NCBI GenBank assembly: GCA_021018995.1
Contig: CM037595.1
Span: forward strand, 92,206,491-92,270,490
Direction of reading: 5' to 3'
DNA from: Chloranthus sessilifolius
Lineage: Eukaryota > Streptophyta > Magnoliopsida > Chloranthales > Chloranthaceae
Length of the DNA: 64,000 nt
Made by a program: the position numbers and the translations under genes. Positions within the stretch are counted from its first letter, which is position 1, and every line of letters starts with the position of its first letter. The notes below the pieces were generated by a model. It ran no database searches, had not been told where the DNA came from, and saw only the letters and a list, made by a program, of their open reading frames with translations. Positions 1 to 64,000 of the stretch are shown in pieces.

Positions 1-51
1 ATATAATTTTCTAAAGAAATAATTCTTACTTATGATCATTGAATTGTACAG

Positions 52-1040
52 AAAATGCAGAATCCTAATGGTGTAGTTACCAGGACAGAACTGTTTATAG
101 CCACACATACTAAGAAAGACGGGACATGCCCTTCACAATTTATGATTGAAAAATTGGTGTGCTCCTATATGTTATTGTTCATTTCATAAACTTTAATAGT
201 TATAAAGGAGTGTGAGACTTTATCATTATAATATTTTATCATTATTTATTTTTTACAGGATGAAATTAAGAAAATGGTTGAAGATAATCCGGTTGAAGGA
301 GAAGCAATTTTAGATGATGACCCTGTTGCACATGTAAATGCCTTCCTCTCAAATTAGATGATTGAATTATTGCTCTTTAAATCAATATCGTAATTATGAA
401 TAAAATTGTATCCTAGGTTTTTGGTCGTGATAGAAGAGGTTATGTACGAGGTATGGGTAGAGGTATATCAAAGACAACTTTTTCCTCATCAGCTCCTTCT
501 AGGGAAATAGCTTCACGAGAGAAGAGAGCACGTGAAAGTGTGGAGTCAAACTATGAAACAATTATGCGATTTACTTGATGAGGAGTCTAAGGCACGTAAG
601 GTGCTTGAGGAGAAATTCAATACATTACCAAGATATGATAGCTCTCATGGATCACATATGAATCGTTCGAGTGATCAATTGAGTTCTTCTTATCAGGTAA
701 AAATTTATTTGTCCAATCAAAATTTATAATTTACCTCATATCATTATTGAATATCAATCATTTCATTTATTTTTCCTATATTTCTGTAGGAAAGGAGACA
801 ATCATCGGTTCATCTTGGCAGTCCCATAGAACAACTACCCTCTCAGTGCATATTAAAGAACTTCAAAAATAAGAATGTTGCCATGGGGCGGTCGATAGAA
901 AGCGAGTCAATCAAACTTATCATATACAATCATAGTAGATGACATATGATATCACCGAATTGTATGCTCGTGATGGAACCTTGGGAGATATTACAGGGGT
1001 GATATAATTACGTGGCCCAAAAGTCTTGTTCATTTTAGTT
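52..1040 (+). pseudogene. Plant transposase (Ptta/En/Spm, Transposase_24-type) remnant, four exons
   Basis: Four exon-like pieces with GT-AG borders read on the plus strand: about 52-156, 259-333, 417-696 and 790-1040. The first reads QNPNGVVTRTELFIATHTKK and the second continues DEIKKMVEDNP, the characteristic C-terminal region of plant Transposase_24 proteins encoded by CACTA-type elements. The third holds a basic GRDRRGYVRGMGRG patch followed by a short charged helix typical of these proteins. A frameshift lies near 555-590, where the frame ending MRFT-stop must move to DLLDEESKARKVLEEK, and the fourth exon decays into stops before a recognisable TWPKSLV tail near 1011-1030. The N-terminal part lies outside the window. 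The protein would help an En/Spm-like element transpose, but this copy is broken. Confidence 0.65.
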
Positions 1041-1044
1041 GATT

Positions 1045-1262
1045 GTTCTTAGAAGTATATGGTACTTTTTTATGTGGTCTTTATTCAAATGCATCTATAG
1101 AATTATGGATTACTTATATGGTTCTTAGAGGTATATGGTTTCACATTTTGGTGGTTCTGGTTTATCTGTAGAATTATGGACTAATTGTATGGTTCTTAGA
1201 GGTATATGGTTCCACATTTTGGTGGTTCTGATTTATCTGTAGAATTATGAACTAATTGTATG
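1045..1262 (+). repeat. Tandem repeat, about 71-76 bp unit, three copies
   Basis: The phrase GTTCTTAGAGGTATATGG recurs at 1045 (diverged), 1121 and 1192, and the last two units match almost throughout their 71 bases. It directly follows the transposase remnant, so it may be its 3' untranslated region duplicated in tandem. Confidence 0.8.
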
Positions 1263-1714
1263 TTTGTCCTTTTCAATAGAAGAGTTTATAATGTTGATAG
1301 TAGCATTAGTTAACCTGATTGTGAAAGTTAGGGCTAAGCAAGCACATATATTGACATTTGTGGGAGAGTATGCTTGAGGAATTTCTAGCTTTTAAAGGGT
1401 CTTATTTGAATTGGGTGTCATATATTTTATGGTCGGATGAAGGTGAGGCCTCATAAATGTCTTTGGTTATGAAAGTTGTCAATCCTTTGGGTATTGCTTA
1501 CATTCATAATAGTTGATCTTAGTGCTTGGTGCTACTGTGTAGATTGATTTGGGTGTTAGAGATTTATGTTGGTTTGTTTTGTAGCATGTTATTGTGCACT
1601 CGACTGTGTTGATGCTTCTGATTCATTAGATAACCGTAGTGTGATGTGGTTGCTGATGGAATTGTTGATGGAGACACTAGCTGTAGCTGTCGTAGAGTAC
1701 CATCATATAGAGAG

Positions 1715-2097
1715 GGGTGAGGTTAGTAATTCCTGCAAGGGATCTGAAGAAAGGTTCTGAAGTTAGAGAGAGGATTCAAAAAGAGAACCCAAATGCTGAG
1801 ATTATTTTATTGGAGATTGATTTGAGTTCATTTTCCTCCATCAAGAGATTCTGCTCTGATTTCTTAGCTCTGGGATTACCACTTAATATCCTCATGTAAG
1901 TTACCCCATGTGACCAATGATCTCAGTTTCTTTATACTAATGCACATGCAATTTTTTTATAACATAAAAATTATTTATTGTGTTATAAATTTCAAATTCT
2001 GGTTACCATATATGCAGAAATAATGCTGGAAAATACTGTCAGAAATTAGAGTTTTCTGAAGACAAATTTGAGATGAGCTTTGCTACAAATTACTTAG
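1715..2097 (+). pseudogene. Short-chain dehydrogenase/reductase (TIC32/retinol-dehydrogenase-like) exon fragment pair
   Basis: Two adjacent exons with clean splice signals, 1715-1895 and 2018-2097, join in frame through the codon split at CTCAT|A. Together they read from VRLVIPARDLKKGSE through LPLNI to NNAGKYCQKLEFSEDKFEM and FATNYLG. This is the middle of the Rossmann fold of a classical SDR: the strand after the nucleotide-binding loop and the NNAG motif. The TGxxxGIG cofactor loop upstream and the catalytic YxxxK downstream are absent from the neighbouring kilobases. Full family members exceed 300 residues; here about 87 residues remain. The intact splice sites but missing ends fit capture of a genomic segment by a transposon rather than a retrocopy. 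No product is expected. Confidence 0.75.
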
Positions 2098-2179
2098 GTA
2101 ATTCTTTTATTTGTATGAGAGCTATCTTCATTTAATAATTTTGTACTGATCAGAAATGAGTGGAGGAATAGGACTTATT

Positions 2180-2235
2180 AAAGCCCACCCCAATAGGTGG
2201 GATAAGGCCGTACTAATGATGATGATTATTCATTC
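2180..2235 (+). repeat. Possible SINE 3' tail
   Basis: The sequence CCCACCCCAATAGGTGGGATAAGGCC is followed by an ATG-repeat tail, resembling the GTGGGATAAGGC plus trinucleotide tails of some plant SINEs. A related GTGATAAGGCT tail with ATG repeats lies in the opposite orientation at about 3328-3365. No head with box A/B promoter was found, so this is tentative. Confidence 0.35.
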
Positions 2236-2921
2236 ATTATTTTTCAAATGTTACTTAGATCCAATAAATTAATCCAATGAAATTAAATGTAGGGTTTAGA
2301 AAAATTAACCACAACAACAAAACCAAGTATACTTCAAAAGACCGAAGGCCAATTCGGGTTGCATTTTTGTATTGGGTTCCTCTGTTTGTGCCTACTGGAT
2401 TATTGAGGGGACCTACCTTCGAGAACCATTAACTGTTTTGAATTAGATGATGGAGGTATTTTGTGACCCGAATTTTCCACACAATGAATCTTAAGACCAT
2501 GAGTATTATTTTGGCACCGATCCCATTTCGATTTTGGTCGGTTCGATTTTCAGTTTTTCTTCATATTTTTCATTTTTTTTTTCGTGGTTTTTCTCTGGTC
2601 AACTGGTTTTCTATTTTCAGGTATTAAAGCAGAAATTTAATCGGGCGAATCGGTTCGATTAGATTTTCAATCGATTTCAATCGATTCAGGGCCAGTTGGT
2701 CGATCGGCTTTCACTTCAAATCAGAGGGCCAAGGAATTGCTCTTCCCTAGCAATCTAGTGCATGCTACCCTTACGGATGGGTGAAAAGATGCAATGCGAT
2801 TTTTTTGTTACGCTTTTTCATTTTCAAGACTGGTCATGCAATTGGATGCCAAATTGCAATCAACGAGCATGAGTGGCTAAGTTAATGGTATACATCAAGT
2901 TCTATGGTAACTTTCCCAATA
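2236..2921. other. No gene; AT-rich spacer with a GGTTCGATTTT-type low-complexity segment
   Basis: Around 2510-2700 the text repeats words such as GGTTCGATTTTCAGTTTT and CAATCGATTT in both orientations, typical of decayed fold-back elements. I see no coding potential or clear termini. Confidence 0.5.
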
Positions 2922-3122
2922 TAGGGCTTTAATGGGTTAAGTTGGGTCAAATTCTAGTGACCCGACTGAAAAACTGAGTCTGGTCTACCTGGTTCAATAG
3001 GCACTAAATCCCCTATAAAGTATAGATAATTTATTGGCTCGGCTTGAGTCAAATGCATCTGACCTGACCTGGTTCAAAATCTGGGCGGGAAATTAGCCGA
3101 ACCAAACCCTTTGACAGCTCTA
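2922..3122. mobile_element. Small terminal-inverted-repeat element, Mutator-like
   Basis: The left end TAGGGCTTTAATGGG pairs with the right end CCCTTTGACAGCTCTA in inverted orientation, enclosing 201 bases. The flanking 9-mers TTCCCAATA and TTTCTAAGC agree at only five positions, so the 9-bp TSD is weak. The interior is pyrimidine/purine word-repeat sequence without coding content. Confidence 0.4.
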
Positions 3123-6100
3123 TTTCTAAGCTACTTAACTGATTCTAAGTTATGGGTGGTTCTACAAAAGCTCCTTAACTGCCCACAAGTACTCACGGTT
3201 GTTTTATCATCTTGAATCCTTGATAGCTGGGTCTATTGACCATTTATTTTATCCACCATGGATATGTTGAGTTTTTTTGAAGCACAACTTGAAGATGCAA
3301 AATCCAGTACTACATGCTGTGAAATCCATCATCATCATCATCATAGCCTTATCACATTTATTTGGTGAAATTTTGTTGCTAACTAGATACTGGAGTTCAA
3401 GTTTGTTAAATTTTTTGTTTATGCTGTATACTAGATAGGAATACTTTGACATCATAGTTTTTGCAGTTCAAATTTGATGTGTAGTAGTGTTGTAAACTAG
3501 GAGAAGAATCACCATGGACGCATACACACTAATTTAAGGGAATCTATTATATTTCAAATCGTGATCGAGGGTGTTGGGACCCACCCAAGGTTCAAAATGT
3601 TCCGTCGTAGTTTAATTGATTCTATCTTATTCGTAATTTAGTGTTTTTGAGAGCAGATCTTTGTTTGTTAAGTTCTCTGACAACATTGAATGCCGTTTTC
3701 TATCAAGTATAATTGATTCTTGAGAATTATGTATATCTTGAAAAGTAATGATAATTTTTATCCTAATTTTCCTAGTAGGCAAATTCTTGAGTTAAGCTAC
3801 ATTGTTCATTTTCATTGATATTTTCTCATGCTTTTTTTCTCCTATTAATCTCTGCAGATGGAGATTCTTGATGCAGACATCCAAGTAGTCTCATTTTGCA
3901 TTAAAGGTTGATTCGGGAGTGGAGGCGCCTATGAGGTCACGTGTAGATCCTTCCTTGATTATCGTTTCTTTAGAATGGGTTTCAATAACAAATAGATAAA
4001 GATGAATGAAAATTTGTTACGAGGCATGGTTTTCCATTCTTGAATGGCTTTTTGATTTCTTCTATAATTTGTATGGGCAATTAGAAAAGCGTAGTCAGAT
4101 GTGGGCTTTGTATGCAGATCCTTGAGAAGGTTAAGATTGCATGACCTACGCATAGTGACTGATGTGCATGAAACCAGTCAGGTAATTTTTTGTTTTCCTG
4201 ATTAATACAAAATCAGTTCCATTCTAGTATTTTCTATTTTCTTTAGTTCAGCTAAACATGATTGGTTGTGAAAATAATTAGCTTTACTTTAGATGATAAT
4301 CTATTCTAGGCTTTTAGATGATTATTACAACCGATGTTTGGCTCATACAATTTTTGTTAGAACAGTCCCACATTGCCTGTGGACTTGAATGTCTTGGGCT
4401 ATATATAAACTGGGCAATCCTCACCTTACAAGACGGTTTTGTGAGGTTGAGTTAGGGCCGTTGGATTTAGATGATAATCTTTTAAGTTTGGCTCATTATA
4501 CAATCACTAAAACTTGGCCGAGTTACACAGTTTGGTTTTAGAGGAACCGTGCGTGAGTTTTAAAATTCTCGATTGAGTTTACTCGGATCCGGCCGATGAT
4601 TGATTCAAGTTCTTGTACCATGTCTTTTTATAAATAGTTTTTTATTCCACCATAGTTACTTTAGATTGGACATTAGAAACAGGAATGCCAACTGTTCTGG
4701 CACATGGAGGGGATACATAAACATATTCTTTGCGCACTATATTTTAGAAAATAAATAGTTTTTTCCTTCTTTGAATCAACGTATTATATGTCCACTATTG
4801 TCCAAATTTATGGAGATCATTGAGCTACAGATGTCTAAATGATGTTCTTACAAATTTGATTTTCATTTGGATGTAGAAAGATGCATAATCAGGGACATAT
4901 CAAGGGGTTATTACCCCCTAGTATTGATTGAGGCTTTTAACCCTGCTGCCAGTTGTTGTTAAGTCACAGATCATTATATTTTCAAGGCTTCTCATCCTCA
5001 TGCTTGCTGCTATATCATCAGTCTATTGAGACTGTTGTACAGTTGATCTAGTTGTCTATCGAGACTGTTGTCTATTGAGACTGCTATATCATCAGTCTAT
5101 TGACTGAGGCTTTTTACAACATTTTTTCATGAAATGTCCTGCTATCTCTACTGCTGATCATGCTCTTGTTCTTAAGAAGGTGAATTATCTAAATTTCATC
5201 CTCGTTCAGTATGGTTATCAAAGGCAGGATATAATGGGGATTTAGCGCAGTCTTCATATATTATTTATAGAAATATTGGGGCAGAATTTAATAATTGCAC
5301 AGTAAATTTGGAGGTGATTAGCCTGTTGGTAGATTTGTGGTAAAATTTGCACTTGCAATACTTTACTGTTTTTGACTGTTTTTTGACACTGAAATACGAG
5401 TTTTGAAGTCGATTTTACCCCTTTAACCTAATTAAGGTATTGTGGGTCATATTATAGCACTTAAAAAGGAAAATAGGATATTGAGACCTCTTAATAATAT
5501 AAAGTTACCAATGTTTAGCATGTGATACCAAATTACTTATTTGAAACATTAAGCAAAAGTTCCATTCAATAAATAGTAATTTGTACCTATGAGCAGAAAC
5601 AAGTAAAATAATTCAAAAGTCCCATTCATGATGAACCAAAACTTAAATTTATAAACCCAGATCTTTTATTTTATATAGCAAGACTGCTAACCAACAAGTT
5701 AATTTTTACAAGGAATTTCCATCTGCAGTTATTGCACTTGCTATAAATCAGTTGCAGTTTCGCCATTTGGATTTCTAAGAGCTAGTATAGAGCTACCAAC
5801 TCGGTCACAAAGGTTGACGATTTGGTCATCAATTTTGTATGTATGGCGTTTTTTTTGGTGCTACATGCCACATGATTCATGGAGTTATAACAGATATCCG
5901 ATTCACCCTAAAATTGAATAAAAAAACTACTTGCACCATATATAGAAGTGCCAAAAAATGAAGGGCACCATAGTCTGTCCAATTTTACTTGTCTAGTTGT
6001 CAGGCACTTATAGGCTATAGCCCCTCTTAATTTGCATGGTAGAATTTTTTTTCTGTTTAATGTAAGCTTACAGCCTGAAGCTGATCTATACGATGACACC

Positions 6101-6574
6101 AAAAATGATTGTGTACGGAATCGATGACCAGGTCACTCTGAACTAGCTAATCGATGACTTGTCTTAACATACTGCAAACGTGTCATTCGCATTGTGATTT
6201 ATATTTTGATTTTAGTTGTCTTAAATATTTATCTTCTCTAATAAGTTTTTATATGTTTGTCACATCTAAGAGGAGTATTGATGCAGAATTCTAGTCTAGT
6301 TGGTGATTAAAAAGATTTGTTGAATAACTTCTTTGTTGATTATAATAATTAATTTTTTGCAATTGGGCTTATTAGCTCATTAACAAAATTATGGCTTGCA
6401 CTGATCAAAGAATAAACTGAAGCACATTGACACTGTAATCACAGATACATAATTATTCTAAGTACACCAATTTATCTGTTGTCCATCTGTATGTGTTCAC
6501 TATCTTAGAGCCTACAAATTATATGTATTTTGAATGGATTCGTTTCTATACAGTAGTTGGCTGATTTTTGGCAG
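3123..6574. other. No recognisable gene; old repeat debris
   Basis: A possible short exon ends at a GTAATT donor near 4180, but it matches nothing I know. A segment at about 4353-4455 (TCCCACATTG, TATATAAA, GAGGTTGAGTTAG) resembles an LTR promoter region and recurs inverted at about 31228-31395. The 5000-5110 stretch repeats TCTATTGAGACTG in tandem. The rest is AT-rich with frequent stops in all frames. Confidence 0.5.
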
Positions 6575-7219
6575 TAAAAGATCTTTCCGAAGAAGTTGAA
6601 AGGCTTCGCAAACTTGTGCCACAGAAACTGAGTGATGGCACTAAGAATAGGACCAATGAAAATGAGCAGCTAAAATCTCCTTCCATGAGTTCTCAAATTG
6701 GATCAACAGAATTATACAGAAGGTCATCCAATGGAAAGCACCAAGGCCTGTATTAGGCCCGAGGTTCTTATAGCGTAATCTGAGTTGTTTCATATTCCGT
6801 GTCATGAGGAGTATGTTGTCATAAACGAACAACAGTGATCTAATGGCACACCATCCGAAAATCATCTCAAAAGCATTCAATGTATTTTTCCAAGATCTAC
6901 ATATAGAAAATTGTAAATGCAATTAGTACTACAGTTCTTGGTCTTTTCCTTTCTACATTGACCATGTGAGTGTAAGTTTCGCATAAACCGAGAGGAAACA
7001 CGCTAGTTGTGTATGTATGGAGCTTTAAGTTGTTGTCGTATTTTGCCTTTCTATCAATTATGTAATTGGACCGTAAAATCAAATTTTCTAGGTGGAGTTG
7101 ATGGCCTTGGCCATGACAATTGCTTGTTTCAAACTCTTGTGGAGTCCTTAGTCGGCATGAAGTTTTCAATTGCTAATCGACTGAGATGGGCTATGTCTCT
7201 ACCCTGCATGATTCAAGTG
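6575..7219 (+). pseudogene. TITAN9/DUF7806-like gene fragment, two exons, frameshifted
   Basis: One exon after a TTTTTGGCAG acceptor (6575-6756) reads KDLSEEVERLRKLVPQKL, a coiled-coil segment, and ends at a TAG. A second after TTTCTAG (7092-7219) reads VDGLGHDNCLFQTLVESLVG and, after a frame change near 7165-7180, TLHDSSG up to a GTAATT donor. From memory the order of a coiled coil, then NCLFQ...GMK, then LHxSSG matches the plant TITAN9/DUF7806 family, an embryo/endosperm-development protein of unclear biochemistry. The early coiled-coil exons and the last exon are not found nearby. The frameshift, early stop and missing ends mark it as a fragment. Family assignment is moderately sure and was not checked by search. 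Confidence 0.5.
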
Positions 7220-7289
7220 GTAATTGTTAAGTCCTTGATGCCATTCTCATTTCTCACTTTTGGCACATTTTAGAATACTTAACTGTTAA

Positions 7290-7525
7290 GGTCCCATTTG
7301 GATAGAGCCAATGAGGCATTCTTGTTCTTGCAAACTAAATTTTTTAAAAAAAATTAGTTTTTTTTTCAAAAACAATTGTATCCAAATTTAATATTAAAAT
7401 GTTGATAGAACCATCTAATTTAATGTTTATTGTTGTCCAAATGCATTAATTGATAAAAAGTGAATTGTGACATTTGAAAAATGGAGCAATCCACATTATA
7501 TGGAACTGTCTAAACTAGGCCCTAA
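7290..7525. mobile_element. Probable MITE
   Basis: The left end AGGTCCCATTTGGATAGAG is imperfectly inverted at the right end (TCTAAACTAGGCCCT), enclosing AT-rich non-coding sequence. Termini of the GGGCC...TTTGGA kind are common in plant hAT/Mutator MITEs. No convincing TSD was seen. Confidence 0.4.
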
Positions 7526-10000
7526 AGTATTGGTTGACTGTATTTTTGTAAGTTTTGCCACTAGGATTGTTAAACATAACTTCCTGATGCATATTACATA
7601 ATTGCCTTTGTTATTTGAACTAACTTTACGGGATGCCTACATGTGAGAAGGCGTCTACAGTTTATTATCATTGTGCACTTGATTGGTACGAAAAATAACC
7701 CCAAGAAGTTGTAATGGCTGATATGGATAATTGACATAACAGATGTAGGACTGATTTGGAAGTATTGAGGCTTGTAACACCCTGTTTTGGTTGGCTGGTT
7801 GGATGATTTTTGTGTACCAAGTGTTTGACTCTAGGTCTAAAGGAAAAATTATACTCATTGAACTCTAACGCTCATGTCCATGTCTAAGTTACATAGGCGT
7901 CATTCAAAAGGGTGTTAATAATAGAATAATCCTAATGCATACAAGCAATTCATCGGTTCTAGTACCAAGCCTTGATATTCTCAATAGACTATTGTTTCTA
8001 GGAGTCTTATCAGAAAATCCAGATGGGGCTCTTATAATCGACGATGACCGTGTAGGAGGAGCTCGGAACTTATGCAGATTATGATTAGGCCAATTGTGTT
8101 GATGGTGGATAATCCTCAACCAAAGATCATTATTAAATGGATCTCCATCTATATGATGGAATAGCAAGTGTGATGTTGAAGGTGAAGTTAATTATATTAA
8201 AGAGAATTTTGAGAGATTTTTCCTGCTCCTCCGATTAAGGTGTTTTAAAGCTATCTACAACACATTTAATGGTGACAATATAAGTGCTGTTATGATTGCT
8301 CAAAATCTATGTTTCCAAGAAGAGTTCTCTTAGTTTATATTAGGACTGTAATTTCACTTCAAACATGTGCATGACAAATAAAACATAGACAAAATCCTAT
8401 ATAAAACCGTAAAGTGGATAAAGAATTTCACTTCCACTGCCTCTTTGATCTATCTATTGCTTTGATCTATCTATTGCTTATTCAAGGATTCGAATTATTT
8501 CCTTTTGTTGGATAGGTAAGGGCTCGAACCTCAATGGATTACGCATTACATCGTTGAAGAGAGCTTGCTAGATAGAAAAGCCAACATGCGATCACGCCTC
8601 TTTAAGCATCTATATGGTAAGTAATAATCAACACTTTGAATGGAACAAAACAGAAGAGAAAGATTAGCATTCCATTTTACCAGCTCTTCTTATTTGCAGA
8701 CTACATGAATGTCTTGATGATTGTGCACACAGTTAAGCTCTTGCTAATGGGCTTGCTATGGGTCCATAAACCATTTTCATTCTCTTCAAAATCTTCTGAA
8801 TTCTTATGAGCTTCATGATTCATCATCATTTTTATACTGATGCAGTACGCACCTCATGACCATACCAACAAAAATATCTTTTTTTTGCCCTTTTCTTAAT
8901 AAGTCACATTTATATTCCGATTTCTTTCCCAAATCCCCTTTGAGTAAACAAAGAGGATTGAGTCTTTTATGTGTAAGATAGCCTTAGGCCTACTACATGT
9001 CCATAAATCATTTTGATTCTTTTCAAGATTTTACTTTGTTAATGCATAAAATAAAGGGCTCGAGCCCATCCTTTTTTCTTTTCCTTTTTTTTTTTTTTGT
9101 GACAGGGGTCTTTGACCTATTAAATTGAAAGAGAGGGCACCGGGTCCGATTTAGAGCCCATATTTAAACACCTTTTATCTTGCACTAACATGGGCACTGG
9201 GTCCGATTTACTAAAAAATTAGCATATTTTTCATCTTTTTTTCCAAATTTATGATTAAATGATAAATTTTACATCTTAATCACAGTTTTTCATCAAGTAT
9301 AATGCTAATTATTAGTTAACTTTTGTAACCTTTATAACCCTCTAATTTAAACTGTTTTTTTGTTTTTAGTTATAAATCCAACTAAATATAAGTGAATCTA
9401 AAAAATAAAATTCTAAGTTCCATAATTTTCTAATATCTCTTTTTTGATTTTTCTCGGAATTTTGTCCCTTTTATTCTCCAAATTACAACTTTTTGTCCGC
9501 ACAAAAAACTTTTTGAATACAGAATTTTTCATCAATTTTTTTTTCTTTTTTCACTTTATCACTAATTTCTGTCCTTCCAAATAATACACAATTCCCCAAC
9601 TTAGCGAGTATGATCAAGGTAAATTAGACTACTCAATTAGCCTTACAATTAATTTAATTCAATTGCTTTATTTTATAATTTACAAACAAATTGTGGTTCT
9701 CATTCTTAGTGATTTCAATTGTAGCTTGATATTTGGCTGTGTTGCATTTCTCTCGTTGTTATTTATTTATTTATTTGTTTTCCCATTCACACTCTGTTTA
9801 AGTTTCCGAAATTAGAAAGGAATGAAAAAGGGGTTAGGCCTATAGCTCAACTAAAGGTTGATAATAATACACAAAGGGTATCTAAGTAGGGAAAATCGGT
9901 CAAAGTCGGCAATAAACCGTTTTCTTGAACACGCATGCAAACTTTGAGTATCATTTTATTATGAAATTTATTAATGTGACTGAGTTTATTTTTATGGCAG
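7526..10000. other. No recognisable gene; AT-rich interior of the CACTA region
   Basis: Contains a 17-bp tandem duplication (TTTGATCTATCTATTGC) near 8443-8478 and two copies of GGGTCCGATTTA at about 9137 and 9192. The AT-rich stretch before 10000 may be the first intron of the captured S23 gene. No open frame with recognisable protein similarity was found. Confidence 0.5.
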
Positions 10001-10100
10001 GAAAACTCGTGGTATGAGAGCTAGGTGCAAGCTGAAAACACACAAGAAGTGGGCAGATAAATCATAAAAGAAAAGTCATCTCGACAACGAGTTGAAATGT
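10001..10100 (+). pseudogene. 40S ribosomal protein S23 exon fragment
   Basis: Directly after a TTATGGCAG splice acceptor the sequence reads (G)KTRGMRARCKLKTHKKWADKS, then a TAA, then KKSHLDNELK. This follows the N-terminus of eukaryotic ribosomal protein S23 (uS12), a small-subunit decoding-centre protein. The exon starts with the last base of a glycine codon, the position expected if a first exon ended ATGGG. An arginine-rich stretch of about four residues is missing, a tyrosine codon has become TAA, and similarity fades after NELK. The splice acceptor argues for capture of genomic DNA rather than a processed mRNA copy. Non-functional. Confidence 0.65.
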
Positions 10101-10439
10101 GCTCAATCAAAGGTGTCAACCAATGAGACATTAAAATTCTACCATTGGGCTTATTAGCAATTCGAGACATGCTCTAAGGCGCTGTTGAATGTATTTATAG
10201 GATATTGTTGAATATATTAATATAATATCTTTGAATATTTTAATGAGATGGTGTTGAATGTATTAATACGATGTTGATTTTATTTTTGGCTTATTATTTT
10301 TTCATTTAGTTGAATGGATTATGAATTTTGTCCCTTGTAGAGTGATATGTGGTTGATACATTATTTGTAATAGGTAAAATGGCTCTCATTACAATAAAAA
10401 AAAATAGAAAATTTTAATTTTAAAAAATAATAATAATAA

Positions 10440-10888
10440 TAAAAACAACGGTCCATACTAGTTATTTTCATATACCACTGATTTAGACCGTGGTTTCGGA
10501 ATAAAAAAAAAACAACCCTTTCCCATTAGGAACAACGGCTTAATATTGTTGTTATTTTACAACAGCCATAAACAACGGCCCATAACCGTTGTTTCTCAGA
10601 GGAAATTAACAAAGGTTTGTCACCGTTGTTTACATATACCACTGATTTAGACCGTGGTTTCAGAAGAAAAATAACAACCTTTTTTCCGTTAAAACAGCGG
10701 CTTAAAACTGTTGTTATTTTGCAACGGACATGGACCGTGGTTTATCTGGTAAATAAACCACGGTTTTGGACCGTTGTATATGAAAACCACTGCTCTATAA
10801 ACAACGACCCTGGCAACGGCTTAAAACCGTTGCTTATGACATTTACAACGGTTTTGAGCCGTTGTTTTTTGTCGATTTTCACGTAGTG
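10440..10888. repeat. CACTA subterminal repeat region and 3' terminus
   Basis: Short words built on AACAACGGT / ACCGTTGTT and GACCGTGGTTT recur in both orientations. A longer direct repeat starts at 10471 and again at 10635 (164-bp offset, shared TATACCACTGATTTAGACCG). The region ends TTTTCACGTAGTG at 10888, the inverse of a CACTACGTGAAAA terminus. Such arrays are the transposase-binding subterminal regions of En/Spm elements. The 3 bases after the end (CTT) are the presumed TSD; the partner is outside the window. Confidence 0.75.
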
Positions 10889-10941
10889 CTTTCCTAATAC
10901 ATGAGACGGATCATTCAAGTACTTCCTGAGCATCGATATGT

Positions 10942-13900
10942 GGAAAACGTTATTTACTCGACAAACAGCGGTGGTAAACCAATGCGATACGCAACTTCAC
11001 CTACGCGTCCCAAAATTTCAAATGGTCCAACATAACGTGGACTTAACTTCCCTCTCTTGCCAAATCTCATTACACCTTTCATAGGTGGCACTTTCACAAA
11101 CACGTGCTCGCCCACTTTATAGTCGACACTTGTCCGCTTCATATCGGCGTAACTTTTCTGTCTACTCTGTGCTGACTTCAGCCTTTCTCTGATAATTCGA
11201 ACAACGGTGGCGTTATCTTCAAGTAGTTTTGGTCCTAACACAAATTTCTCACCTGTTTCCTCCCAATTGAGGGGTGATTTGCATCGTCGTCCATACAGAG
11301 CTCCATACGGTGCCATGCCAATGCTCGTTTGGAAACTGTTGTTGTATGCGAACTCGAGCATCGGTAGATACTCATCCCAGTATCCTTGCATATCAAGCAT
11401 GCACGCTCTGAGCATGTCTTCTATTACTTGGTTCACTCGTTCTATCTGCCCATCAGTTTGGGGATGGAAAGCTGAACTAAAGTCTAGTCGTGTTCCCATT
11501 CCTTCTTGAAATTTCTTCTAAAACTTGGACGTATATAGTAGGTCACGATCTGAAACTATGCTGCTTGGAATCCCATGTAACCTTACAATCTCCTTCATTT
11601 TTCCTCATTGTGATACGTAGTATTGTACCGCAAAAAGTGCGCTGATTTGGTCAATCGGTCTACAACGACCCAAATGGCATTGTGTCTCTTGGCAGTACGG
11701 GGTAATCCAACAATGAAGTCCATTGAGATCGATTCCCACTTCCATTCTCGGATTGGTAAAGGTTGCAATAGTCCAGCAGGATGTCTATGATCAACCTTCA
11801 CTTGCTGACAAGTCAAACACCGTGACACGTATTCGGCCACGTCTTGCTTCAGTCCTCTCCACCAGTAGTTCTTTTTCAAATCTTGGTACATTTTGGTGCT
11901 ACCAGGGTGGATAGCATAATTTGACTTATGGGCCTCATCAAGAATCGTTCGTCTTAGATCGGCATTGTCCGGAATGCAGAGACGGCCCTTAAACAATAAA
12001 GAACCATCTTCTTTAACCGAAAAGTCCGACCTAATGCCTTCACTCACGTCGTGATGAATCTTTGTTAATGCCGGATCTTTCATCTGTAGATCGTGGATAT
12101 GCTCAAATATCACTGGCTTTACTGATATGTTAGCCAAAAAGGATCCGGTGGCTTTTGACTCAATGTTCGCATCGTAGAATGCCAGATCTTCCAATAATTT
12201 CCATCGGTGCATACCCAAAATCAAACAAGCTAACTGAGCTGAACCTTTCCGACTCAATGCATCGGCTACTACATTCGCCTTGCCTGGATGGTATTGTATG
12301 GAGCAATCGTAATCCTTAAGGAATTCCATCCACCTGCGCTGTCTCATGTTGAGCTCTTTCTGTGTAAACAGATATCGGAGGCTCTTATGATCGGTGAAAA
12401 TTTCAAAAGTCTCACCATACAAGTAATGTCTCCAAATCTTCAGCGCAAAAATGACTGCTGCTAGTTCCAAGTCATGAGTCGGGTAATTTTTCTCGTGTTC
12501 TTTCAGCTGTCTTGATCCGTAAGCTATCACCTTCTTGTGTTGGTTGAGCACACAACCAAGGCCATTGTATGACGCGTCATCAGATAATGGCGTATCCTCC
12601 ATCTCAAGGAATCGCTAACACCGGAGCAAGTGAGTCTCATTTGAGTTCTTGAAAACTCTTCGCATGCCTCACTCCACTCAAACCTTGAATCTTTTATCGG
12701 CTTTGTCGAGGTCCCGATATCTTTGAAAACCCCTCATTTAAACGTCGATAATAGCCGCCAAGCCCGTAAAACTTGGGACATCGGTCCACGGTCTTTGGTC
12801 GCTCCCATTTAACTACTGCTTCTATCTTTGCTGGATCTACAGTGACACCATGCTTTGAGACGACATGTCCCAAAAAGCTAACCTCTTCCAACCAAAATTC
12901 ACATTTGCTGAGTTTGGCGTACAATTGGTGTTCACGCAAAGACATCGAGAGCAATCCTCAAATGTTCTTCGTGCGTCTTGGATTTGGAGTATATCAAGTA
13001 TATCATCAACAAACACTACGCAGAGTCCAAGTGTGGTTTAAACACTTGCTTCATCAGATCCATAAATGACGCCGAGCATTCAATCCAAACGGCATCACAA
13101 GGAATTCATAGTGTCCATACCGCGTCCGGAAAGCTGTCTTCTGAATGTCCTCAGCCTTGACTCGCAACTGATGATACCCAGATCTCAGGTCGATCTTGGA
13201 AAAATACCTTGCTCCTTGGAGTTGGTCGAATAGATCGTCAATTCTAGGCAAAGGGTAGCGGTTCTTCACAGTGAGTTTGTTCAATTGTCGATAGTCAATG
13301 CATAGCCGCATTGACCCATCCTTCTTCTTGACAAACAAGACCGGTGCTCCCCATGGAGACACGCTCGGTCTAACAAACCCCTTGTCCATAAGTTCTTGTA
13401 GTTGTTCCTTCAACTCCTTTAACTCAGCAGGAGCCATTCTATAAGGTGCTTTCAAAATAGGCTCCGTTCCTGGTGCTAAGTCAATGGCGAATTCTACTTG
13501 TCTCTCTGGAGGTAATCCAGGCAATTCCTCTGGAAACACGTCGGCGAAGTCTCGCACAACTGCTATCTCAGAAATGACGTTCTTTTCTTCCTTGTCCTCC
13601 TTTAAGAAAGCTAAGTATCCACTGCAACCCTTTCTGATCATTTTCTCGGCCCTTACTGCTGAGATCAGTGGCACAGATGATGACCTCACTCCTTGAAACC
13701 GAAATGATCTTCTTGTGTTGGGTCTGAAAATGACTACCTTGTTCTTGCAATCGATTTGCTGTAATAATGTCACATAACCACCCATGCCAAGGATCACATC
13801 AAACCCTTGCATGTCTAACAGTATCAACTTTGCTTCCAATTCATGCACCTCTAAGTCTCGAACTGCTATAATGATGGATTTACAAGCTAACTCCGTGTCT

Positions 13901-14072
13901 ACTAACTCTCCAGTCGGAACAGACACAGATAGGACGAAATCCAACGTCTCTGGAATAATCTTCATCTTCTTGGCGAAACGTGGAGTGACGAATGAGTGGG
14001 TAGACCCTGGGTCTATCAACACTCGAGCGTCATATCCACCGAAGCATCTTTTTTCATATATATTTAAAGTAC
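10942..14072 (-). pseudogene. pol: Gypsy pol: protease, reverse transcriptase, RNase H, integrase
   Basis: From 14072 downwards: an aspartic protease with [10 protein letters not shown] (usually DSG/DTG, here DPG); the reverse transcriptase from about 13530 with [15 protein letters not shown] and VMPFGL; the catalytic region near 13000-12970, readable as FVDDIL only by shifting frame, with a stop beside it; the thumb at 12954-12694; RNase H at 12602 onward ([22 protein letters not shown]); the integrase zinc-binding segment ([11 protein letters not shown]) and core ([11 protein letters not shown], then DFSSAFHPQTDGQIERVNQ after a break at 11500-11595); and the C-terminal YVGPFEILGRVG. At least four frame breaks separate these parts. 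It would process, copy and integrate the element's RNA in the cytoplasmic particle and nucleus, but this copy cannot make a full polyprotein. Confidence 0.85.
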
Positions 14073-14239
14073 CTATAGTATACATACATACATACAATAA
14101 TTTACACATCAATTTACACCCTTAATTCACATACAACTTTTGTATTGAGAAAAGAATCTATACAATTTCTAATGCACGCTCCTTCTCTATCTAAAATTTT
14201 AATAAAATGAAGGTTTTCTTTAATTTAAAAGGGTCTCAC
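14073..14239 (-). other. Putative spliceable intron between gag and pol
   Basis: On the minus strand the gag frame reads VHDVIQ and reaches CAAG|GTGAGA at 14239; unspliced, it hits a TAA a few codons later. At the other side TACTATAG|GTACTT (acceptor AG at 14074-14073) resumes as [11 protein letters not shown] followed by the protease. Joining CAAG to GTACTT gives Q-G-T-L in frame, matching the V-x-G-T-L-S wording seen before the protease in related plant elements. The 167-base insert is AT-rich with a TACA repeat, unlike the flanking coding sequence. Confidence 0.5.
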
Positions 14240-15351
14240 CTTGTATGACGTCATGCACGTTCTCGCTTCGAGCAAAGGATCGTGCATAGGCTCTCCCCTG
14301 AACGATCGGCTTCCTTGCTTGAATGGGTCGTGGTGCTGCAACTGAAACCGTCTTTCTTTTATCCGCCTCGGGGCAATCCTTGATCAAGTGGCCCACCTTG
14401 CCACATCAGAAACAATCCCTAGTTCCCAATCTACAATCCACCGTCCTATGAGGCTTGCCACACTTTGCACAAGTCTCCCGAGGTGCGGAAGAAACAGTAC
14501 GAGAACCCTGTGTGATAGTGGTGCCAGTAGACATGGCAGGGCTCTCATAGCGAAAAGGTCTCCCCGACGCAAGTAATGGAAACCTCTGTTGGTGTTGTTG
14601 TTGCGCCAGTCTTCCAAAACCCCCTTGAAACTGTGGTCTCTGATTTTGGGCTACGAACCTCGGCTTTTTGTTCACCGGTTCGTAGGCCCCCGTCCTTCCT
14701 TGTTCATTTCCTCCTCTCACGCTTCTCTCTCCGATATCTATTTGTATTCTCCTCTTCAACCACTAGTGCTTTACTCATGACCTCTTCATAGGTCCTCATG
14801 GAATGGAGCGACGCCCCTAACTTCGTGCTTCAAACCTTGCTGAAACCTCTTGACACGTAATCCGGAGCAAAACGGGTAAGTCGTAGAAACTCTACCCCAT
14901 ATTCTCTCACTGTCATTCTCCCTTGCACTAACTGTAAAAATTGTATCTCAAGCTAGTTCCTCACCACTTCCGGAAAATATTGTTTGTTGAATTCCTCAAC
15001 AAACTCCTCCCAAGTCCAAGGCAACTCTGGGGTCTCCTGAGCCCGAGTCCGTATCACGGACTTCCACCAAGGCCCAGCCTCCCTATCCAACATATAAGCT
15101 GCCCATCTCACACTCTCATCTTCCGTGCATGTTAGCACGCTAAAGACTTTCTCCATCTCCATCAGCCAGTTCTCAGCGGCCATTGTATCTGCCTGCCCAG
15201 AAAATGAAGGAGGTCTCATCCTCCTAAACTCTGTAAAAGATGAGGGTACACAGTCCCACAGTGTGGTGTAGGTGGTCGCCGTTTTCTTGATGAGCCGCAA
15301 AGGATGCGGCTTGTTGTGCCATGGCGTCATAGTCTCCATAGTGTGCATCAT
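14240..15351 (-). pseudogene. gag: Gypsy gag with zinc knuckles
   Basis: The capsid part (15351-14953) contains MRPPSFSGQADTMAAENWLM and a PWTWEEFVEEFNKQYFP segment typical of the Retrotrans_gag domain that assembles the virus-like particle. After a stop near 14952 the frame continues with LRLTRFAPDYVS. The nucleocapsid part has a first knuckle CAKCGKPHRTVDC and a second CGKVGHLIKDC. Between them a TGA (14408-14406) interrupts, consistent with CGA to TGA decay. The frame then runs to the putative intron donor at 14239. Confidence 0.8.
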
Positions 15352-15679
15352 CCTTTGTCGCCCTCTCTATCTTCTTATCTTTCTCTCACTCTCTCTGTTC
15401 TCTTAGATCTTGATCCGCCGATCTCGATCCTCTTCATCATCTTTGTCTACTACTCGCCTACAGGGCCCTCAGTACCTCCTAAAGGCACTCTATTAGTAGG
15501 AGAGATGTAATCATCTCCACTACGTAGACTCCTCTGTTGGCCTCCCCTTGGTCGGCCTCTTCCTCTAGATGATATTTGCGGCTACATTTGAAACTAAAGT
15601 TTCGTTAGCAGAAGTCCCTATGTTCTGACCAAAAGGACGATTGTCAGAATTTCTAAAAGAAAAAGGCTCTGATACCAAC
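15352..15679 (-). other. Gypsy 5' leader with initiator-Met tRNA primer-binding site
   Basis: The inverse of TGGTATCAGAGCC occupies 15665-15677, two bases from the LTR edge. The rest of the leader has pyrimidine-rich stretches (15355-15420 on the plus strand) and no open frame of note. Confidence 0.85.
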
Positions 15680-18228
15680 TGTGACAGCCCAGATTTTGGC
15701 ACACCGAAACCCGTGCCATCAGCACGATCATCTTGACCGTGCCCCTTAGCTAAGCACGGAACATTGGCATATCAAGCATAAAATGAAACAATAAAGGAGC
15801 TGCGGAATTTAAATCTATATTAAGTAATTCTCCAAAAGACAGGTCTACCCTCATGCCTCTGCATGAATGGAGAACCGATCCGAACCATTGATGATAGCAA
15901 TCATCACGGATGGTTCGCCCCAAAAGAATAATCCCAACTCAATATATACATGGTTTAACCAAAACAAGGCTTGACATACCAAGCCGTACCAATCTCTCTC
16001 AAAAAGCCCTCAAAGTGGCACAACGGAGTCCTCTAGAAGAAGTCCTCAGGAGGTGGCTCCAACTCTTCGCCGGCCGCAAGGTCCGACTCACCGGGGTCAG
16101 CGTCTCCTGAAGCCTCGGCAGCTGCTAGTAGTGGGCCTGCGAAGTATAGTCTATAGGGTGAGCTACATCCTAGCTCAATAGGGAACAAAACACAGTTGAA
16201 CATATAATTTATTACTCACATATATTCCATGATATGCCATGCATGATGTGTCTATGCAGTTATTGATGAAAACAGTTAAAAGTATTACATTTTACTGGTA
16301 GTTTACTCGTGTCTTTTATTTACTCATGAATGATGCTGAAAAGGCCTAAGCAAAACTTAAACTTTCAACTTAAGTAATCCCCGAGCAATATAGCATCGAG
16401 CCCCGATGAGATACCCTTCATCGTCATCTATATAGACACTTTTAACGTATTCCCTGGGAATACCATATAGTACCCAAGCCCCTTTCCCCTGGGGATTGGT
16501 GGCGGGGTTTCACTTGTCTCAAATCAACACCCCTGGGGTGTGCTTGCTATGTACGGATAAGCCTCCGCACTGGCCTACGGTTTTGCCGCCGTATCGGTCA
16601 CGGATATCCTGCCGTGTCAGTCGTGGATATCCCGCCACGTCGGTGGGGTACCCTATCAAACCTCAAATAACAAAAATATCGGTGCTTTACATATAGTTAT
16701 TCACCGTGTAAGTGTGCTATCTTATATCAGTTAGGCCCTATCAAACATGATTCAATCTTGGATACATCCCTGGGATGTATCCATTTACTTGCATCACACC
16801 TGATGCCCTTATCTCTTCACTTTATCATCCCCTGGGGATGGCTCATTATAATTACTCTTATGGATGTCACACACACACACTCTTTTCACAATTCTTAAGC
16901 AATAAAACATTTGAATTGAATTCTATATCACTACATACATGCTCTTGTAAAATAAAGTACATGTTCAAGGTGTTCCCTACCTCAAGTCTTCATTTGATCA
17001 ATGCATCAAGGTCTCACGTGGCTCCTTGTGCACTAGCTTACACGTACCACCTATGGTACCACATAACAGGTGAAACACATCACTAAGGATGCAATAAAGA
17101 AGGTCCAAGACCTTCCAAGAATCTTAAAGTCAAACTCAGAAGTTAACATTATTTATCTCAGTCGATTAATCGAACTCCAAAATCGATTAATCGAATCTGA
17201 TTCGATTAATCGATTTCCAAAATCGATTAATCGAAAGTCAATATCGATTAATCGATTCTCAAATCGATTAATCGAGATTTTCATTCGATTAATCGAATCC
17301 TAATTCGATTAATCAAAATTCTCTGTTCAGCCAAGTCGATTCTCAATTCGAGTAATCGAGTTCCTAAAATCGATTAATCGATCCCAATTCGATTAATCGA
17401 AAATTGAAATCGATTAATCGAAATCCCATTTCGATTAGTCGATTTTCTACAAGTCATTTCCTCCAGCCCCCTGGGGTCCACTGGAGGTTCCCAGTCGATT
17501 AATCGATACCTAAATCGATTAATCGAAATCTAAAGTCGATTAATCGAGCTCCAATTCGATTAATCGAAATCGGGGTCCACTGACTTTTCAACTTCCTGGC
17601 CAATTTCGACTAATCGAAACCCAATTTCGATTAATCGAAATTGTCAGATTCAGCCCCCTTTTGGCTGTTCTTCTCAATCTTTTTCCACACTTTTTCCTCT
17701 ACTTTTCTAAACCATTTACCTATGATTTACACCATTTTCAACTACAATCTAACCTCTACAATCTATGCATTTCATTCACAAAAGTTTACCTTGAATCAAT
17801 CTCAAATTGATTTCAAATCAAGTGGTTGGAAGGCTAGGGTTCCAGCTTTGCTTCTAGCAGATCCCTCGCGTCGAATCCGACGTTTATTGCTCGAATCTCC
17901 CTTCCTCAACTAGCATTTACTCCTTGTATTAATCACCCTCTTTACTCCTCTCTCTCTCTTCTTTACTTCTCTCTCAACAACCAAACTATTGATTTTAGGG
18001 TTATTAAACCCTTTTATCTCTCCCCTAGCTTGTGTGTTGAGCACATGCACCTCAATAGGTGTATGTGACTTCAGATTCACAACACACACCACATGGTTTC
18101 ACAACCATCTCATCTCATTCACTCATCACACTCTACGCTAACTGTCGAACTCCTACTTGGTCAAACCTGTGACCGATCGGGCACGGATCTCGAGGTCATA
18201 GTTTAGCGTGATTTTTCGGGCTATTACA
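15680..18228 (-). repeat. Tekay-like LTR (2549 bp)
   Basis: In element orientation it begins TGTAATAGCCC (18228) and ends GGGCTGTCACA (15680), a TG...CA pair whose first eleven bases are imperfect inverted copies. It is followed directly by the tRNA primer-binding site, so this is the 5' LTR. It contains the palindrome array at 17162-17638 and several short GATATCC inverted words at 16600-16640. The adjacent 18229-18233 (ACCGG) would be the target duplication, whose partner is outside the window. Confidence 0.85.
17162..17638. repeat. Array of 19 TCGATTAATCGA palindromes with ~20-21 bp period
   Basis: Copies start at 17162, 17183, 17202, 17223, 17244, 17264, 17285, 17305, 17348, 17370, 17389, 17410, 17431, 17495, 17515, 17536, 17556, 17606 and 17627; about fifteen are exact. 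Within each run the spacing is 19-22 bases, close to two helical turns, while the 8-9-base spacers differ. A GC-richer interruption (CAGCCCCCTGGGGTCC) splits the array at about 17465. Confidence 0.95.
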
Positions 18229-18235
18229 ACCGGAT

Positions 18236-19377
18236 TCTAGAATGACTCGACATCCTATCTCATCCAATGCCCCAATAATATCAGATTTTTCTTCAGATCA
18301 GGCGCATGCCTAACCTCAGTAAGAGTGCGAACACAACCATCAAACATCTTGATTCTAATCGAACCGATACCCACTGCTTCACATATACTGTCATTCCCCA
18401 TCAAAATCGTCCCACCATTGGCTACCTTATACTGGTCAAACCAATCTCTGTACGGACACATGTGATACGATGCCCCTGAATCTAGGATCCATCTATCATC
18501 AAACTGACTGGAGCTTAACAATGCACACAGTAGGTCTTTACTGAAATCTGACTTAGCAATACTAGCCTGTTGCGAAGTCCCTTCATCACCCTTATTATTA
18601 TTCAATCTCTGCTTACAATATTTGCGAATATGTTCAGATTGCTTACAGAAGTAACAGATAATATCCTTTCTGTCACCCCTAGATTTGGACCTGCTGTTTT
18701 CTCTCGTTGATTTATTATCCCCTCTGAATTTGACTCTTTTACAATCATGGTTTCGACCCCTTTCGCTTAAGAGACTAATCCCTTCAGAGTTAGATTTGGG
18801 CTGTTTTCTTAATTCGTCAGAAAGAAGTGCAGCAGTCATTTCTTCGATGACAATAGTATCTTTACCATAAATTAATGTGGTTACAAGGTGCTCATAAGAT
18901 GGTGGCAATGAGGTGAGCAAGAGTTCACTCAATGGTATCTTCTTCAAGTTTCACCTCAATGCTCAATAGTTCACTAACTATTTTATTAAACGAATTTAAA
19001 TGGTCATGAATACGCGTACTAGCCTTCATACGAAGGGTGTAGAGTTGCTTCTTCATGAAGAGTCGGTTGGACAACGACTTTGTCATGTAGAGAGATTCCA
19101 TCTTCTTCCACAGATCCACGATCGTCCTCTCGTGAAGAACGTTGTACAGAACTTCATCGAGCAAGCACAATCCGATAGTGCTTACGACCCTCTTATTAAT
19201 AGAATTCCACTCTTCATCGGATATCTCTGCCTTTTTCCCCATCTCTTTTTCAAGTAGGGCATCATCAATGCCTTGTTGGACAAGGAGATCTGTGACCTTG
19301 ACTTGCCACAAAGCGAAGTTATTCTTTCCAGAAAACTTTTCCATCTCAAATCGTGCATTCGAGACCTTCATCGCCAT
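18236..19377 (-). pseudogene. gag: Copia gag and protease start
   Basis: The likely start is the ATG at 19377 (MAMKVSNARFEMEKFSGKNN), not upstream codons that overlap the primer-binding site. The gag domain contains LWQVKVTDLLVQQGID and LWKKMESLYMTKSLSNRLF. A frameshift lies near 18935 (LEEDTIE to KIPLSELLLTSLPPSYEHL). The zinc knuckle is CYFCKQSEHIRKYC, lacking the usual glycine before its histidine. The protease active site is WILDSGASYHMC. A second shift near 18265 leads into LGALDEIGCR. The product would form the particle and cleave the polyprotein; this copy cannot. Confidence 0.8.
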
Positions 19378-19406
19378 TGTAGCATAAACCTCTCTCTGAT
19401 ACCATT

Positions 19407-20196
19407 TGTTAGGAATTCTACCCACTCTACGAACTCCCTATCGCAATGAATGCGGAAAAATAAGAAGATTCAGGTAAAAATTAATTACACGCACAACACA
19501 AAGATTTACATGGTTCACCCAATCGAGGGCTACGTCCACAAGAGTATATGCATTATTTTTATTGAAAGTTTACAGCACACACACTCTTCTCTCTAGTGCA
19601 AACTCAATCAAGATCTAATACGATCTTCAACAGCAAATCCGTTGTTAAATCAAAGACGCGGTCCTTCAAATAATAGAGAAGAGATCTACCGAAATATAAT
19701 CACGATTCCGATACAAGAACGGCTTCAATCGGATCTTCAATCCCCAAGCTATTCTTCAATACTTTTTCTCTCAAAGTATTCTCACAGATTTCTCACCATG
19801 AAACTTTCACCAAACACTCTCTTTCCCTCGAGAAGAGACTTTCTACTAATAGGCTCCAAGCTCCTTTTGGATACGTAACTCTCAAATCTCCTAAGAGTTG
19901 CAAGTATTCAAAACACTTTCAATAATAGTCTCCTAATAACTTAGGAAACCTTGGCTAAAGTGAACTTCCCGAAATTAGACACTTATTTAAAACTTGCGGA
20001 TCTATATCCGCCCAACAGTCAATTGAGTGACTTTCCAACCTCAATCGATTGACACCGGTCAACAGTCAATCTGCGGATCTGCATCCGCTCATCAGTCAAT
20101 CGATTGACTTTCCAGTCTCAATCGATTGACACCAATAGTTGACTTCACAAACTCAATCGATTGATATCGGTGGTTGGGATTAAACCTTATTCAACA
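19407..20196 (-). repeat. Copia LTR (790 bp) with CAATCGATTG pairs
   Basis: In element orientation it begins TGTTGAATAAGG and ends TCCTAACA. Between 20020 and 20165 it contains CAATCGATTG or one-step variants at 20020, 20042, 20097, 20119, 20133 and 20154, in pairs 21-22 bases apart, plus two GCGGAT...ATCCGC hairpin words. The primer-binding site abuts it at 19404. Confidence 0.85.
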
Positions 20197-20600
20197 TCTG
20201 ATACCATGTTAAAATTATAAACTAAAGAAAAAAAACTAGAAGAAGATGAGCGAGATAAGAAGATAGAAAGATAGAATAGACAAATTTCAAATTGCATTGT
20301 TTACAATGCGCTATAATACTCAGATAAGAAAGTGTATAAATAAGATTACAAATATAACCATGAGCGGTTACAATTGGTTTAGATAACTACGGTTGGTTGA
20401 GATAACTGATTTGTAGTAGTTATCAAATAAGGTACAGGCGATACCAACTATTTTAAAGAGGCGATATCGACTGTTTAAAAGAGGCAATATCAACTATTTA
20501 AAGAGGCGATATCACCTGTTTAAAAAGGCGATACCGCCTGTTTAAAGAGGCGATTTTTAATTTTTAATTTTTTTAAGAGGTGATATTGCCTTTTTTTTGT
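20197..20600 (-). repeat. Second copia-type LTR edge with 22-23-bp minisatellite
   Basis: Immediately after the copia LTR the text TCTGATACCA followed by TGTTAAAATT looks like the primer-site/LTR junction of another minus-strand copia element. It continues with LTR-like sequence including TATAAATA. From about 20431 to 20545 the unit AGGCGATATCAACTATTTAA recurs five to six times with variants. The far LTR end is unclear; no coding region of this element is seen. Confidence 0.5.
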
Positions 20601-20905
20601 GTCAATCTTTGAAACCATCGATCTTTATATTGTGGCCTTCAAATCAGATGGCATAGATATTGCTTCACATCGCGTAAATATAAAAAAGTGTAAATTTTTA
20701 AAATTTTAAACTACGTAGAACGATAAAAAGTGTAAGAATGGATATTTAAGACTTTTTGTGCTACCTGGAATTAGCTCGACTTAAAACTGGTCGATTTTGA
20801 GAAAGGTGAATTATAGGGTCTCTGGCGGAAAAGATAAATCTGACAGGATCGATCCTGAAAATTTCCCGTACTCTCTACCTTCCTTTGCGCTCTATGCCCA
20901 TGCCA
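20600..20905. other. No gene seen
   Basis: AT-rich sequence with no open frame, termini or repeat structure that I can recognise. Confidence 0.5.
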
Positions 20906-21196
20906 CAAATAGAGCAACCCCAATGGAAAGGCCCTCAAGCTTATAACATTGAGGTCTTACCTATATAAAAAAATCCCCAAATAAAGCTACCCCAATGGTG
21001 AGGCCCTCAAGCTTCTAACATTGAGGTCTTACCAATCAAACAATAGATTGAGATTGACTATACAGGTATGCCCCAAATAGAGCTACCCCAATGGTGAGCC
21101 CATCAAACTTACAACCTTGAGGTCTTACCTATCAAAAAATCCCCAAATAGAGCTACCCAATGGTGTGGCCCTCAAGCTTCTAACATTGAGGTCTTC
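20906..21196. repeat. Imperfect tandem repeat of a CCCCAAATAGAGCTACCCC unit
   Basis: Four copies begin at about 20908, 20974, 21072 and 21144, each followed by CAATGG, then CCTCAAGCTT and CATTGAGGTCTTACC. Unit length varies from 66 to 98 bases because of internal insertions. Confidence 0.85.
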
Positions 21197-22224
21197 GTTC
21201 GTTTCGTTTGAAGAAAGGAACGATCTAAAAAATTAGATCTTTCTTTCAGTTGTTGAATCGTTGTTTGACAGTCAATGTGTGATATTTGGAGTCTTAATTC
21301 TTCCTATCCTGAGTTGTAGGTCGAGTTGGGTATGGGCTAGTTCTAAAAGTCCAATAAAAATGGTCCCTTTAAACACAACCTAAACCCATCTAGATCCGAC
21401 CAATTGAGACCTTTATATAGAAACTAACGGCCTGAGTCCGGCCTGACTCGGCCAGTATGGGTGAGATAAAGGGCAAGGTAAATGGACCCGATTCATAAAC
21501 TGGATGGGTATGAGTTAGTTCTAAGAGGTCCAATTATAATTAGCCCTTTTACGGCCCAGCCCGACCCATTGAGAACCCTAGGTACAAGGGATCATGTACA
21601 TAAAGATTCGGTACACCTTATTTTAATTTAAAAATAATTTTTGTATTTGAGTTGGTATTGATGGAATTTATATGGATCTATCGATTCGTCAATCCAAAAT
21701 AAGCCCTAGAATCTAGGCGCATGATCAATCAAAAACCAATAAATCACCAATCCATAAATTAAAATATGTGCGCACGTTGAATGTGAGCCATTAATGGTGG
21801 GTTGCCGATCTTCTCCCTTTCAATATCTCCTAGCACAATGGGGATACTTTTGCTAATAGGGAGGATTGAATTGTGTTGAGCAATCGTTGGGACTAAGCAC
21901 CACTTATATTTATAGCCAAAGAGCCCTTTCCCATTAAAGACTTAAATTATTAATTATATTGTGATTAGAAATCACAATCATACCATAACTAAAAGATTTA
22001 TCTATTAGTTGCTTATTCTCATCAAATTCACCGAACTAACAACTACACATCGCAGGATTGATCTTATACCATTCATCGGTCAACGGGTTAACCATAGTGA
22101 CGACCACCAAAATAAAAATTTCTAACAGGTATTGGATGCCTGCCCTGCCTAACTTGTGCAGCGGCACATGGATGTACGTAATACCAGCTCTATTCTGGAG
22201 TTTGATATTTCTGTTTGTCGTCAT
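21197..22224. other. No gene; old repeats
   Basis: Around 21310-21590 two related segments (GGGTATGGGCTAGTTCTAA and GGGTATGAGTTAGTTCTAA with CCCATTGAGA-type endings) suggest a decayed inverted-repeat element of the kind seen at 25864-26636. No coding region recognised. Confidence 0.45.
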
Positions 22225-22791
22225 CGCTCTATTCGTGTGCTAAGCTGGTGCAAACCAGCTCCCTCTTGTATTAAACTCAATTCGGATGGTGCGGCATCTG
22301 GGAAGTGGGAACCCGGGGATTGCTGGGAGGTGGGATCATCAGGGTGAGTTCGGTGGGTTAATAGTTGGTTTTAGCAATTTCTATGGTCGCCAAACCAACA
22401 ATGAAGTTAGAAGCTTCGGCTCTTCTAGATGGCATCAAATTGGCTCGGGTTCTTAATAAGCACTTGATCATTGAATGTGATTCTATACCTGGTATTGGTA
22501 AATGCTATACACCAAAAAGAATTTCCATGGAATATCTCAATAATTGCTATCGTGAACTCAATCAAGTTGCGGACCACTTGGTGAAACTCACAATCAAGGA
22601 TAAAAATTTCAAATTTTATTTTAGTCTTGGGCTTTCGGGGTGTATCGAAACCGAAACATTTGGCCGAAATCTGACCATGCTGACAATATCTACATCTCAC
22701 CGCATCACTTTCCCTTATATCAACTTCCTAATCCTTGTAAAGGACTGATGCATCTTGATTCGTTAGTTGTTCCCTATATCCGGAGGGGCTA
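22225..22791 (+). pseudogene. LINE-type RNase H domain relic
   Basis: Segments in shifting frames read WCKPAPSCIKLNSDGA, then EASALLDGIKLARVLN, IIECDSI, REL-NQVADHLVKL and finally PCKGLMHLDSLVVPYIRRG before a TAG. This is the order of a plant RVT_3/RNase H-like domain: the first Asp in the NSDGA strand, the Glu helix, the ECDS strand and the NxVADxLAK helix. It is usual at the C-terminus of plant LINE (L1-type) open reading frames and in solitary degenerate copies. Several frameshifts and loss of the spacer between strands show it is dead. The reverse transcriptase of a LINE was not found upstream. Confidence 0.7.
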
Positions 22792-23280
22792 GCCTCTAGA
22801 TTGCTTTGGTTTTGTTTCGGTTTTCCTTTGGTTTAATAATAGATCCTTATTCATCCCAAAAAATAAGGGCTCAAGAGTTGTCCTTAGTAAACTAAAGGCT
22901 GGTGTTAATATATACCACATCACTTCATGTTAAAGCCACCTCATTGATATTGATTATTTTGAATTAGACAATGAAAATCTATTTCTATCTCAAACATTTA
23001 CAAATTAGATATTGAGATCATGAGCGTATCATCAGACGGTAAGATGTTGATTACACATGGTATACATCTCAAATAGCGATTATGATCAACTTATTATAGC
23101 GTACCATCAACCATGGTTCATATTCACTTTTTGGGATGTGTGTCACATATAATTTACATTTAACCTAGACCCATGATCTCATGATCTATGGTGTAGAAGA
23201 TTAGGATAAAAATGATCTGTATCATCTTATTTAGGAAAATTATAAACGGAGATTAAATTTGTTGAGAATAAAGTATAGGC
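22792..23280. other. No gene; possible Mutator-type MITE debris
   Basis: The wording (GATCATGAGCGTATCATCAGACGG, CACATGGTATACATCTC) resembles the interior of the elements at 24770-25116 and 33198-33622, but I could not fix termini. Confidence 0.4.
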
Positions 23281-23282
23281 GG

Positions 23283-23441
23283 CTGATGTGGCACGACGTA
23301 ATTAGCTGCACTGACCTATATTAATTGAGTCCCACCGCACTTGCAACATTGCGTCGCGCCACATCAATCACTTGCACTTTGTGTACATAAAATTTATCCT
23401 CCATCAATCACTTGCACTTTGTGTACATAAAATTTATCCTC
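23283..23441. repeat. Inverted repeat followed by an exact 40-bp tandem duplication
   Basis: TGATGTGGCACGACG (about 23284) is inverted at about 23350 (CGTCGCGCCACATCA), giving a hairpin with an 80-90-base span. The 40-base unit at 23362-23401 (CATCAATCACTTGC...) is repeated without change at 23402-23441, implying recent slippage or unequal exchange. Confidence 0.85.
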
Positions 23442-24196
23442 CATGTAACAATGTCCAATTAATTATATAATAATATCCTAAGATAGCCCTGTGCACTAGC
23501 TCCACTATAAACGACTCCAGTTTGTAACAAAGTCAATCCAATTTATGGGAGTGGCATGGCATTGGGGCTCCTCATCCTACCCAACAAGGGTCCGTTAAAT
23601 AAATAGAAGTGCTATGATTAAATGATTTAAAGTGCTCGATGCGCGTTATGTTTGAGTGGAATAATGATAATAATAATATTATTATTATTATAGAGAAAGC
23701 CTTGCCACGATGACATTGGCATTGATGCACATGTGTGCCATGTGTACAAAATTTATTACAATTGGTCGCTTGCGCAATGGGCTTTGGGAGAAGGGCCTGA
23801 CTGGAGGGCCCGAATTTTAACTTGTATAAAAAAGTGGGGATCTCTCTCAATCTCATTTATTTGCATGTAGCCACCGTGTATAGTATACCACAGTACGTAG
23901 ATTGCATATATAGATGTGATTGCACAGTCTAGGCATCACCTGTTTATTATATATTTTATTTTCTTTTAATGACGAGCAGAGGGTATCCAAATTTTGGGGC
24001 TTGGGATTGCTGCTTATTATATAGTTGATATATATGATTGGGGTGCACGCGTGAGGGTGAAGACAAATATGGGAAGGGTATGCAAAGGCTGCTCATCTGA
24101 TTGGGGGAAGATTCTTGTGGCCGGCCCCCACTAGGTGAGTACTCCAAAGAAGATACGCTCAAGTTTTTGGTCCCACGCCATTCCCTTAGTTCTAAC

Positions 24197-24241
<45 letters not shown>

Positions 24242-24769
24242 CCTTTTGTTTACAATTTAAGAGAAACGCTTGATTTCTTGAGCACATGTAACATGTGAAA
24301 ACACTATCTGAGTCATATAATTTAAAAATTATAATATAAAATAATCTTTAGTAAAATATATTGGTTCGAAAAGGAATCTCGATAATAAGATTTAATGCAA
24401 TCAAATGTTATCATCTAATTCAATGATCGACTATATTAATCATTTGATAGAGATTGTATTTTATTCAATATTTTGCTCTTGATCATATCTTTCAAATCAT
24501 AGGCTAAGATGGTATTTCTATACTCCCTAAACTACCATCTTTCTTTTAACTTTGTGCTAGGACAACATTGAGTGTGATAAGTAATGGATCCAATAATGTG
24601 TAAAACTAATAAAAAAAAATGATCAATGTAGTTCTTTCAACTTTGTTGACCCTATGTTTTAGGCTGCACGACTTTGCGGAGTTTGACTATGTTAAACGAA
24701 GGAGATTGAGCCGAGTATTTCCTGCAGTACATTGGTTGGGTGCCTAATACAAACTCATACATATATATA
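23442..24769. other. No gene; contains an (AT)n microsatellite
   Basis: An AT microsatellite occupies about 24200-24238. ATT/AAT repeats lie at 23667-23692. The remainder has no recognisable coding region. A TGAGTACT-rich unique-looking stretch at 24060-24190 has no open frame of conserved character. Confidence 0.5.
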
Positions 24770-25116
24770 TATGGTACAATTTATTTTCTCCCAAGACTCT
24801 TCCTTCTCAACCCGACTTTCTATTGCTTAAATTATTAATTATCTGCTTTCAATCAGACAATGGAGATAATTTATTATCCAAAATTTGAATATGATCATCG
24901 GAATACATCAAGCATGATTTTTTAATCACTTTTCAAGATGTCCCGTGTGAAATCAAAATCAAACCGTTTGACAGTAGAACTATGATATCAAGATCTATTG
25001 TGTCAAAGATTGATACCAAAAATGATTGCCATCATCTAATTTAAAGCGTTCAATGATTTAAACACGGAAAACAAGGTTCAAAAGGAAGAAAGTTGGCTTG
25101 AAAATAAAGATACCCA
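24770..25116. mobile_element. Terminal-inverted-repeat MITE, same family as 33198-33622
   Basis: The left end GGTACAATTTATTTTC is inverted at the right end as GAAAATAAAGATACCC. Next inward, CCAAGACTCTTCCTTCTC pairs with GGAAGAAAGTTGG. The interior phrase ATCAAGATCTATTGTGTC recurs in the 33.2-kb copy. Edges are approximate because the left flank is an AT microsatellite. Confidence 0.65.
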
Positions 25117-25352
25117 TAAGCTTAAACGCGTTCTTTTTTAAAAGCAGCTCAGTTGTTATCTTTCCTCCTTTGTAAGGCTTGAGGTCGTAAGTTCTATACT
25201 CTTTCTTTCCTATTTATCGCTCAATGTGATTGTTTTGTTATATGGGATTCACTCCCTAAGTGCTGCCAAGGTGTCAACTTGGGTATCGGTCCAGGAAGGA
25301 CTGATACGAATTGGCCGATACCGAGTTGACTCGGTAATTTTTTAAATATATA

Positions 25353-25640
25353 CAAGGTATCAAAAATTGGTCAATACCGATACGTATTAGTTTTCGGCCA
25401 AACCGATACGTATTGGTTTTCGGCCAAACCGATACATATTGGTCTGATACGTATTGGTATCCCGTATCGGTATCGCCAATACGTATTAGCCGATATGGGC
25501 TCGTATTGGCCAATAGTTTCGGTTTCAACCAAGATTTTAGTTTTTTATTTTTTAATTGGCCGATACATATCAGTATTGGCCGATTCGTATCTGCCTCGGG
25601 CAAACCGACACCCGAGACCGATATCGGTTTTGATACCTTG
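25353..25640. mobile_element. Fold-back element of GATACGTATC family
   Basis: CAAGGTATCAAAA at the left is exactly inverted as TTTTGATACCTTG at the right. The interior consists largely of CCGATACGTATTGG-type words in both orientations. The flanks are TA repeats, so the TSD cannot be judged, and it sits inside the larger 25268-26665 element. Confidence 0.7.
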
Positions 25641-25680
<40 letters not shown>

Positions 25681-25863
25681 CGTGTGAGAGGTGTCGACGA
25701 ATACGAGTTCCATATCAACCGATACCTGATACGTATCGGCCAATATCGGCCCGCATCGGCCAATACCAATACCAAATACTAAGTTTATAACTGAGATGTA
25801 TCGGCAATGATACATATCGATTTGCCGAAAGACCGATATGTATCGTCAATACGTATTGGTATT

Positions 25864-26636
25864 TAGGGCTCTCAATCGGTTGGACCAGCACAAATTTCGG
25901 CCGCACTTGGCCCCAAAAAAGTGGTATTTTTTATTAAGCAAACTTAGCCCGATATTCAAACCGTGATAAACATGTTGCAACCCGGATAAATACGGGTTGG
26001 GCTTGGGTTAAGTGTCGCAACATCCGGCCCGCACCCGGCCCAAATATTATATATATATTTATCTATTCAAAATTTTAATTTTTTTATATAGTTAAATATG
26101 ATTTACTTAAATGCCCTGAAATTAAACTATTGAACGGTTTAAACTTGGAGTATTTAAGTCAAAAGCGCAATAATCTTGTACATATATTTTTTTATTAGAG
26201 AAATTAGATGGCTTAATTTATTTTCAAACAATCATGCATAGCTTTTTAACTATAGAACTTGGATGACTTGTTAATAAATTTTCAAACAACAATTGTCTGT
26301 TATAATCATTGTGCAACAAATTAAAATAAAATATTTGAATAAAAGCATATACCTGAGGCTCTATAATAATAATATAATTATTTAATTAAATTTTTAACCT
26401 TCTTCAAACTTTTATTAAAAAAAAACAATCAAACTCAATTTTATTAGAAAAAATAGCCCAATCAAATTTTATTAAAAAAAAAACAGTAGGAAAAAACTGA
26501 AAACACCCAAGTCTGGCCCCTCGGGCCGGCTTGACATCGTACATCGAGTTAGTTTGAAAAATTGGGAACCCGGCTCGGGTAGGTTAGGGCCGGATTGAAC
26601 CCCAACCCGGCCCTAATCTGGCCCATTGAGAGCCCT
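25864..26636. mobile_element. TAGGGCTCTC-ended Mutator-like non-autonomous element
   Basis: The left end TAGGGCTCTCAATCGG is inverted at the right end CCCATTGAGAGCCCT. Flanks ATTGGTATT (25855-25863) and ATCGGTATT (26637-26645) form a 9-bp TSD with one mismatch. The 773-base interior is AT-rich with GGCCCGCACCCGGCCC words near the ends and has no transposase. Its target was a GATACGTATC element, so it is younger than that element. Confidence 0.75.
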
Positions 26637-26696
26637 ATCGGTATTGGCCGATATTTGAGACCTTGAGTGCAGCTCCTGAACTATATTACTCTTTAA

Positions 26697-27044
26697 TAGG
26701 GTTGCAACATAGCAGAGCTAGCTCAACAGCTCGGCTTGGCCCAAAAAAGAGAGCTTTTGCTCTATTAAGCTCGGCTCGAGAGCCAGGGTAGAGCTTTTTA
26801 TTTATAGCTTTATTGAAGTAGAGCCGAGTTGACGAGCTAAAGCTGAACTTGTAAAGCTTGACTCGGCTCAGTCCGGCTATGCTTGATTAATACTATATAA
26901 TAATTTTATATAAAATAAAATATAATAAATATAATTTTAATTTTTCTTTTACTTTTTCTTCCTTATAATAAGATTAATCTAATTGTTACTTTATAATGGA
27001 TAAATATGTAATAAATATATAATTCTTATAATCGTCTATTGAAG

Positions 27045-27102
<58 letters not shown>

Positions 27103-27532
27103 CTATTAAAGCTCTTTCTTATCTCAATGAATAACAACTAGCATGATAATTGACCAACCAATCAATACCTATGATCGACACTTATGCTCTTAATCAATAT
27201 TTAGCACATTAAATTTAAACACTTTTTTCTCTTATCGATCCATTAAATCCAAAAGAACTAAAGGATTAAAAGATATTAGAGCTTTTATTTTTTTAATTTT
27301 ATTAAAGCTTTCATCTATTAAAAAAAAGATAATGTTTAAAACAACATTAGGAAAAATAATTTATAATAGAATTTATTTAGTTCAAAGCCCGGCTCGGCCT
27401 GACTTGAGCTCAATAGAGCTCCAACTTTTTAGGCCCGAAGGGGCTAGACCTAGTTCCAGCTCGGTTCGTATTAGGTAGAGCCAAGCAAAAGCTGACCCAA
27501 GCTCGAGCTCGGCCCAGCTCGATTGCAGCCCT
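26697..27532. mobile_element. TAGGGTTGCAAC-ended Mutator-like non-autonomous element
   Basis: The left end TAGGGTTGCAAC and right end GATTGCAGCCCT are inverted. Flanks ACTCTTTAA (26688-26696) and ACTCTATGA (27533-27541) match at seven of nine positions. Both arms are made of repeated GAGCTCGGCTCG-like words. The centre is AT-rich and holds a long TC microsatellite at about 27048-27098. No coding region. Confidence 0.7.
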
Positions 27533-27875
27533 ACTCTATGATATGTAAGGCAAATCCGGGTTGTCTATGAATGCTAAAAAGTATGGCATCATTAAAAAAA
27601 ACATATTTTAATTCCTTTGAACATGTAATTAATATTTAGGTTAGTGTAATCCTTCTAAGTTTTAACCTGATTTAATGGGTCAGCCGTCTAAACCTGTCAA
27701 AAGCTGATTCTCTGAGATTTATGGGGACCCTAAAATGCTAAGAAGTCTTCTTTTGACATAACTAGTAGGATACAAAAGATTTTTGACAAGCTTGATAATA
27801 TTGGAATTGTCATACCCCATTAATCCATTGGAAAAATGGAATTGAGGACATGGGTTCAAACCCACACTCTAGATC

Positions 27876-28130
27876 ATGGATCAAAATGCTGAAAAACCAA
27901 TATGTATTGTCCGAGCTCAAAATTGATATATATCGGACAATACGTACTTGTACCGAACAATACCGAACGATACATTCAATGTATCGTTCGGCTATATACA
28001 TATATATTAACGATATGATACATTCAATGTACCGTATCGTTCACTACCAATACCGATGCATATCGTCCACTATCGATACCGATACGTATCATCCGATACG
28101 TATCGGTATCAGACGAAATTTTGATCCATG
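27876..28130. mobile_element. Fold-back element of GATACGTATC family
   Basis: ATGGATCAAAAT at the left and ATTTTGATCCATG at the right are inverted. Flanks CTCTAGATC (27867-27875) and CTCTAAATC (28131-28139) are a 9-bp TSD with one mismatch. The interior is repeated CGATACGTATCGG and GATACATTCAATGTATCG words, each close to palindromic. Confidence 0.8.
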
Positions 28131-28911
28131 CTCTAAATCTTGTGTCACACACATGATCATAAGTTAGGCCCACATCCTAGGGTTCAGCGGCCCCTCCGGG
28201 GGGTTTAGAGAGAAAATGGACATTTTATTCCATTCATGTTAAAGGGTGAAACCCTCAAAGATATGAGTTGGCCACCCAAGAATTTTATTACTGAAATTTT
28301 TTACCTTTAATATAAGGGAGCCATTACTTGCACACGTTTTTCAAGTGATTGCACCTAATTTAAAAAAAGACTTGGTATTTTAGGGGCATGTGATATATAA
28401 AAATGCAATATGGGCTGTTTGATTTGAAGTTCATGATCAATAAATCTCTTGTGCATAAAATTGAAGCAAGACACGATACTTATCATATGATTTATTGTAG
28501 TCAACTGTTGATTTATATAATAGTCTTTAACTCTTTAATCAAATGATAAAAATTATATTTTGTTCTAATCTTTTGCAATTGTTATCTTTAAATTATGACC
28601 ATCAAATCAATTGCCTTAGATGGTGTTTTCACACAATAGAGGTTGCCAAACTTGTAAGTCTTTTTTTTAAATTCGATGCAATCCGGTACAATTACTTGAA
28701 AAGCGTGCGCAAGTATTGGCTCCCTTAATATAATTTATTCTTTTTTTTTTTTTTTTGTCATTGATCAACCATAAACATGTGCATGTAACACCCCAAATCG
28801 TTCATTTGCAAGCTCTTGCATCACCACGAACTTAGGTATGGGTCAGCGTCTTCTAACCCCAAGCCTCAAAAGTATACTTTCACTTTTTTGCTCATAAATC
28901 TCTGAGCACTC
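28131..28911. other. No gene seen
   Basis: AT-rich sequence with scattered stops. The stretch at 28330-28730 repeats TTGCACACGTTTTTCAAGTGATTGC-like words inverted at about 28690-28720 (CTTGAAAAGCGTGCGCAAG), so it is probably another decayed inverted-repeat element. Confidence 0.5.
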
Positions 28912-29381
28912 ATAGATCAAAATATCGGACGAAACTGATACATATCATCTGATACGTATCATTTTGGAGGGGCAACGATACAATAAAAAGAGTTTTTTTC
29001 AGGTATCCCTTGAAACAGTCAAATTATCGTCCGATACAAGCAAATTATCGTCCATATCGCTCATATCGGACGATAATTTCAAATTATCATCCGATAATTT
29101 GGTGGTTTAACATGGACTCATAATTTGAAATTATCGTCCGATAATTTCAAATCATCGTCCGTATCCCCCGTATAGGACGATAATTTGAAATCATCGGACG
29201 ATAATTTGATCGTTTGATTTTTAGAGTCTTTTTTTGAAAAAAAAGAAAAATATGTATCAAAACGATACAGTCAATGTATCACTGATACATTAAATATATC
29301 GAACGATACGCGATACGTATCGTCCTGGAGGTCAGGACCTTCAGGACGATACGTATCAGAAATCCGATTTTTTGATCCATA
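28912..29381. mobile_element. Fold-back element of GATACGTATC family, long form
   Basis: ATAGATCAAAATAT at the left is imperfectly inverted at the right (TTTTTTGATCCATA). Flanks TGAGCACTC and TAAGCTCTT match at six of nine positions. The interior repeats AAATTATCGTCCGATA and CGATACGTATCG words in both orientations across 470 bases. Confidence 0.65.
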
Positions 29382-29426
29382 TAAGCTCTTCAAAAGCTTG
29401 ACCAGTTGATAAAAAAGAGATTAACC

Positions 29427-29580
29427 CACTACAAAAATAATAAGACTATTATATATTGGCAACCAAAACTGCCGCTATTAACAAAAAACCTTCTTGTTTC
29501 ATTAGCAACAGGACTAATAGCCGCAATTTTTTTATTTATATAAATTTTGGCTACAGCTAAAACACCTTATTTTTGTAGTG
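29427..29580. mobile_element. CACTA MITE with ACC target duplication
   Basis: CACTACAAAAATAATAAG at the left is matched by CTTATTTTTGTAGTG at the right. A perfect 3-bp TSD ACC sits at 29424-29426 and 29581-29583. At 154 bases it is non-autonomous. Interior words (CTGCCGCTATTAAC) are shared with the 127-base copy at 47021-47147. Confidence 0.85.
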
Positions 29581-29627
29581 ACCCGAGTGCCAAGGGCAGC
29601 ACGTGGGTCAATTATGAAATACCAGAC

Positions 29628-29797
29628 AAGGATCAAAATTTCGGCCAAAATGTCCGAAATTTCAATTTCAATCCCCACCGAAACCGAAACGATAACCCAA
29701 AATTTCATAATTTTTGTATGGGGATGAAGATTTCGGTCCAAAATTTCGATTTTGGTCCCCACCGAAACTGAAACGAAATCCAAAATTTTGATCCTTG
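29628..29797. mobile_element. Fold-back element, TTTCGG subfamily
   Basis: AAGGATCAAAATTT is inverted as AAATTTTGATCCTTG. Flanks ATACCAGAC (29619-29627) and ATACAAGCT (29798-29806) match at six of nine positions. The termini belong with the GATACGTATC family, but the interior is made of AAATTTCGGTCC-like words instead. Confidence 0.65.
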
Positions 29798-30164
29798 ATA
29801 CAAGCTCTAAAATTTGGCTTAATTTTTGGAGGGGAGATACAACTTGCACACGATATTTGTACCGTGGCACATGTGTAAAAACAAAGACTTTATTATTGTT
29901 AGAATCTGTGCTGAGTGTAATACCATCTAAGCCGTGTGATTTGAAGATCAGAATGGGAAGATCCTTGAGGCCAAAGATTGGCACGTTATTCGATCTCTAT
30001 CATTTGATTGAGTACACTCAAAGGCCCTCCTCTAATTCAATCGGTGACTCCAACAAATCAGATGATAGAGATAATGTTTTGTGCAAATTTTTAGATTCAA
30101 AGATATGCTCATCATGCTCTTCAAAGTATATGACCCAGATGGTGTTCTATGTGCCATATAACCC

Positions 30165-30425
30165 AAGGTATAAAAAATTGGCCGATACCGATACGTATTG
30201 GCACCGATACATATCGGTCCTCCAACTCGGTATCGGTATCCGTATCGACACATATGTATTGGTTTGACCCAAGATATGATTATTTTTTTCCCCGTATCGT
30301 CTAATATGTATCAGTTTGAGCCGAACATTGATTTTTTTTTTTTAAGAGCAGATCCATATCGGTATCGGCCGATTCGATTTGTATCGGTCCTTCATGGACA
30401 GATACCGAAACCTTTTGAGTCCTTG
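30165..30425. mobile_element. Fold-back element of GATACGTATC family with perfect 9-bp TSD
   Basis: The 261-base element begins AAGGTATAAAAAATTGG and ends CCTTTTGAGTCCTTG, imperfectly inverted. It is flanked by identical ATATAACCC at 30156-30164 and 30426-30434. The interior is CCGATACGTATTGG-type words. The exact 9-bp TSD is the clearest sign that the family moves by a Mutator-type transposase, supplied in trans since none is encoded. Confidence 0.85.
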
Positions 30426-30434
30426 ATATAACCC

Positions 30435-31400
30435 AAGAATGACAGAATCTTCCTTTTCAAGCACGTGCCACAGTATAAATCTCGTGTATAAGTATTAGCG
30501 CCCTTTTTGGAAGGACCTGATCCATTTTTTGCTCTTACATGTGGATCATCTATATAGATGTACAAACTAAGCGTGCACAATAGACGACCTAAACACATTC
30601 CTTTGTCTTCAACGGATCACCAAAGGCCAACAACTCATTTTTAACTATATGCGTGGTAACAAAAAAATTAATGAATTGATTAATTATAATTGATCATAAG
30701 AGTAAATGAATCACTTCTACTTAATAGAGGAAACTCAACCCATTTTTATCTTTTTCTTGTTTTTAACTCTAACTTCATACTTATTTTGTAATCTATCTTA
30801 TAAAATAGTCATATATTTAATTCTGCTGAGTTAGCATGCTCTTGAGTAAAGCTGAGCTGTAATTTAGTTAAGTCCAAGAGTTAGCATTATAGCTCAACTA
30901 AAAGCTTGATAATACTGCAACCTTGAGGTCATAGCCTCGTAGGTTTATTTTAATCCTAAGTAACCTATTAAAAATAAAAAAAATGTATACACTCTGTAAG
31001 TTATCATTAGGGTAAAAATTTTGCTTCTCAAAAGTTTTGAATAACCAACTTATAGCGATGATAATAGTAATAATAATAATAATAATAACAATAATTATTA
31101 TTATAAATAAGAAACGAGAGCATCCTCAGTAGGATCAGGCTTGAGCCTGATCATAGCCATCTGATCTATGATGCGCCATGCATAAAACATAATTTTGATG
31201 CCCCATAGAGTAAAGAGCCACCATTAGCATATAAGATTATTCTAACATGCTCTCAGCACGTGATGGCACACTCAATACCATATAAAATTTTATGAGCCTA
31301 ACTCAATCTTACAAAATCGACTTGTAAGGGAGAAGTGTCCAAATTATATATAACCGAAGACCTCCAAGCCCCCAGGCAATGTGGGATCATTCTAATAATT
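30435..31400. other. No gene; spacer with an LTR-promoter-like relic
   Basis: An AAT microsatellite lies at about 31064-31096. The 31228-31395 segment contains CCAGGCAATGTGGGATCATTCT and TATATATAACC, the inverse of the segment at about 4353-4455, so it is likely a decayed LTR piece. Nothing else is recognisable. Confidence 0.5.
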
Positions 31401-31412
31401 ACCGCAAATTGA

Positions 31413-31690
31413 AAGGGCCTTGCTATTCGTGAAACCTTTCCGCAGATTGATGATGAAAAAACTTTTCATAAGCTCATAACTCAAGTCATTGAATGGGTCC
31501 AATTAATGCTCGTGAAGTGCCTTTGAACCACTGAACCAGTCAAAAGCTGAGTCACGGGTTTCTAAGGCCTTGAATCCGTGGAAGTCAGCTCTTGATAGGA
31601 TTAATCTCCCTGTGAGAAGAGCCACTTCCAAAACTGTTGTGAATCAGACTGCACATGCAAGTGATGCAACCCTTGCGTTCAATAGGGAAT
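31413..31690 (+). other. Coding-like segment, unrecognised
   Basis: Two consecutive open stretches in different frames read GLAIRETFPQIDDEKTFHKL (31413-31519) and SKAESRVSKALNPWKSALD through RINLPVRRATSKTVVNQ to a TAG near 31690. The amino-acid composition looks protein-like and the second stretch follows a CACTGAACCAG that could be a splice acceptor. I do not recognise the protein. It could be a captured or decayed fragment, or chance. Confidence 0.3.
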
Positions 31691-31900
31691 AGCTATCTGA
31701 AGGTGTTGCAGAGGAACCAAAGAAATAGTACTTGCTTCAACACCGAAAGCATTACACCATATTTGCAGTTTCTTTCCATTTTTTCTCTTTTCTCAACAAC
31801 CCAAATAGGAAACAACAGAACCAAAAGCAGATACAACAAAATTTACAACCCCCTACCTAATTTAATATGCATTTTTTCCCCATCACCAAAAAAGCGCAAG

Positions 31901-31901
31901 C

Positions 31902-31953
<52 letters not shown>
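31901..31953. repeat. (GA)n microsatellite downstream of the OFP gene
   Basis: About 25 uninterrupted GA units, ending about 28 bases beyond the stop codon of the minus-strand OFP gene, so probably in its 3' untranslated region as (CT)n in the mRNA sense. Confidence 0.95.
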
Positions 31954-31955
<2 letters not shown>

Positions 31956-31980
31956 CACTGTTTTTAATGTTATCTTTCTC

Positions 31981-32736
31981 TCATTCATCTAAACAGAGAG
32001 GTAAACGATTAGAAAATGGAAAAAAACTCTTCCTCTTCTCGGTGTTACTGTTGCTATTTTCATCAGACATAAGATTCATGATCAAATCAACAAAAGCCCA
32101 GACGATAATTTTGTGTGTTGCGGCATCATTGAGACTCAAATAGCAATGCAAGAGCTCTTGTAAGCAAGGCCATTCTCTCAGATTCTGAGCTTCCACCATT
32201 TCTTCCATGGAGACCCTGAAATCCACATAAGGATTTCTTGAAGCCATCGCCATTATCGTAAATTTGTCCTTGGACAAACCCGTCTCCATTATCATGCAAC
32301 CTCCTTCCTCTGTTTCCTCTGTCTCGAACTCGCGGTCTTCTGAAAATGATGTTTCATTAACACCCATTATAGATTTCGTCGTGCAAGGCGTAAAGAAGAA
32401 CCTCTGTGAGCTAATTGAATCCTTTAGAATCAACTCGGCCGAGGTGGAGTCGTCTAAATCGACTAGTAAAGAGGAGGAGCTTGTGGAAAAGGATTCTTCT
32501 ATATGGTGATCTCCTTCTTCTAGATTCTGTGAACCTTCAATGAAATTGCAGAGGTTTGAAGAATCTGTAGAAGAAGAATAATAGATGGAGCCCAAGCTAT
32601 TATAAACTTCTCTAAAGGAGTGAGTTTTGGACTCTTGGACACAGACCCATGCATTGGTTTTGGGTCCTGTTGGTCTGAGGTAGAGTAGAGCTTGGTGAAG
32701 TGCTTTAATGGAGGATCTGAGCTTCCTCTTGCCCAT
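31981..32736 (-). CDS. OVATE family protein (OFP), transcriptional repressor
   Basis: A single uninterrupted 251-codon frame starting MGKRKLRSSIKALHQ, the short basic opening usual for OFPs, with no in-frame ATG immediately upstream. The C-terminal OVATE domain occupies about residues 152-222: NPYVDFRVSMEEMVEAQ, REWPCLQELLHCYLSLN, then HKIIVWAFVDLIMNL, all hallmark segments. Residues 108-130 (SQRFFFTPCTTKSIMG) match the conserved linker of the OFP13/16/18-like group. The middle is Ser- and acid-rich and predicted disordered. OFPs are plant-only nuclear/cytoplasmic proteins that bind KNOX/BELL homeodomain proteins and TRM microtubule-linked proteins, repress transcription and shape organs. They are typically intronless, as here. 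It is the only intact host gene I can support. Which OFP number it matches cannot be settled by eye. Confidence 0.93.
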   Translation of the reverse strand: MGKRKLRSSIKALHQALLYLRPTGPKTNAWVCVQESKTHSFREVYNSLGSIYYSSSTDSSNLCNFIEGSQNLEEGDHHIEESFSTSSSSLLVDLDDSTSAELILKDSISSQRFFFTPCTTKSIMGVNETSFSEDREFETEETEEGGCMIMETGLSKDKFTIMAMASRNPYVDFRVSMEEMVEAQNLREWPCLQELLHCYLSLNDAATHKIIVWAFVDLIMNLMSDENSNSNTEKRKSFFPFSNRLPLCLDE

Positions 32737-32757
32737 TTCCTGCTCTGGAGAAAATCT

Positions 32758-32762
<5 letters not shown>

Positions 32763-32816
<54 letters not shown>
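32763..32816 (-). repeat. (CT)n microsatellite in OFP 5' leader
   Basis: GA units on the plus strand, so (CT)n in the sense of the gene, 27-80 bases upstream of the start codon and downstream of the predicted TATA box. CT-rich leaders are common in plant genes and GA/CT tracts can bind BPC-type GAGA factors. Effect here is inferred. Confidence 0.9.
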
Positions 32817-32820
<4 letters not shown>

Positions 32821-32949
32821 AGACAGAGTGGCTGAGCTCTGGTTTCTGCAAAAGAGAGAGAGACAAAAGAGAGAAACTGAGAGAGATGTGAAGGATAATA
32901 AATGTAGGAGGGAAGGAAAGAAAGGTGGGCATCACATGAAAGGCAATAA

Positions 32950-32956
32950 ATTTATA
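32950..32956 (-). promoter_or_regulatory. Probable TATA box of the OFP gene
   Basis: On the minus strand the sequence reads CCTATAAATTTATT, about 214-220 bases upstream of the ATG. A start site about 30 bases downstream would give a leader of roughly 185 bases that includes the CT tract. Confidence 0.5.
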
Positions 32957-33197
32957 GGTGAGAGTGGAGGGGTTAATGGAGCAACAGTGGGGGTAGTTTC
33001 TACCTTCTGATTTTGTAGAGGCTTCATCACGGATGAAACTTCGGTACCTGCCGGCGATTCATGAGAAAACCTGTAATTCACGGATTTCAGAATCCTTGCA
33101 ATCTGTAAAAGTAGATTTGGTGGCTAGCTCTACATTATGATTTAGATTTGTAATCATCTAATTCGTCCTAATGGCATGCAACATATAAATGAATGAA

Positions 33198-33622
33198 CAG
33201 GATACCTTTATTTACCATCCAAGATTCTTCCTTCTCAACTTGAGTTCGATGTGCTTAAATTATTGTGTGCTTTGAATCACGCTATGGGTATCACTGGATA
33301 TCACTTTTCATCCCTATCTTTGACTAAATAGATCTTAATATCATATACCTACCATCAAACAGTCATATTTCGATTCCTTGCGGTACACATCTCAAAAAAT
33401 GAATATAATTATGGACAAGCATCAAACATGGTTCTCATATATCTTTTTGGGATTTTGTCACGTGAAATCCGAATTTGACTGTCTGATGGTACGATCATGA
33501 TCTCAAGATCTATTATGTTGAATATTGAGAAAAAAATGAATCTTGATCAATTGATTCACAGCAGTCAACGTGAGACCAAGGATGAGAGGGAAGAAACTTG
33601 GGTTGAAAGTAAAGGTACGCTC
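33198..33622. mobile_element. Mutator-like MITE with 9-bp TSD
   Basis: The left end CAGGATACCTTTATTT is inverted at the right end (AAGTAAAGGTACGCTC), and the similarity continues inward (CCAAGATTCTTCCTTCTC with GAGAGGGAAGAAACTTGG). Flanks ATGAATGAA (33189-33197) and ATGAATAAT (33623-33631) match at seven of nine positions. The same termini and interior phrases occur at 24770-25116. Non-coding. Confidence 0.75.
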
Positions 33623-33883
33623 ATGAATAATGGTTTATGATGTCAAGCAGATGCCACTTGACGCACATTAATAGTGAAGAGTCTAAATAGTGTTAGTAGC
33701 AGTCCATAATTGGGATGTCTCAGGAAAAAATCATGCCTCTAAGCATGTACGAACCGTCTGATTCTTGGATTTTAATACGAGCCGTTAAAATAAGAATACT
33801 TGTTGATGTGATAGTACACAAATGGGATGGTTTATGTCATGTAAAAAGTGTAATTTTTGGGTCTTTATTTTAATTTACTACTT

Positions 33884-34115
33884 TGACAGCTTGCATTGTT
33901 CACATCGCACTCCTTTAACAGTGGGTTCGATTTTCGGTGTTTCCCACCCCTAGTCTTAGTTACTTATAGCTGGAGCACCCTTAGTCTTTTAGAAGGTGTA
34001 GGTGGGATTCTATTAGTCACTCTCACGTATGTATGTGTATTTGATCTCAATTCTCAAGAATGTCTCAGCCAAATGACTGTAGCGTAGAAAAAAAGAAAAA
34101 GGTAAAAAAAAACAC
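33884..34115 (+). mobile_element. tRNA-type SINE, diverged copy
   Basis: Contains a box-B-like GGGTTCGATTTTC and then the same ordered phrases as the SINE at 38448: CCCACCCCTAGTCTTAG, GAAGGTGTAGGTGGGATTCT, TATGTATGTGTATTTG and TCTCAAGAATGTCTCAGCC, ending in A-rich sequence. The box A region is poorly preserved. Confidence 0.65.
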
Positions 34116-34419
34116 CGTAAATGACATTTAAATGAGAGTTCAGAGAGCCGGTTCTTATAAAGTATAAATTAAATTCAACCCAAAGACATACGGATAAGAC
34201 CTAGAAGCGGTAACCCTAGGTTAACCACCTAGGTTGAATCATAAGCTAGTGCCGTTCGGATGCCAAGTGATACATAATTTGAAGATTCGGTGCCGAGGTA
34301 ACATGCACGAGATTGATCACATTCATCTCAATATTTTTTTTTTAAATATCTTATCCACCGTCTAAAATGTTATCAAAATTGGAAAAGAATTAACGTGCCA
34401 AGTATGTTGGGCGGGACCC
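34116..34419. other. No gene seen
   Basis: AT-rich spacer. The 34190-34270 stretch (CCTAGGTTAACCACCTAGGTTGAATC) has a short direct/inverted CCTAGGTT word but no recognisable element. Confidence 0.5.
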
Positions 34420-34619
34420 ATGGATCAAAATTTCGGCCGATACCGATACGTATTGGACGATATGTATCAGTATCGGAGGTCACCGATAAGGCACATTGAT
34501 ATATACCGTATCGGTCATTTATATGTATTTGCCCGGACAATACATTCAATGTATCGTCCGATACGTATCAGTTTTGAGCTCGAACGATATGTATCGGTTT
34601 TCCGACATTTTGATCCATG
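34420..34619. mobile_element. Fold-back element of GATACGTATC family, short form
   Basis: ATGGATCAAAATTTCGG at the left is inverted at the right (ACATTTTGATCCATG). Flanks GCGGGACCC and GTGAAACCT differ at four of nine positions, all four C/T or G/A changes as expected from methyl-cytosine decay. The interior is GATACGTATTGG and GTATCGTCCGATACG words. Confidence 0.75.
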
Positions 34620-34831
34620 GTGAAACCTAATATTTGACCACGTTTTTTAATGTCAAAAAGGGTTTTTTTTTTTATGTGTGGCATGTGATTTGGGGCCATG
34701 AGCTAGGGTTCAACCCTAGGTGGCTAATCTAGGGACTCCTTTAACATATATATATATATGGATAAAATATCTTATAAACAATTTCAATATTAACGTCCTA
34801 CAAATGGTTTGAATTGTCCGCAGAGCATAAT

Positions 34832-35195
34832 TAGCCATGCAAGTTATGAACTGAAAACTGAAATCAACCAAAACACTGGTTTGGTGAACCGGACCGAAAC
34901 CGACCCAAAATCGAAAGAACTGCAACCGTTTCCTTCAGTTTTGGGTGGCTGAAACCGAAAACTGGTTGGATGGGTTTAGATAACTGATACAAAACCCAGA
35001 AAATAATAATAATAATAATAAATAAATAAACCCCAAAAAATGAATAAAAACCAAAACTCAACCTGATTGAATTGAATCGAACCGATTTTTTTTGGTTTCG
35101 GTTCAGTTTTTTTTTTGAAATTTATAGGAACCGAAATCGAACCGATTATTTTGCTTTGTTTCAGTTCGGTTCGGTTTAGTTAATCAACACCGTAG
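34832..35195. repeat. GGTTCGGTTTCGGTT-type inverted repeat
   Basis: The left arm (GAACCGGACCGAAACCG, CAACCGTTTCC) and right arm (GGTTTCGGTTCAG, CAGTTCGGTTCGG) are composed of the same short word in opposite orientations around an AT-rich centre with AAT/AAAT repeats at about 35006-35035. It is another word-repeat fold-back; exact termini are unclear. Confidence 0.55.
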
Positions 35196-35363
35196 ACATA
35201 ATTTTTAGGCAGACATCAGTTCAATTGAAATATTACCAAATGGATCACTTGGATTAGTCTAAGACGTATGGCGTAAAAACTGAGGTTACGAGGGTTTTAT
35301 CTGTTGTTACAATAGAGTAGTTATAAGTTATGCATATGTGTTTAGTGGTGCATCTTACGTTTA

Positions 35364-35601
35364 GGCTGCGTTTGGGTTAGCTCTTTCAAGGCAAAGAGCA
35401 GCTCTTTTGTTCTTTGGCTCTTATAAAGAACTGCTTTCATGTTTGGTAATACAGCTCACTCCATTTGCTCTGGCAGGAAGCTGTTTTAAATGATAAAACT
35501 GCTCTCTCTCTGCTCAATGCTAGAGCAAAATTTATCTGCTCCGACAGAGAACAGACACAGAGCTACTTCTGCTCTTAGAATAACTAACCCAAACACAGCC
35601 C
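35364..35601. mobile_element. GGCTGCGTTTGGG MITE
   Basis: The left end GGCTGCGTTTGGGTTA is inverted at the right end TAACCCAAACACAGCC. Flanks TTACGTTTA and TAGTGTTTA match at six of nine positions. Both arms contain AGAGCAG and CTGCTCT words. The termini are of a widespread plant MITE type placed in hAT or Mutator groups. Confidence 0.65.
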
Positions 35602-35813
35602 TAGTGTTTATATACTTCCAAAGTAGTCATCCAGGATACTATGAAATATGCCAACTAGTCTAGAATGCTATTGATCTGTACTTAGTATATAGAGTGTGAA
35701 ATTAATGTGGATTATAGTGTTCAGTTTCAGATATGGAACAGTTTTTAGTTAGTAATGGTTGGAAATTTCAAAGCTTTTAAAGCATTAAATAGTCCCACAT
35801 AATGTGGGGAAAT

Positions 35814-36601
35814 TGTTAGAGTTTGTATTTAGTGAGTGCCCCAGTGGGGTCAGCATTAAGGTTTGTTGCGTTCACCCAAGGGCACCCAACTTTGCCCTTA
35901 CTTCACTCTATGCAGTTTGACCAAATCACACACAAACGCTTGAGCGCTAAGCCGAGTCCACCCACTCGAGTCGGTCTGAGCAGGGCACAAGCACGCGTAC
36001 GTGTAGGTGGAGTGACGAGGTGGTGTAATTAAAAATTATTTCTTAGATAATTCTTTTAAATCGTGTTGACCGTCTGTCTTTAAACGATTGAACTAAAACT
36101 GCTCTTTTCAAATATTTAATGCAACACGATTGAACTAAAACTGCTCCTTTCGAATGTTGAATGCAACCTTTAACGACTAGCTTTCAAAGAATAGTTGCTT
36201 TAGCAACTTTTCATTTTGCACTTAGATGCTAATACTGTTGTACTCGAATGGTTGTAGATCTGTGGCCGTTTATTAGCATAGAGGTGTCTTTACACCTCTT
36301 CATTCTCTATTTGAGGAGTCTGATTTCAAAACATTTCTTCACTTTAAGATATTTGGTATGTCTTTTTTAATTGCCTTTTAAAAGTCTAGGCTAAGGTACT
36401 CTTCTGATATTTCGTGTTCAACTAATTAAACATGAACAGGTTCAAGCCAGTTCATTGTATCCTAGAGCTAGTTAAAACCCGTTGGTGATCATTTGTTCAA
36501 AGTGGTGGAGAGAATACAGCTGGTTTAATAACAAGAACATTTCTCATGCCTTGGATAAGCTGTTTGTATTTTCCTATTTATTTTATTCAATTATTTCAAC
36601 A
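35814..36601 (+). repeat. Possible LTR (TGTTAGAG...TTCAACA)
   Basis: A 788-base stretch begins TGTTAGAGTTTG and ends TATTTCAACA, with GAGGTGTCTTTACACCTCTTC and CATTCTC wording like the transcribed part of plant copia LTRs. There is no primer-binding site after it and no target duplication, so this is tentative. Confidence 0.3.
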
Positions 36602-37145
36602 ATTTTGAACCAATATTGACCCTTGGGGCTTTATTTGGCATCGATTGTCTATTTGATTCACTATGATCGGCTTTTGATGACCGGAATGCGATGACGAACA
36701 CAATTTTCTTTATCATATGTTACAAACAAGATGAAGCTCCAAGGTAGAATCCTACAACAATTTTAAGTGCAATCAAAATGACATTTTCTCTTATGAAATT
36801 CAGTTCTTGCCGTGGTGCAAGTCCTCTACAAGCTATAGTGAGAGATCAATGTTGGATGGAAGCACAAGCTAAGCTAGTGTTCTTCAAACAATAGCCATCA
36901 TTTTTAAAATTTTCATTGGGCAATTGTAATGGGCTAGCTGAGCAATGGGCTGGACCAAGGACTTGGGCCTGGAGCTTAGTGGTCCAGGCCATTAAGGCAC
37001 ATTTGATGTTTATAATATCCATATGAGGGATAAGAATGAATAACCATGATGGTGTGATAATTTGTGTTGCCATGTTTGAAGTGGCTTGTAGGATTCAATG
37101 CCTACTTCATGTGACTACGAGTTTGATGGTTAAGATCAATATGGG
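36602..37145. other. No gene seen
   Basis: Could be internal debris of the putative LTR element upstream. No reading frame of recognisable character. The 36900-37010 stretch repeats GGGCTAGC, TGGGCTGG and GGGCCTGG words. Confidence 0.45.
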
Positions 37146-37269
37146 CAGGGCCGGCCCTGGGACAAGGCCCAAGAGGTGGCCGCCTTGGGCCCCCAAATAT
37201 TTAGGGGTTCCAAATCTTGGAAGTTTGTATTCTTTACCATTGATTTGCTTAATATAATTTTTAAAGTGT

Positions 37270-37380
37270 AATGAAATGATCTCATTGTTTAGTTGGTTAA
37301 GTGACTAGTGTTATTTAACTTTTTGCTACCACAGGTTGTGGGTTCAATTCTTCTTAGGTCCCATATTTACAATTTTTAAA
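37270..37380 (+). repeat. tRNA-like SINE head
   Basis: TAGTTGGTTAAGTGAC resembles an RNA polymerase III box A and GGTTGTGGGTTCAATTC a box B, with a 50-base gap. The following body does not match the SINE at 38448, so it may be a different, truncated SINE. Confidence 0.4.
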
Positions 37381-38447
37381 AATAGGTTATGGATCAGGTC
37401 TCGGCCAAGTTGTTGCAGGTCATTGGTTGGGTCAGGCCGACCATATATATTGACCTAGTAGATTCTCTAGCCCAATTTTTTACTATACTAAATTTTTTTG
37501 TCCAAATCCTTTATACTTAGGGTACCTCTAAACACACCCACGCATTCTCTGAAAGCGCCCATGTCCCAAATCCCTTGAAAACCATCGATTCATTCGAATG
37601 AGATGATGGAGAGAACTTATTAGACCTATCTTTCACAAAATAGATCTTTAGGTCATGACCTACTTATCAGACGATCAATTTTTATTCCATGTGTCACAAA
37701 TCTCCAAAAAATAGCCTTGAATCATATGACACACATCACTCTCAAATATGATTTTATGGGCATTTTTTTTGGATCTATGACATATTAAATCCCAAACCGA
37801 CTATCTGATAGGTGCACTATGATCTCAAGATCTATTGAGTGAAAGATATGGGTGAAAAACAATCTCCATCATATGATTTGAAGGATTTAATGGTTTTCAA
37901 GGGGTTTGAAATGTGGGCATATTTAGAGGTATATATGTGGAAAAGGTGTCCGTCCTCCAAGCTTCCACGTGACACCCAAAATATTATTTTGATGCCATGT
38001 GGAGCTTGGGTGCATTGCTTAGATCATCTTTGAAAAAAAATATTTGAAAACTCATCTCTACCGTGTATTTTTTGAACCGTGAAATGCGGACCAATGAAAT
38101 CCGTCAAACTTTGACATGTGGGTTTAAAAAGTTTTTTTCAAATTTTTTTTTTAACATTAATCTATACCATCCACTTGTGCTCCAAGTGGCACCCAAGCAG
38201 TGTTTTGAGTGCCACGTGGAGCTCCATGTGTATTTTGAAGGACGGTCACCGTCCTCCATTGGAGGGCCTAACCGGCTCCCTATATATATATAAATTTTTC
38301 TTATTAAATGATTCTAACTTAAAATAGCGATTTCAAGCTCCTTACAATTCCATTTTTTACAAATGACTTGTCAATTTTGATCTATTCAATGAGATTTATC
38401 CAATGAACATAGTTTTGGAATTTTTTAAGACAGCTAAAGTACTAAAA

Positions 38448-38746
38448 TATGACAGTGAAAAGAGGCATTAGCCTAGTTGGTAACCTCCCTCCATTGTGAG
38501 GGAGGAGGTCGTGAGTTCGACATTCATCCTCCACGCTGTTTTCCACCCTTGTCTTTACAAGGTGTGGGTTGAGTTCTGTTAGTTAACCCTCACCATTGTA
38601 GTTGGTGCTCCCTCACGCTGCTCCCCAATTGTCATATGTATATGCGTGTTTGCTCCTCAGTTCTCGAGGCTGTCTCGGCCTAAAATAGCCGTATTAAAAA
38701 AAAATAATAATAATAAATAAATAAATAAATAATATTCAATGGAAGT
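38448..38746 (+). mobile_element. tRNA-derived SINE with target duplication
   Basis: Box A TAGCCTAGTTGG and box B GAGTTCGACATTC of an RNA polymerase III promoter are 35-40 bases apart near the 5' end. The body continues to CTCGAGGCTGTCTCGGCC and an A-rich AATAATAAATAAAT tail. TAAAGTACTAAAA (38435-38447) and TAAAGTAATAAAA (38747-38759) form a 13-bp TSD with one mismatch, as made by target-primed reverse transcription. A diverged relative lies at 33884-34115. Confidence 0.85.
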
Positions 38747-39065
38747 TAAAGTAATAAAAAAAAAATTATTGGTTGGGTTACTCGATCCGCCGAGTATATT
38801 CTACTATTTAACTTTTCTCTTTTTTTGTTGCATTTTGTTTTAATATAGACTTTTGTTAATTTGTTAGTTGCGTTTTCAAATTATAAACAATAGATGGAAT
38901 ATGGAGATATTTGTAATCTAAAAGTGATGAGTATTGTTTTATTTGTCAAAAAAAAAAAAGAATTATAACAATTTTTTTTTTCTAAAAGATTAATATGAAA
39001 GAAGGGCCCCATTTTAGGAATTCGCCTTGGGCCCCCAAAATCTCAAGGCCGGCCCTGAATATTGC

Positions 39066-39536
39066 ATGTTCTAGTGTCCACAAGTTAGAGGACATTATTT
39101 CATCGCCTGGATTGACTAGATGTGATCTCGCGTGTAGCCCATTACCTTGTGGCTATGATCGAATGAATGGCTAGGATTGTGCGATTATGATCGAGTGGCT
39201 GTGATTGAGCAGCCATGGTTTCAACTGCATGATCAAAGGTCATGAATTGGAATCACAATCAGTGCTCATGAATTTGAGCCGTCAGATGAAACAATTTAGA
39301 TCTTCTTCCTAGTGATCTCCAGCGATTGATTAATGAAGATAATTATGTTGTGTTTCATGGAGCCCAAAGTTCCGTTTTGCAGGGGTGATGTCGAAATTCC
39401 TGTTCGTAAGAATTTGGACTTGATCTTATACTTTGTTTTCTATTCTCCCTTTTTTACCGCTTGTTTATTATACTATATTATTTTTTAAACTTTATGGAAG
39501 GGTGAGGACCTCTAACCCCAAGTGAATTTAAAATTC
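39066..39536. other. No gene seen
   Basis: The stretch repeats GAGTGGCTGTGATTGAGC-like words at 39140-39230 but shows no conserved coding region. Confidence 0.5.
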
Positions 39537-39537
39537 G

Positions 39538-39630
<93 letters not shown>

Positions 39631-39829
39631 GCATAGTTACATAAAAGGTTGTGGGGGCTCAAGCTCCCATTTAAATCTAGAGTTTCTATGAAATATGTGT
39701 TTTATACTCTTTTATTTGTATATAAGCTTTCAAATCTATGATACAAAAGTCCTCAAATTTATGGTAAAATAATTACTGATATTATATTTATCATTTGTAG
39801 TTCCCACTAACAAAAATTTCTGACTACAC

Positions 39830-39886
<57 letters not shown>
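39537..39886. repeat. Poly-A plus (AT)n microsatellites
   Basis: About 28 A residues run straight into about 30 AT units (to 39627), and a second AT run lies at about 39836-39886. The 200 bases between (GGCATAGTTACATAAAAGG ... CTGACTACACCC) look like a small inserted element bordered by the AT runs. Confidence 0.8.
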
Positions 39887-39892
<6 letters not shown>

Positions 39893-41465
39893 TAAGGTTG
39901 TAGGTTGGAATTCAAACTATATATGTGTGTGTGTGTGTGTGAGACAGAGATTATCACTTATGAGAGAACATATGAAGTTACTTGAGTTATTTAGAACTCC
40001 TAAAATCAATAAACTTGTGGGGGTTAACTTTGAATGAATAATTACAAGTCATATAATTGAAGTCTAGAGACAACTGAAATAACTCTTCGTTTGCATACAG
40101 TAGTTGTCTTGTATATTAAGTTTAGATAATTTTCAGAATTAGATAAATATATGAAATAACATGACTGCTGTAAATTTTGAAACATTTTGCTAATTAATCC
40201 TATACGTAAAATTTTGTAGTAGGTTTTATACTATTTGATTACTTAAAAGACACCTTTATTTGAACCCACCAAATCTTTGGTTGCACCTATGCCCAAAACT
40301 ATGACTTCTTTGAATTAGAGTTAGTGTACAATGAGTGTCCATCAATCATGGGTATCGGTGGACAAAGCAGTCCGCACATTTGTGTGACGGCATGACTTGC
40401 GCGGACTCTCAATTAATGCATGTAGTCACACATATATATATGGACTCCTTTAATGCGTACACAAACGTAGCACCAGTCAAACGTGATTTTTAGGCAACTT
40501 AAATGGCGGGCTTTAAATCAATTGTCAGCCTTGTCTATAATGCTGCCCAAGATCAAATGCACTGATACAATGATCTAATATATCGAAGATTGCATTAAAA
40601 TACTTTAATGCAATCTTCAACGTCATGTAATTTAAAGCAGTCAAATACTTTAAAATGAAGAGCAACCATGCAACTATCTAAAATCAGTTTAGTCGCTCAT
40701 CTTAAAGGCATTTTGCCCAATCTTCAACATCATAAATTTTTAGATTATGGTCTTTGAGTCCGACATCTTATAAAAAACAATGCCATGTGTCAAAAAAGTA
40801 ATCCATTCCAAATCAACATTTGAAATGGGTCAATTACCATATATGAGCTCATCATATAAGCCACTTAACAGATACAAACCAAAGGGACCCTACAACCATG
40901 AACATGAGCTCATCTATATAAGCCACACGACAGATACAAACCATAGGGACCTTATCAACTTGAACAAACTGAAATTCCACTGCAGCAAACAACCAAATAG
41001 AATAAAAAATTATAAAATTATCCCCTCCATCCAAAAGGATAGAAGAAGGGACCACTTCCTATCAACTATGTCCCTATCAACCTCCATTCCATGAAAGCCA
41101 TATGCTACTTGAAAACTACTTAGCATGCATGATGAATGGGCAATCACACGAGGGACTGCAAGCTTGAGCTCCGTGTCTTTGTCTCTCCTCTTACTAACAT
41201 TGCTGTATATCTACTTGTCCCTGCTCCATACCCCTCTCTTTGTTTTCTTGTGGAAGTGTGGGTGAATCTTTGGTTTATTAATTGTGGTCATCTCGATACC
41301 GTGTATGCATAAATTAATAAGGGTTGTCCCTTAAGAGAGCTCTATTGAGGCATGCCGAATAAGATGCCCCAATTAGTAGCCCTCCAATCCATGATTTCTT
41401 ATTCTCCTCTGACTATCTAGGAAACAACACTCGCGTGCCGTCAATATGATAAAATGTATTACATT

Positions 41466-41513
<48 letters not shown>

Positions 41514-41514
41514 T
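39887..41514. other. No gene; TG and AT microsatellites and a 61-bp tandem duplication
   Basis: A TG run lies at about 39922-39942. A 61-base unit starting ATGAGCTCATC is duplicated at 40843-40903 and 40904-40964 with about ten differences. An AT run at 41468-41510 abuts the copia LTR. The 41100-41460 stretch has no repeat structure and no long open frame. Confidence 0.55.
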
Positions 41515-42131
41515 TGAGCGGAAGTTTACAAACTAATCAATAATCTCACGATGAACGATCAAATAAAAACATAAAATAGAAGAAAATCAATCACAAACAT
41601 ATAAGAGACAATATTTATGTGGTTCAACAATATGTTTATGTCCACAGGCAGTGATAATCCACTATATTAATAATCACACAAGAATACAAGAACACTCAAG
41701 TCTCTCCAAAGCTCTCCTCAAAACCCTTAAATAGGGTTTCCAACGCTTTACAATGATATCTTCTTTTTTTTTTTTATAAAACTTTACAATAATTTCTCTC
41801 TCTCACAAAGACTCTTTATTCGTCAATGAGCTTTCCCTTTATATAGAAGTCTCGAATCTTACTTTTAACCCAAGAGAAACTGCTCAAAAACAAAATTTGT
41901 ACGTAACTTAGACGTCATGGGTCATCGCGGGTCGCTTGAGCGAGAACCAAAATCTCTCGAGTGACTAAAACCCGTAAGAATTCCCTATGAACCGTGCCCC
42001 GATCGCTCAAGTGAGAACCAAACTCACTCGAGCGACTTACACCCGTAAATTCGGCCTTGTTTAGTGTTCACCGTGCTCGAGCTGATTTGGTTATTGCTCG
42101 AGCAACTTACAAGTTAGAGTCTCAATTAACA
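41515..42131 (-). repeat. Copia 3' LTR with CTCGAG palindrome pairs
   Basis: In element orientation it starts TGTTAATTGAGACTC and ends CTTCCGCTCA. Three pairs of CGCTCGAGCG-like palindromes have centres at 41937/41958, 42008/42029 and 42078/42099, each 21 bases apart. It contains the short TATATAAAGGGAAAGC promoter-like word on the minus strand at about 41830-41848. Confidence 0.85.
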
Positions 42132-42149
42132 AATCTTCACCTGGCTCTA

Positions 42150-43728
42150 AGCTTCACCATGTATTCTTTCTTTCGATCCTCGCTATCTTCATATTACCGC
42201 AACCACCAGCACCCCGAGAGGGCTCAAACCTGTTGAACATTGATCAAATCCAAACAATGTTTAGTCTTAATCACAGGTACTACCTTTGTCATCATATCCA
42301 TAAGATTGTCCTTCGTACTCACCTGCTTCAAAGATATCTCGCCATCTTTGATTATTTCTCGTACGAAGTGATACCTTATATCAATGTGCTTGATATGAGC
42401 ATGATATACGTGAGTCTTTGCTAAGTAAATAGTACTCTAACTATTGCAGAACACATCGACACTTTTTTATGCGATTCCTAAATCACTAACTAAGCCCTGA
42501 AGTAACAATGCTTCTTTCACTGCCTCTGTTACTCTCATATATTATGCCTCTATAGTAGACAAAGTCACTGTATCCTGTAACATCGACCTCCAGCTAATCG
42601 AACCTCTTGATAGTGTAAACACATATCTCGTGGTAGACCGACCTTTATCCAAATCACCAACGTAATCTGAATCTACGTAATCGCATAACTGATGATTTGT
42701 CTAACTGAGAAAAACTAAACCGACATTCTTGGTACCGTGTATGTACCTCATAATCCATTTCACCGCCTGTCAATGCTCCTTGGCTGGATTAGCCATATAT
42801 TTGCTAATCATGCTAACGACCTATAAAATATTCGGTGGAGTGCATACCATAGCATACATCAAGCTACCAACCGCACTCACGTAAGGAACCCGAGTCATGG
42901 ACTCTCACTCATCATCTATAGTAGGAGACATATTAGTCGAAAGACGAAAGTGAGCTGCTAATGGAGTACTCACAGCCTTTGAATTTTCCATCCCAAATCG
43001 TGAGAGTACATTTTCTACATAACTCTTCTGTGTTAGACAAAACTGCCCTTTCTTTCTGTCTCTCTGAATCTCCATCCGAAAAATCTTTCTCATTGCGCCA
43101 AGATCCTTCATCTCAAACTCCATGCCAAGTTGAGATTTTAACTTGTTGATCTCTATCATGCGCTTTGCAGCCATGAGCATGTCATCAACATACAAGAGAA
43201 TATAAATAAATGAGTCATCCGCTAGTCTCTTGAAGTAAACTCAGTTGTCGTGTTCACTTTGAATATAATTTTGGCCCACCATGAACGTGTCAAACCTCTT
43301 ATACCACTATCTCGGTGACTACTTCAACGCATACAAGGACTTTTTCAGTTTGCACACTAACCTCTCTTCTCCAGTAGATTTGAACCCTTCAGGTTGGTTC
43401 ATATAAATCTCCTCCTCCAGATCACCGTATAGAAACGTTATTTTCACATCGAGTTGCTACAACTCTAAGTCTAATTGTGCTACAATTGATAATAAAATCG
43501 GATTGAAGTGTGTTTCATAATCAGTGAGGACACCTCATTGTTATTAATGTCTTCCTTTTGCGTATAGCCTTTTGCTACCAACCGTGTTTTGTACCTTGCA
43601 CCACTACTTTTCAGAGAATCATCTTTCTTCTTATAAACCCACTTGCACCCAATCGCTCTCTTTTCCTTAGATAACTCTGTCAGTTCCCAAGTTTGATTCT
43701 TGTAAAGAGAATCCATCTCTTCACTCAT
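42150..43728 (-). pseudogene. pol: Copia reverse transcriptase and RNase H
   Basis: From 43728: the fingers segment SLYKNQTWELTELSKEKRAI and CKWVYKKK; after several breaks, the catalytic MYVDDMLMAAK at 43195 and VSTPLAAHFRLS. Below 42905 the frame, with stops, reads VGSLMYAMVCT, HWQAVKWIMRYI, STIEA and IKHIDIRYHFVREI, the RNase H and C-terminal part. The two YVDD aspartates are kept, but the polypeptide is broken in at least five places. Confidence 0.8.
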
Positions 43729-43785
43729 TGCGGTCTTTCATTCTCATGCGCATCTTCCACTGATTGCATCCTTGAATAAAGACGG

Positions 43786-45330
43786 CTAATTGTCATCCAA
43801 CGTCAACACGTAGGTGACTATATCCCTGTAATTGTAGCGAATTGGTGATCTAATATTTCTTTTAAGTCTTTCACCTGCTAATGATTGTTCTGGCTCTCTC
43901 TCAACTAATTCTACGCTTTCCTCTGATGTAATAATTATAGGAGTTCCTAACTCCACCTCAAACTGATCTTCCGTCACCTCTTCTCCAATTTTTATATTTT
44001 GTTTGCTAGAAGTTCGCATAACAGATTCATCAAAGGTCACATATTTGCTGATCACAATCTTATTCTGCTCAGGACATCATAACTTATATCCTTTCACACC
44101 ATTTGCATACCCTAAGAAAATCATTTTCTTAGCCCTTGGGTCAATTTTACTATCTCTGACATGATAGTAGGCTACGCAACCAAAAGCCCTCAATGCACTA
44201 TAATCTGCGGGCTTCCCTGACCAAATCTCAATTGGAGTCTTACACTCTATTGTTGTAGACGGTGATCTATTTACTAGATAGCACGTTGTACTGACTGTCT
44301 TGGCTCAAAACTGTCTACTTAATCTCGCATTGGATAACATACATCTTGCCTTTTCAAGTAGAGTTCTATTCATACGTTCTGATATCTCATTCTGTTGCGG
44401 TGTATTCTTCACTTTGAAGTGTCTAGCAATGTCATTCTCTTCACAAAACTCTTAGAACTGTCCACTGGTGTACTCACCCCCATTATCGGTTCTCAACCGT
44501 TTGACCTTCCTTTTAGTCTGATTCTCAAACAGTATTTTCTACCTCTTGAAGATTTTTAATACCTCATTCTTACTCTTCATCATGTAGATCCATACATATT
44601 GAGAGCAATCATCGAAAAAGGAGATAAAGTACCTGACACTACCTTTATAAGGAACCTTTGAAGGCCCCCATACATCTGAATCTATAGAGTCCAGTGTGCC
44701 TTTTGTAGTGTGAACCGTTGTATTGAACTTAACCCTACACTGTTTCCCAAAGACACAATACTCACAAAAGTCAACTTTGTCAGCCTTTACACCTTTCAAC
44801 AAGCTCTGCTTGCTCATATTTGTCATCCCTTTTTCTGACATGTGCCCTAGTCGCATGTGTCATAACTGTGTTAAGGACAAACTACTATCATCTGATGTAG
44901 ATATTACTACTCCACCTGTCACTGTACTCCCTGATAGAAAGTAAAGGTTTCCAACCTTTTCCGCTTTCATCACAACCAGAGATCCCTTTGTCACCTTCAA
45001 AACTCCACCTTAAGCTACAAACTTGAGCCCATTGGAGTCTAGTGTACCAAGCGATATGAAGTTCTTCAATTTTGGAACATGGCATACATGGTCAATGTTC
45101 TCACAACCACCCTATCGTGCATCTTTATTCTGATACTCCATTTTCCAACTATTTTACAGAGAATATTGTTATCCATCAAAACTGTTCTACCATCCACCTC
45201 TTTATAAGACGCGAACCAGTCCCTATTTAGACACATGTGGTAGGAGCACGTTAAATCAAGTATTCATACATTCTGTGAGTATTTATCTGAAACCACTGAC
45301 AATACGTTCCATCATCATCTAAAGCTTGTT
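43786..45330 (-). pseudogene. pol: Copia protease remnant and integrase
   Basis: Around 45250-45100 the protease end reads CSYHMC and NRDWF. The integrase starts with RLGHMSEKGMTNMSKQSLL and CEYCVFGKQCRVKF, the HHCC zinc region, followed by DSIDSDVWGPSKVPYKGS and FISFFDDCSQYVWIYMMKSK of the catalytic core. The 44530-44060 part continues with stops to a C-terminal linker (43786-44055). Inactive. Confidence 0.75.
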
Positions 45331-45369
45331 CGACTATACCAGCCTCATCAATGACCCTTGCTTTTTATT

Positions 45370-46140
45370 CTGAGCATTATCCCTCTTAGTTTATAGCTGT
45401 GGACAATGTCTTCTGATGTGACCCTTTTCGTGACACTCGTATCATTCTACTGTCTTTCTATTTTTGGATTTAGATTTGGACTTTGATCTATCCGTTTCGG
45501 ATTTACGATCTTCTGCTCTCCCCTAAACTAACAAGTCATCTGCTTGTGTATCACTATCCGAACCTATCTTCCTCATGTCGTTACAAAGCAGTGCTGCTGT
45601 AACCGACTCCAATTCAATAGTATCATTCCCATAGAGCAGTATTGTAACAAGGTGCCCATAGGAATCGGGGAGGGAAAACAAAGCAATAGTGCTTTGTCTT
45701 CATCCTTAACCTTTTCTCGAATATTTAATAATTCAGATATTATTCTATTGAATTCATTAAGATGTTCGTTGAGAGAAGTACCTGCTTTCATATACAACTT
45801 TTACAGTTGCTTCTTGAGATAAAGACGACTTGTCAGAGATTTCTTCATGTAGAGACTCCAATTTGACCCACAGCAAGACCGCCGAGTTCTCCCGCATTAT
45901 GTTGTACGTAATCTCCTTCGCTAGACATAATCGAATCATACTACACGCCTGAAGTTTGAATTCTTCTCAATCACTATCGGACATATCCGTCGGCTTATCC
46001 AAACACTCTTTCAATGTCTTATGCAACCCTTGTTGAATCAGGATATCTCAGACTTGTACTTACCACAAGCCGAAATTGATCTTTTCGTCAAATTTCTCAA
46101 CCTCGATGTCATCTTCGATCTTAGAACAGAAACCTAGCTT
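45370..46140 (-). pseudogene. gag: Copia gag
   Basis: Pieces read LHEEISDKSSLSQEATVKV-type and KAGTSLNEHLNEFNRIISEL then LNIREKVKDEDKALLLCF wording of the UBN2-type gag domain. The zinc knuckle near 45440-45400 reads YECHEKGHIRRHC, with its first cysteine codon changed to TGA. Multiple frames are needed to follow it. Confidence 0.75.
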
Positions 46141-46159
46141 GTCTCTGATACCAATTTAT

Positions 46160-46724
46160 TGTGCGGAAGCTCACAAATAAACCAACGATCTCACGATGAA
46201 CGATCAAATATGTACGTAAAATAAAAGAAAATCAATCATAAACACACAAGCAACAATATTACGTGGTTCGACAATATGCTTACATCCACAGGCAGTGATA
46301 ATCCACTATATTAATGATTACACAAGAATACAAGAACACTCAAGCCTTACCAAAACTCTCCTCAAAACCCTTAGATAGGTTTTCCAAAGCTTTACAATGA
46401 TCTCTTTCTCACAAAGACTCTTTTTTCATCCATGAGCTTTCCCTTTATATAGAAGTCTCAAATCTTCTAACCCAAGAGAAATTGCTCAAAAATGGAATTT
46501 ACACATAACTTAGACGTCACGGGTCATCGCGAGTCACTCGAGCGAGCGCTAGAGTGACTAAAACCTGTAAATTTTCCCTTTGAACTGTGCCCCGGTCACT
46601 TGAGCGAGAACCAAACTCGCTCGAGCGACTTACACCCATAAGTTCGGCCTTGTTTGGTGTTCACCTCGCTTGAGCAGATTTGGCTCCCACTCGAGCAACT
46701 CACAAGTTAGAGCCTCAATTAATA
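46160..46724 (-). repeat. Copia 5' LTR
   Basis: Matches the 3' LTR through GATCTCACGATGAACGATCA and CACAGGCAGTGATAATCCAC and shares the CTCGAG palindrome pairs. The LTR start in element orientation has decayed from TGTTAATTGAG to TATTAATTGAG. Confidence 0.85.
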
Positions 46725-48483
46725 TATATACACACTTGACTCACACGTGACTCAAGCGGGTGACTGTCAAATCACATCATGGTCAATGATTGACCGCGAT
46801 CTGACTGTCACCTGCTCGAGTCACTTAGTGACTCGAGCAAGTCGTCATTTGTAACAACCCGAACTTTCATGCGAAAAAATTTAGAATATCAGGTCGTTAA
46901 TTTCGTGACATGAACATCCAAAACATCTAATCCTAAGTTTGATGACAACATCTTTAAAAAATGAGTCTTTTTTTATTATTATTAATTGATAACTCATGCG
47001 AAAATAAAAATATCTAAAAGCACTAAAAAAAATAAGACCATTTGCGGCAGTTATTAACAAAAAAAACTATTAAAGACTATTAACTGCAGTTTTTTTGTTA
47101 ATAGCGACAGTTTTTGGCTGCCACTAATAGTCTTATTTTTTGTAGTGAAGATATTTCTTTTCATACGAGTAATAGTATAAACTGTAATGACTAAAAATTT
47201 CATGCGAAAAAATTTAGAATATCGGGCCGCTAATTTCGTGACTTGAGTTTGGAAGATATCAAATTCGAAGTTTAATGGCAACATCCTTAAAAAAATATGA
47301 GTCTTTTTTTTTTAATATTGATTTATCATAACTCATACGAAAATGAGAATATCCAAAAAGATGTGTCTTTTAATAAGAGTAATATTATTTATCATACAAA
47401 ACAAACATCTAACTATCCATTTAACCATCTACACATATGGTCTTGTCTATTTACGACAAAGTATTAATCGTGTGTCTCATAACCCTAGTATCATTCATTA
47501 ATGAAAAAATTGAGGCATTAATTGATGTCATCAAAATAGTATCCCCTAATATCCATAAGGAGAAGAGCGTGAATCCTACAGGTAGAAATCTTTCGGTTGG
47601 GCTTCCGCTTCCTCAGGAAAATATTCTGCATCCTCATCATTAGCTTTTCTGGTCTCTGGAAGCTTAGGGTTAATATGATCTGTGACACACCAAGTGTCGG
47701 GGTAAGCACAAAATATCCACGGTGCTTAGTAGGAAAGTATTAATTACCCTTCATATCTTAAAACATTTAACCAATAAGCATGCATATAATAATTTTTATT
47801 CGACTAACATAATAACAATCTTAAGATAGAAAATTTACGAAGAAATATAATCATTCTTGTGAAAGCAGTCAATTAATAATCATGAAATTGATACTTATGA
47901 GAAATTATACTGCTATTATTTTATTCATTATATTCAATGAAACATGCACATGAACAGTTATCTTATCTTGGCGTCACATGTCTTGAAATTCTTATGTGGC
48001 TTAAATTTAACTTAAAATATTCTCTGCACATAAATAGGTGTCAGAGCTCTAATACTTATATATACTGATGAGAATCCTGTCCATCGTCGCTCGTGGATAA
48101 TTTTCTTGATTAGCCGTAGCCCCTGCTAAGTGAGGTGGCTCGTGCTTGGTCCGTGTCTCGTCTTGTCATGGTGGAATCCTTTAAATATCATAAATTATTC
48201 ATGCATAGAGTTGATCGCCTTCTTAACGTATAAATAATAATAGTGCTTGTCTTGTCTTGCAATAAATTCATGTCATGTCTTAGGGTACAATAATAATAGC
48301 ATTTGTCTTGTCTTGTCATAAATTCATGTAAGATCTTTTCTTATTTTTTCATGTACATTTAATCATGTCTTGAAATTCTTTGGACTTATTAAAGACTATT
48401 TAATGTCTTACATTTCTTGCTTAATAATCATATGTGGATAGCCATGATCTAATAGTGTTATCAATCACATCGAACTCGGTGTT
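46725..48483. repeat. Older LTR-like sequence with an internal duplication and a CACTA MITE
   Basis: TGTAACAACCCGAAC at 46852 looks like a gypsy LTR edge. A roughly 150-base segment beginning TTTCATGCGAAAAAATTTAG occurs at 46866 and again at 47199, with a CACTA MITE between the copies. TGTGACACACCAAGTGTCGG at 47682 resembles another LTR edge. Wording such as CTTGTCTTGTC continues beyond the Athila insertion at 61600-61660, so the Athila element probably landed in this repeat. A TGACTCGAGC/GCTCGAGTCA inverted motif lies at 46740-46840. Confidence 0.5.
47021..47147. mobile_element. CACTA MITE with AAG target duplication
   Basis: CACTAAAAAAAATAAGAC at the left and GTCTTATTTTTTGTAGTG at the right are inverted. 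AAG occurs at 47018-47020 and 47148-47150. The interior contains GCGGCAGTTATTAAC and its inverse, the same words as the copy at 29427-29580. Confidence 0.85.
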
Positions 48484-49851
48484 TGGTCAGTTTTAAAGTG
48501 AACCCTTCGAAGTGCACAAGTGTGATTGTAGCAAGGCAAGAATACGAGTGTCGTACTCATAGGGAAGCGTGCAATTCAATTAATCTTCAAAGGATGAAAC
48601 AACCTAAGAAAGTACCAAATGCGAGATATGTTTGCTATGATTTCCCACTACACAATGCAATAATAATAAAAATTAAAATAAAGCTATGCAAGGACGAACT
48701 TTGATAAATAAAGCAACAATGATGAGATGATCAAGGATTCTGCTAACCCTAGATATGTAACTTTTTCTACTAACAATCCCAACAATACAATGTCAAATTA
48801 TTTTATCATTTTATCACAAGCAAAATGAATCGATAAAAATGCGATTATTGACTTGGCATACAATATTCTAACACTATAATGTATTCAATCACGATATGAA
48901 TTATGCAAAAGGCATAACGTATCTCAAATATGAAATCACAACAGTAAGATCCAATTGTACGGGATCCTACATCGGTCTACAAAATCATCTAGGTGGAATA
49001 AATCTTTTGTTGTCGCCAATAACCAAGATTGACGGCTATAAACGAGCATTCAATGATAAGACAATAAGTACACACTTAAGGCCGTACGATTCAATAATGA
49101 TAACAAGAAATTGTAGGATTGCAAATAAATTAGTTACTCATTTAGGGGTTGCTTCCTCCTTGAACGAGAGTTTTAGCCCCTCATCCTCGATCCGCACACA
49201 CAGTACAAATCCGAAACCATCCCAAAAATGCTCTTTCATTTATCAATCGTTTGATCTTTTTTTTTGGAAAAGATCAAAACCTTACAAAGCTTTTTATCCT
49301 AATTACAAACTATCACTGAAAATGCTAAAGAAAGATTGGAAAAAACCCTAAACATTGCATCCTTTTTATAGGGTGCAGATAGAAAAACTTCCATAAAATG
49401 CTCAATCGATTGATTTTCAAATTTCAATCGATTGACTTCAAAATTGAATTTTGGCGGAATCCTTTGAATTTTGAATTCAATCGATTGAATTACATATCTC
49501 AATCGATTGAATTAGTTGAATTCAAATTTAAGAGGGAAAAAGTTGTCATCCAAATTAATCGATTGATTCCTAAGATTCAATCGATTGATCGATGATGGCA
49601 TGCGGCCTCCTCATTTTCATAGACATGGCTGGATCAATTTGTTCTCTTCACAGATTTCGATGCTTTTGCTGGCTCCATGGTCCAATGCTCTCGTGTAGCC
49701 CTTAATTAAGCTCAATTATGCTCCTGCAAGATCCAACCGTCAAGAACTCTTGAAACCACTAAAACTACACAACAAGCATCAGATCGCTTTCATCGGGTGG
49801 CTAAGTGTCGGTATTAGGATGCGAAATATAGTAATATCTCGGCACAGATCA
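48484..49851 (-). repeat. Athila-like 3' LTR
   Basis: 1368 bases, starting TGATCTGTGCCGAG in element orientation and ending AAACTGACCA. Contains six CAATCGATTG or near copies at 49403-49590, in pairs about 22 bases apart (49403/49425, 49478/49500). Confidence 0.9.
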
Positions 49852-52265
49852 CACCCCCAAACCTACACTTTGCTAGTCCTTGAGCAAAGAGAATGAAAAA
49901 TAAAGTAGTGGCCTAAATAAATTAAATGTCACTTTCGTAGGGAACACGATTGCATTTAGCATATGCAATAAGCCTTTAAACCCTTAGGCGATCCCTAGTG
50001 GAGGAGTTGTGTCTCCTGAAGGTTTTCAGCGAAGGTACCTACAAACTTCAAAGCCTATAAATTTCAACATTAATTTTCATAATCATTAATTGTATACAAC
50101 CTACGAAGCTTTAATAACAAAATACACAACCATGCTAATCTTATCATTGCCTATTCAGATTAATTTAATGTTTTGTTTTTCCGATGAATCTTTCATTCAT
50201 TTCTAGAGTGTTCTGTGTGCTTAACCAATGCTAAAATCCTTCCATCAGGGAACAAGCCCAAACAAGGAATCTTTGGATCCCATGTCTCGACTTAATCCTC
50301 ACCTTAGATATGCACTCAAAATGAAAGTGTTCCAATGAATGGTTTGCTTTTTCACTCATATGTAAGATGGAATTTTCACTCTAATTAAAAGATTTCACTT
50401 GAAATAAGAAATACGGTGCATCAAAGAATTTTAAAAGTAATCTCATAAGGAATGATGTTTATATTCTAAGCACATATTACAAAGCACCATAAGCATTGCA
50501 TCATCACTCTCCACAAGGCATTTACCAGCAAAGATTGGATCACAAATGTCTTTTTCAGGGTTATAATGGGGCTTGGGTGAAGGTTATGAAAGAAAGGAGA
50601 AGTTGGACTCAAATTCTTTGAGAAACCGAAAAAAGGAACACATTTGACTTTTTCATTTTCACTCTTTCTTTTTCGAAGTTTTCATAATTTTTCTTTCTCT
50701 ACTTTCTCCTTCCTTTAATTCCTTCTTTTTCTTTTAGATACCACCACATGTTTTTTTTTTTTTTTTCAAAAATATATATATATTTTTTTCTTTTCACCCT
50801 TTTTCATTAATATTTCTGCCCTATGCTCCCAATGTTCACCACTATCATACCTCTCTGCGTACTCTCTTTTCATTTACTTCTTATCCATCTTTCTCGGTTT
50901 TTCAGAGATTGGCGGTTAAGGCTTAATTTTTAGCGATAGTGTCCGAGAATGGTTAGTCTAGCTTAACAAGAAGTATTTTAAGGCAAAAAATTTCAACAAA
51001 ACTCAAAACGGGTGCAAAAAGGTAAATCAATATAAGGTGGGGCATTTTAGGTTCAAGCGAGCTAAAATTGGCCTTTGATCATTTCCTCAAAGGTGGTAAT
51101 GATGTCTATTTGTTTTGAGTTCAAACGTAATGTGTTTTAGTTTGATGATACAACGATGCAAAGCAACAAGCTAATGAAAAATATATGAGATTTAACAAGT
51201 AAGCACGAATTCCAAAGATCCTCCGAATTTATTAAAACACTCATCAAGAACAAGGAATTGGCTCTAAAGCTTACGGGTCTTTAGTCTCCACTAGAATCCT
51301 AGGATTCAAAGTTTTAGACTAATTCCTTGACTTCGAGACTCAAGCATGGTAATGTGTAAAAATTTCTAGTTATGAACTACAGGGTCATCTTTAAAACTTT
51401 GCATTGAACTAATAATCATAAGTAATTATAATCTTAACATGGCATGGTACTTTTCCACAAAACTTCTAGGTATCAACAAATTAATGATCATGAAAACTCA
51501 TTGAATTTCGAAAAATAGGCTTCACTTTACTCAGTTAATCGATTGACTTCTCACATCAATCGATTGACTTACACCTGTTTGCAGTCATTCTCGAACCAAA
51601 GTTTCCAGTCAATCGATTGATTTATTAAAATCAATCGATTGAGGGTATTCGTTTACAAAAGTCTTCTTGGTCAATGATTACCAGTCAATCGATTGAATTC
51701 CTTAATTCAATCGATTGACTGACACAATCTTTCAATAATTTCGAGAACAAACAAACTCCTTTTTTTTTAACTGCTGAAATTAAATGATGTCACCTGCTTC
51801 TCACCCCCAAACCTGATGTGTCTAATGTCCTCATTGGTACCCCCAAACCTATGTAAAGCATACCACAACCCAAAGGTAGACCAGGTGAAAAATATTGTGC
51901 CCCATAAGATCAAAACATGTAGGTTATGAATTGACAATTAATACCAATGAGCAAATCGAAACAAATAATACAAAATTAATAACCTAGCCAAACACACTAA
52001 ACATAAAAACTTCTCATTTTTCATTATTTTATTTTATTTTATTTATTTATTATTATTATTATAATATATATATATATATACATATATATATTATTTATTA
52101 TTTATTTTTTTTCAAAAAGCAAGTCAATTCAATTGAGTTGCCTCCCAGTAAGCGTTGAATTTAAATGTCGACAACTCGACCATTCAATTTTCAATTTACA
52201 AGATCAATAAGATCTGTTGATTCAATCAACAGTTAGGTCATTGGCTCGAACATTGGCTTGAGGTG
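49852..52265 (-). other. Athila-like 3' untranslated region
   Basis: Lies between integrase and the 3' LTR and has no long open frame on the minus strand. Holds three pairs of CAATCGATTG (51536/51557, 51610/51632, 51686/51708), repeated CACCCCCAAACCT words at 49852, 51807 and 51839, and T-rich and TATA low-complexity runs at 50745-50790 and 52030-52110. Confidence 0.8.
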
Positions 52266-53560
52266 TTAACCATTGACCTTCTGTATCCAATTGTCCTTCA
52301 TATCTTGAATCTCAACTGCACCGTGCTTAGAGGTATAAATGACTTGAAAAGGTCCTTCCCATCTTGACCTTAATTTTCCTGGGTGAAATTTTAACTTCGA
52401 ATTAAAAAGCCATACCTTCAGCCCTGGATGAAATTCTTTCCTAGAAAATAGTCGATCATGTAGCTTCTTGGATCGTTCTTTATACAATTTCGAGTTTTCA
52501 TATGCATCGTGGCGTAATTCCTCGAGCTCACTTAATTGTAAGCGTCAATTTGATCCAGCTGCTTGCATGTTGAAATTAAATTTCTTGATCACCCAGAACG
52601 CCTTCTGTTCTAATTCAACTGGGAGATGGCAAACCTTCCCAGACACAAGCCTAAAGGGGGACATTCCTATCGGTGTTTTAAATGTTGTTCTGTATGCCCA
52701 TAGAGCATCAGAGAGCCGGAGAGACCAATCTTTCCTATTTGGTTGAACAATTTTTTCCAAAATCTGTTTGATTTATCGATTGGATACCTTGACTTGGCAA
52801 CTTGTTTGCGGATGATACAACATTGCCACCTTGTGAGTGACTCCGTATTTCTTCATTAATATTACAAAATGGCGGTTGCAAAAGTGCGATCCACCATCAC
52901 TGATGATGGCTCGAGGTGCCCCAAATCGATTAAATGCATTCTCCTTTAGAAGTTTAGCCATTACCTTGTGGTCATTTGATCACATAGCTACAGCTTCCAC
53001 CCACTTGGACACATAATCTACGGGGACCAAGGTATACACATCCTAAAAGATGGAGGAAATGGTCCCATAAAGTCGATTCCCCAAACATCAAATACTTCAA
53101 CGACTAAAATTTGGTGCAGTGGCATCATATCTCATTTATAAATATTTTCCAATTTCTAGCATCGTATGCATTCTTTGCAGTGGGTCATCACATCACGAAA
53201 GATCGAGAGCCAATAAAATCCACTTTGTAGAATTTTTAGGGCGGCTTTTCGTCCTCTGAAATGCTCTCCACACGCTCCCAAGTGACAAAACTTCATAATG
53301 CTTGATTGTTCTTCTTCCGGCACACATCGTCGGATCACCCGGTCTGAGTAGAATTTAAACAGATGTGGCTCGTCTCAAAAGTAATATTTCACTTGGGAGA
53401 AAAACAATTTTTTATCATTTCTACTCCATTGTAAAGGGATTTACCCTATGACCAGGTAATTGATGATGTTTGCATACTAGGGAGTTCTATTTGGAGTCGC
53501 ATGGATAGCCATCAATTGTTCGTCAGGAAATGAGTCTTGAATAGGTTTTGCAGAAGATGT
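52266..53560 (-). pseudogene. pol: Athila-like integrase
   Basis: Below the RNase H: zinc-binding wording AALKILQSGFYWLSIFRD and THCKECIRC (53338-53156), then the core with [20 protein letters not shown] and [16 protein letters not shown] (52961-52773), [19 protein letters not shown] (52760-52545) and a C-terminal FSRKEFHPGLKVWLFNS and GPFQVIY segment (52487-52266). Several stops and frame changes separate the pieces. Confidence 0.8.
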
Positions 53561-53563
53561 TTG

Positions 53564-54293
53564 TTAAGGAAGTATACGAGACAGGTGATCTGCAACCATG
53601 TTTTCAACTCCTTTTTTGTCTCGTATTTCAAAATTAAATTCCTGCAGTAGCAGAATCCATCGGATCCGCCTCGATTTTGCATCCTTTTTCGACAACAGGT
53701 ACTTTAATACTGAATGATCTGAAAAGACCATAATCTTAGACCCAAGTAAGTATGAACAAAATTTATCCAGCACATAAACTACAACCAACAATTCTTTCTC
53801 CGTGGTGGTGTAATTTAATTGTGCATCGATCAATGCTTTACTCGCATAGTAAATTACATGAGGTAATTTATCTACCTATTGGCCTAGCACTGCACCGATT
53901 ACGTAATCTAAGGCGTCACACATAATCTCGAAAGGCAGTGAATAGTCTGGAGGTTTGATTATGGGAGCATTCGATAGCAATTTCGTAACTTCACAAAAGA
54001 CTCCATACGTGCATCATCGAGGTTAAACAGGACATCCTTCCCCAACAGGTTACACAATGGCTTAGCCACCTTGCTAAAGTCCTTGATAAATCTCCTATAG
54101 AAACCTGCATGCCCCAAAAATGACTGTATTTGACTAACAGTCTTTGAGGGTGATAAATTGGCAATCAAGTTGACCTTTGCCTTAGCGACTTTGATTCTTT
54201 TCTTGGATACGATGTGCCCCAAGACAATTCCTTATTGAACCATAAAATGACTCTTTTCCTAGCTTCAGATGAGATTAGATTCTTCACAGCTGT
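53564..54293 (-). pseudogene. pol: Athila-like reverse transcriptase thumb and RNase H
   Basis: Downstream of the solo-LTR insertion the frame resumes as HIVSKKRIKVAKAKVNLI and SFLGHAGFYRRFIKDFSK (to 53959), followed after a break by RNase [38 protein letters not shown] and VADHLSRI (53833-53564). The bases next to the insertion, 54293-54225, contain three stops. Confidence 0.8.
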
Positions 54294-54298
54294 GCAAC

Positions 54299-55871
54299 TG
54301 TAGATTTTTGACGATCCAATCGCGACAATGCGCTCGTTATAAATATTTAGAGTCGCCACCTAGAGCTTTTGGTGTCCCTGAAAACCTAGATCAAATTTAA
54401 AGAGCACCGAAGTGTCACAAATATGACTCTGAATCCGATCTACGCCAAAAGCTCTTGGGTAGGGGCTTTGGTTATCGATTGGGAAGGTGTTAGGCACCTA
54501 ATCAACCCACTTAATATAGTCTCTACTTATGGCCAAAATAAAAAATGATATAAAAGAAATAAAAATGTCTTTCTCTTGCCCAAAGGGCCTTAAAATCCTA
54601 TTTATGCCCCTTCGTTCCTACCGAAAATTCGACGGCGTAACGGGGCACAAATGAGAGGATGGAGGAAGAACCGAGAAGGTGGAGGAGTAGAGAGGAGAGC
54701 TGGAGCTCTTGGGCCCTTGTTGCACCGCTATGGAGCCTTACGTTGGCTTGCTTCGGTGAGCTTTTGATCGCTTGTATAGCTTGATGGTGGATTCTAACAC
54801 CTAGGGTGGATAGCTAAGAGGTAGAGAAGGGAGGCTAGGGGGTAGCACACATCTAAATTAAAGCTTTTTAATGAAAGAATAGAGTTTTAAAAGGGTTTTA
54901 AAGTTCTGAAATTTGTATGTAACATGGTGCACTAGGGGAGAGAGAAGGGATTCCTTAATCTCTAATTTGTAAATTTTTTCAAGCCTTTATAAAGAGAGGG
55001 GTGCCTCTCTATTTATAGGAAAAAGAGAGGTTAGAAGGGTGTTTAGAGGCTAACTTAGATTAGCAATTAGGTAATCTAGCCATCTAAGGTTTCCTAGGAT
55101 TTTTGGAGCCTTGAAATGTGTGAATTGATGCTCCAATGGTGGATGATAGGGTGGGGTTTTAAACCACTTAAGGGGTTGCACATAGATAGTAAATGGGTGC
55201 AACAGAACTAGCAAAACACACTCTAAAGGTCAAGATGGTCAATAAGTCAAACTCTAATTTCGAATTTCGAGGTAAAAACCCATAGGTACTGTTCATAAGT
55301 CTTGCGCAACTAATAGATGCGCCAAACATATGTACAGTAAAACAGTGTTGCATAGTAGTTTGGGAAGTTGACCGCCCGCGGGGGGGACCCACATATAACT
55401 GGCGCAACTATTAGTTGTGACAAGCCATTTCTGGGGAGAAATGGCTTGGCGCAAGTAATACTTGCGCCAAATTCTTAGGGGGTTCACAACAAATTTACTT
55501 TTTTACCCTTGAGCTTCGGAATGTCGTAATTTCTTGCCATACATCTCCGATTGGGGTGATCCTTGGGTCATTGGAAAGGTGAGGACTTTTACTTTTCAAT
55601 GGTATAAGATTCAATCATAGTAGAAGGTCACAGCTAGTCCCGGCACACTACTCTTCATCCATTGCTGGGAAAGCTAGGTTTAGGTCTGGAATGATTTCTA
55701 AGGGTTTGGGAAGGTTCCTAAGGGATCTAGAGTGATTTCTAAGGGTTTGAAATAACTCCTAAGGTTTCGGAAAGGTTCCTAAGGGTTCCATACATGTCAT
55801 CAAAAACTCGGAAATGCGCCTCTCTCGAAATATGTCTCGATTGGGCCTCGGGCCAAATTTGAGTATCTATA
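54299..55871. mobile_element. Solo LTR inserted in the Athila reverse transcriptase
   Basis: The 1573-base insert has perfect GCAAC target duplications at 54294-54298 and 55872-55876. Its ends are TGTAGATTTTTG on the left and TGAGTATCTATA on the right, so TG...CA with the last CA decayed to TA on this strand. A 5-bp TSD and TG...CA ends indicate an LTR retrotransposon remnant reduced to one LTR by recombination. It contains CGATTGGGAAGGTGTTAGGC wording seen in plant gypsy LTRs, repeated CCTAAGGGTTC words at 55690-55790, and the GGCGCAA palindromes at 55300-55470. No coding region. Confidence 0.85.
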
Positions 55872-55876
55872 GCAAC

Positions 55877-56723
55877 GTTGTAGCACTTGTGTCAGGTGAT
55901 GCCAACATATTTTAAAGGTCTTCTCAAAGACTAAGAAGTTGTCCATGAATACTTCGATGAATTTGTTGACCATATCAGAGAATATGACTAACATACAACG
56001 CTAAAAAGTGGCAGATGCATTGCAAAGACCAAATGACATTCTACGATATGCAAATGTGCCATAAGGACAAGTAAAAGTTATCTTTTCTTGATCTGACAGA
56101 AATACAAGTACTTGGTTGTACCCAAAATAACCATCAAGAAAGTAATAAAATTCTTGTCCTGCCAATTTTTCAAGAATCAGATTAACAAAAGGATGGGGAA
56201 AGTGATCCTTCCTTATATCGGCATTCAATTTCTGATAATCGATACAAACATGCCACCTGGTAGTTTCTCGCGTGGGCATCAATTCCCTTCAGCATTCTCC
56301 TTTACTGTTATGCCTAATTTTTTTGGAACAATCTGCATTGGACTCACCCATTCGCTATCAAAGATTGCATAGATAATGTCAGCATCAAGGAGTTTTATAA
56401 TCTCCTTTAACATGACTTCCATCATATTCGGGTTGAGTCGTCTTTGTGATTCCTTTGAGGTCTTACTTCCTCCAGAAGTATTTTATGCATGCAAACTGCC
56501 AGATCAATTCCCTTTAGGTCTACTAAGGTCCATCCTATTGCTTTTTATGATCTTTGAGCACCTTCATCAATTCACTCTCTTGCTTTGCAGACAAAGTTGG
56601 TGAAATTATCACTGGAAGAGTTTCATGACGTCCCAGAAAAGCATATTTAAGTGAATCGGACAGTTGTTTTAATTCAAGCTTTGGTGGTTGCTCTATTGAT
56701 GGTTTTAGGTTGGGCGTTTCCAT
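55877..56723 (-). pseudogene. pol: Athila-like reverse transcriptase fingers and palm
   Basis: Reads WHVCIDYQKLNADIRKDHFP, LEKLAGQEFYYFLDGYFGYN and FAYRRMSFGLCNASATF, then, after a stop, DMVNKFIEVFMDNFLVF and HLTQVLQRC, where the solo LTR lies. The catalytic motif that should read MDD is MDN, a loss of one essential aspartate. The 56723-56535 part is the region before the polymerase domain (HETLPVIISPTLSAKQESEL). Confidence 0.85.
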
Positions 56724-57189
56724 GATGGGTAGTGGTTCAATCCTTGTTTTCCATGGCCTATTCTCTTACGATGTTGAAATGATGTTTATTCCTTCAGAAT
56801 GTTACTCTACATTTCCTCTTTCATCATAGATGGCTAACAAGACAGTTTCAAACTCTTCCTTGGTTAGCATTGACGGAAGAGCCTCTTCCCCCACTTCATC
56901 AACCTGATCGATTGATCGATGTAGAAACAATCAACCTCCTCTTCATTGGAAAAATGGTTCATGGCGTTGAACACATTCAGTCTCATTTTCATGTTTCCAA
57001 AAGAGACATCCATAGCTCATGTGCGACAATTAATGCAAGCATTTGCGGTTGTAGGAAAAGGACGTCCAAGGATGATTCGGATTTGATTTTTTGATTTGGT
57101 TTGTTATTTCATGTCCAGTACAACAAAGTCTACTAGAAAGATAAATTTATCTATCCCTACCAGAACGTCTTCAATGATACCTCTAGGCC

Positions 57190-57570
57190 TTCTCTTAGAC
57201 ATGTCTGCTAATTAGAGTGTAATCGCAGTTTGTTGCAATTCGCCCAACCCTAATTGTTCATACACAGAATATGGGATCAAGTTTACACTTGCTCCCAAGT
57301 CCAAGAGCGCCTTACCAATTATTTGCCCACCAATAACACATGAAACAGTCGGGACACCAGGGTCCTTAAGCTTCGGTGGCACATCTAATTTCAGGATGGA
57401 ATTGATTTGATCAGTCAAGAACATCTTCTTAGACACATGTGTACGTGCTTTTCTCTTATGGGTGCACAAGTCCTTGAGGAACTTAGCATATGCAGGAACT
57501 TGGTTGATTGCATCAAACAATGGAAGATTGATCTTCACTTGCTTAAATATTTCTAAAATGTCAACCATTT
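57190..57570 (-). pseudogene. pol: Athila-like aspartic protease
   Basis: A 118-codon open segment contains IINQVPAYAKFLKDLCT-like wording with KAFLTDQ-type linker, then IGKALLDLGASVNLIPYSVY. DLGAS is the protease active site in Athila elements (in place of DSGA/DTGA), followed by the flap-side EQLGLG. It sits between gag and reverse transcriptase. Confidence 0.8.
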
Positions 57571-59424
57571 TTTATGGACCCTTCCCCAATCTGGATTGAG
57601 GTGTAAGGCACTCAGGGAATTGTGCCTTGGGTGTATAGGGATTAATTTCAACTGCTAGGTCCTCTTCAAGTTCTTTTTGGACAATTTCGGGAGACTTCTT
57701 TTCTTCTTCTTTCTCTGGTCCTCTTTTCGTTTCTTCTTATTTGGACGGAATTTCAACATGATTGTCAATCAATCGTCCACTCCTCAAGACAGTCGTAGCC
57801 TTCAACTAGTGGCTAGTCGATGGTCCTTCACCAGATGGTACTTGGCCACAAGAATTATTGATGGGCTAGCTAGGAAGCCTTCCTTTTTCTCTTTGGCTCA
57901 TCTGGTTAGCCATTTGACCAAATTGGTCTTGCATCTTGGCTATGGACTGTAGGACAACTTACATAATTTGTTGTTGAAAAGCTTGCATAGTCTACAACAT
58001 TTTTTTCTTCAAACTCAAAATTCCTTGAACTGAAAGTATTGGTTTGATTGAAATTCTGATTTTAACGGTACTCAAAATTTGGATGATGATAATTTGAACT
58101 TTACTGAAAATTCGAATTCTGTTGAAAATTAGAATTTTGTTGTGGACGACAGCCTTGTTGTCCAATCGGTGCATTCGATCTATACCGTTGATTTGTCTGT
58201 CCAGTCTGGCTTGATCCTCCCCATCCTACGTTAGGATGATTTTTTCCATTCTGAATTGTAGGTGTTGGAATAGCGATTCCTATCTGGTCATTGATAGACT
58301 GAGTCACATTGACCTATTTTTGAGGGTTACGCTCCTTGGGGAAAATAGTCAGAGTGGTTGGACACTCATTAGCCATGTGACCTTGATGTTCACAAATTGA
58401 ACAGACAGTGGGAGTGATGGGATTTTGAGCTTGCTTGGTTGCTGTTAACAATATATTCGTTTATTTTGACAACATATCAACTTTCGTTGATAAGTCAGAG
58501 GTATTGTTGTTGACGTCAAAAAAGCCCTCCTTTTGTCAGCACATGAGATTTCGCTGACATATCAAGGTTAACACGCCCCAATGTCTCACTTTGCATTGTA
58601 GTTTGGCTTAATCTTTCGAAAAGAGCCCAAATTTCTCCCTCCTCCTTTACAACATAGGATCCTCCACACGACGCATTGACCATACGTCTTTCTTTTGGTA
58701 TTAGTCAATTGTAAAAACTCTGGACTTGTCGCCATCTTGGAATTCAATGATTAGGGCAACTTCTAAGCAATTCCTTAAAATGCTCCCAACATTCATGAAA
58801 TGTTTCAGCAGGTTGCTGAGAGAAAACCAGAATCTTCTGACGTAGATCATTGGCTTTACTCATTGGAAAGTACTTCTTCAAAAATTTGTATTGTAACTCA
58901 GTTCAACTCCTGATAGATCTTGGTTCTAATGAAGGAAACCAAGCCTTCGCCCTATCTTTCAAAGAGAAAGGAAAAAGACTCAACTTTTCTATCTCGTCGG
59001 ACATATTGTGTATCTTAAACATTTTGCACACCCCGATGAAATCGGTCAGATGAGCATACGAATTCTCATTACTCAATTCATTGAAATTTGGCAACATCTA
59101 AATCATTGTCGATTTGAACTCAAAATGATTTCCAGGAATGGGATAGGAGTGATACTATTTTGGTCCTCGTAAGGACCAGGATCATTGTATTGCTCCAACG
59201 TCCTTGAACCATCAGGTGGCACATCAAAATGAATTTCTTCCTCTCCTCCATTGTTGATATTGTTATTATTCTCATTTCGTCCTCCTTGTCTCTGATCAGC
59301 CATGGTCTGAATGTGATCACGCTGAAGCCTACGATTTGTTCTGCAAGATATTTCGATCTCTCGATTCAAAGGTTGTAGATCAGGGCGATGAGATTGGGTA
59401 AAGCTCATGCACCAATGAACCATG
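57570..59424 (-). pseudogene. gag: Athila-like gag
   Basis: Begins near 59424 and reads RTLEQYNDPGPYEDQNSI, then FKIHNMSDEIEKLSLFPFSL and KDRAKAWFPSLEP (58903-59097), the Retrotrans_gag signature. A Gln/Asn-rich part lies at 58307-58090. A single zinc knuckle CSICEHQGHMANEC is at about 58410-58365. Stops and frameshifts are frequent from 58850 down. Confidence 0.75.
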
Positions 59425-60123
59425 ACTAGGATCAAAGAACACAAAGATAACTACAATTCATACTCAATCGATTGATTTGTGAAAAATCGATCAATTGATA
59501 CAAAACAGAGAATAGTACTCAAACAATTCACCTTATTACTCAATCGATTGAAAATGAAAAATCAATCGATTGAGATCGTAAGCATTGTCCGGGCAGAACA
59601 GATAACTCCAACTAGATTGGTAACAGTTTGGACTTCTTCAATCAATTGAGACAGACCAATCTATTGAAGAAAATTCGAAAGCAAAAATTGATGGACTCAA
59701 TTCTCTACTTGGTCAATCGATTGAACTTAGACAGTCAATCGATTGAAATGACTCAGAGGGCAGAGTTAACCAATTCGGGACAATTCAGAATCAATCGATT
59801 GATTCAGAGAAATCAATCGGTTGACTGACAACAATGAATGATTTTCAGATTCCGAACAGAGAAGGATTTTTACCACTACAATAGAAATAATTTTATTTTT
59901 TTTACAAAAATGCTCTTTTTTTTTTTTCACAGTTCACTTTGATCGATTGATTTGTAAAAATCAATCAATTGAGGTAAAACAATGATTAAAGTGTGACACA
60001 AATCTTTGCTTACCATTCAATCGATTGAATATGGAAATCAATCGGTTGAGGGCAAAACAGAGAACAAAAATCTCCAAAAATTAACAAAATTTCGATGCCT
60101 CCCCGACAACGGCGTCAAAAACT
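59425..60123 (-). other. Athila-like 5' leader with palindrome pairs and primer site
   Basis: The primer-binding site is at 60117-60100. Between 59465 and 60050 there are about fourteen CAATCGATTG or one-step variants, mostly in pairs about 21-23 bases apart (for example 59541/59563, 59714/59736, 59792/59814, 60018/60039). No conserved open frame. Confidence 0.85.
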
Positions 60124-61501
60124 TGGTCGGTTTTAAAGTGAACCCTTGCAAGTGTACAAGTGTGATTGTAGCAAGGCAAGAATACGAGTGTCATATCCAC
60201 AGGGAAGTGTGCAATTCTGTTAATCTTCAAAGGATGAAAATACCTAAGGAAGTACCAAAGGTGAGATATGTTTGTTATGGTTTACCACTACACAATGCAA
60301 TAATAATAAAAATTAAAATAAAGCTATGCAAGGATGAACTCTGACAAATAAAGCAACGATGGTAAGATGATCAAGGATTCCACTAACCCTAGATGTGTAA
60401 CTTTTTTTACTAACAATCCCAACAATTCAATATCAAATTATTTTACCATCATTTTACCACATGCAAAACGAATCGATTAAAATGCGATTATTGACTCGAC
60501 ATATAATATCTTAACACTATGACGCCTTCAATCACGACATGAATCATGCGAAAGGCATAACGTATCTCAAATACAAAATCACAACAGTCAGATCCAATCA
60601 TACGACATCCTACATCGGTCTACGAGATCAATCTAGGTGGAATAACTCTTTTATTGTCGTCGATAATCAAGATCGACGACTATAAATGAGTATTCAATGA
60701 TAAGACAATAAGTACACACTTAAAGTCGTACGATTTAATAATGATAACAAGAAATTCTAGGATTGCAAATAAATTAGTTACTCATCTAGGGGTCGCTTCC
60801 TCCTAGAACGAGAGTTTTAGCCGCACATCCTCGATCCGCACACAAAGTACAAATTTGAAGTCATTCCAAAAATGCTCTTTTATTTATCAACCCTTTGATC
60901 TTCTTTTTTTAGAAAAGATCAGAACCTTACAAAGCTTTTTATCCTAATTACAAACTATCACTAAAAATGCTAAAGAAAGCTTGGAAAAAACCCTAAGAAA
61001 TTCTACCAAGGAAAGCCCCCAAACCCTAAATGTAGCATCCTTTTTATAAAATGCTCAATCGATTGATTTTCAAATTTCAATCGATTGACTTCAAAATTGA
61101 ATTTTGGCAAAATCCTTTGAATTCTGAATTCAATCGATTGAATTATAGATTTCAATCGATTGACTTAGGTCGAATTCAAATTCAAGAGGGAAAAAGCTAT
61201 CATCCAGGTCAATCGATTGATTCCTAAGATTCAATCGATTGATGATGCCATGTGGCCTCCTCATTTCCATAGAAATGGTTTGATCAATTTGTTCTCTTCA
61301 CAGGTTTTGGTGCCTCCGCTGGCTCCATGATCCAATGCTCCCATGTAGCCCTTAATTAATCTCAATTATGCTCCTGTAAGATCCAACGGTCAAGAACACC
61401 TGAAACCATTAAAACTACACAACAACCGTCATATAGCTTTCATCGGGTGGTTAAGTGCCGGTATAAAGGTGCGAAATATAGTAATATTTCGACACAGATC
61501 A
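60124..61501 (-). repeat. Athila-like 5' LTR
   Basis: 1378 bases, colinear with the 3' LTR, with six CAATCGATTG copies at about 61060-61245. It contains a 30-base segment near 61000 (AAGAAATTCTACCAAGGAAAG) absent from the other LTR. Confidence 0.9.
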
Positions 61502-62314
61502 ATGCTTTGAGACAATCACGAAGAAGCTACTGCCAATGGTGTCCCATACCACCATGGCTTTCACAACTCACGATGAGCCCACGACAATCGTCCAATGTGA
61601 TTCGCAATAATACTAAATTATGACGAAGGCGTATCTTGTCTTGTTATCATATTTTCTTAAATTTTCTATACATTCTTCAACAATCATATCATGTAATATC
61701 TTAACCAATGAAACATAAGTATTAAACACGCACACTCACCTTGACATAAGTATTTGATATTAAGTCCAATTTCAATCACTACAATATAAATGTCAAACAT
61801 AGACTATACAAAATAAATATTTGATTGGATCGAATATATAAAAATATATGTTTCATACATTTAACTAAATGATTAATGAATCCGAATCAAACACTCCTAA
61901 TGCAATAAGAATATAATAAATATTCATAACTTATCAGAACAGTCATGCCTCATAGGAAAATGAGGCGTACATGTGCATATAATAATTTTGAAATTACAAT
62001 GCAATATGACTGAATTGTATGATCTAATTAGTCAAAAATTTAGGTTTTATAATTCCTATAAGAACCTGACGAATTCAACTGTCAGAATAAAGATCACTAA
62101 AAGTTGTGAGGGGTTGACCATAATGAAATGTTCGTAATTTTACTCATATGGGTGTCTGACCACAGGTCAAAAGTTCATTCACAGCACACTTAGACAAAAA
62201 TCAGAAGCAAAAATTTACTGTGCTAATTTTAAAGTGGGCATCTTGGGATCAATTTTTGAGATAACTAGAGAATGATCTAGCTTTAGGTGTAAGAATAGTT
62301 TTGGTAGAGGGCAC
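61502..62314. other. No gene; probable continuation of the older repeat split by the Athila element
   Basis: AT-rich, no open frame of note. Shares CTTGTCTTGT wording with 48150-48320 on the other side of the Athila insertion. Confidence 0.4.
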
Positions 62315-63273
62315 TGAAAATTTCATCTATCTACGGAATTGATTGGCTATTTGATTAATTCTAATTAATCTAAAGATTACACAATAACAGCAATCACCAC
62401 AACGCGATATTTACGTGAAAACCCAATCACTAGGAAAAATCACGGATTGAAGTCCACAAACCAAATCCACTATGAAATAAAAATGATTATAAGGAGTTTC
62501 AAATGATATACCGAACACATGCACATGCTCTATCAAACCCCCATGCAACCCAACTTCCCATTGCGGCTCGCCTCTATAGTTTCCATATTTGAATGCTCTC
62601 CTTTATCGTTGATGAGCGCACAACGATCCACCTTAAGATCAACAGGGCCATCAATCAAACACCCTAATCTTTAGGGCACAACTCACTTGAGCAAGTTAAA
62701 AAGATGATAGTGAAGAAAGGAAGGAAGCACCTTTTGAATAACAACTATTTTTGCAAATCAATGGATTCCAAAAAGGTGAGAAGCTGGGATTCTAGGGTTT
62801 TGTCTCAAGGAGGAAGAAAGCTTACCCTTGCTTGCTTCACCTTCCCTCCTATTTTCAAGACCCTTTTAACAAAATCCTAAAACCCCTCAAAAGACCAAAA
62901 CCAGGAAAAGACTAAAAAGCCCATTTTCCATAAAAGTGATGATGACTGTCTCGAGGAACCACAACTCGCTATGATTCAAGTGACAGCGAGCTGTGACCAC
63001 AACTCGTTGTGAATACCACAACATTTCACTGTGATAAATATCACAACTCGCTGTGAACAGAAAGAAATCCCGCAGCAACAGCTCGCTGTGAACATCACTT
63101 CTAGTCATTTAAAACATATTTTGAAGGAAGGTCTTTAAGGTTTAATAAATAGGTAAGGATGAATGACTGATAGTCTTGTTACCCAAGGTAAATTCCATCC
63201 ATCTTGGCACACACATTTCCTAAAGGAGATCGACACAGATTTTGGAGTAGAATGCGACACACAGGATCTAACA
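62315..63273 (-). repeat. Sirevirus-like copia 3' LTR
   Basis: In element orientation it starts TGTTAGATCCTGTG at 63273, immediately after a purine tract. The other edge, TGAAAATTTC at 62315 on the plus strand, is a guess based on a TG start. It contains typical LTR wording (CACGGATTGAAGTCC, CAATCACCACAACG) and a cluster of TCACAACTCGCTGTGA-like palindromes at 62959-63092. Confidence 0.6.
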
Positions 63274-64000
63274 GTCTCCCACTTTGTCACATTCTATGAC
63301 AAAACTATGTTTACATCAAATCAATAACAAATTACATTAAGATAGTCCCACTAATCCTATACATTGATCTATATGAGAAGGCGAATAAAAAAGTATATGG
63401 ACTCTTTGATCTCCCCCTAAATCTATGCCTATCCTAAGCCAAGATGGGTCTAGATCAGTCATCTGCAAAATAGATATTCTAGAAACATGCAACCAAAAAC
63501 TAACAGTAATATCATGATCACATTTAAGCCCCATCATACAACCATGATGAATAGACACTTCTCCCCCTTTTTGTTGGAATTGGCAAAGGGAGACAATCAC
63601 AGGCAAACACAAAGCCACCACAATTATCCATCACTAAGAGAATATACCACCATCAACCACAAATAACATCCACAATAAAAATAGCCATCATGAAATTAAC
63701 CACCATCCACAAATAATCACATTGTCTCCAAACACACCTTCCTAATAAACCATCCAACCTAAAGAAAATATTACAGCACAAATATCATCCACAATAGAAC
63801 ACGTCCAACATAAATAAAATCCATCATAAAAATAACCAAGTCCAAACTTGAAATTGTTCAAACTGACAAGTTTAAAAGAAATACTTCCCTGATCAACCTT
63901 TCGCACCACTGCCCGATGCACCATCAACATCTTCCGACTCATCGGATGCACGCCATAGCTGAAAAGCTTCCTCCAAACAATTAATGTGAGTATCCACAAC
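63274..64000 (-). mobile_element. Sirevirus-like copia 3' untranslated region with multiple polypurine tracts
   Basis: Purine tracts in element orientation lie at the LTR edge (GACAAAGTGGGAGAC), at about 63420-63408 (AGGGGGAGATC) and at about 63574-63558 (AAAAAGGGGGAGAAG). Several polypurine tracts near the 3' LTR are a Sirevirus hallmark. The 63742-63999 minus-strand frame shows no domain I recognise. The coding part lies outside the window. Confidence 0.6.

Follow-up and report, generated by a model that had tools for sequence, protein, structure and literature searches.

Clusters of short palindromes, spaced at about 20-22 bp, have been identified in LTR retrotransposons of both the Ty1/copia and Ty3 types within a stretch of 64,000 nucleotides of the Chloranthus sessilifolius genome (the window). 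The question raised by this locus is what keeps the step similar in elements of such different descent while the palindromic words vary.

Palindromic words and their carrier elements

The elements studied are on the minus strand, and the cluster at 59.4-60.05 kb therefore belongs to the Athila leader and that at 51.5 kb to the Athila 3' region (Table 1). The lineage names Tekay and Athila are labels of the preliminary description and the Ty3 class is assigned from pol domains. The Tekay element, with LTR start TGTAATAGCCC and a PBS-like GGTATCAGAG at about 15670, has RVP_2, RVT_1, RT_RNaseH, Integrase_H2C2 and SH3_Tf2-1 domains in pieces (10957-14121), and pieces of RT_RNaseH and Integrase_H2C2 are found in the interior of the Athila-like element. 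Retrotran_gag_2 and Pol_BBD (18258-19437) characterise copiaA, and RVT_2 domains copiaB.

Table 1. Retrotransposon parts and palindrome clusters in the window
Feature	Position	Strand	Remarks
Tekay 5' LTR, Ty3 element	15682..18229, ends approximate	-	internal region to the left
Tekay array, 19 TCGATTAATCGA sites	17162..17638	-	15 exact, 4 with one mismatch; close neighbours at 19-22 bp
copiaA LTR, Ty1/copia	19407..20197, ends approximate	-	PBS just below
copiaA cluster, five TCAATCGATTGA sites	20019..20164	-	4 exact; two pairs at 22 bp
copiaB 3' LTR cluster, degenerate TCGCTCGAGCGA	41932..42105	-	three pairs at 21 bp; TATA at about 41845
copiaB 5' LTR cluster	46534..46698	-	one exact TCGCTCGAGCGA, four with 1-3 mismatches; two 21-bp pairs
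Athila 3' LTR, Ty3 element	48483..49851	-	87.3% identity to 60123-61501
Athila 3' LTR cluster	49402..49588	-	three 22-bp TCAATCGATTGA pairs; five exact sites, one with one mismatch
Athila 3' non-coding region cluster	51535..51718	-	three pairs: 21, 22, 22 bp
Athila 5' leader cluster, beside PBS	59464..60049	-	fourteen sites including variants
Athila-like 5' LTR	60123..61501	-	PBS-like stretch at about 60101-60118
Athila 5' LTR cluster	61055..61242	-	three 22-bp TCAATCGATTGA pairs

The arrays claimed in the preliminary description are real for the Tekay LTR and for TCAATCGATTGA, which have 15 and 27 exact copies in the window respectively and none in six Markov shuffles. The 12-mer TCAATCGATTGA contains all 27 copies of CAATCGATTG in the window, these making up the copiaA cluster and the four Athila clusters, and is commonly arranged in pairs of 12+N10, a step of 22 bp. 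The claim is weak for the TCGCTCGAGCGA family of copiaB, which has one exact copy and otherwise sites with 1-4 mismatches; CGCTCGAGCG has a single exact copy, at 46618. A scan for any 12-bp palindrome with at least three alike within 600 bp recovered the described clusters except copiaB, with no cluster in 10 shuffles; it also added two TACGTA clusters in the window. Extension of the symmetry past 12 bp is seen in 5 of the 27 exact TCAATCGATTGA sites of the window, which is not above chance. A one-base extension is present in 19 of 35 TCGATTAATCGA sites, and this word may really be 14 bp long.

The palindromes had been described as distinct; a view of them as unrelated is not supported by their half-sites. 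The recurrent words with a step of 20-22 bp have the half-sites TCGATT, TCAATC and TCGCTC, which are those of the window, and TCGATC and TCGACC, which are found elsewhere in the genome; each of the others differs from TCGATC by a single letter. The constancy of spacing across all palindrome families stands for these words and not for the CGATACGTATCG class, with steps of 14 and 26. The Sirevirus-like cluster (25.3-34.6 kb) is less regular, as described earlier, with steps of 14, 16, 26 and 36.

Spacing, conservation and position of the words

The predominant step of Athila pairs is 22 bp in the LTRs, the leader and the 3' region, as had been reported, with a few at 21 or 23 bp; the leader has six pairs, of which four have a step of 22 bp, one of 21 and one of 23, and in addition one poor pair at 18 bp. 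The pairs repeat about every 75-78 bp, the leader series having gaps. When positions were randomised within each cluster, the Tekay spacing was matched in 0 of 20,000 trials, the Athila leader gave P=0.0008 and the three six-site Athila clusters P=0.035-0.037; the copia clusters (0.18-0.63) were not significant on their own. The 21-22 bp pairs earlier claimed for the copia LTRs are present but partly the outcome of duplication. Both 22-bp pairs of copiaA at 20.0 kb fall within one 77-bp duplication, and two of the three 21-bp copiaB pairs at 41932-42105, whose sites have 1-4 mismatches each, share the spacer GAACCAAA(A/C) and therefore represent a duplication.

A centre spacing near two helical turns agrees with the neighbour step of 20-22 bp, but at a common phase of 10.5 bp coherence is seen in the Tekay cluster (P=0.0005) and the Athila 3' region (0.023) and is absent from the other four of the six clusters. 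If the period is left free, coherence extends to five clusters (P 0-0.028), the exception being the Athila 5' LTR (0.07), and the best periods vary between clusters from 10.1 to 11.1. Long-range helical phasing at a single common period was set aside as weak.

The Tekay spacers have a loose common pattern, the 10-bp Athila spacers have a similarity of 0.42 against 0.34 when shuffled, and spacers among the listed genomic places (see below) 0.38 against 0.33. Because the spacers are not fully random, part of the spacing regularity may be inherited from duplication. TRF reports periods of 20-22, and non-palindromic repeated words have partners at 20-22 bp in 11 of 146 cases, where palindromes have them in 15 of 88 (p=0.03).

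The comparison of words with spacers suggested in the preliminary description was carried out on diverged LTR copies of three families, with 6-7% of palindrome letters changed as against 28-41% of the letters of cluster spacers or flanks. Between Tekay and the copy L049, which carries a related array, 13/192 palindrome letters, 94/228 cluster spacer letters and 366/1475 of the rest are changed (p=5e-17); a second LTR for L049 was not found within the 15 kb examined. The corresponding counts are 4/59, 45/132 and 344/1138 for Athila and L032 (p=3e-5), and 2/36, 17/61 and 107/545 for copiaA and L025, a copy found through the motif itself (p=0.008). Site number differs between related copies (19 vs 15, 6 vs 5, 5 vs 3). 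These rates, and the recurrence of the 22-bp step with many different spacers, argue that the words and their step are constrained, the spacer letters much less so.

Within the window, the Athila LTR pair shows 1/72 palindrome letters changed, 13/115 in spacers and 145/1178 in the rest. The palindromes of the copiaB LTR pair are unprotected, with 14/66 changed vs 15/99, as many as or more than in 97% of slid masks; CG sites of this pair are changed in 7/11 cases inside and 14/22 outside. Between the diverged copies of the three families, CG loss is mixed overall. Inside vs outside the palindromes it is 7/31 vs 20/44 for Tekay and L049 (p=0.053; other direction 0/23 vs 16/41), 2/5 vs 18/31 for Athila and L032 (0/3 vs 13/26) and 0/2 vs 9/20 for copiaA and L025 (1/3 vs 4/15).

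A position upstream of a TATA box is seen in two families, Athila and copiaB, the downstream TATAWA lying 6 bp (Athila 5' LTR), about 31 bp (3' LTR) and about 85 bp (copiaB) from the cluster. The last site of the Athila 5' LTR stops 6 bp short of TATAAAAAG, and the copiaB 5' LTR has further TATAWA sites upstream as well. For the Tekay array the nearest downstream TATAWA is about 700 bp away. The copiaA LTR lacks TATAWA and shows just a TATA-like stretch, identified by eye.

Recurrence in the genome and relation to known repeats

Pairs of TCAATCGATTGA with gaps of 2-30 bp number 22,663 in the 2.17-Gb assembly of this species, the reversed pattern having none. Among 50 listed places, which are from the start of contig C1 and include some near-copies of one another, 35 pairs are exactly 22 bp apart and 41 at 21-23 bp, with 28 distinct spacers. 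A regular-position sample of 25 stretches of the same genome (250 kb in total) contains 58 TCR...YGA palindromic sites forming 45 close pairs, 10 of them at 19-23 bp, from 4 of the 25 stretches and with five out of one array; seven permuted classes combined give 4 close pairs, one at 19-23 bp. Of all 64 outer-trinucleotide classes TCG ranks first and TCA second, jointly accounting for 9 of 12 pairs at 19-23 bp. The earlier suggestion that the geometry matters is supported by the dominance of 22 bp in the listed places with many spacers, by conservation and by this regular-position recurrence.

The TCAATCGATTGA pair pattern has no match in the viral_contigs collection, where a second pattern scan gave one match at a spacing of 25 bp, and it occurs in 23 contigs of the prokaryote collection, 2 of them at 22 bp. 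Protein searches with two ORFs reading through the arrays found no arrays in other plants.

The preliminary description knew of no such element, yet palindromic LTR boxes are already known from Sireviruses; paper searches found neither carriers of the Ty3 type nor the rule of a 20-22 bp step. Literal motif strings gave no plant-retrotransposon title among the matches listed. According to the RM-box section of Bousios et al. 2010, the RM boxes are family-specific repeated palindromes that number 8-32 in an element and form clusters upstream of TATA in the LTR, and also in the linker preceding the env gene; they are called Sirevirus-specific and absent from classic retrotransposons, and have a CGG-CCG core except in Tnd-1, which carries eight copies of ACAATCGATTGT with the core CAATCGATTG (PMC2829016). 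This core is identical to that in the window elements, and the placement of palindromic units upstream of TATA is shared by the Athila and copiaB clusters. The half-sites TCGATT, TCAATC and TCGCTC differ from the CGG-CCG core, Tnd-1 being similarly exceptional; two carriers have Ty3-type RVT_1, RT_RNaseH and Integrase_H2C2; and the neighbours are 20-22 bp apart, the RM-box section giving no spacing rule. A trait stated in 2010 to be Sirevirus-specific (PMC2829016) is thereby extended to Ty3 elements. Copy numbers are 19 for Tekay and 32 for Athila, the latter with variants counted and both LTRs, the leader and the 3' region taken together; the LTR of copiaA has 5 and those of copiaB 6 and 5, as against at least 8 RM boxes per element.

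VANDAL elements are DNA transposons. Their VANC targets resemble the arrays as short, family-specific, non-coding repeats of labile copy number (PMC10398659), and differ in that the binder there is a methylation-removing protein encoded by the element, none having been identified among the pieces scanned here. The SIRC of Arabidopsis, with 2-8 repeats of 10-29 bp and read as originally a MITE feature, are likewise short direct repeats with diverse spacers, some palindromic and some ATHILA-like, the passages on them giving no fixed spacing (PMC10342631).

Maize Sirevirus LTRs reportedly have palindrome-rich cis-regions that are hotspots of small RNA (the 2016 work of Bousios). These share with the arrays a palindrome-rich, variable LTR regulatory region; the passages citing them speak neither of spacing nor of word-against-spacer conservation.

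Proposed binding of dimeric proteins, and other explanations

On balance, the clusters appear to be regulatory or enhancer arrays to which dimeric DNA-binding proteins would bind cooperatively. In this reading the arrays sit mostly in U3 with the promoter lying downstream, and each 12-bp palindrome would be a dyad site for a protein dimer reading the half-site TCRNNN. Two dimers could occupy adjacent sites on roughly one helix face (20-22 bp, two turns) and assist each other's binding, and the pairs recurring about every 75 bp could act as activating enhancer modules. Ty1 and Ty3 families would have retained or gained arrays of this kind, the half-site differing slightly from family to family, and the simplest cause would be that all half-sites are recognised by a single family of dimeric transcription factors of the host. 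Homeodomain, GARP and HD-ZIP factors were considered as possible binders, and no transcription factor was assigned to these half-sites.

It is unlikely that a factor encoded by the elements opens or un-silences their own copies in the manner of VANC, with words diverging between families, each of which would then serve itself. The targets of VANC consist of short motifs in tandem, non-coding and family-specific, which expand and contract (PMC10398659); the arrays here are also non-coding (LTR, leader, 3' region), family-specific and labile in copy number. The CG sites inside the palindromes of the window Athila LTR pair are changed in 0/6 cases vs 29/47 outside, as if unmethylated, and Retand elements often have an antisense TRP28 ORF whose product may bind DNA (PMC11963269). 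However, one Ty1 and one Ty3 element use the identical word, and a scan of 20 stop-to-stop pieces, a limited part of elements that have no long intact reading frame, revealed no DNA-binding domain beyond pol and gag parts. A similarly low probability is given to structure in RNA or single strands, in which neighbours would form 12-bp stems with loops of about 10 nt for packaging, RNA dimerisation or small-RNA precursors. A like proposal has been made for Sirevirus palindromes. Predicted sense-strand folding is strong (z -6.0 for Athila U3, -10.5 for Tekay), 8 of 28 distinct spacers in the listed places have complementary first and last dinucleotides where about 2 are expected, some Athila copies are in the leader adjoining the PBS, and passages on palindrome-rich Sirevirus LTR regions describe them as small-RNA hotspots (PMC5311732, PMC10760457). 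A hairpin needs only that the second copy be the reverse complement of the first, yet each copy is palindromic in itself; the mixed pair of L030 (TCGATCGATCGA and TCGATTAATCGA, 22-bp step) loses cross-pairing and keeps a perfect dyad in each site. In what is presumed to be their R-U5, the Athila LTRs lack exact sites and have a single copy with one mismatch (49243). Complementarity immediately inside a pair does not clearly exceed that immediately outside, two-base matches being 6/34 inner and 3/34 outer for TCAATCGATTGA and 8/25 in both positions for TCGATTAATCGA.

Neutral turnover, in which the arrays would be minisatellites made by slippage with the repeat period as spacing, is very improbable. 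It is favoured by the duplications visible in both copia clusters and in some of the Athila leader, as well as by the slightly alike spacers, the loose Tekay pattern and the TRF periods. It predicts, however, a single rate of loss for the whole unit, which is not found in the three families compared; the LTR pair of copiaB shows no rate difference. An insertion preference for palindromes was rejected as a cause, as it has to do with target sites and not with arrays (PMC6911290).

Cooperative dimer binding is the best explanation that the sequence patterns suggest. The step of 20-22 bp between 12-bp TCRNNN dyads amounts to a quantitative rule which, with more than 20,000 natural pairs in the genome, makes the binder findable. 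A host factor would be a common switch for several retrotransposon families, and an element-encoded one a retrotransposon counterpart of VANC. More tentatively, one dimeric protein family might read a TCRNNN code across Ty1 and Ty3 elements, the families shifting by single half-site letters with the two-turn spacing kept, and the LTR enhancers forming a co-evolving, genome-wide addressing system of tens of thousands of pairs. Not all words have the TCR form: L035 and L044 contain TATCG-type pairs, L043 has an ACG word, and in the window a repeat resembling GGCGATATCGCC lies at 20.5 kb.

Palindrome arrays in the nested elements of the window

The palindrome arrays found in LTR retrotransposons of Chloranthus sessilifolius are a real, widespread and conserved feature. 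The window (G000:C12:92206491-92270490; assembly of 2.17 Gb) contains nested LTR retrotransposons; the elements analysed are on its minus strand. The lineage names Tekay and Athila are provisional labels of the preliminary description. Every CAATCGATTG of the window is enclosed by a 12-mer, and thus all three words, TCAATCGATTGA (Athila, copiaA), TCGATTAATCGA (Tekay) and TCGCTCGAGCGA (copiaB), are 12-mers that start with TC and end with GA. Both Athila LTRs, which are 87.3% identical, contain TCAATCGATTGA pairs at 22 bp with successive steps of 22, 53, 22, 56 or 57 and 22 bp. The 3' region of this element has steps of 21, 53, 22, 54 and 22 bp, and fourteen sites, variants counted, are present in its leader.

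Elements, arrays and neighbouring features (window coordinates)
Feature	Position	Strand	Description
Tekay-named Ty3 element, LTR	~15682-18229	minus	pol domains found
TCGATTAATCGA array in Tekay LTR			19 copies, 15 exact; close neighbours 19-22 bp apart
Athila-named second Ty3 element, LTRs	48483-49851 and 60123-61501	minus	RNase H and integrase pieces
copiaA, LTR	~19407-20197	minus	TCAATCGATTGA again, two pairs at 22 bp
copiaB, further copia element			degenerate TCGCTCGAGCGA pairs at 21 bp; 1 exact site, others with 1-4 mismatches
Near presumed 5' end of copiaB LTR	46812-46837		inverted CTCGAGTCACT / AGTGACTCGAG, CTCGAG cores 17 bp apart
Insertion of copiaA	20197-20211		apparently at PBS of another copia element
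Insertion of Tekay-like element	~18229		apparently within copiaA gag
Repeat in further copia LTR	20436-20554 (end and PBS ~20199-20211)	minus	tandem repeat, 22-bp unit, whose imperfect palindromes resemble GGCGATATCGCC
Mixed-word regions	25309-30375 and 34431-34585		dense mix of CGATACGTATCG, TATCGGCCGATA and TTTCGGCCGAAA words (<=2 mismatches), steps 14/26

The tandem repeat of the further copia LTR may represent an early-stage array, since its spacers are repeated too.

Six Markov shuffles of the window each gave 0 exact copies of the three words. A search for clustered 12-bp palindromes, whatever their sequence, recovered the clusters of the window except that of copiaB, along with two TACGTA clusters; the same search detected no cluster in ten shuffles. 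With the sites of each cluster placed at random within it, P was 0 of 20,000 for Tekay, 0.0008 for the Athila leader and, for the three Athila clusters that have six sites, 0.035-0.037. The copia clusters gave P=0.18-0.63, and the window alone is weak evidence for the copia pairs because duplications are visible among them.

Occurrence in the genome and the TCR class

Two TCAATCGATTGA words separated by 2 to 30 bases were matched 22,663 times in the whole genome, and the reversed pattern 0 times. Among the matches listed, 50 unique places were considered, which are the first on contig C1, non-random and in some cases near-copies of one another. The step is exactly 22 bp in 35/50 of these listed places and 21-23 bp in 41/50. 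The 35 ten-base spacers among the matches listed comprise 28 different sequences, strand ignored, with a mean identity of 0.38 vs 0.33 with letters shuffled (maximum over 500 shuffles 0.35), so that the spacers are diverse yet not fully independent. No such pair occurs in the viral contigs. The prokaryote collection has the pattern in 23 contigs, with a 22-bp step in 2/23. In Methylomonas and relatives (contigs L007, L008, L010, L014, L015, L019, L021, L023 and L024 of that collection) TCAATCGATTGA pairs lie 27 bp apart, presumably as an unrelated bacterial regulatory site.

A sample of 25 stretches of 10 kb, regularly positioned on twelve contigs of the genome, was also analysed. Among the first 20 stretches, 6 had clusters under a rule requiring at least three alike words; three shuffles had none. 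Four of the six cluster stretches (L030, L032, L037, L048) have TC...GA words, including two new with respect to the window, TCGATCGATCGA (L030, L037) and TCGACCGGTCGA (L032); the other two (L035, L044) have words of the CGATACGTATCG / TTTCGGCCGAAA class. Among the last five stretches, L049 carries a TCGATTAATCGA array. In both the window and the sample (including L035 and L044), neighbours of the CGATACGTATCG class stand 14 and 26 bp apart, and the 20-22 bp rule is therefore mainly that of the TCRNNN class.

The class TCR...YGA was picked from the window words before it was tested on all 25 stretches, where its 58 sites form 45 pairs no more than 110 bp apart, 10 of them at 19-23 bp (L030 1, L042 1, L048 3, L049 5). 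Seven permuted classes have 14-34 sites in the same stretches and altogether 4 pairs, 1 of them at 19-23 bp. When all 64 outer trinucleotides are ranked, TCG comes first and TCA second, together accounting for 9/12 pairs at 19-23 bp; the remaining three are two of TAT words (L035) and one of an ACG word (L043). Of the partner matches of perfect palindromes 15/88 fall at 20-22 bp, and of those of sampled non-palindromic words 11/146 (p=0.03; 137 palindromic and 4,147 non-palindromic words examined). The excess for all palindromes is thus modest, and the strong excess belongs to the TCR class. A 22-bp pair in L030 combines different words, TCGATCGATCGA and TCGATTAATCGA. The half-sites TCGATT, TCAATC, TCGCTC and TCGACC are each one letter off TCGATC, and a reading of the family palindromes as unrelated is not supported. 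In the sequences L027 and L028 (~1148-1760), near-palindromic TCAATGGATTGA and TCAATAGATTGA are paired at 19 bp alongside ordinary 22-bp pairs.

Conservation of the words and position in the LTR

Relatives of the Tekay (L049) and Athila (L032) LTRs were chance finds in the regularly spaced stretches. Palindromes were defined in the window copy, cluster spacers being the letters that separate them or flank them by up to 20 bp, and Fisher p compares these two. Between Tekay and L049 changes affect 13/192 palindrome, 94/228 spacer and 366/1475 other LTR positions (p=5e-17), and between Athila and L032 4/59, 45/132 and 344/1138 (p=3e-5). For copiaA and L025 the figures are 2/36, 17/61 and 107/545 (p=0.008), a comparison biased because L025 was fetched for its motif pair. 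Taking the other copy to define the sites gives similar results in all three comparisons. The comparison of palindromes with spacers, proposed in the preliminary description, thus comes out in favour of conserved palindromes. Units are gained or lost (19 vs 15, 6 vs 5 and 5 vs 3 sites, respectively); together with the change counts, this indicates that words and approximate step are kept and spacer letters are much freer.

The two LTRs of one element are expected to drift freely once inserted. In the Athila LTR pair of the window, 1/72 palindrome positions changed vs 13/115 and 145/1178 elsewhere; with the mask slid over 1196 offsets, 0.33% of them show as few changes. Inside the palindromes 0/6 CG sites changed, outside them 29/47 (p=0.006). 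This pattern hints that palindromes are shielded from methylation-driven decay. Counted against such protection are the copiaB LTR pair, which lacks it (14/66 vs 15/99 changed; CG 7/11 vs 14/22), and a retention of CG sites that is mixed among diverged copies (for Tekay 7/31 lost vs 20/44, in the opposite direction 0/23 vs 16/41; small numbers elsewhere).

Read in the sense direction, the Athila cluster is followed by TATAAAAAG at a distance of 6 bp in the 5' LTR and of ~31 bp in the 3' LTR. Downstream of TATAAAAAG the Athila LTRs have no exact site and a single one-mismatch copy (49243, 3' LTR). In the relative L032, TATATATA directly adjoins the proximal site too. The copiaB clusters end about 85 bp upstream of a TATAWA common to both LTRs, the 5' LTR having an extra TATAWA upstream of the cluster. 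The copiaA LTR has no TATAWA; a stretch resembling a TATA box was recognised by eye 10-30 bp downstream. For Tekay the closest downstream TATAWA is ~700 bp off.

Possible binding mode and relation to Sirevirus motifs

We infer a function for the arrays in which two dimers would be bound per 20-22 bp step on double-stranded DNA. The symmetry of the single site, the mixed pair of L030 and the U3 position point to such DNA-bound dimers. RNA or single-strand structure is a less likely explanation of the pairs; in its favour are strong predicted folds (z -6.0 and -10.5), complementary spacer ends in 8/28 spacers among the matches listed and the sRNA hotspots that others report at Sirevirus palindromes. 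A hairpin of two copies requires that the second be the reverse complement of the first, not that single copies be palindromic, and there is no clear excess of complementarity just inside the pairs. As for helical phase, 2/6 clusters are significantly coherent at exactly 10.5 bp and 5/6 with a free period, the best periods ranging from 10.1 to 11.1. Conservation concerns the step between neighbours rather than a demonstrated common lattice.

The literature searched, which took in few subscription papers, yielded no mention of a 20-22 bp spacing rule or of such arrays in Ty3 LTRs. The arrays extend known palindromic LTR boxes, and the spacing rule makes the putative binder findable. The earlier statement that no described element of this name is known overlooks published motifs: Bousios et al. 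2010 (PMC2829016) describe, for 13 Sireviruses, repeated palindromic motifs that lie upstream of TATA and next to env, and declare them Sirevirus-specific. Among these, Tnd-1 has ACAATCGATTGT eight times, and the core given there is the same as the core in the window, where it occurs in one Ty3 and one copia element.
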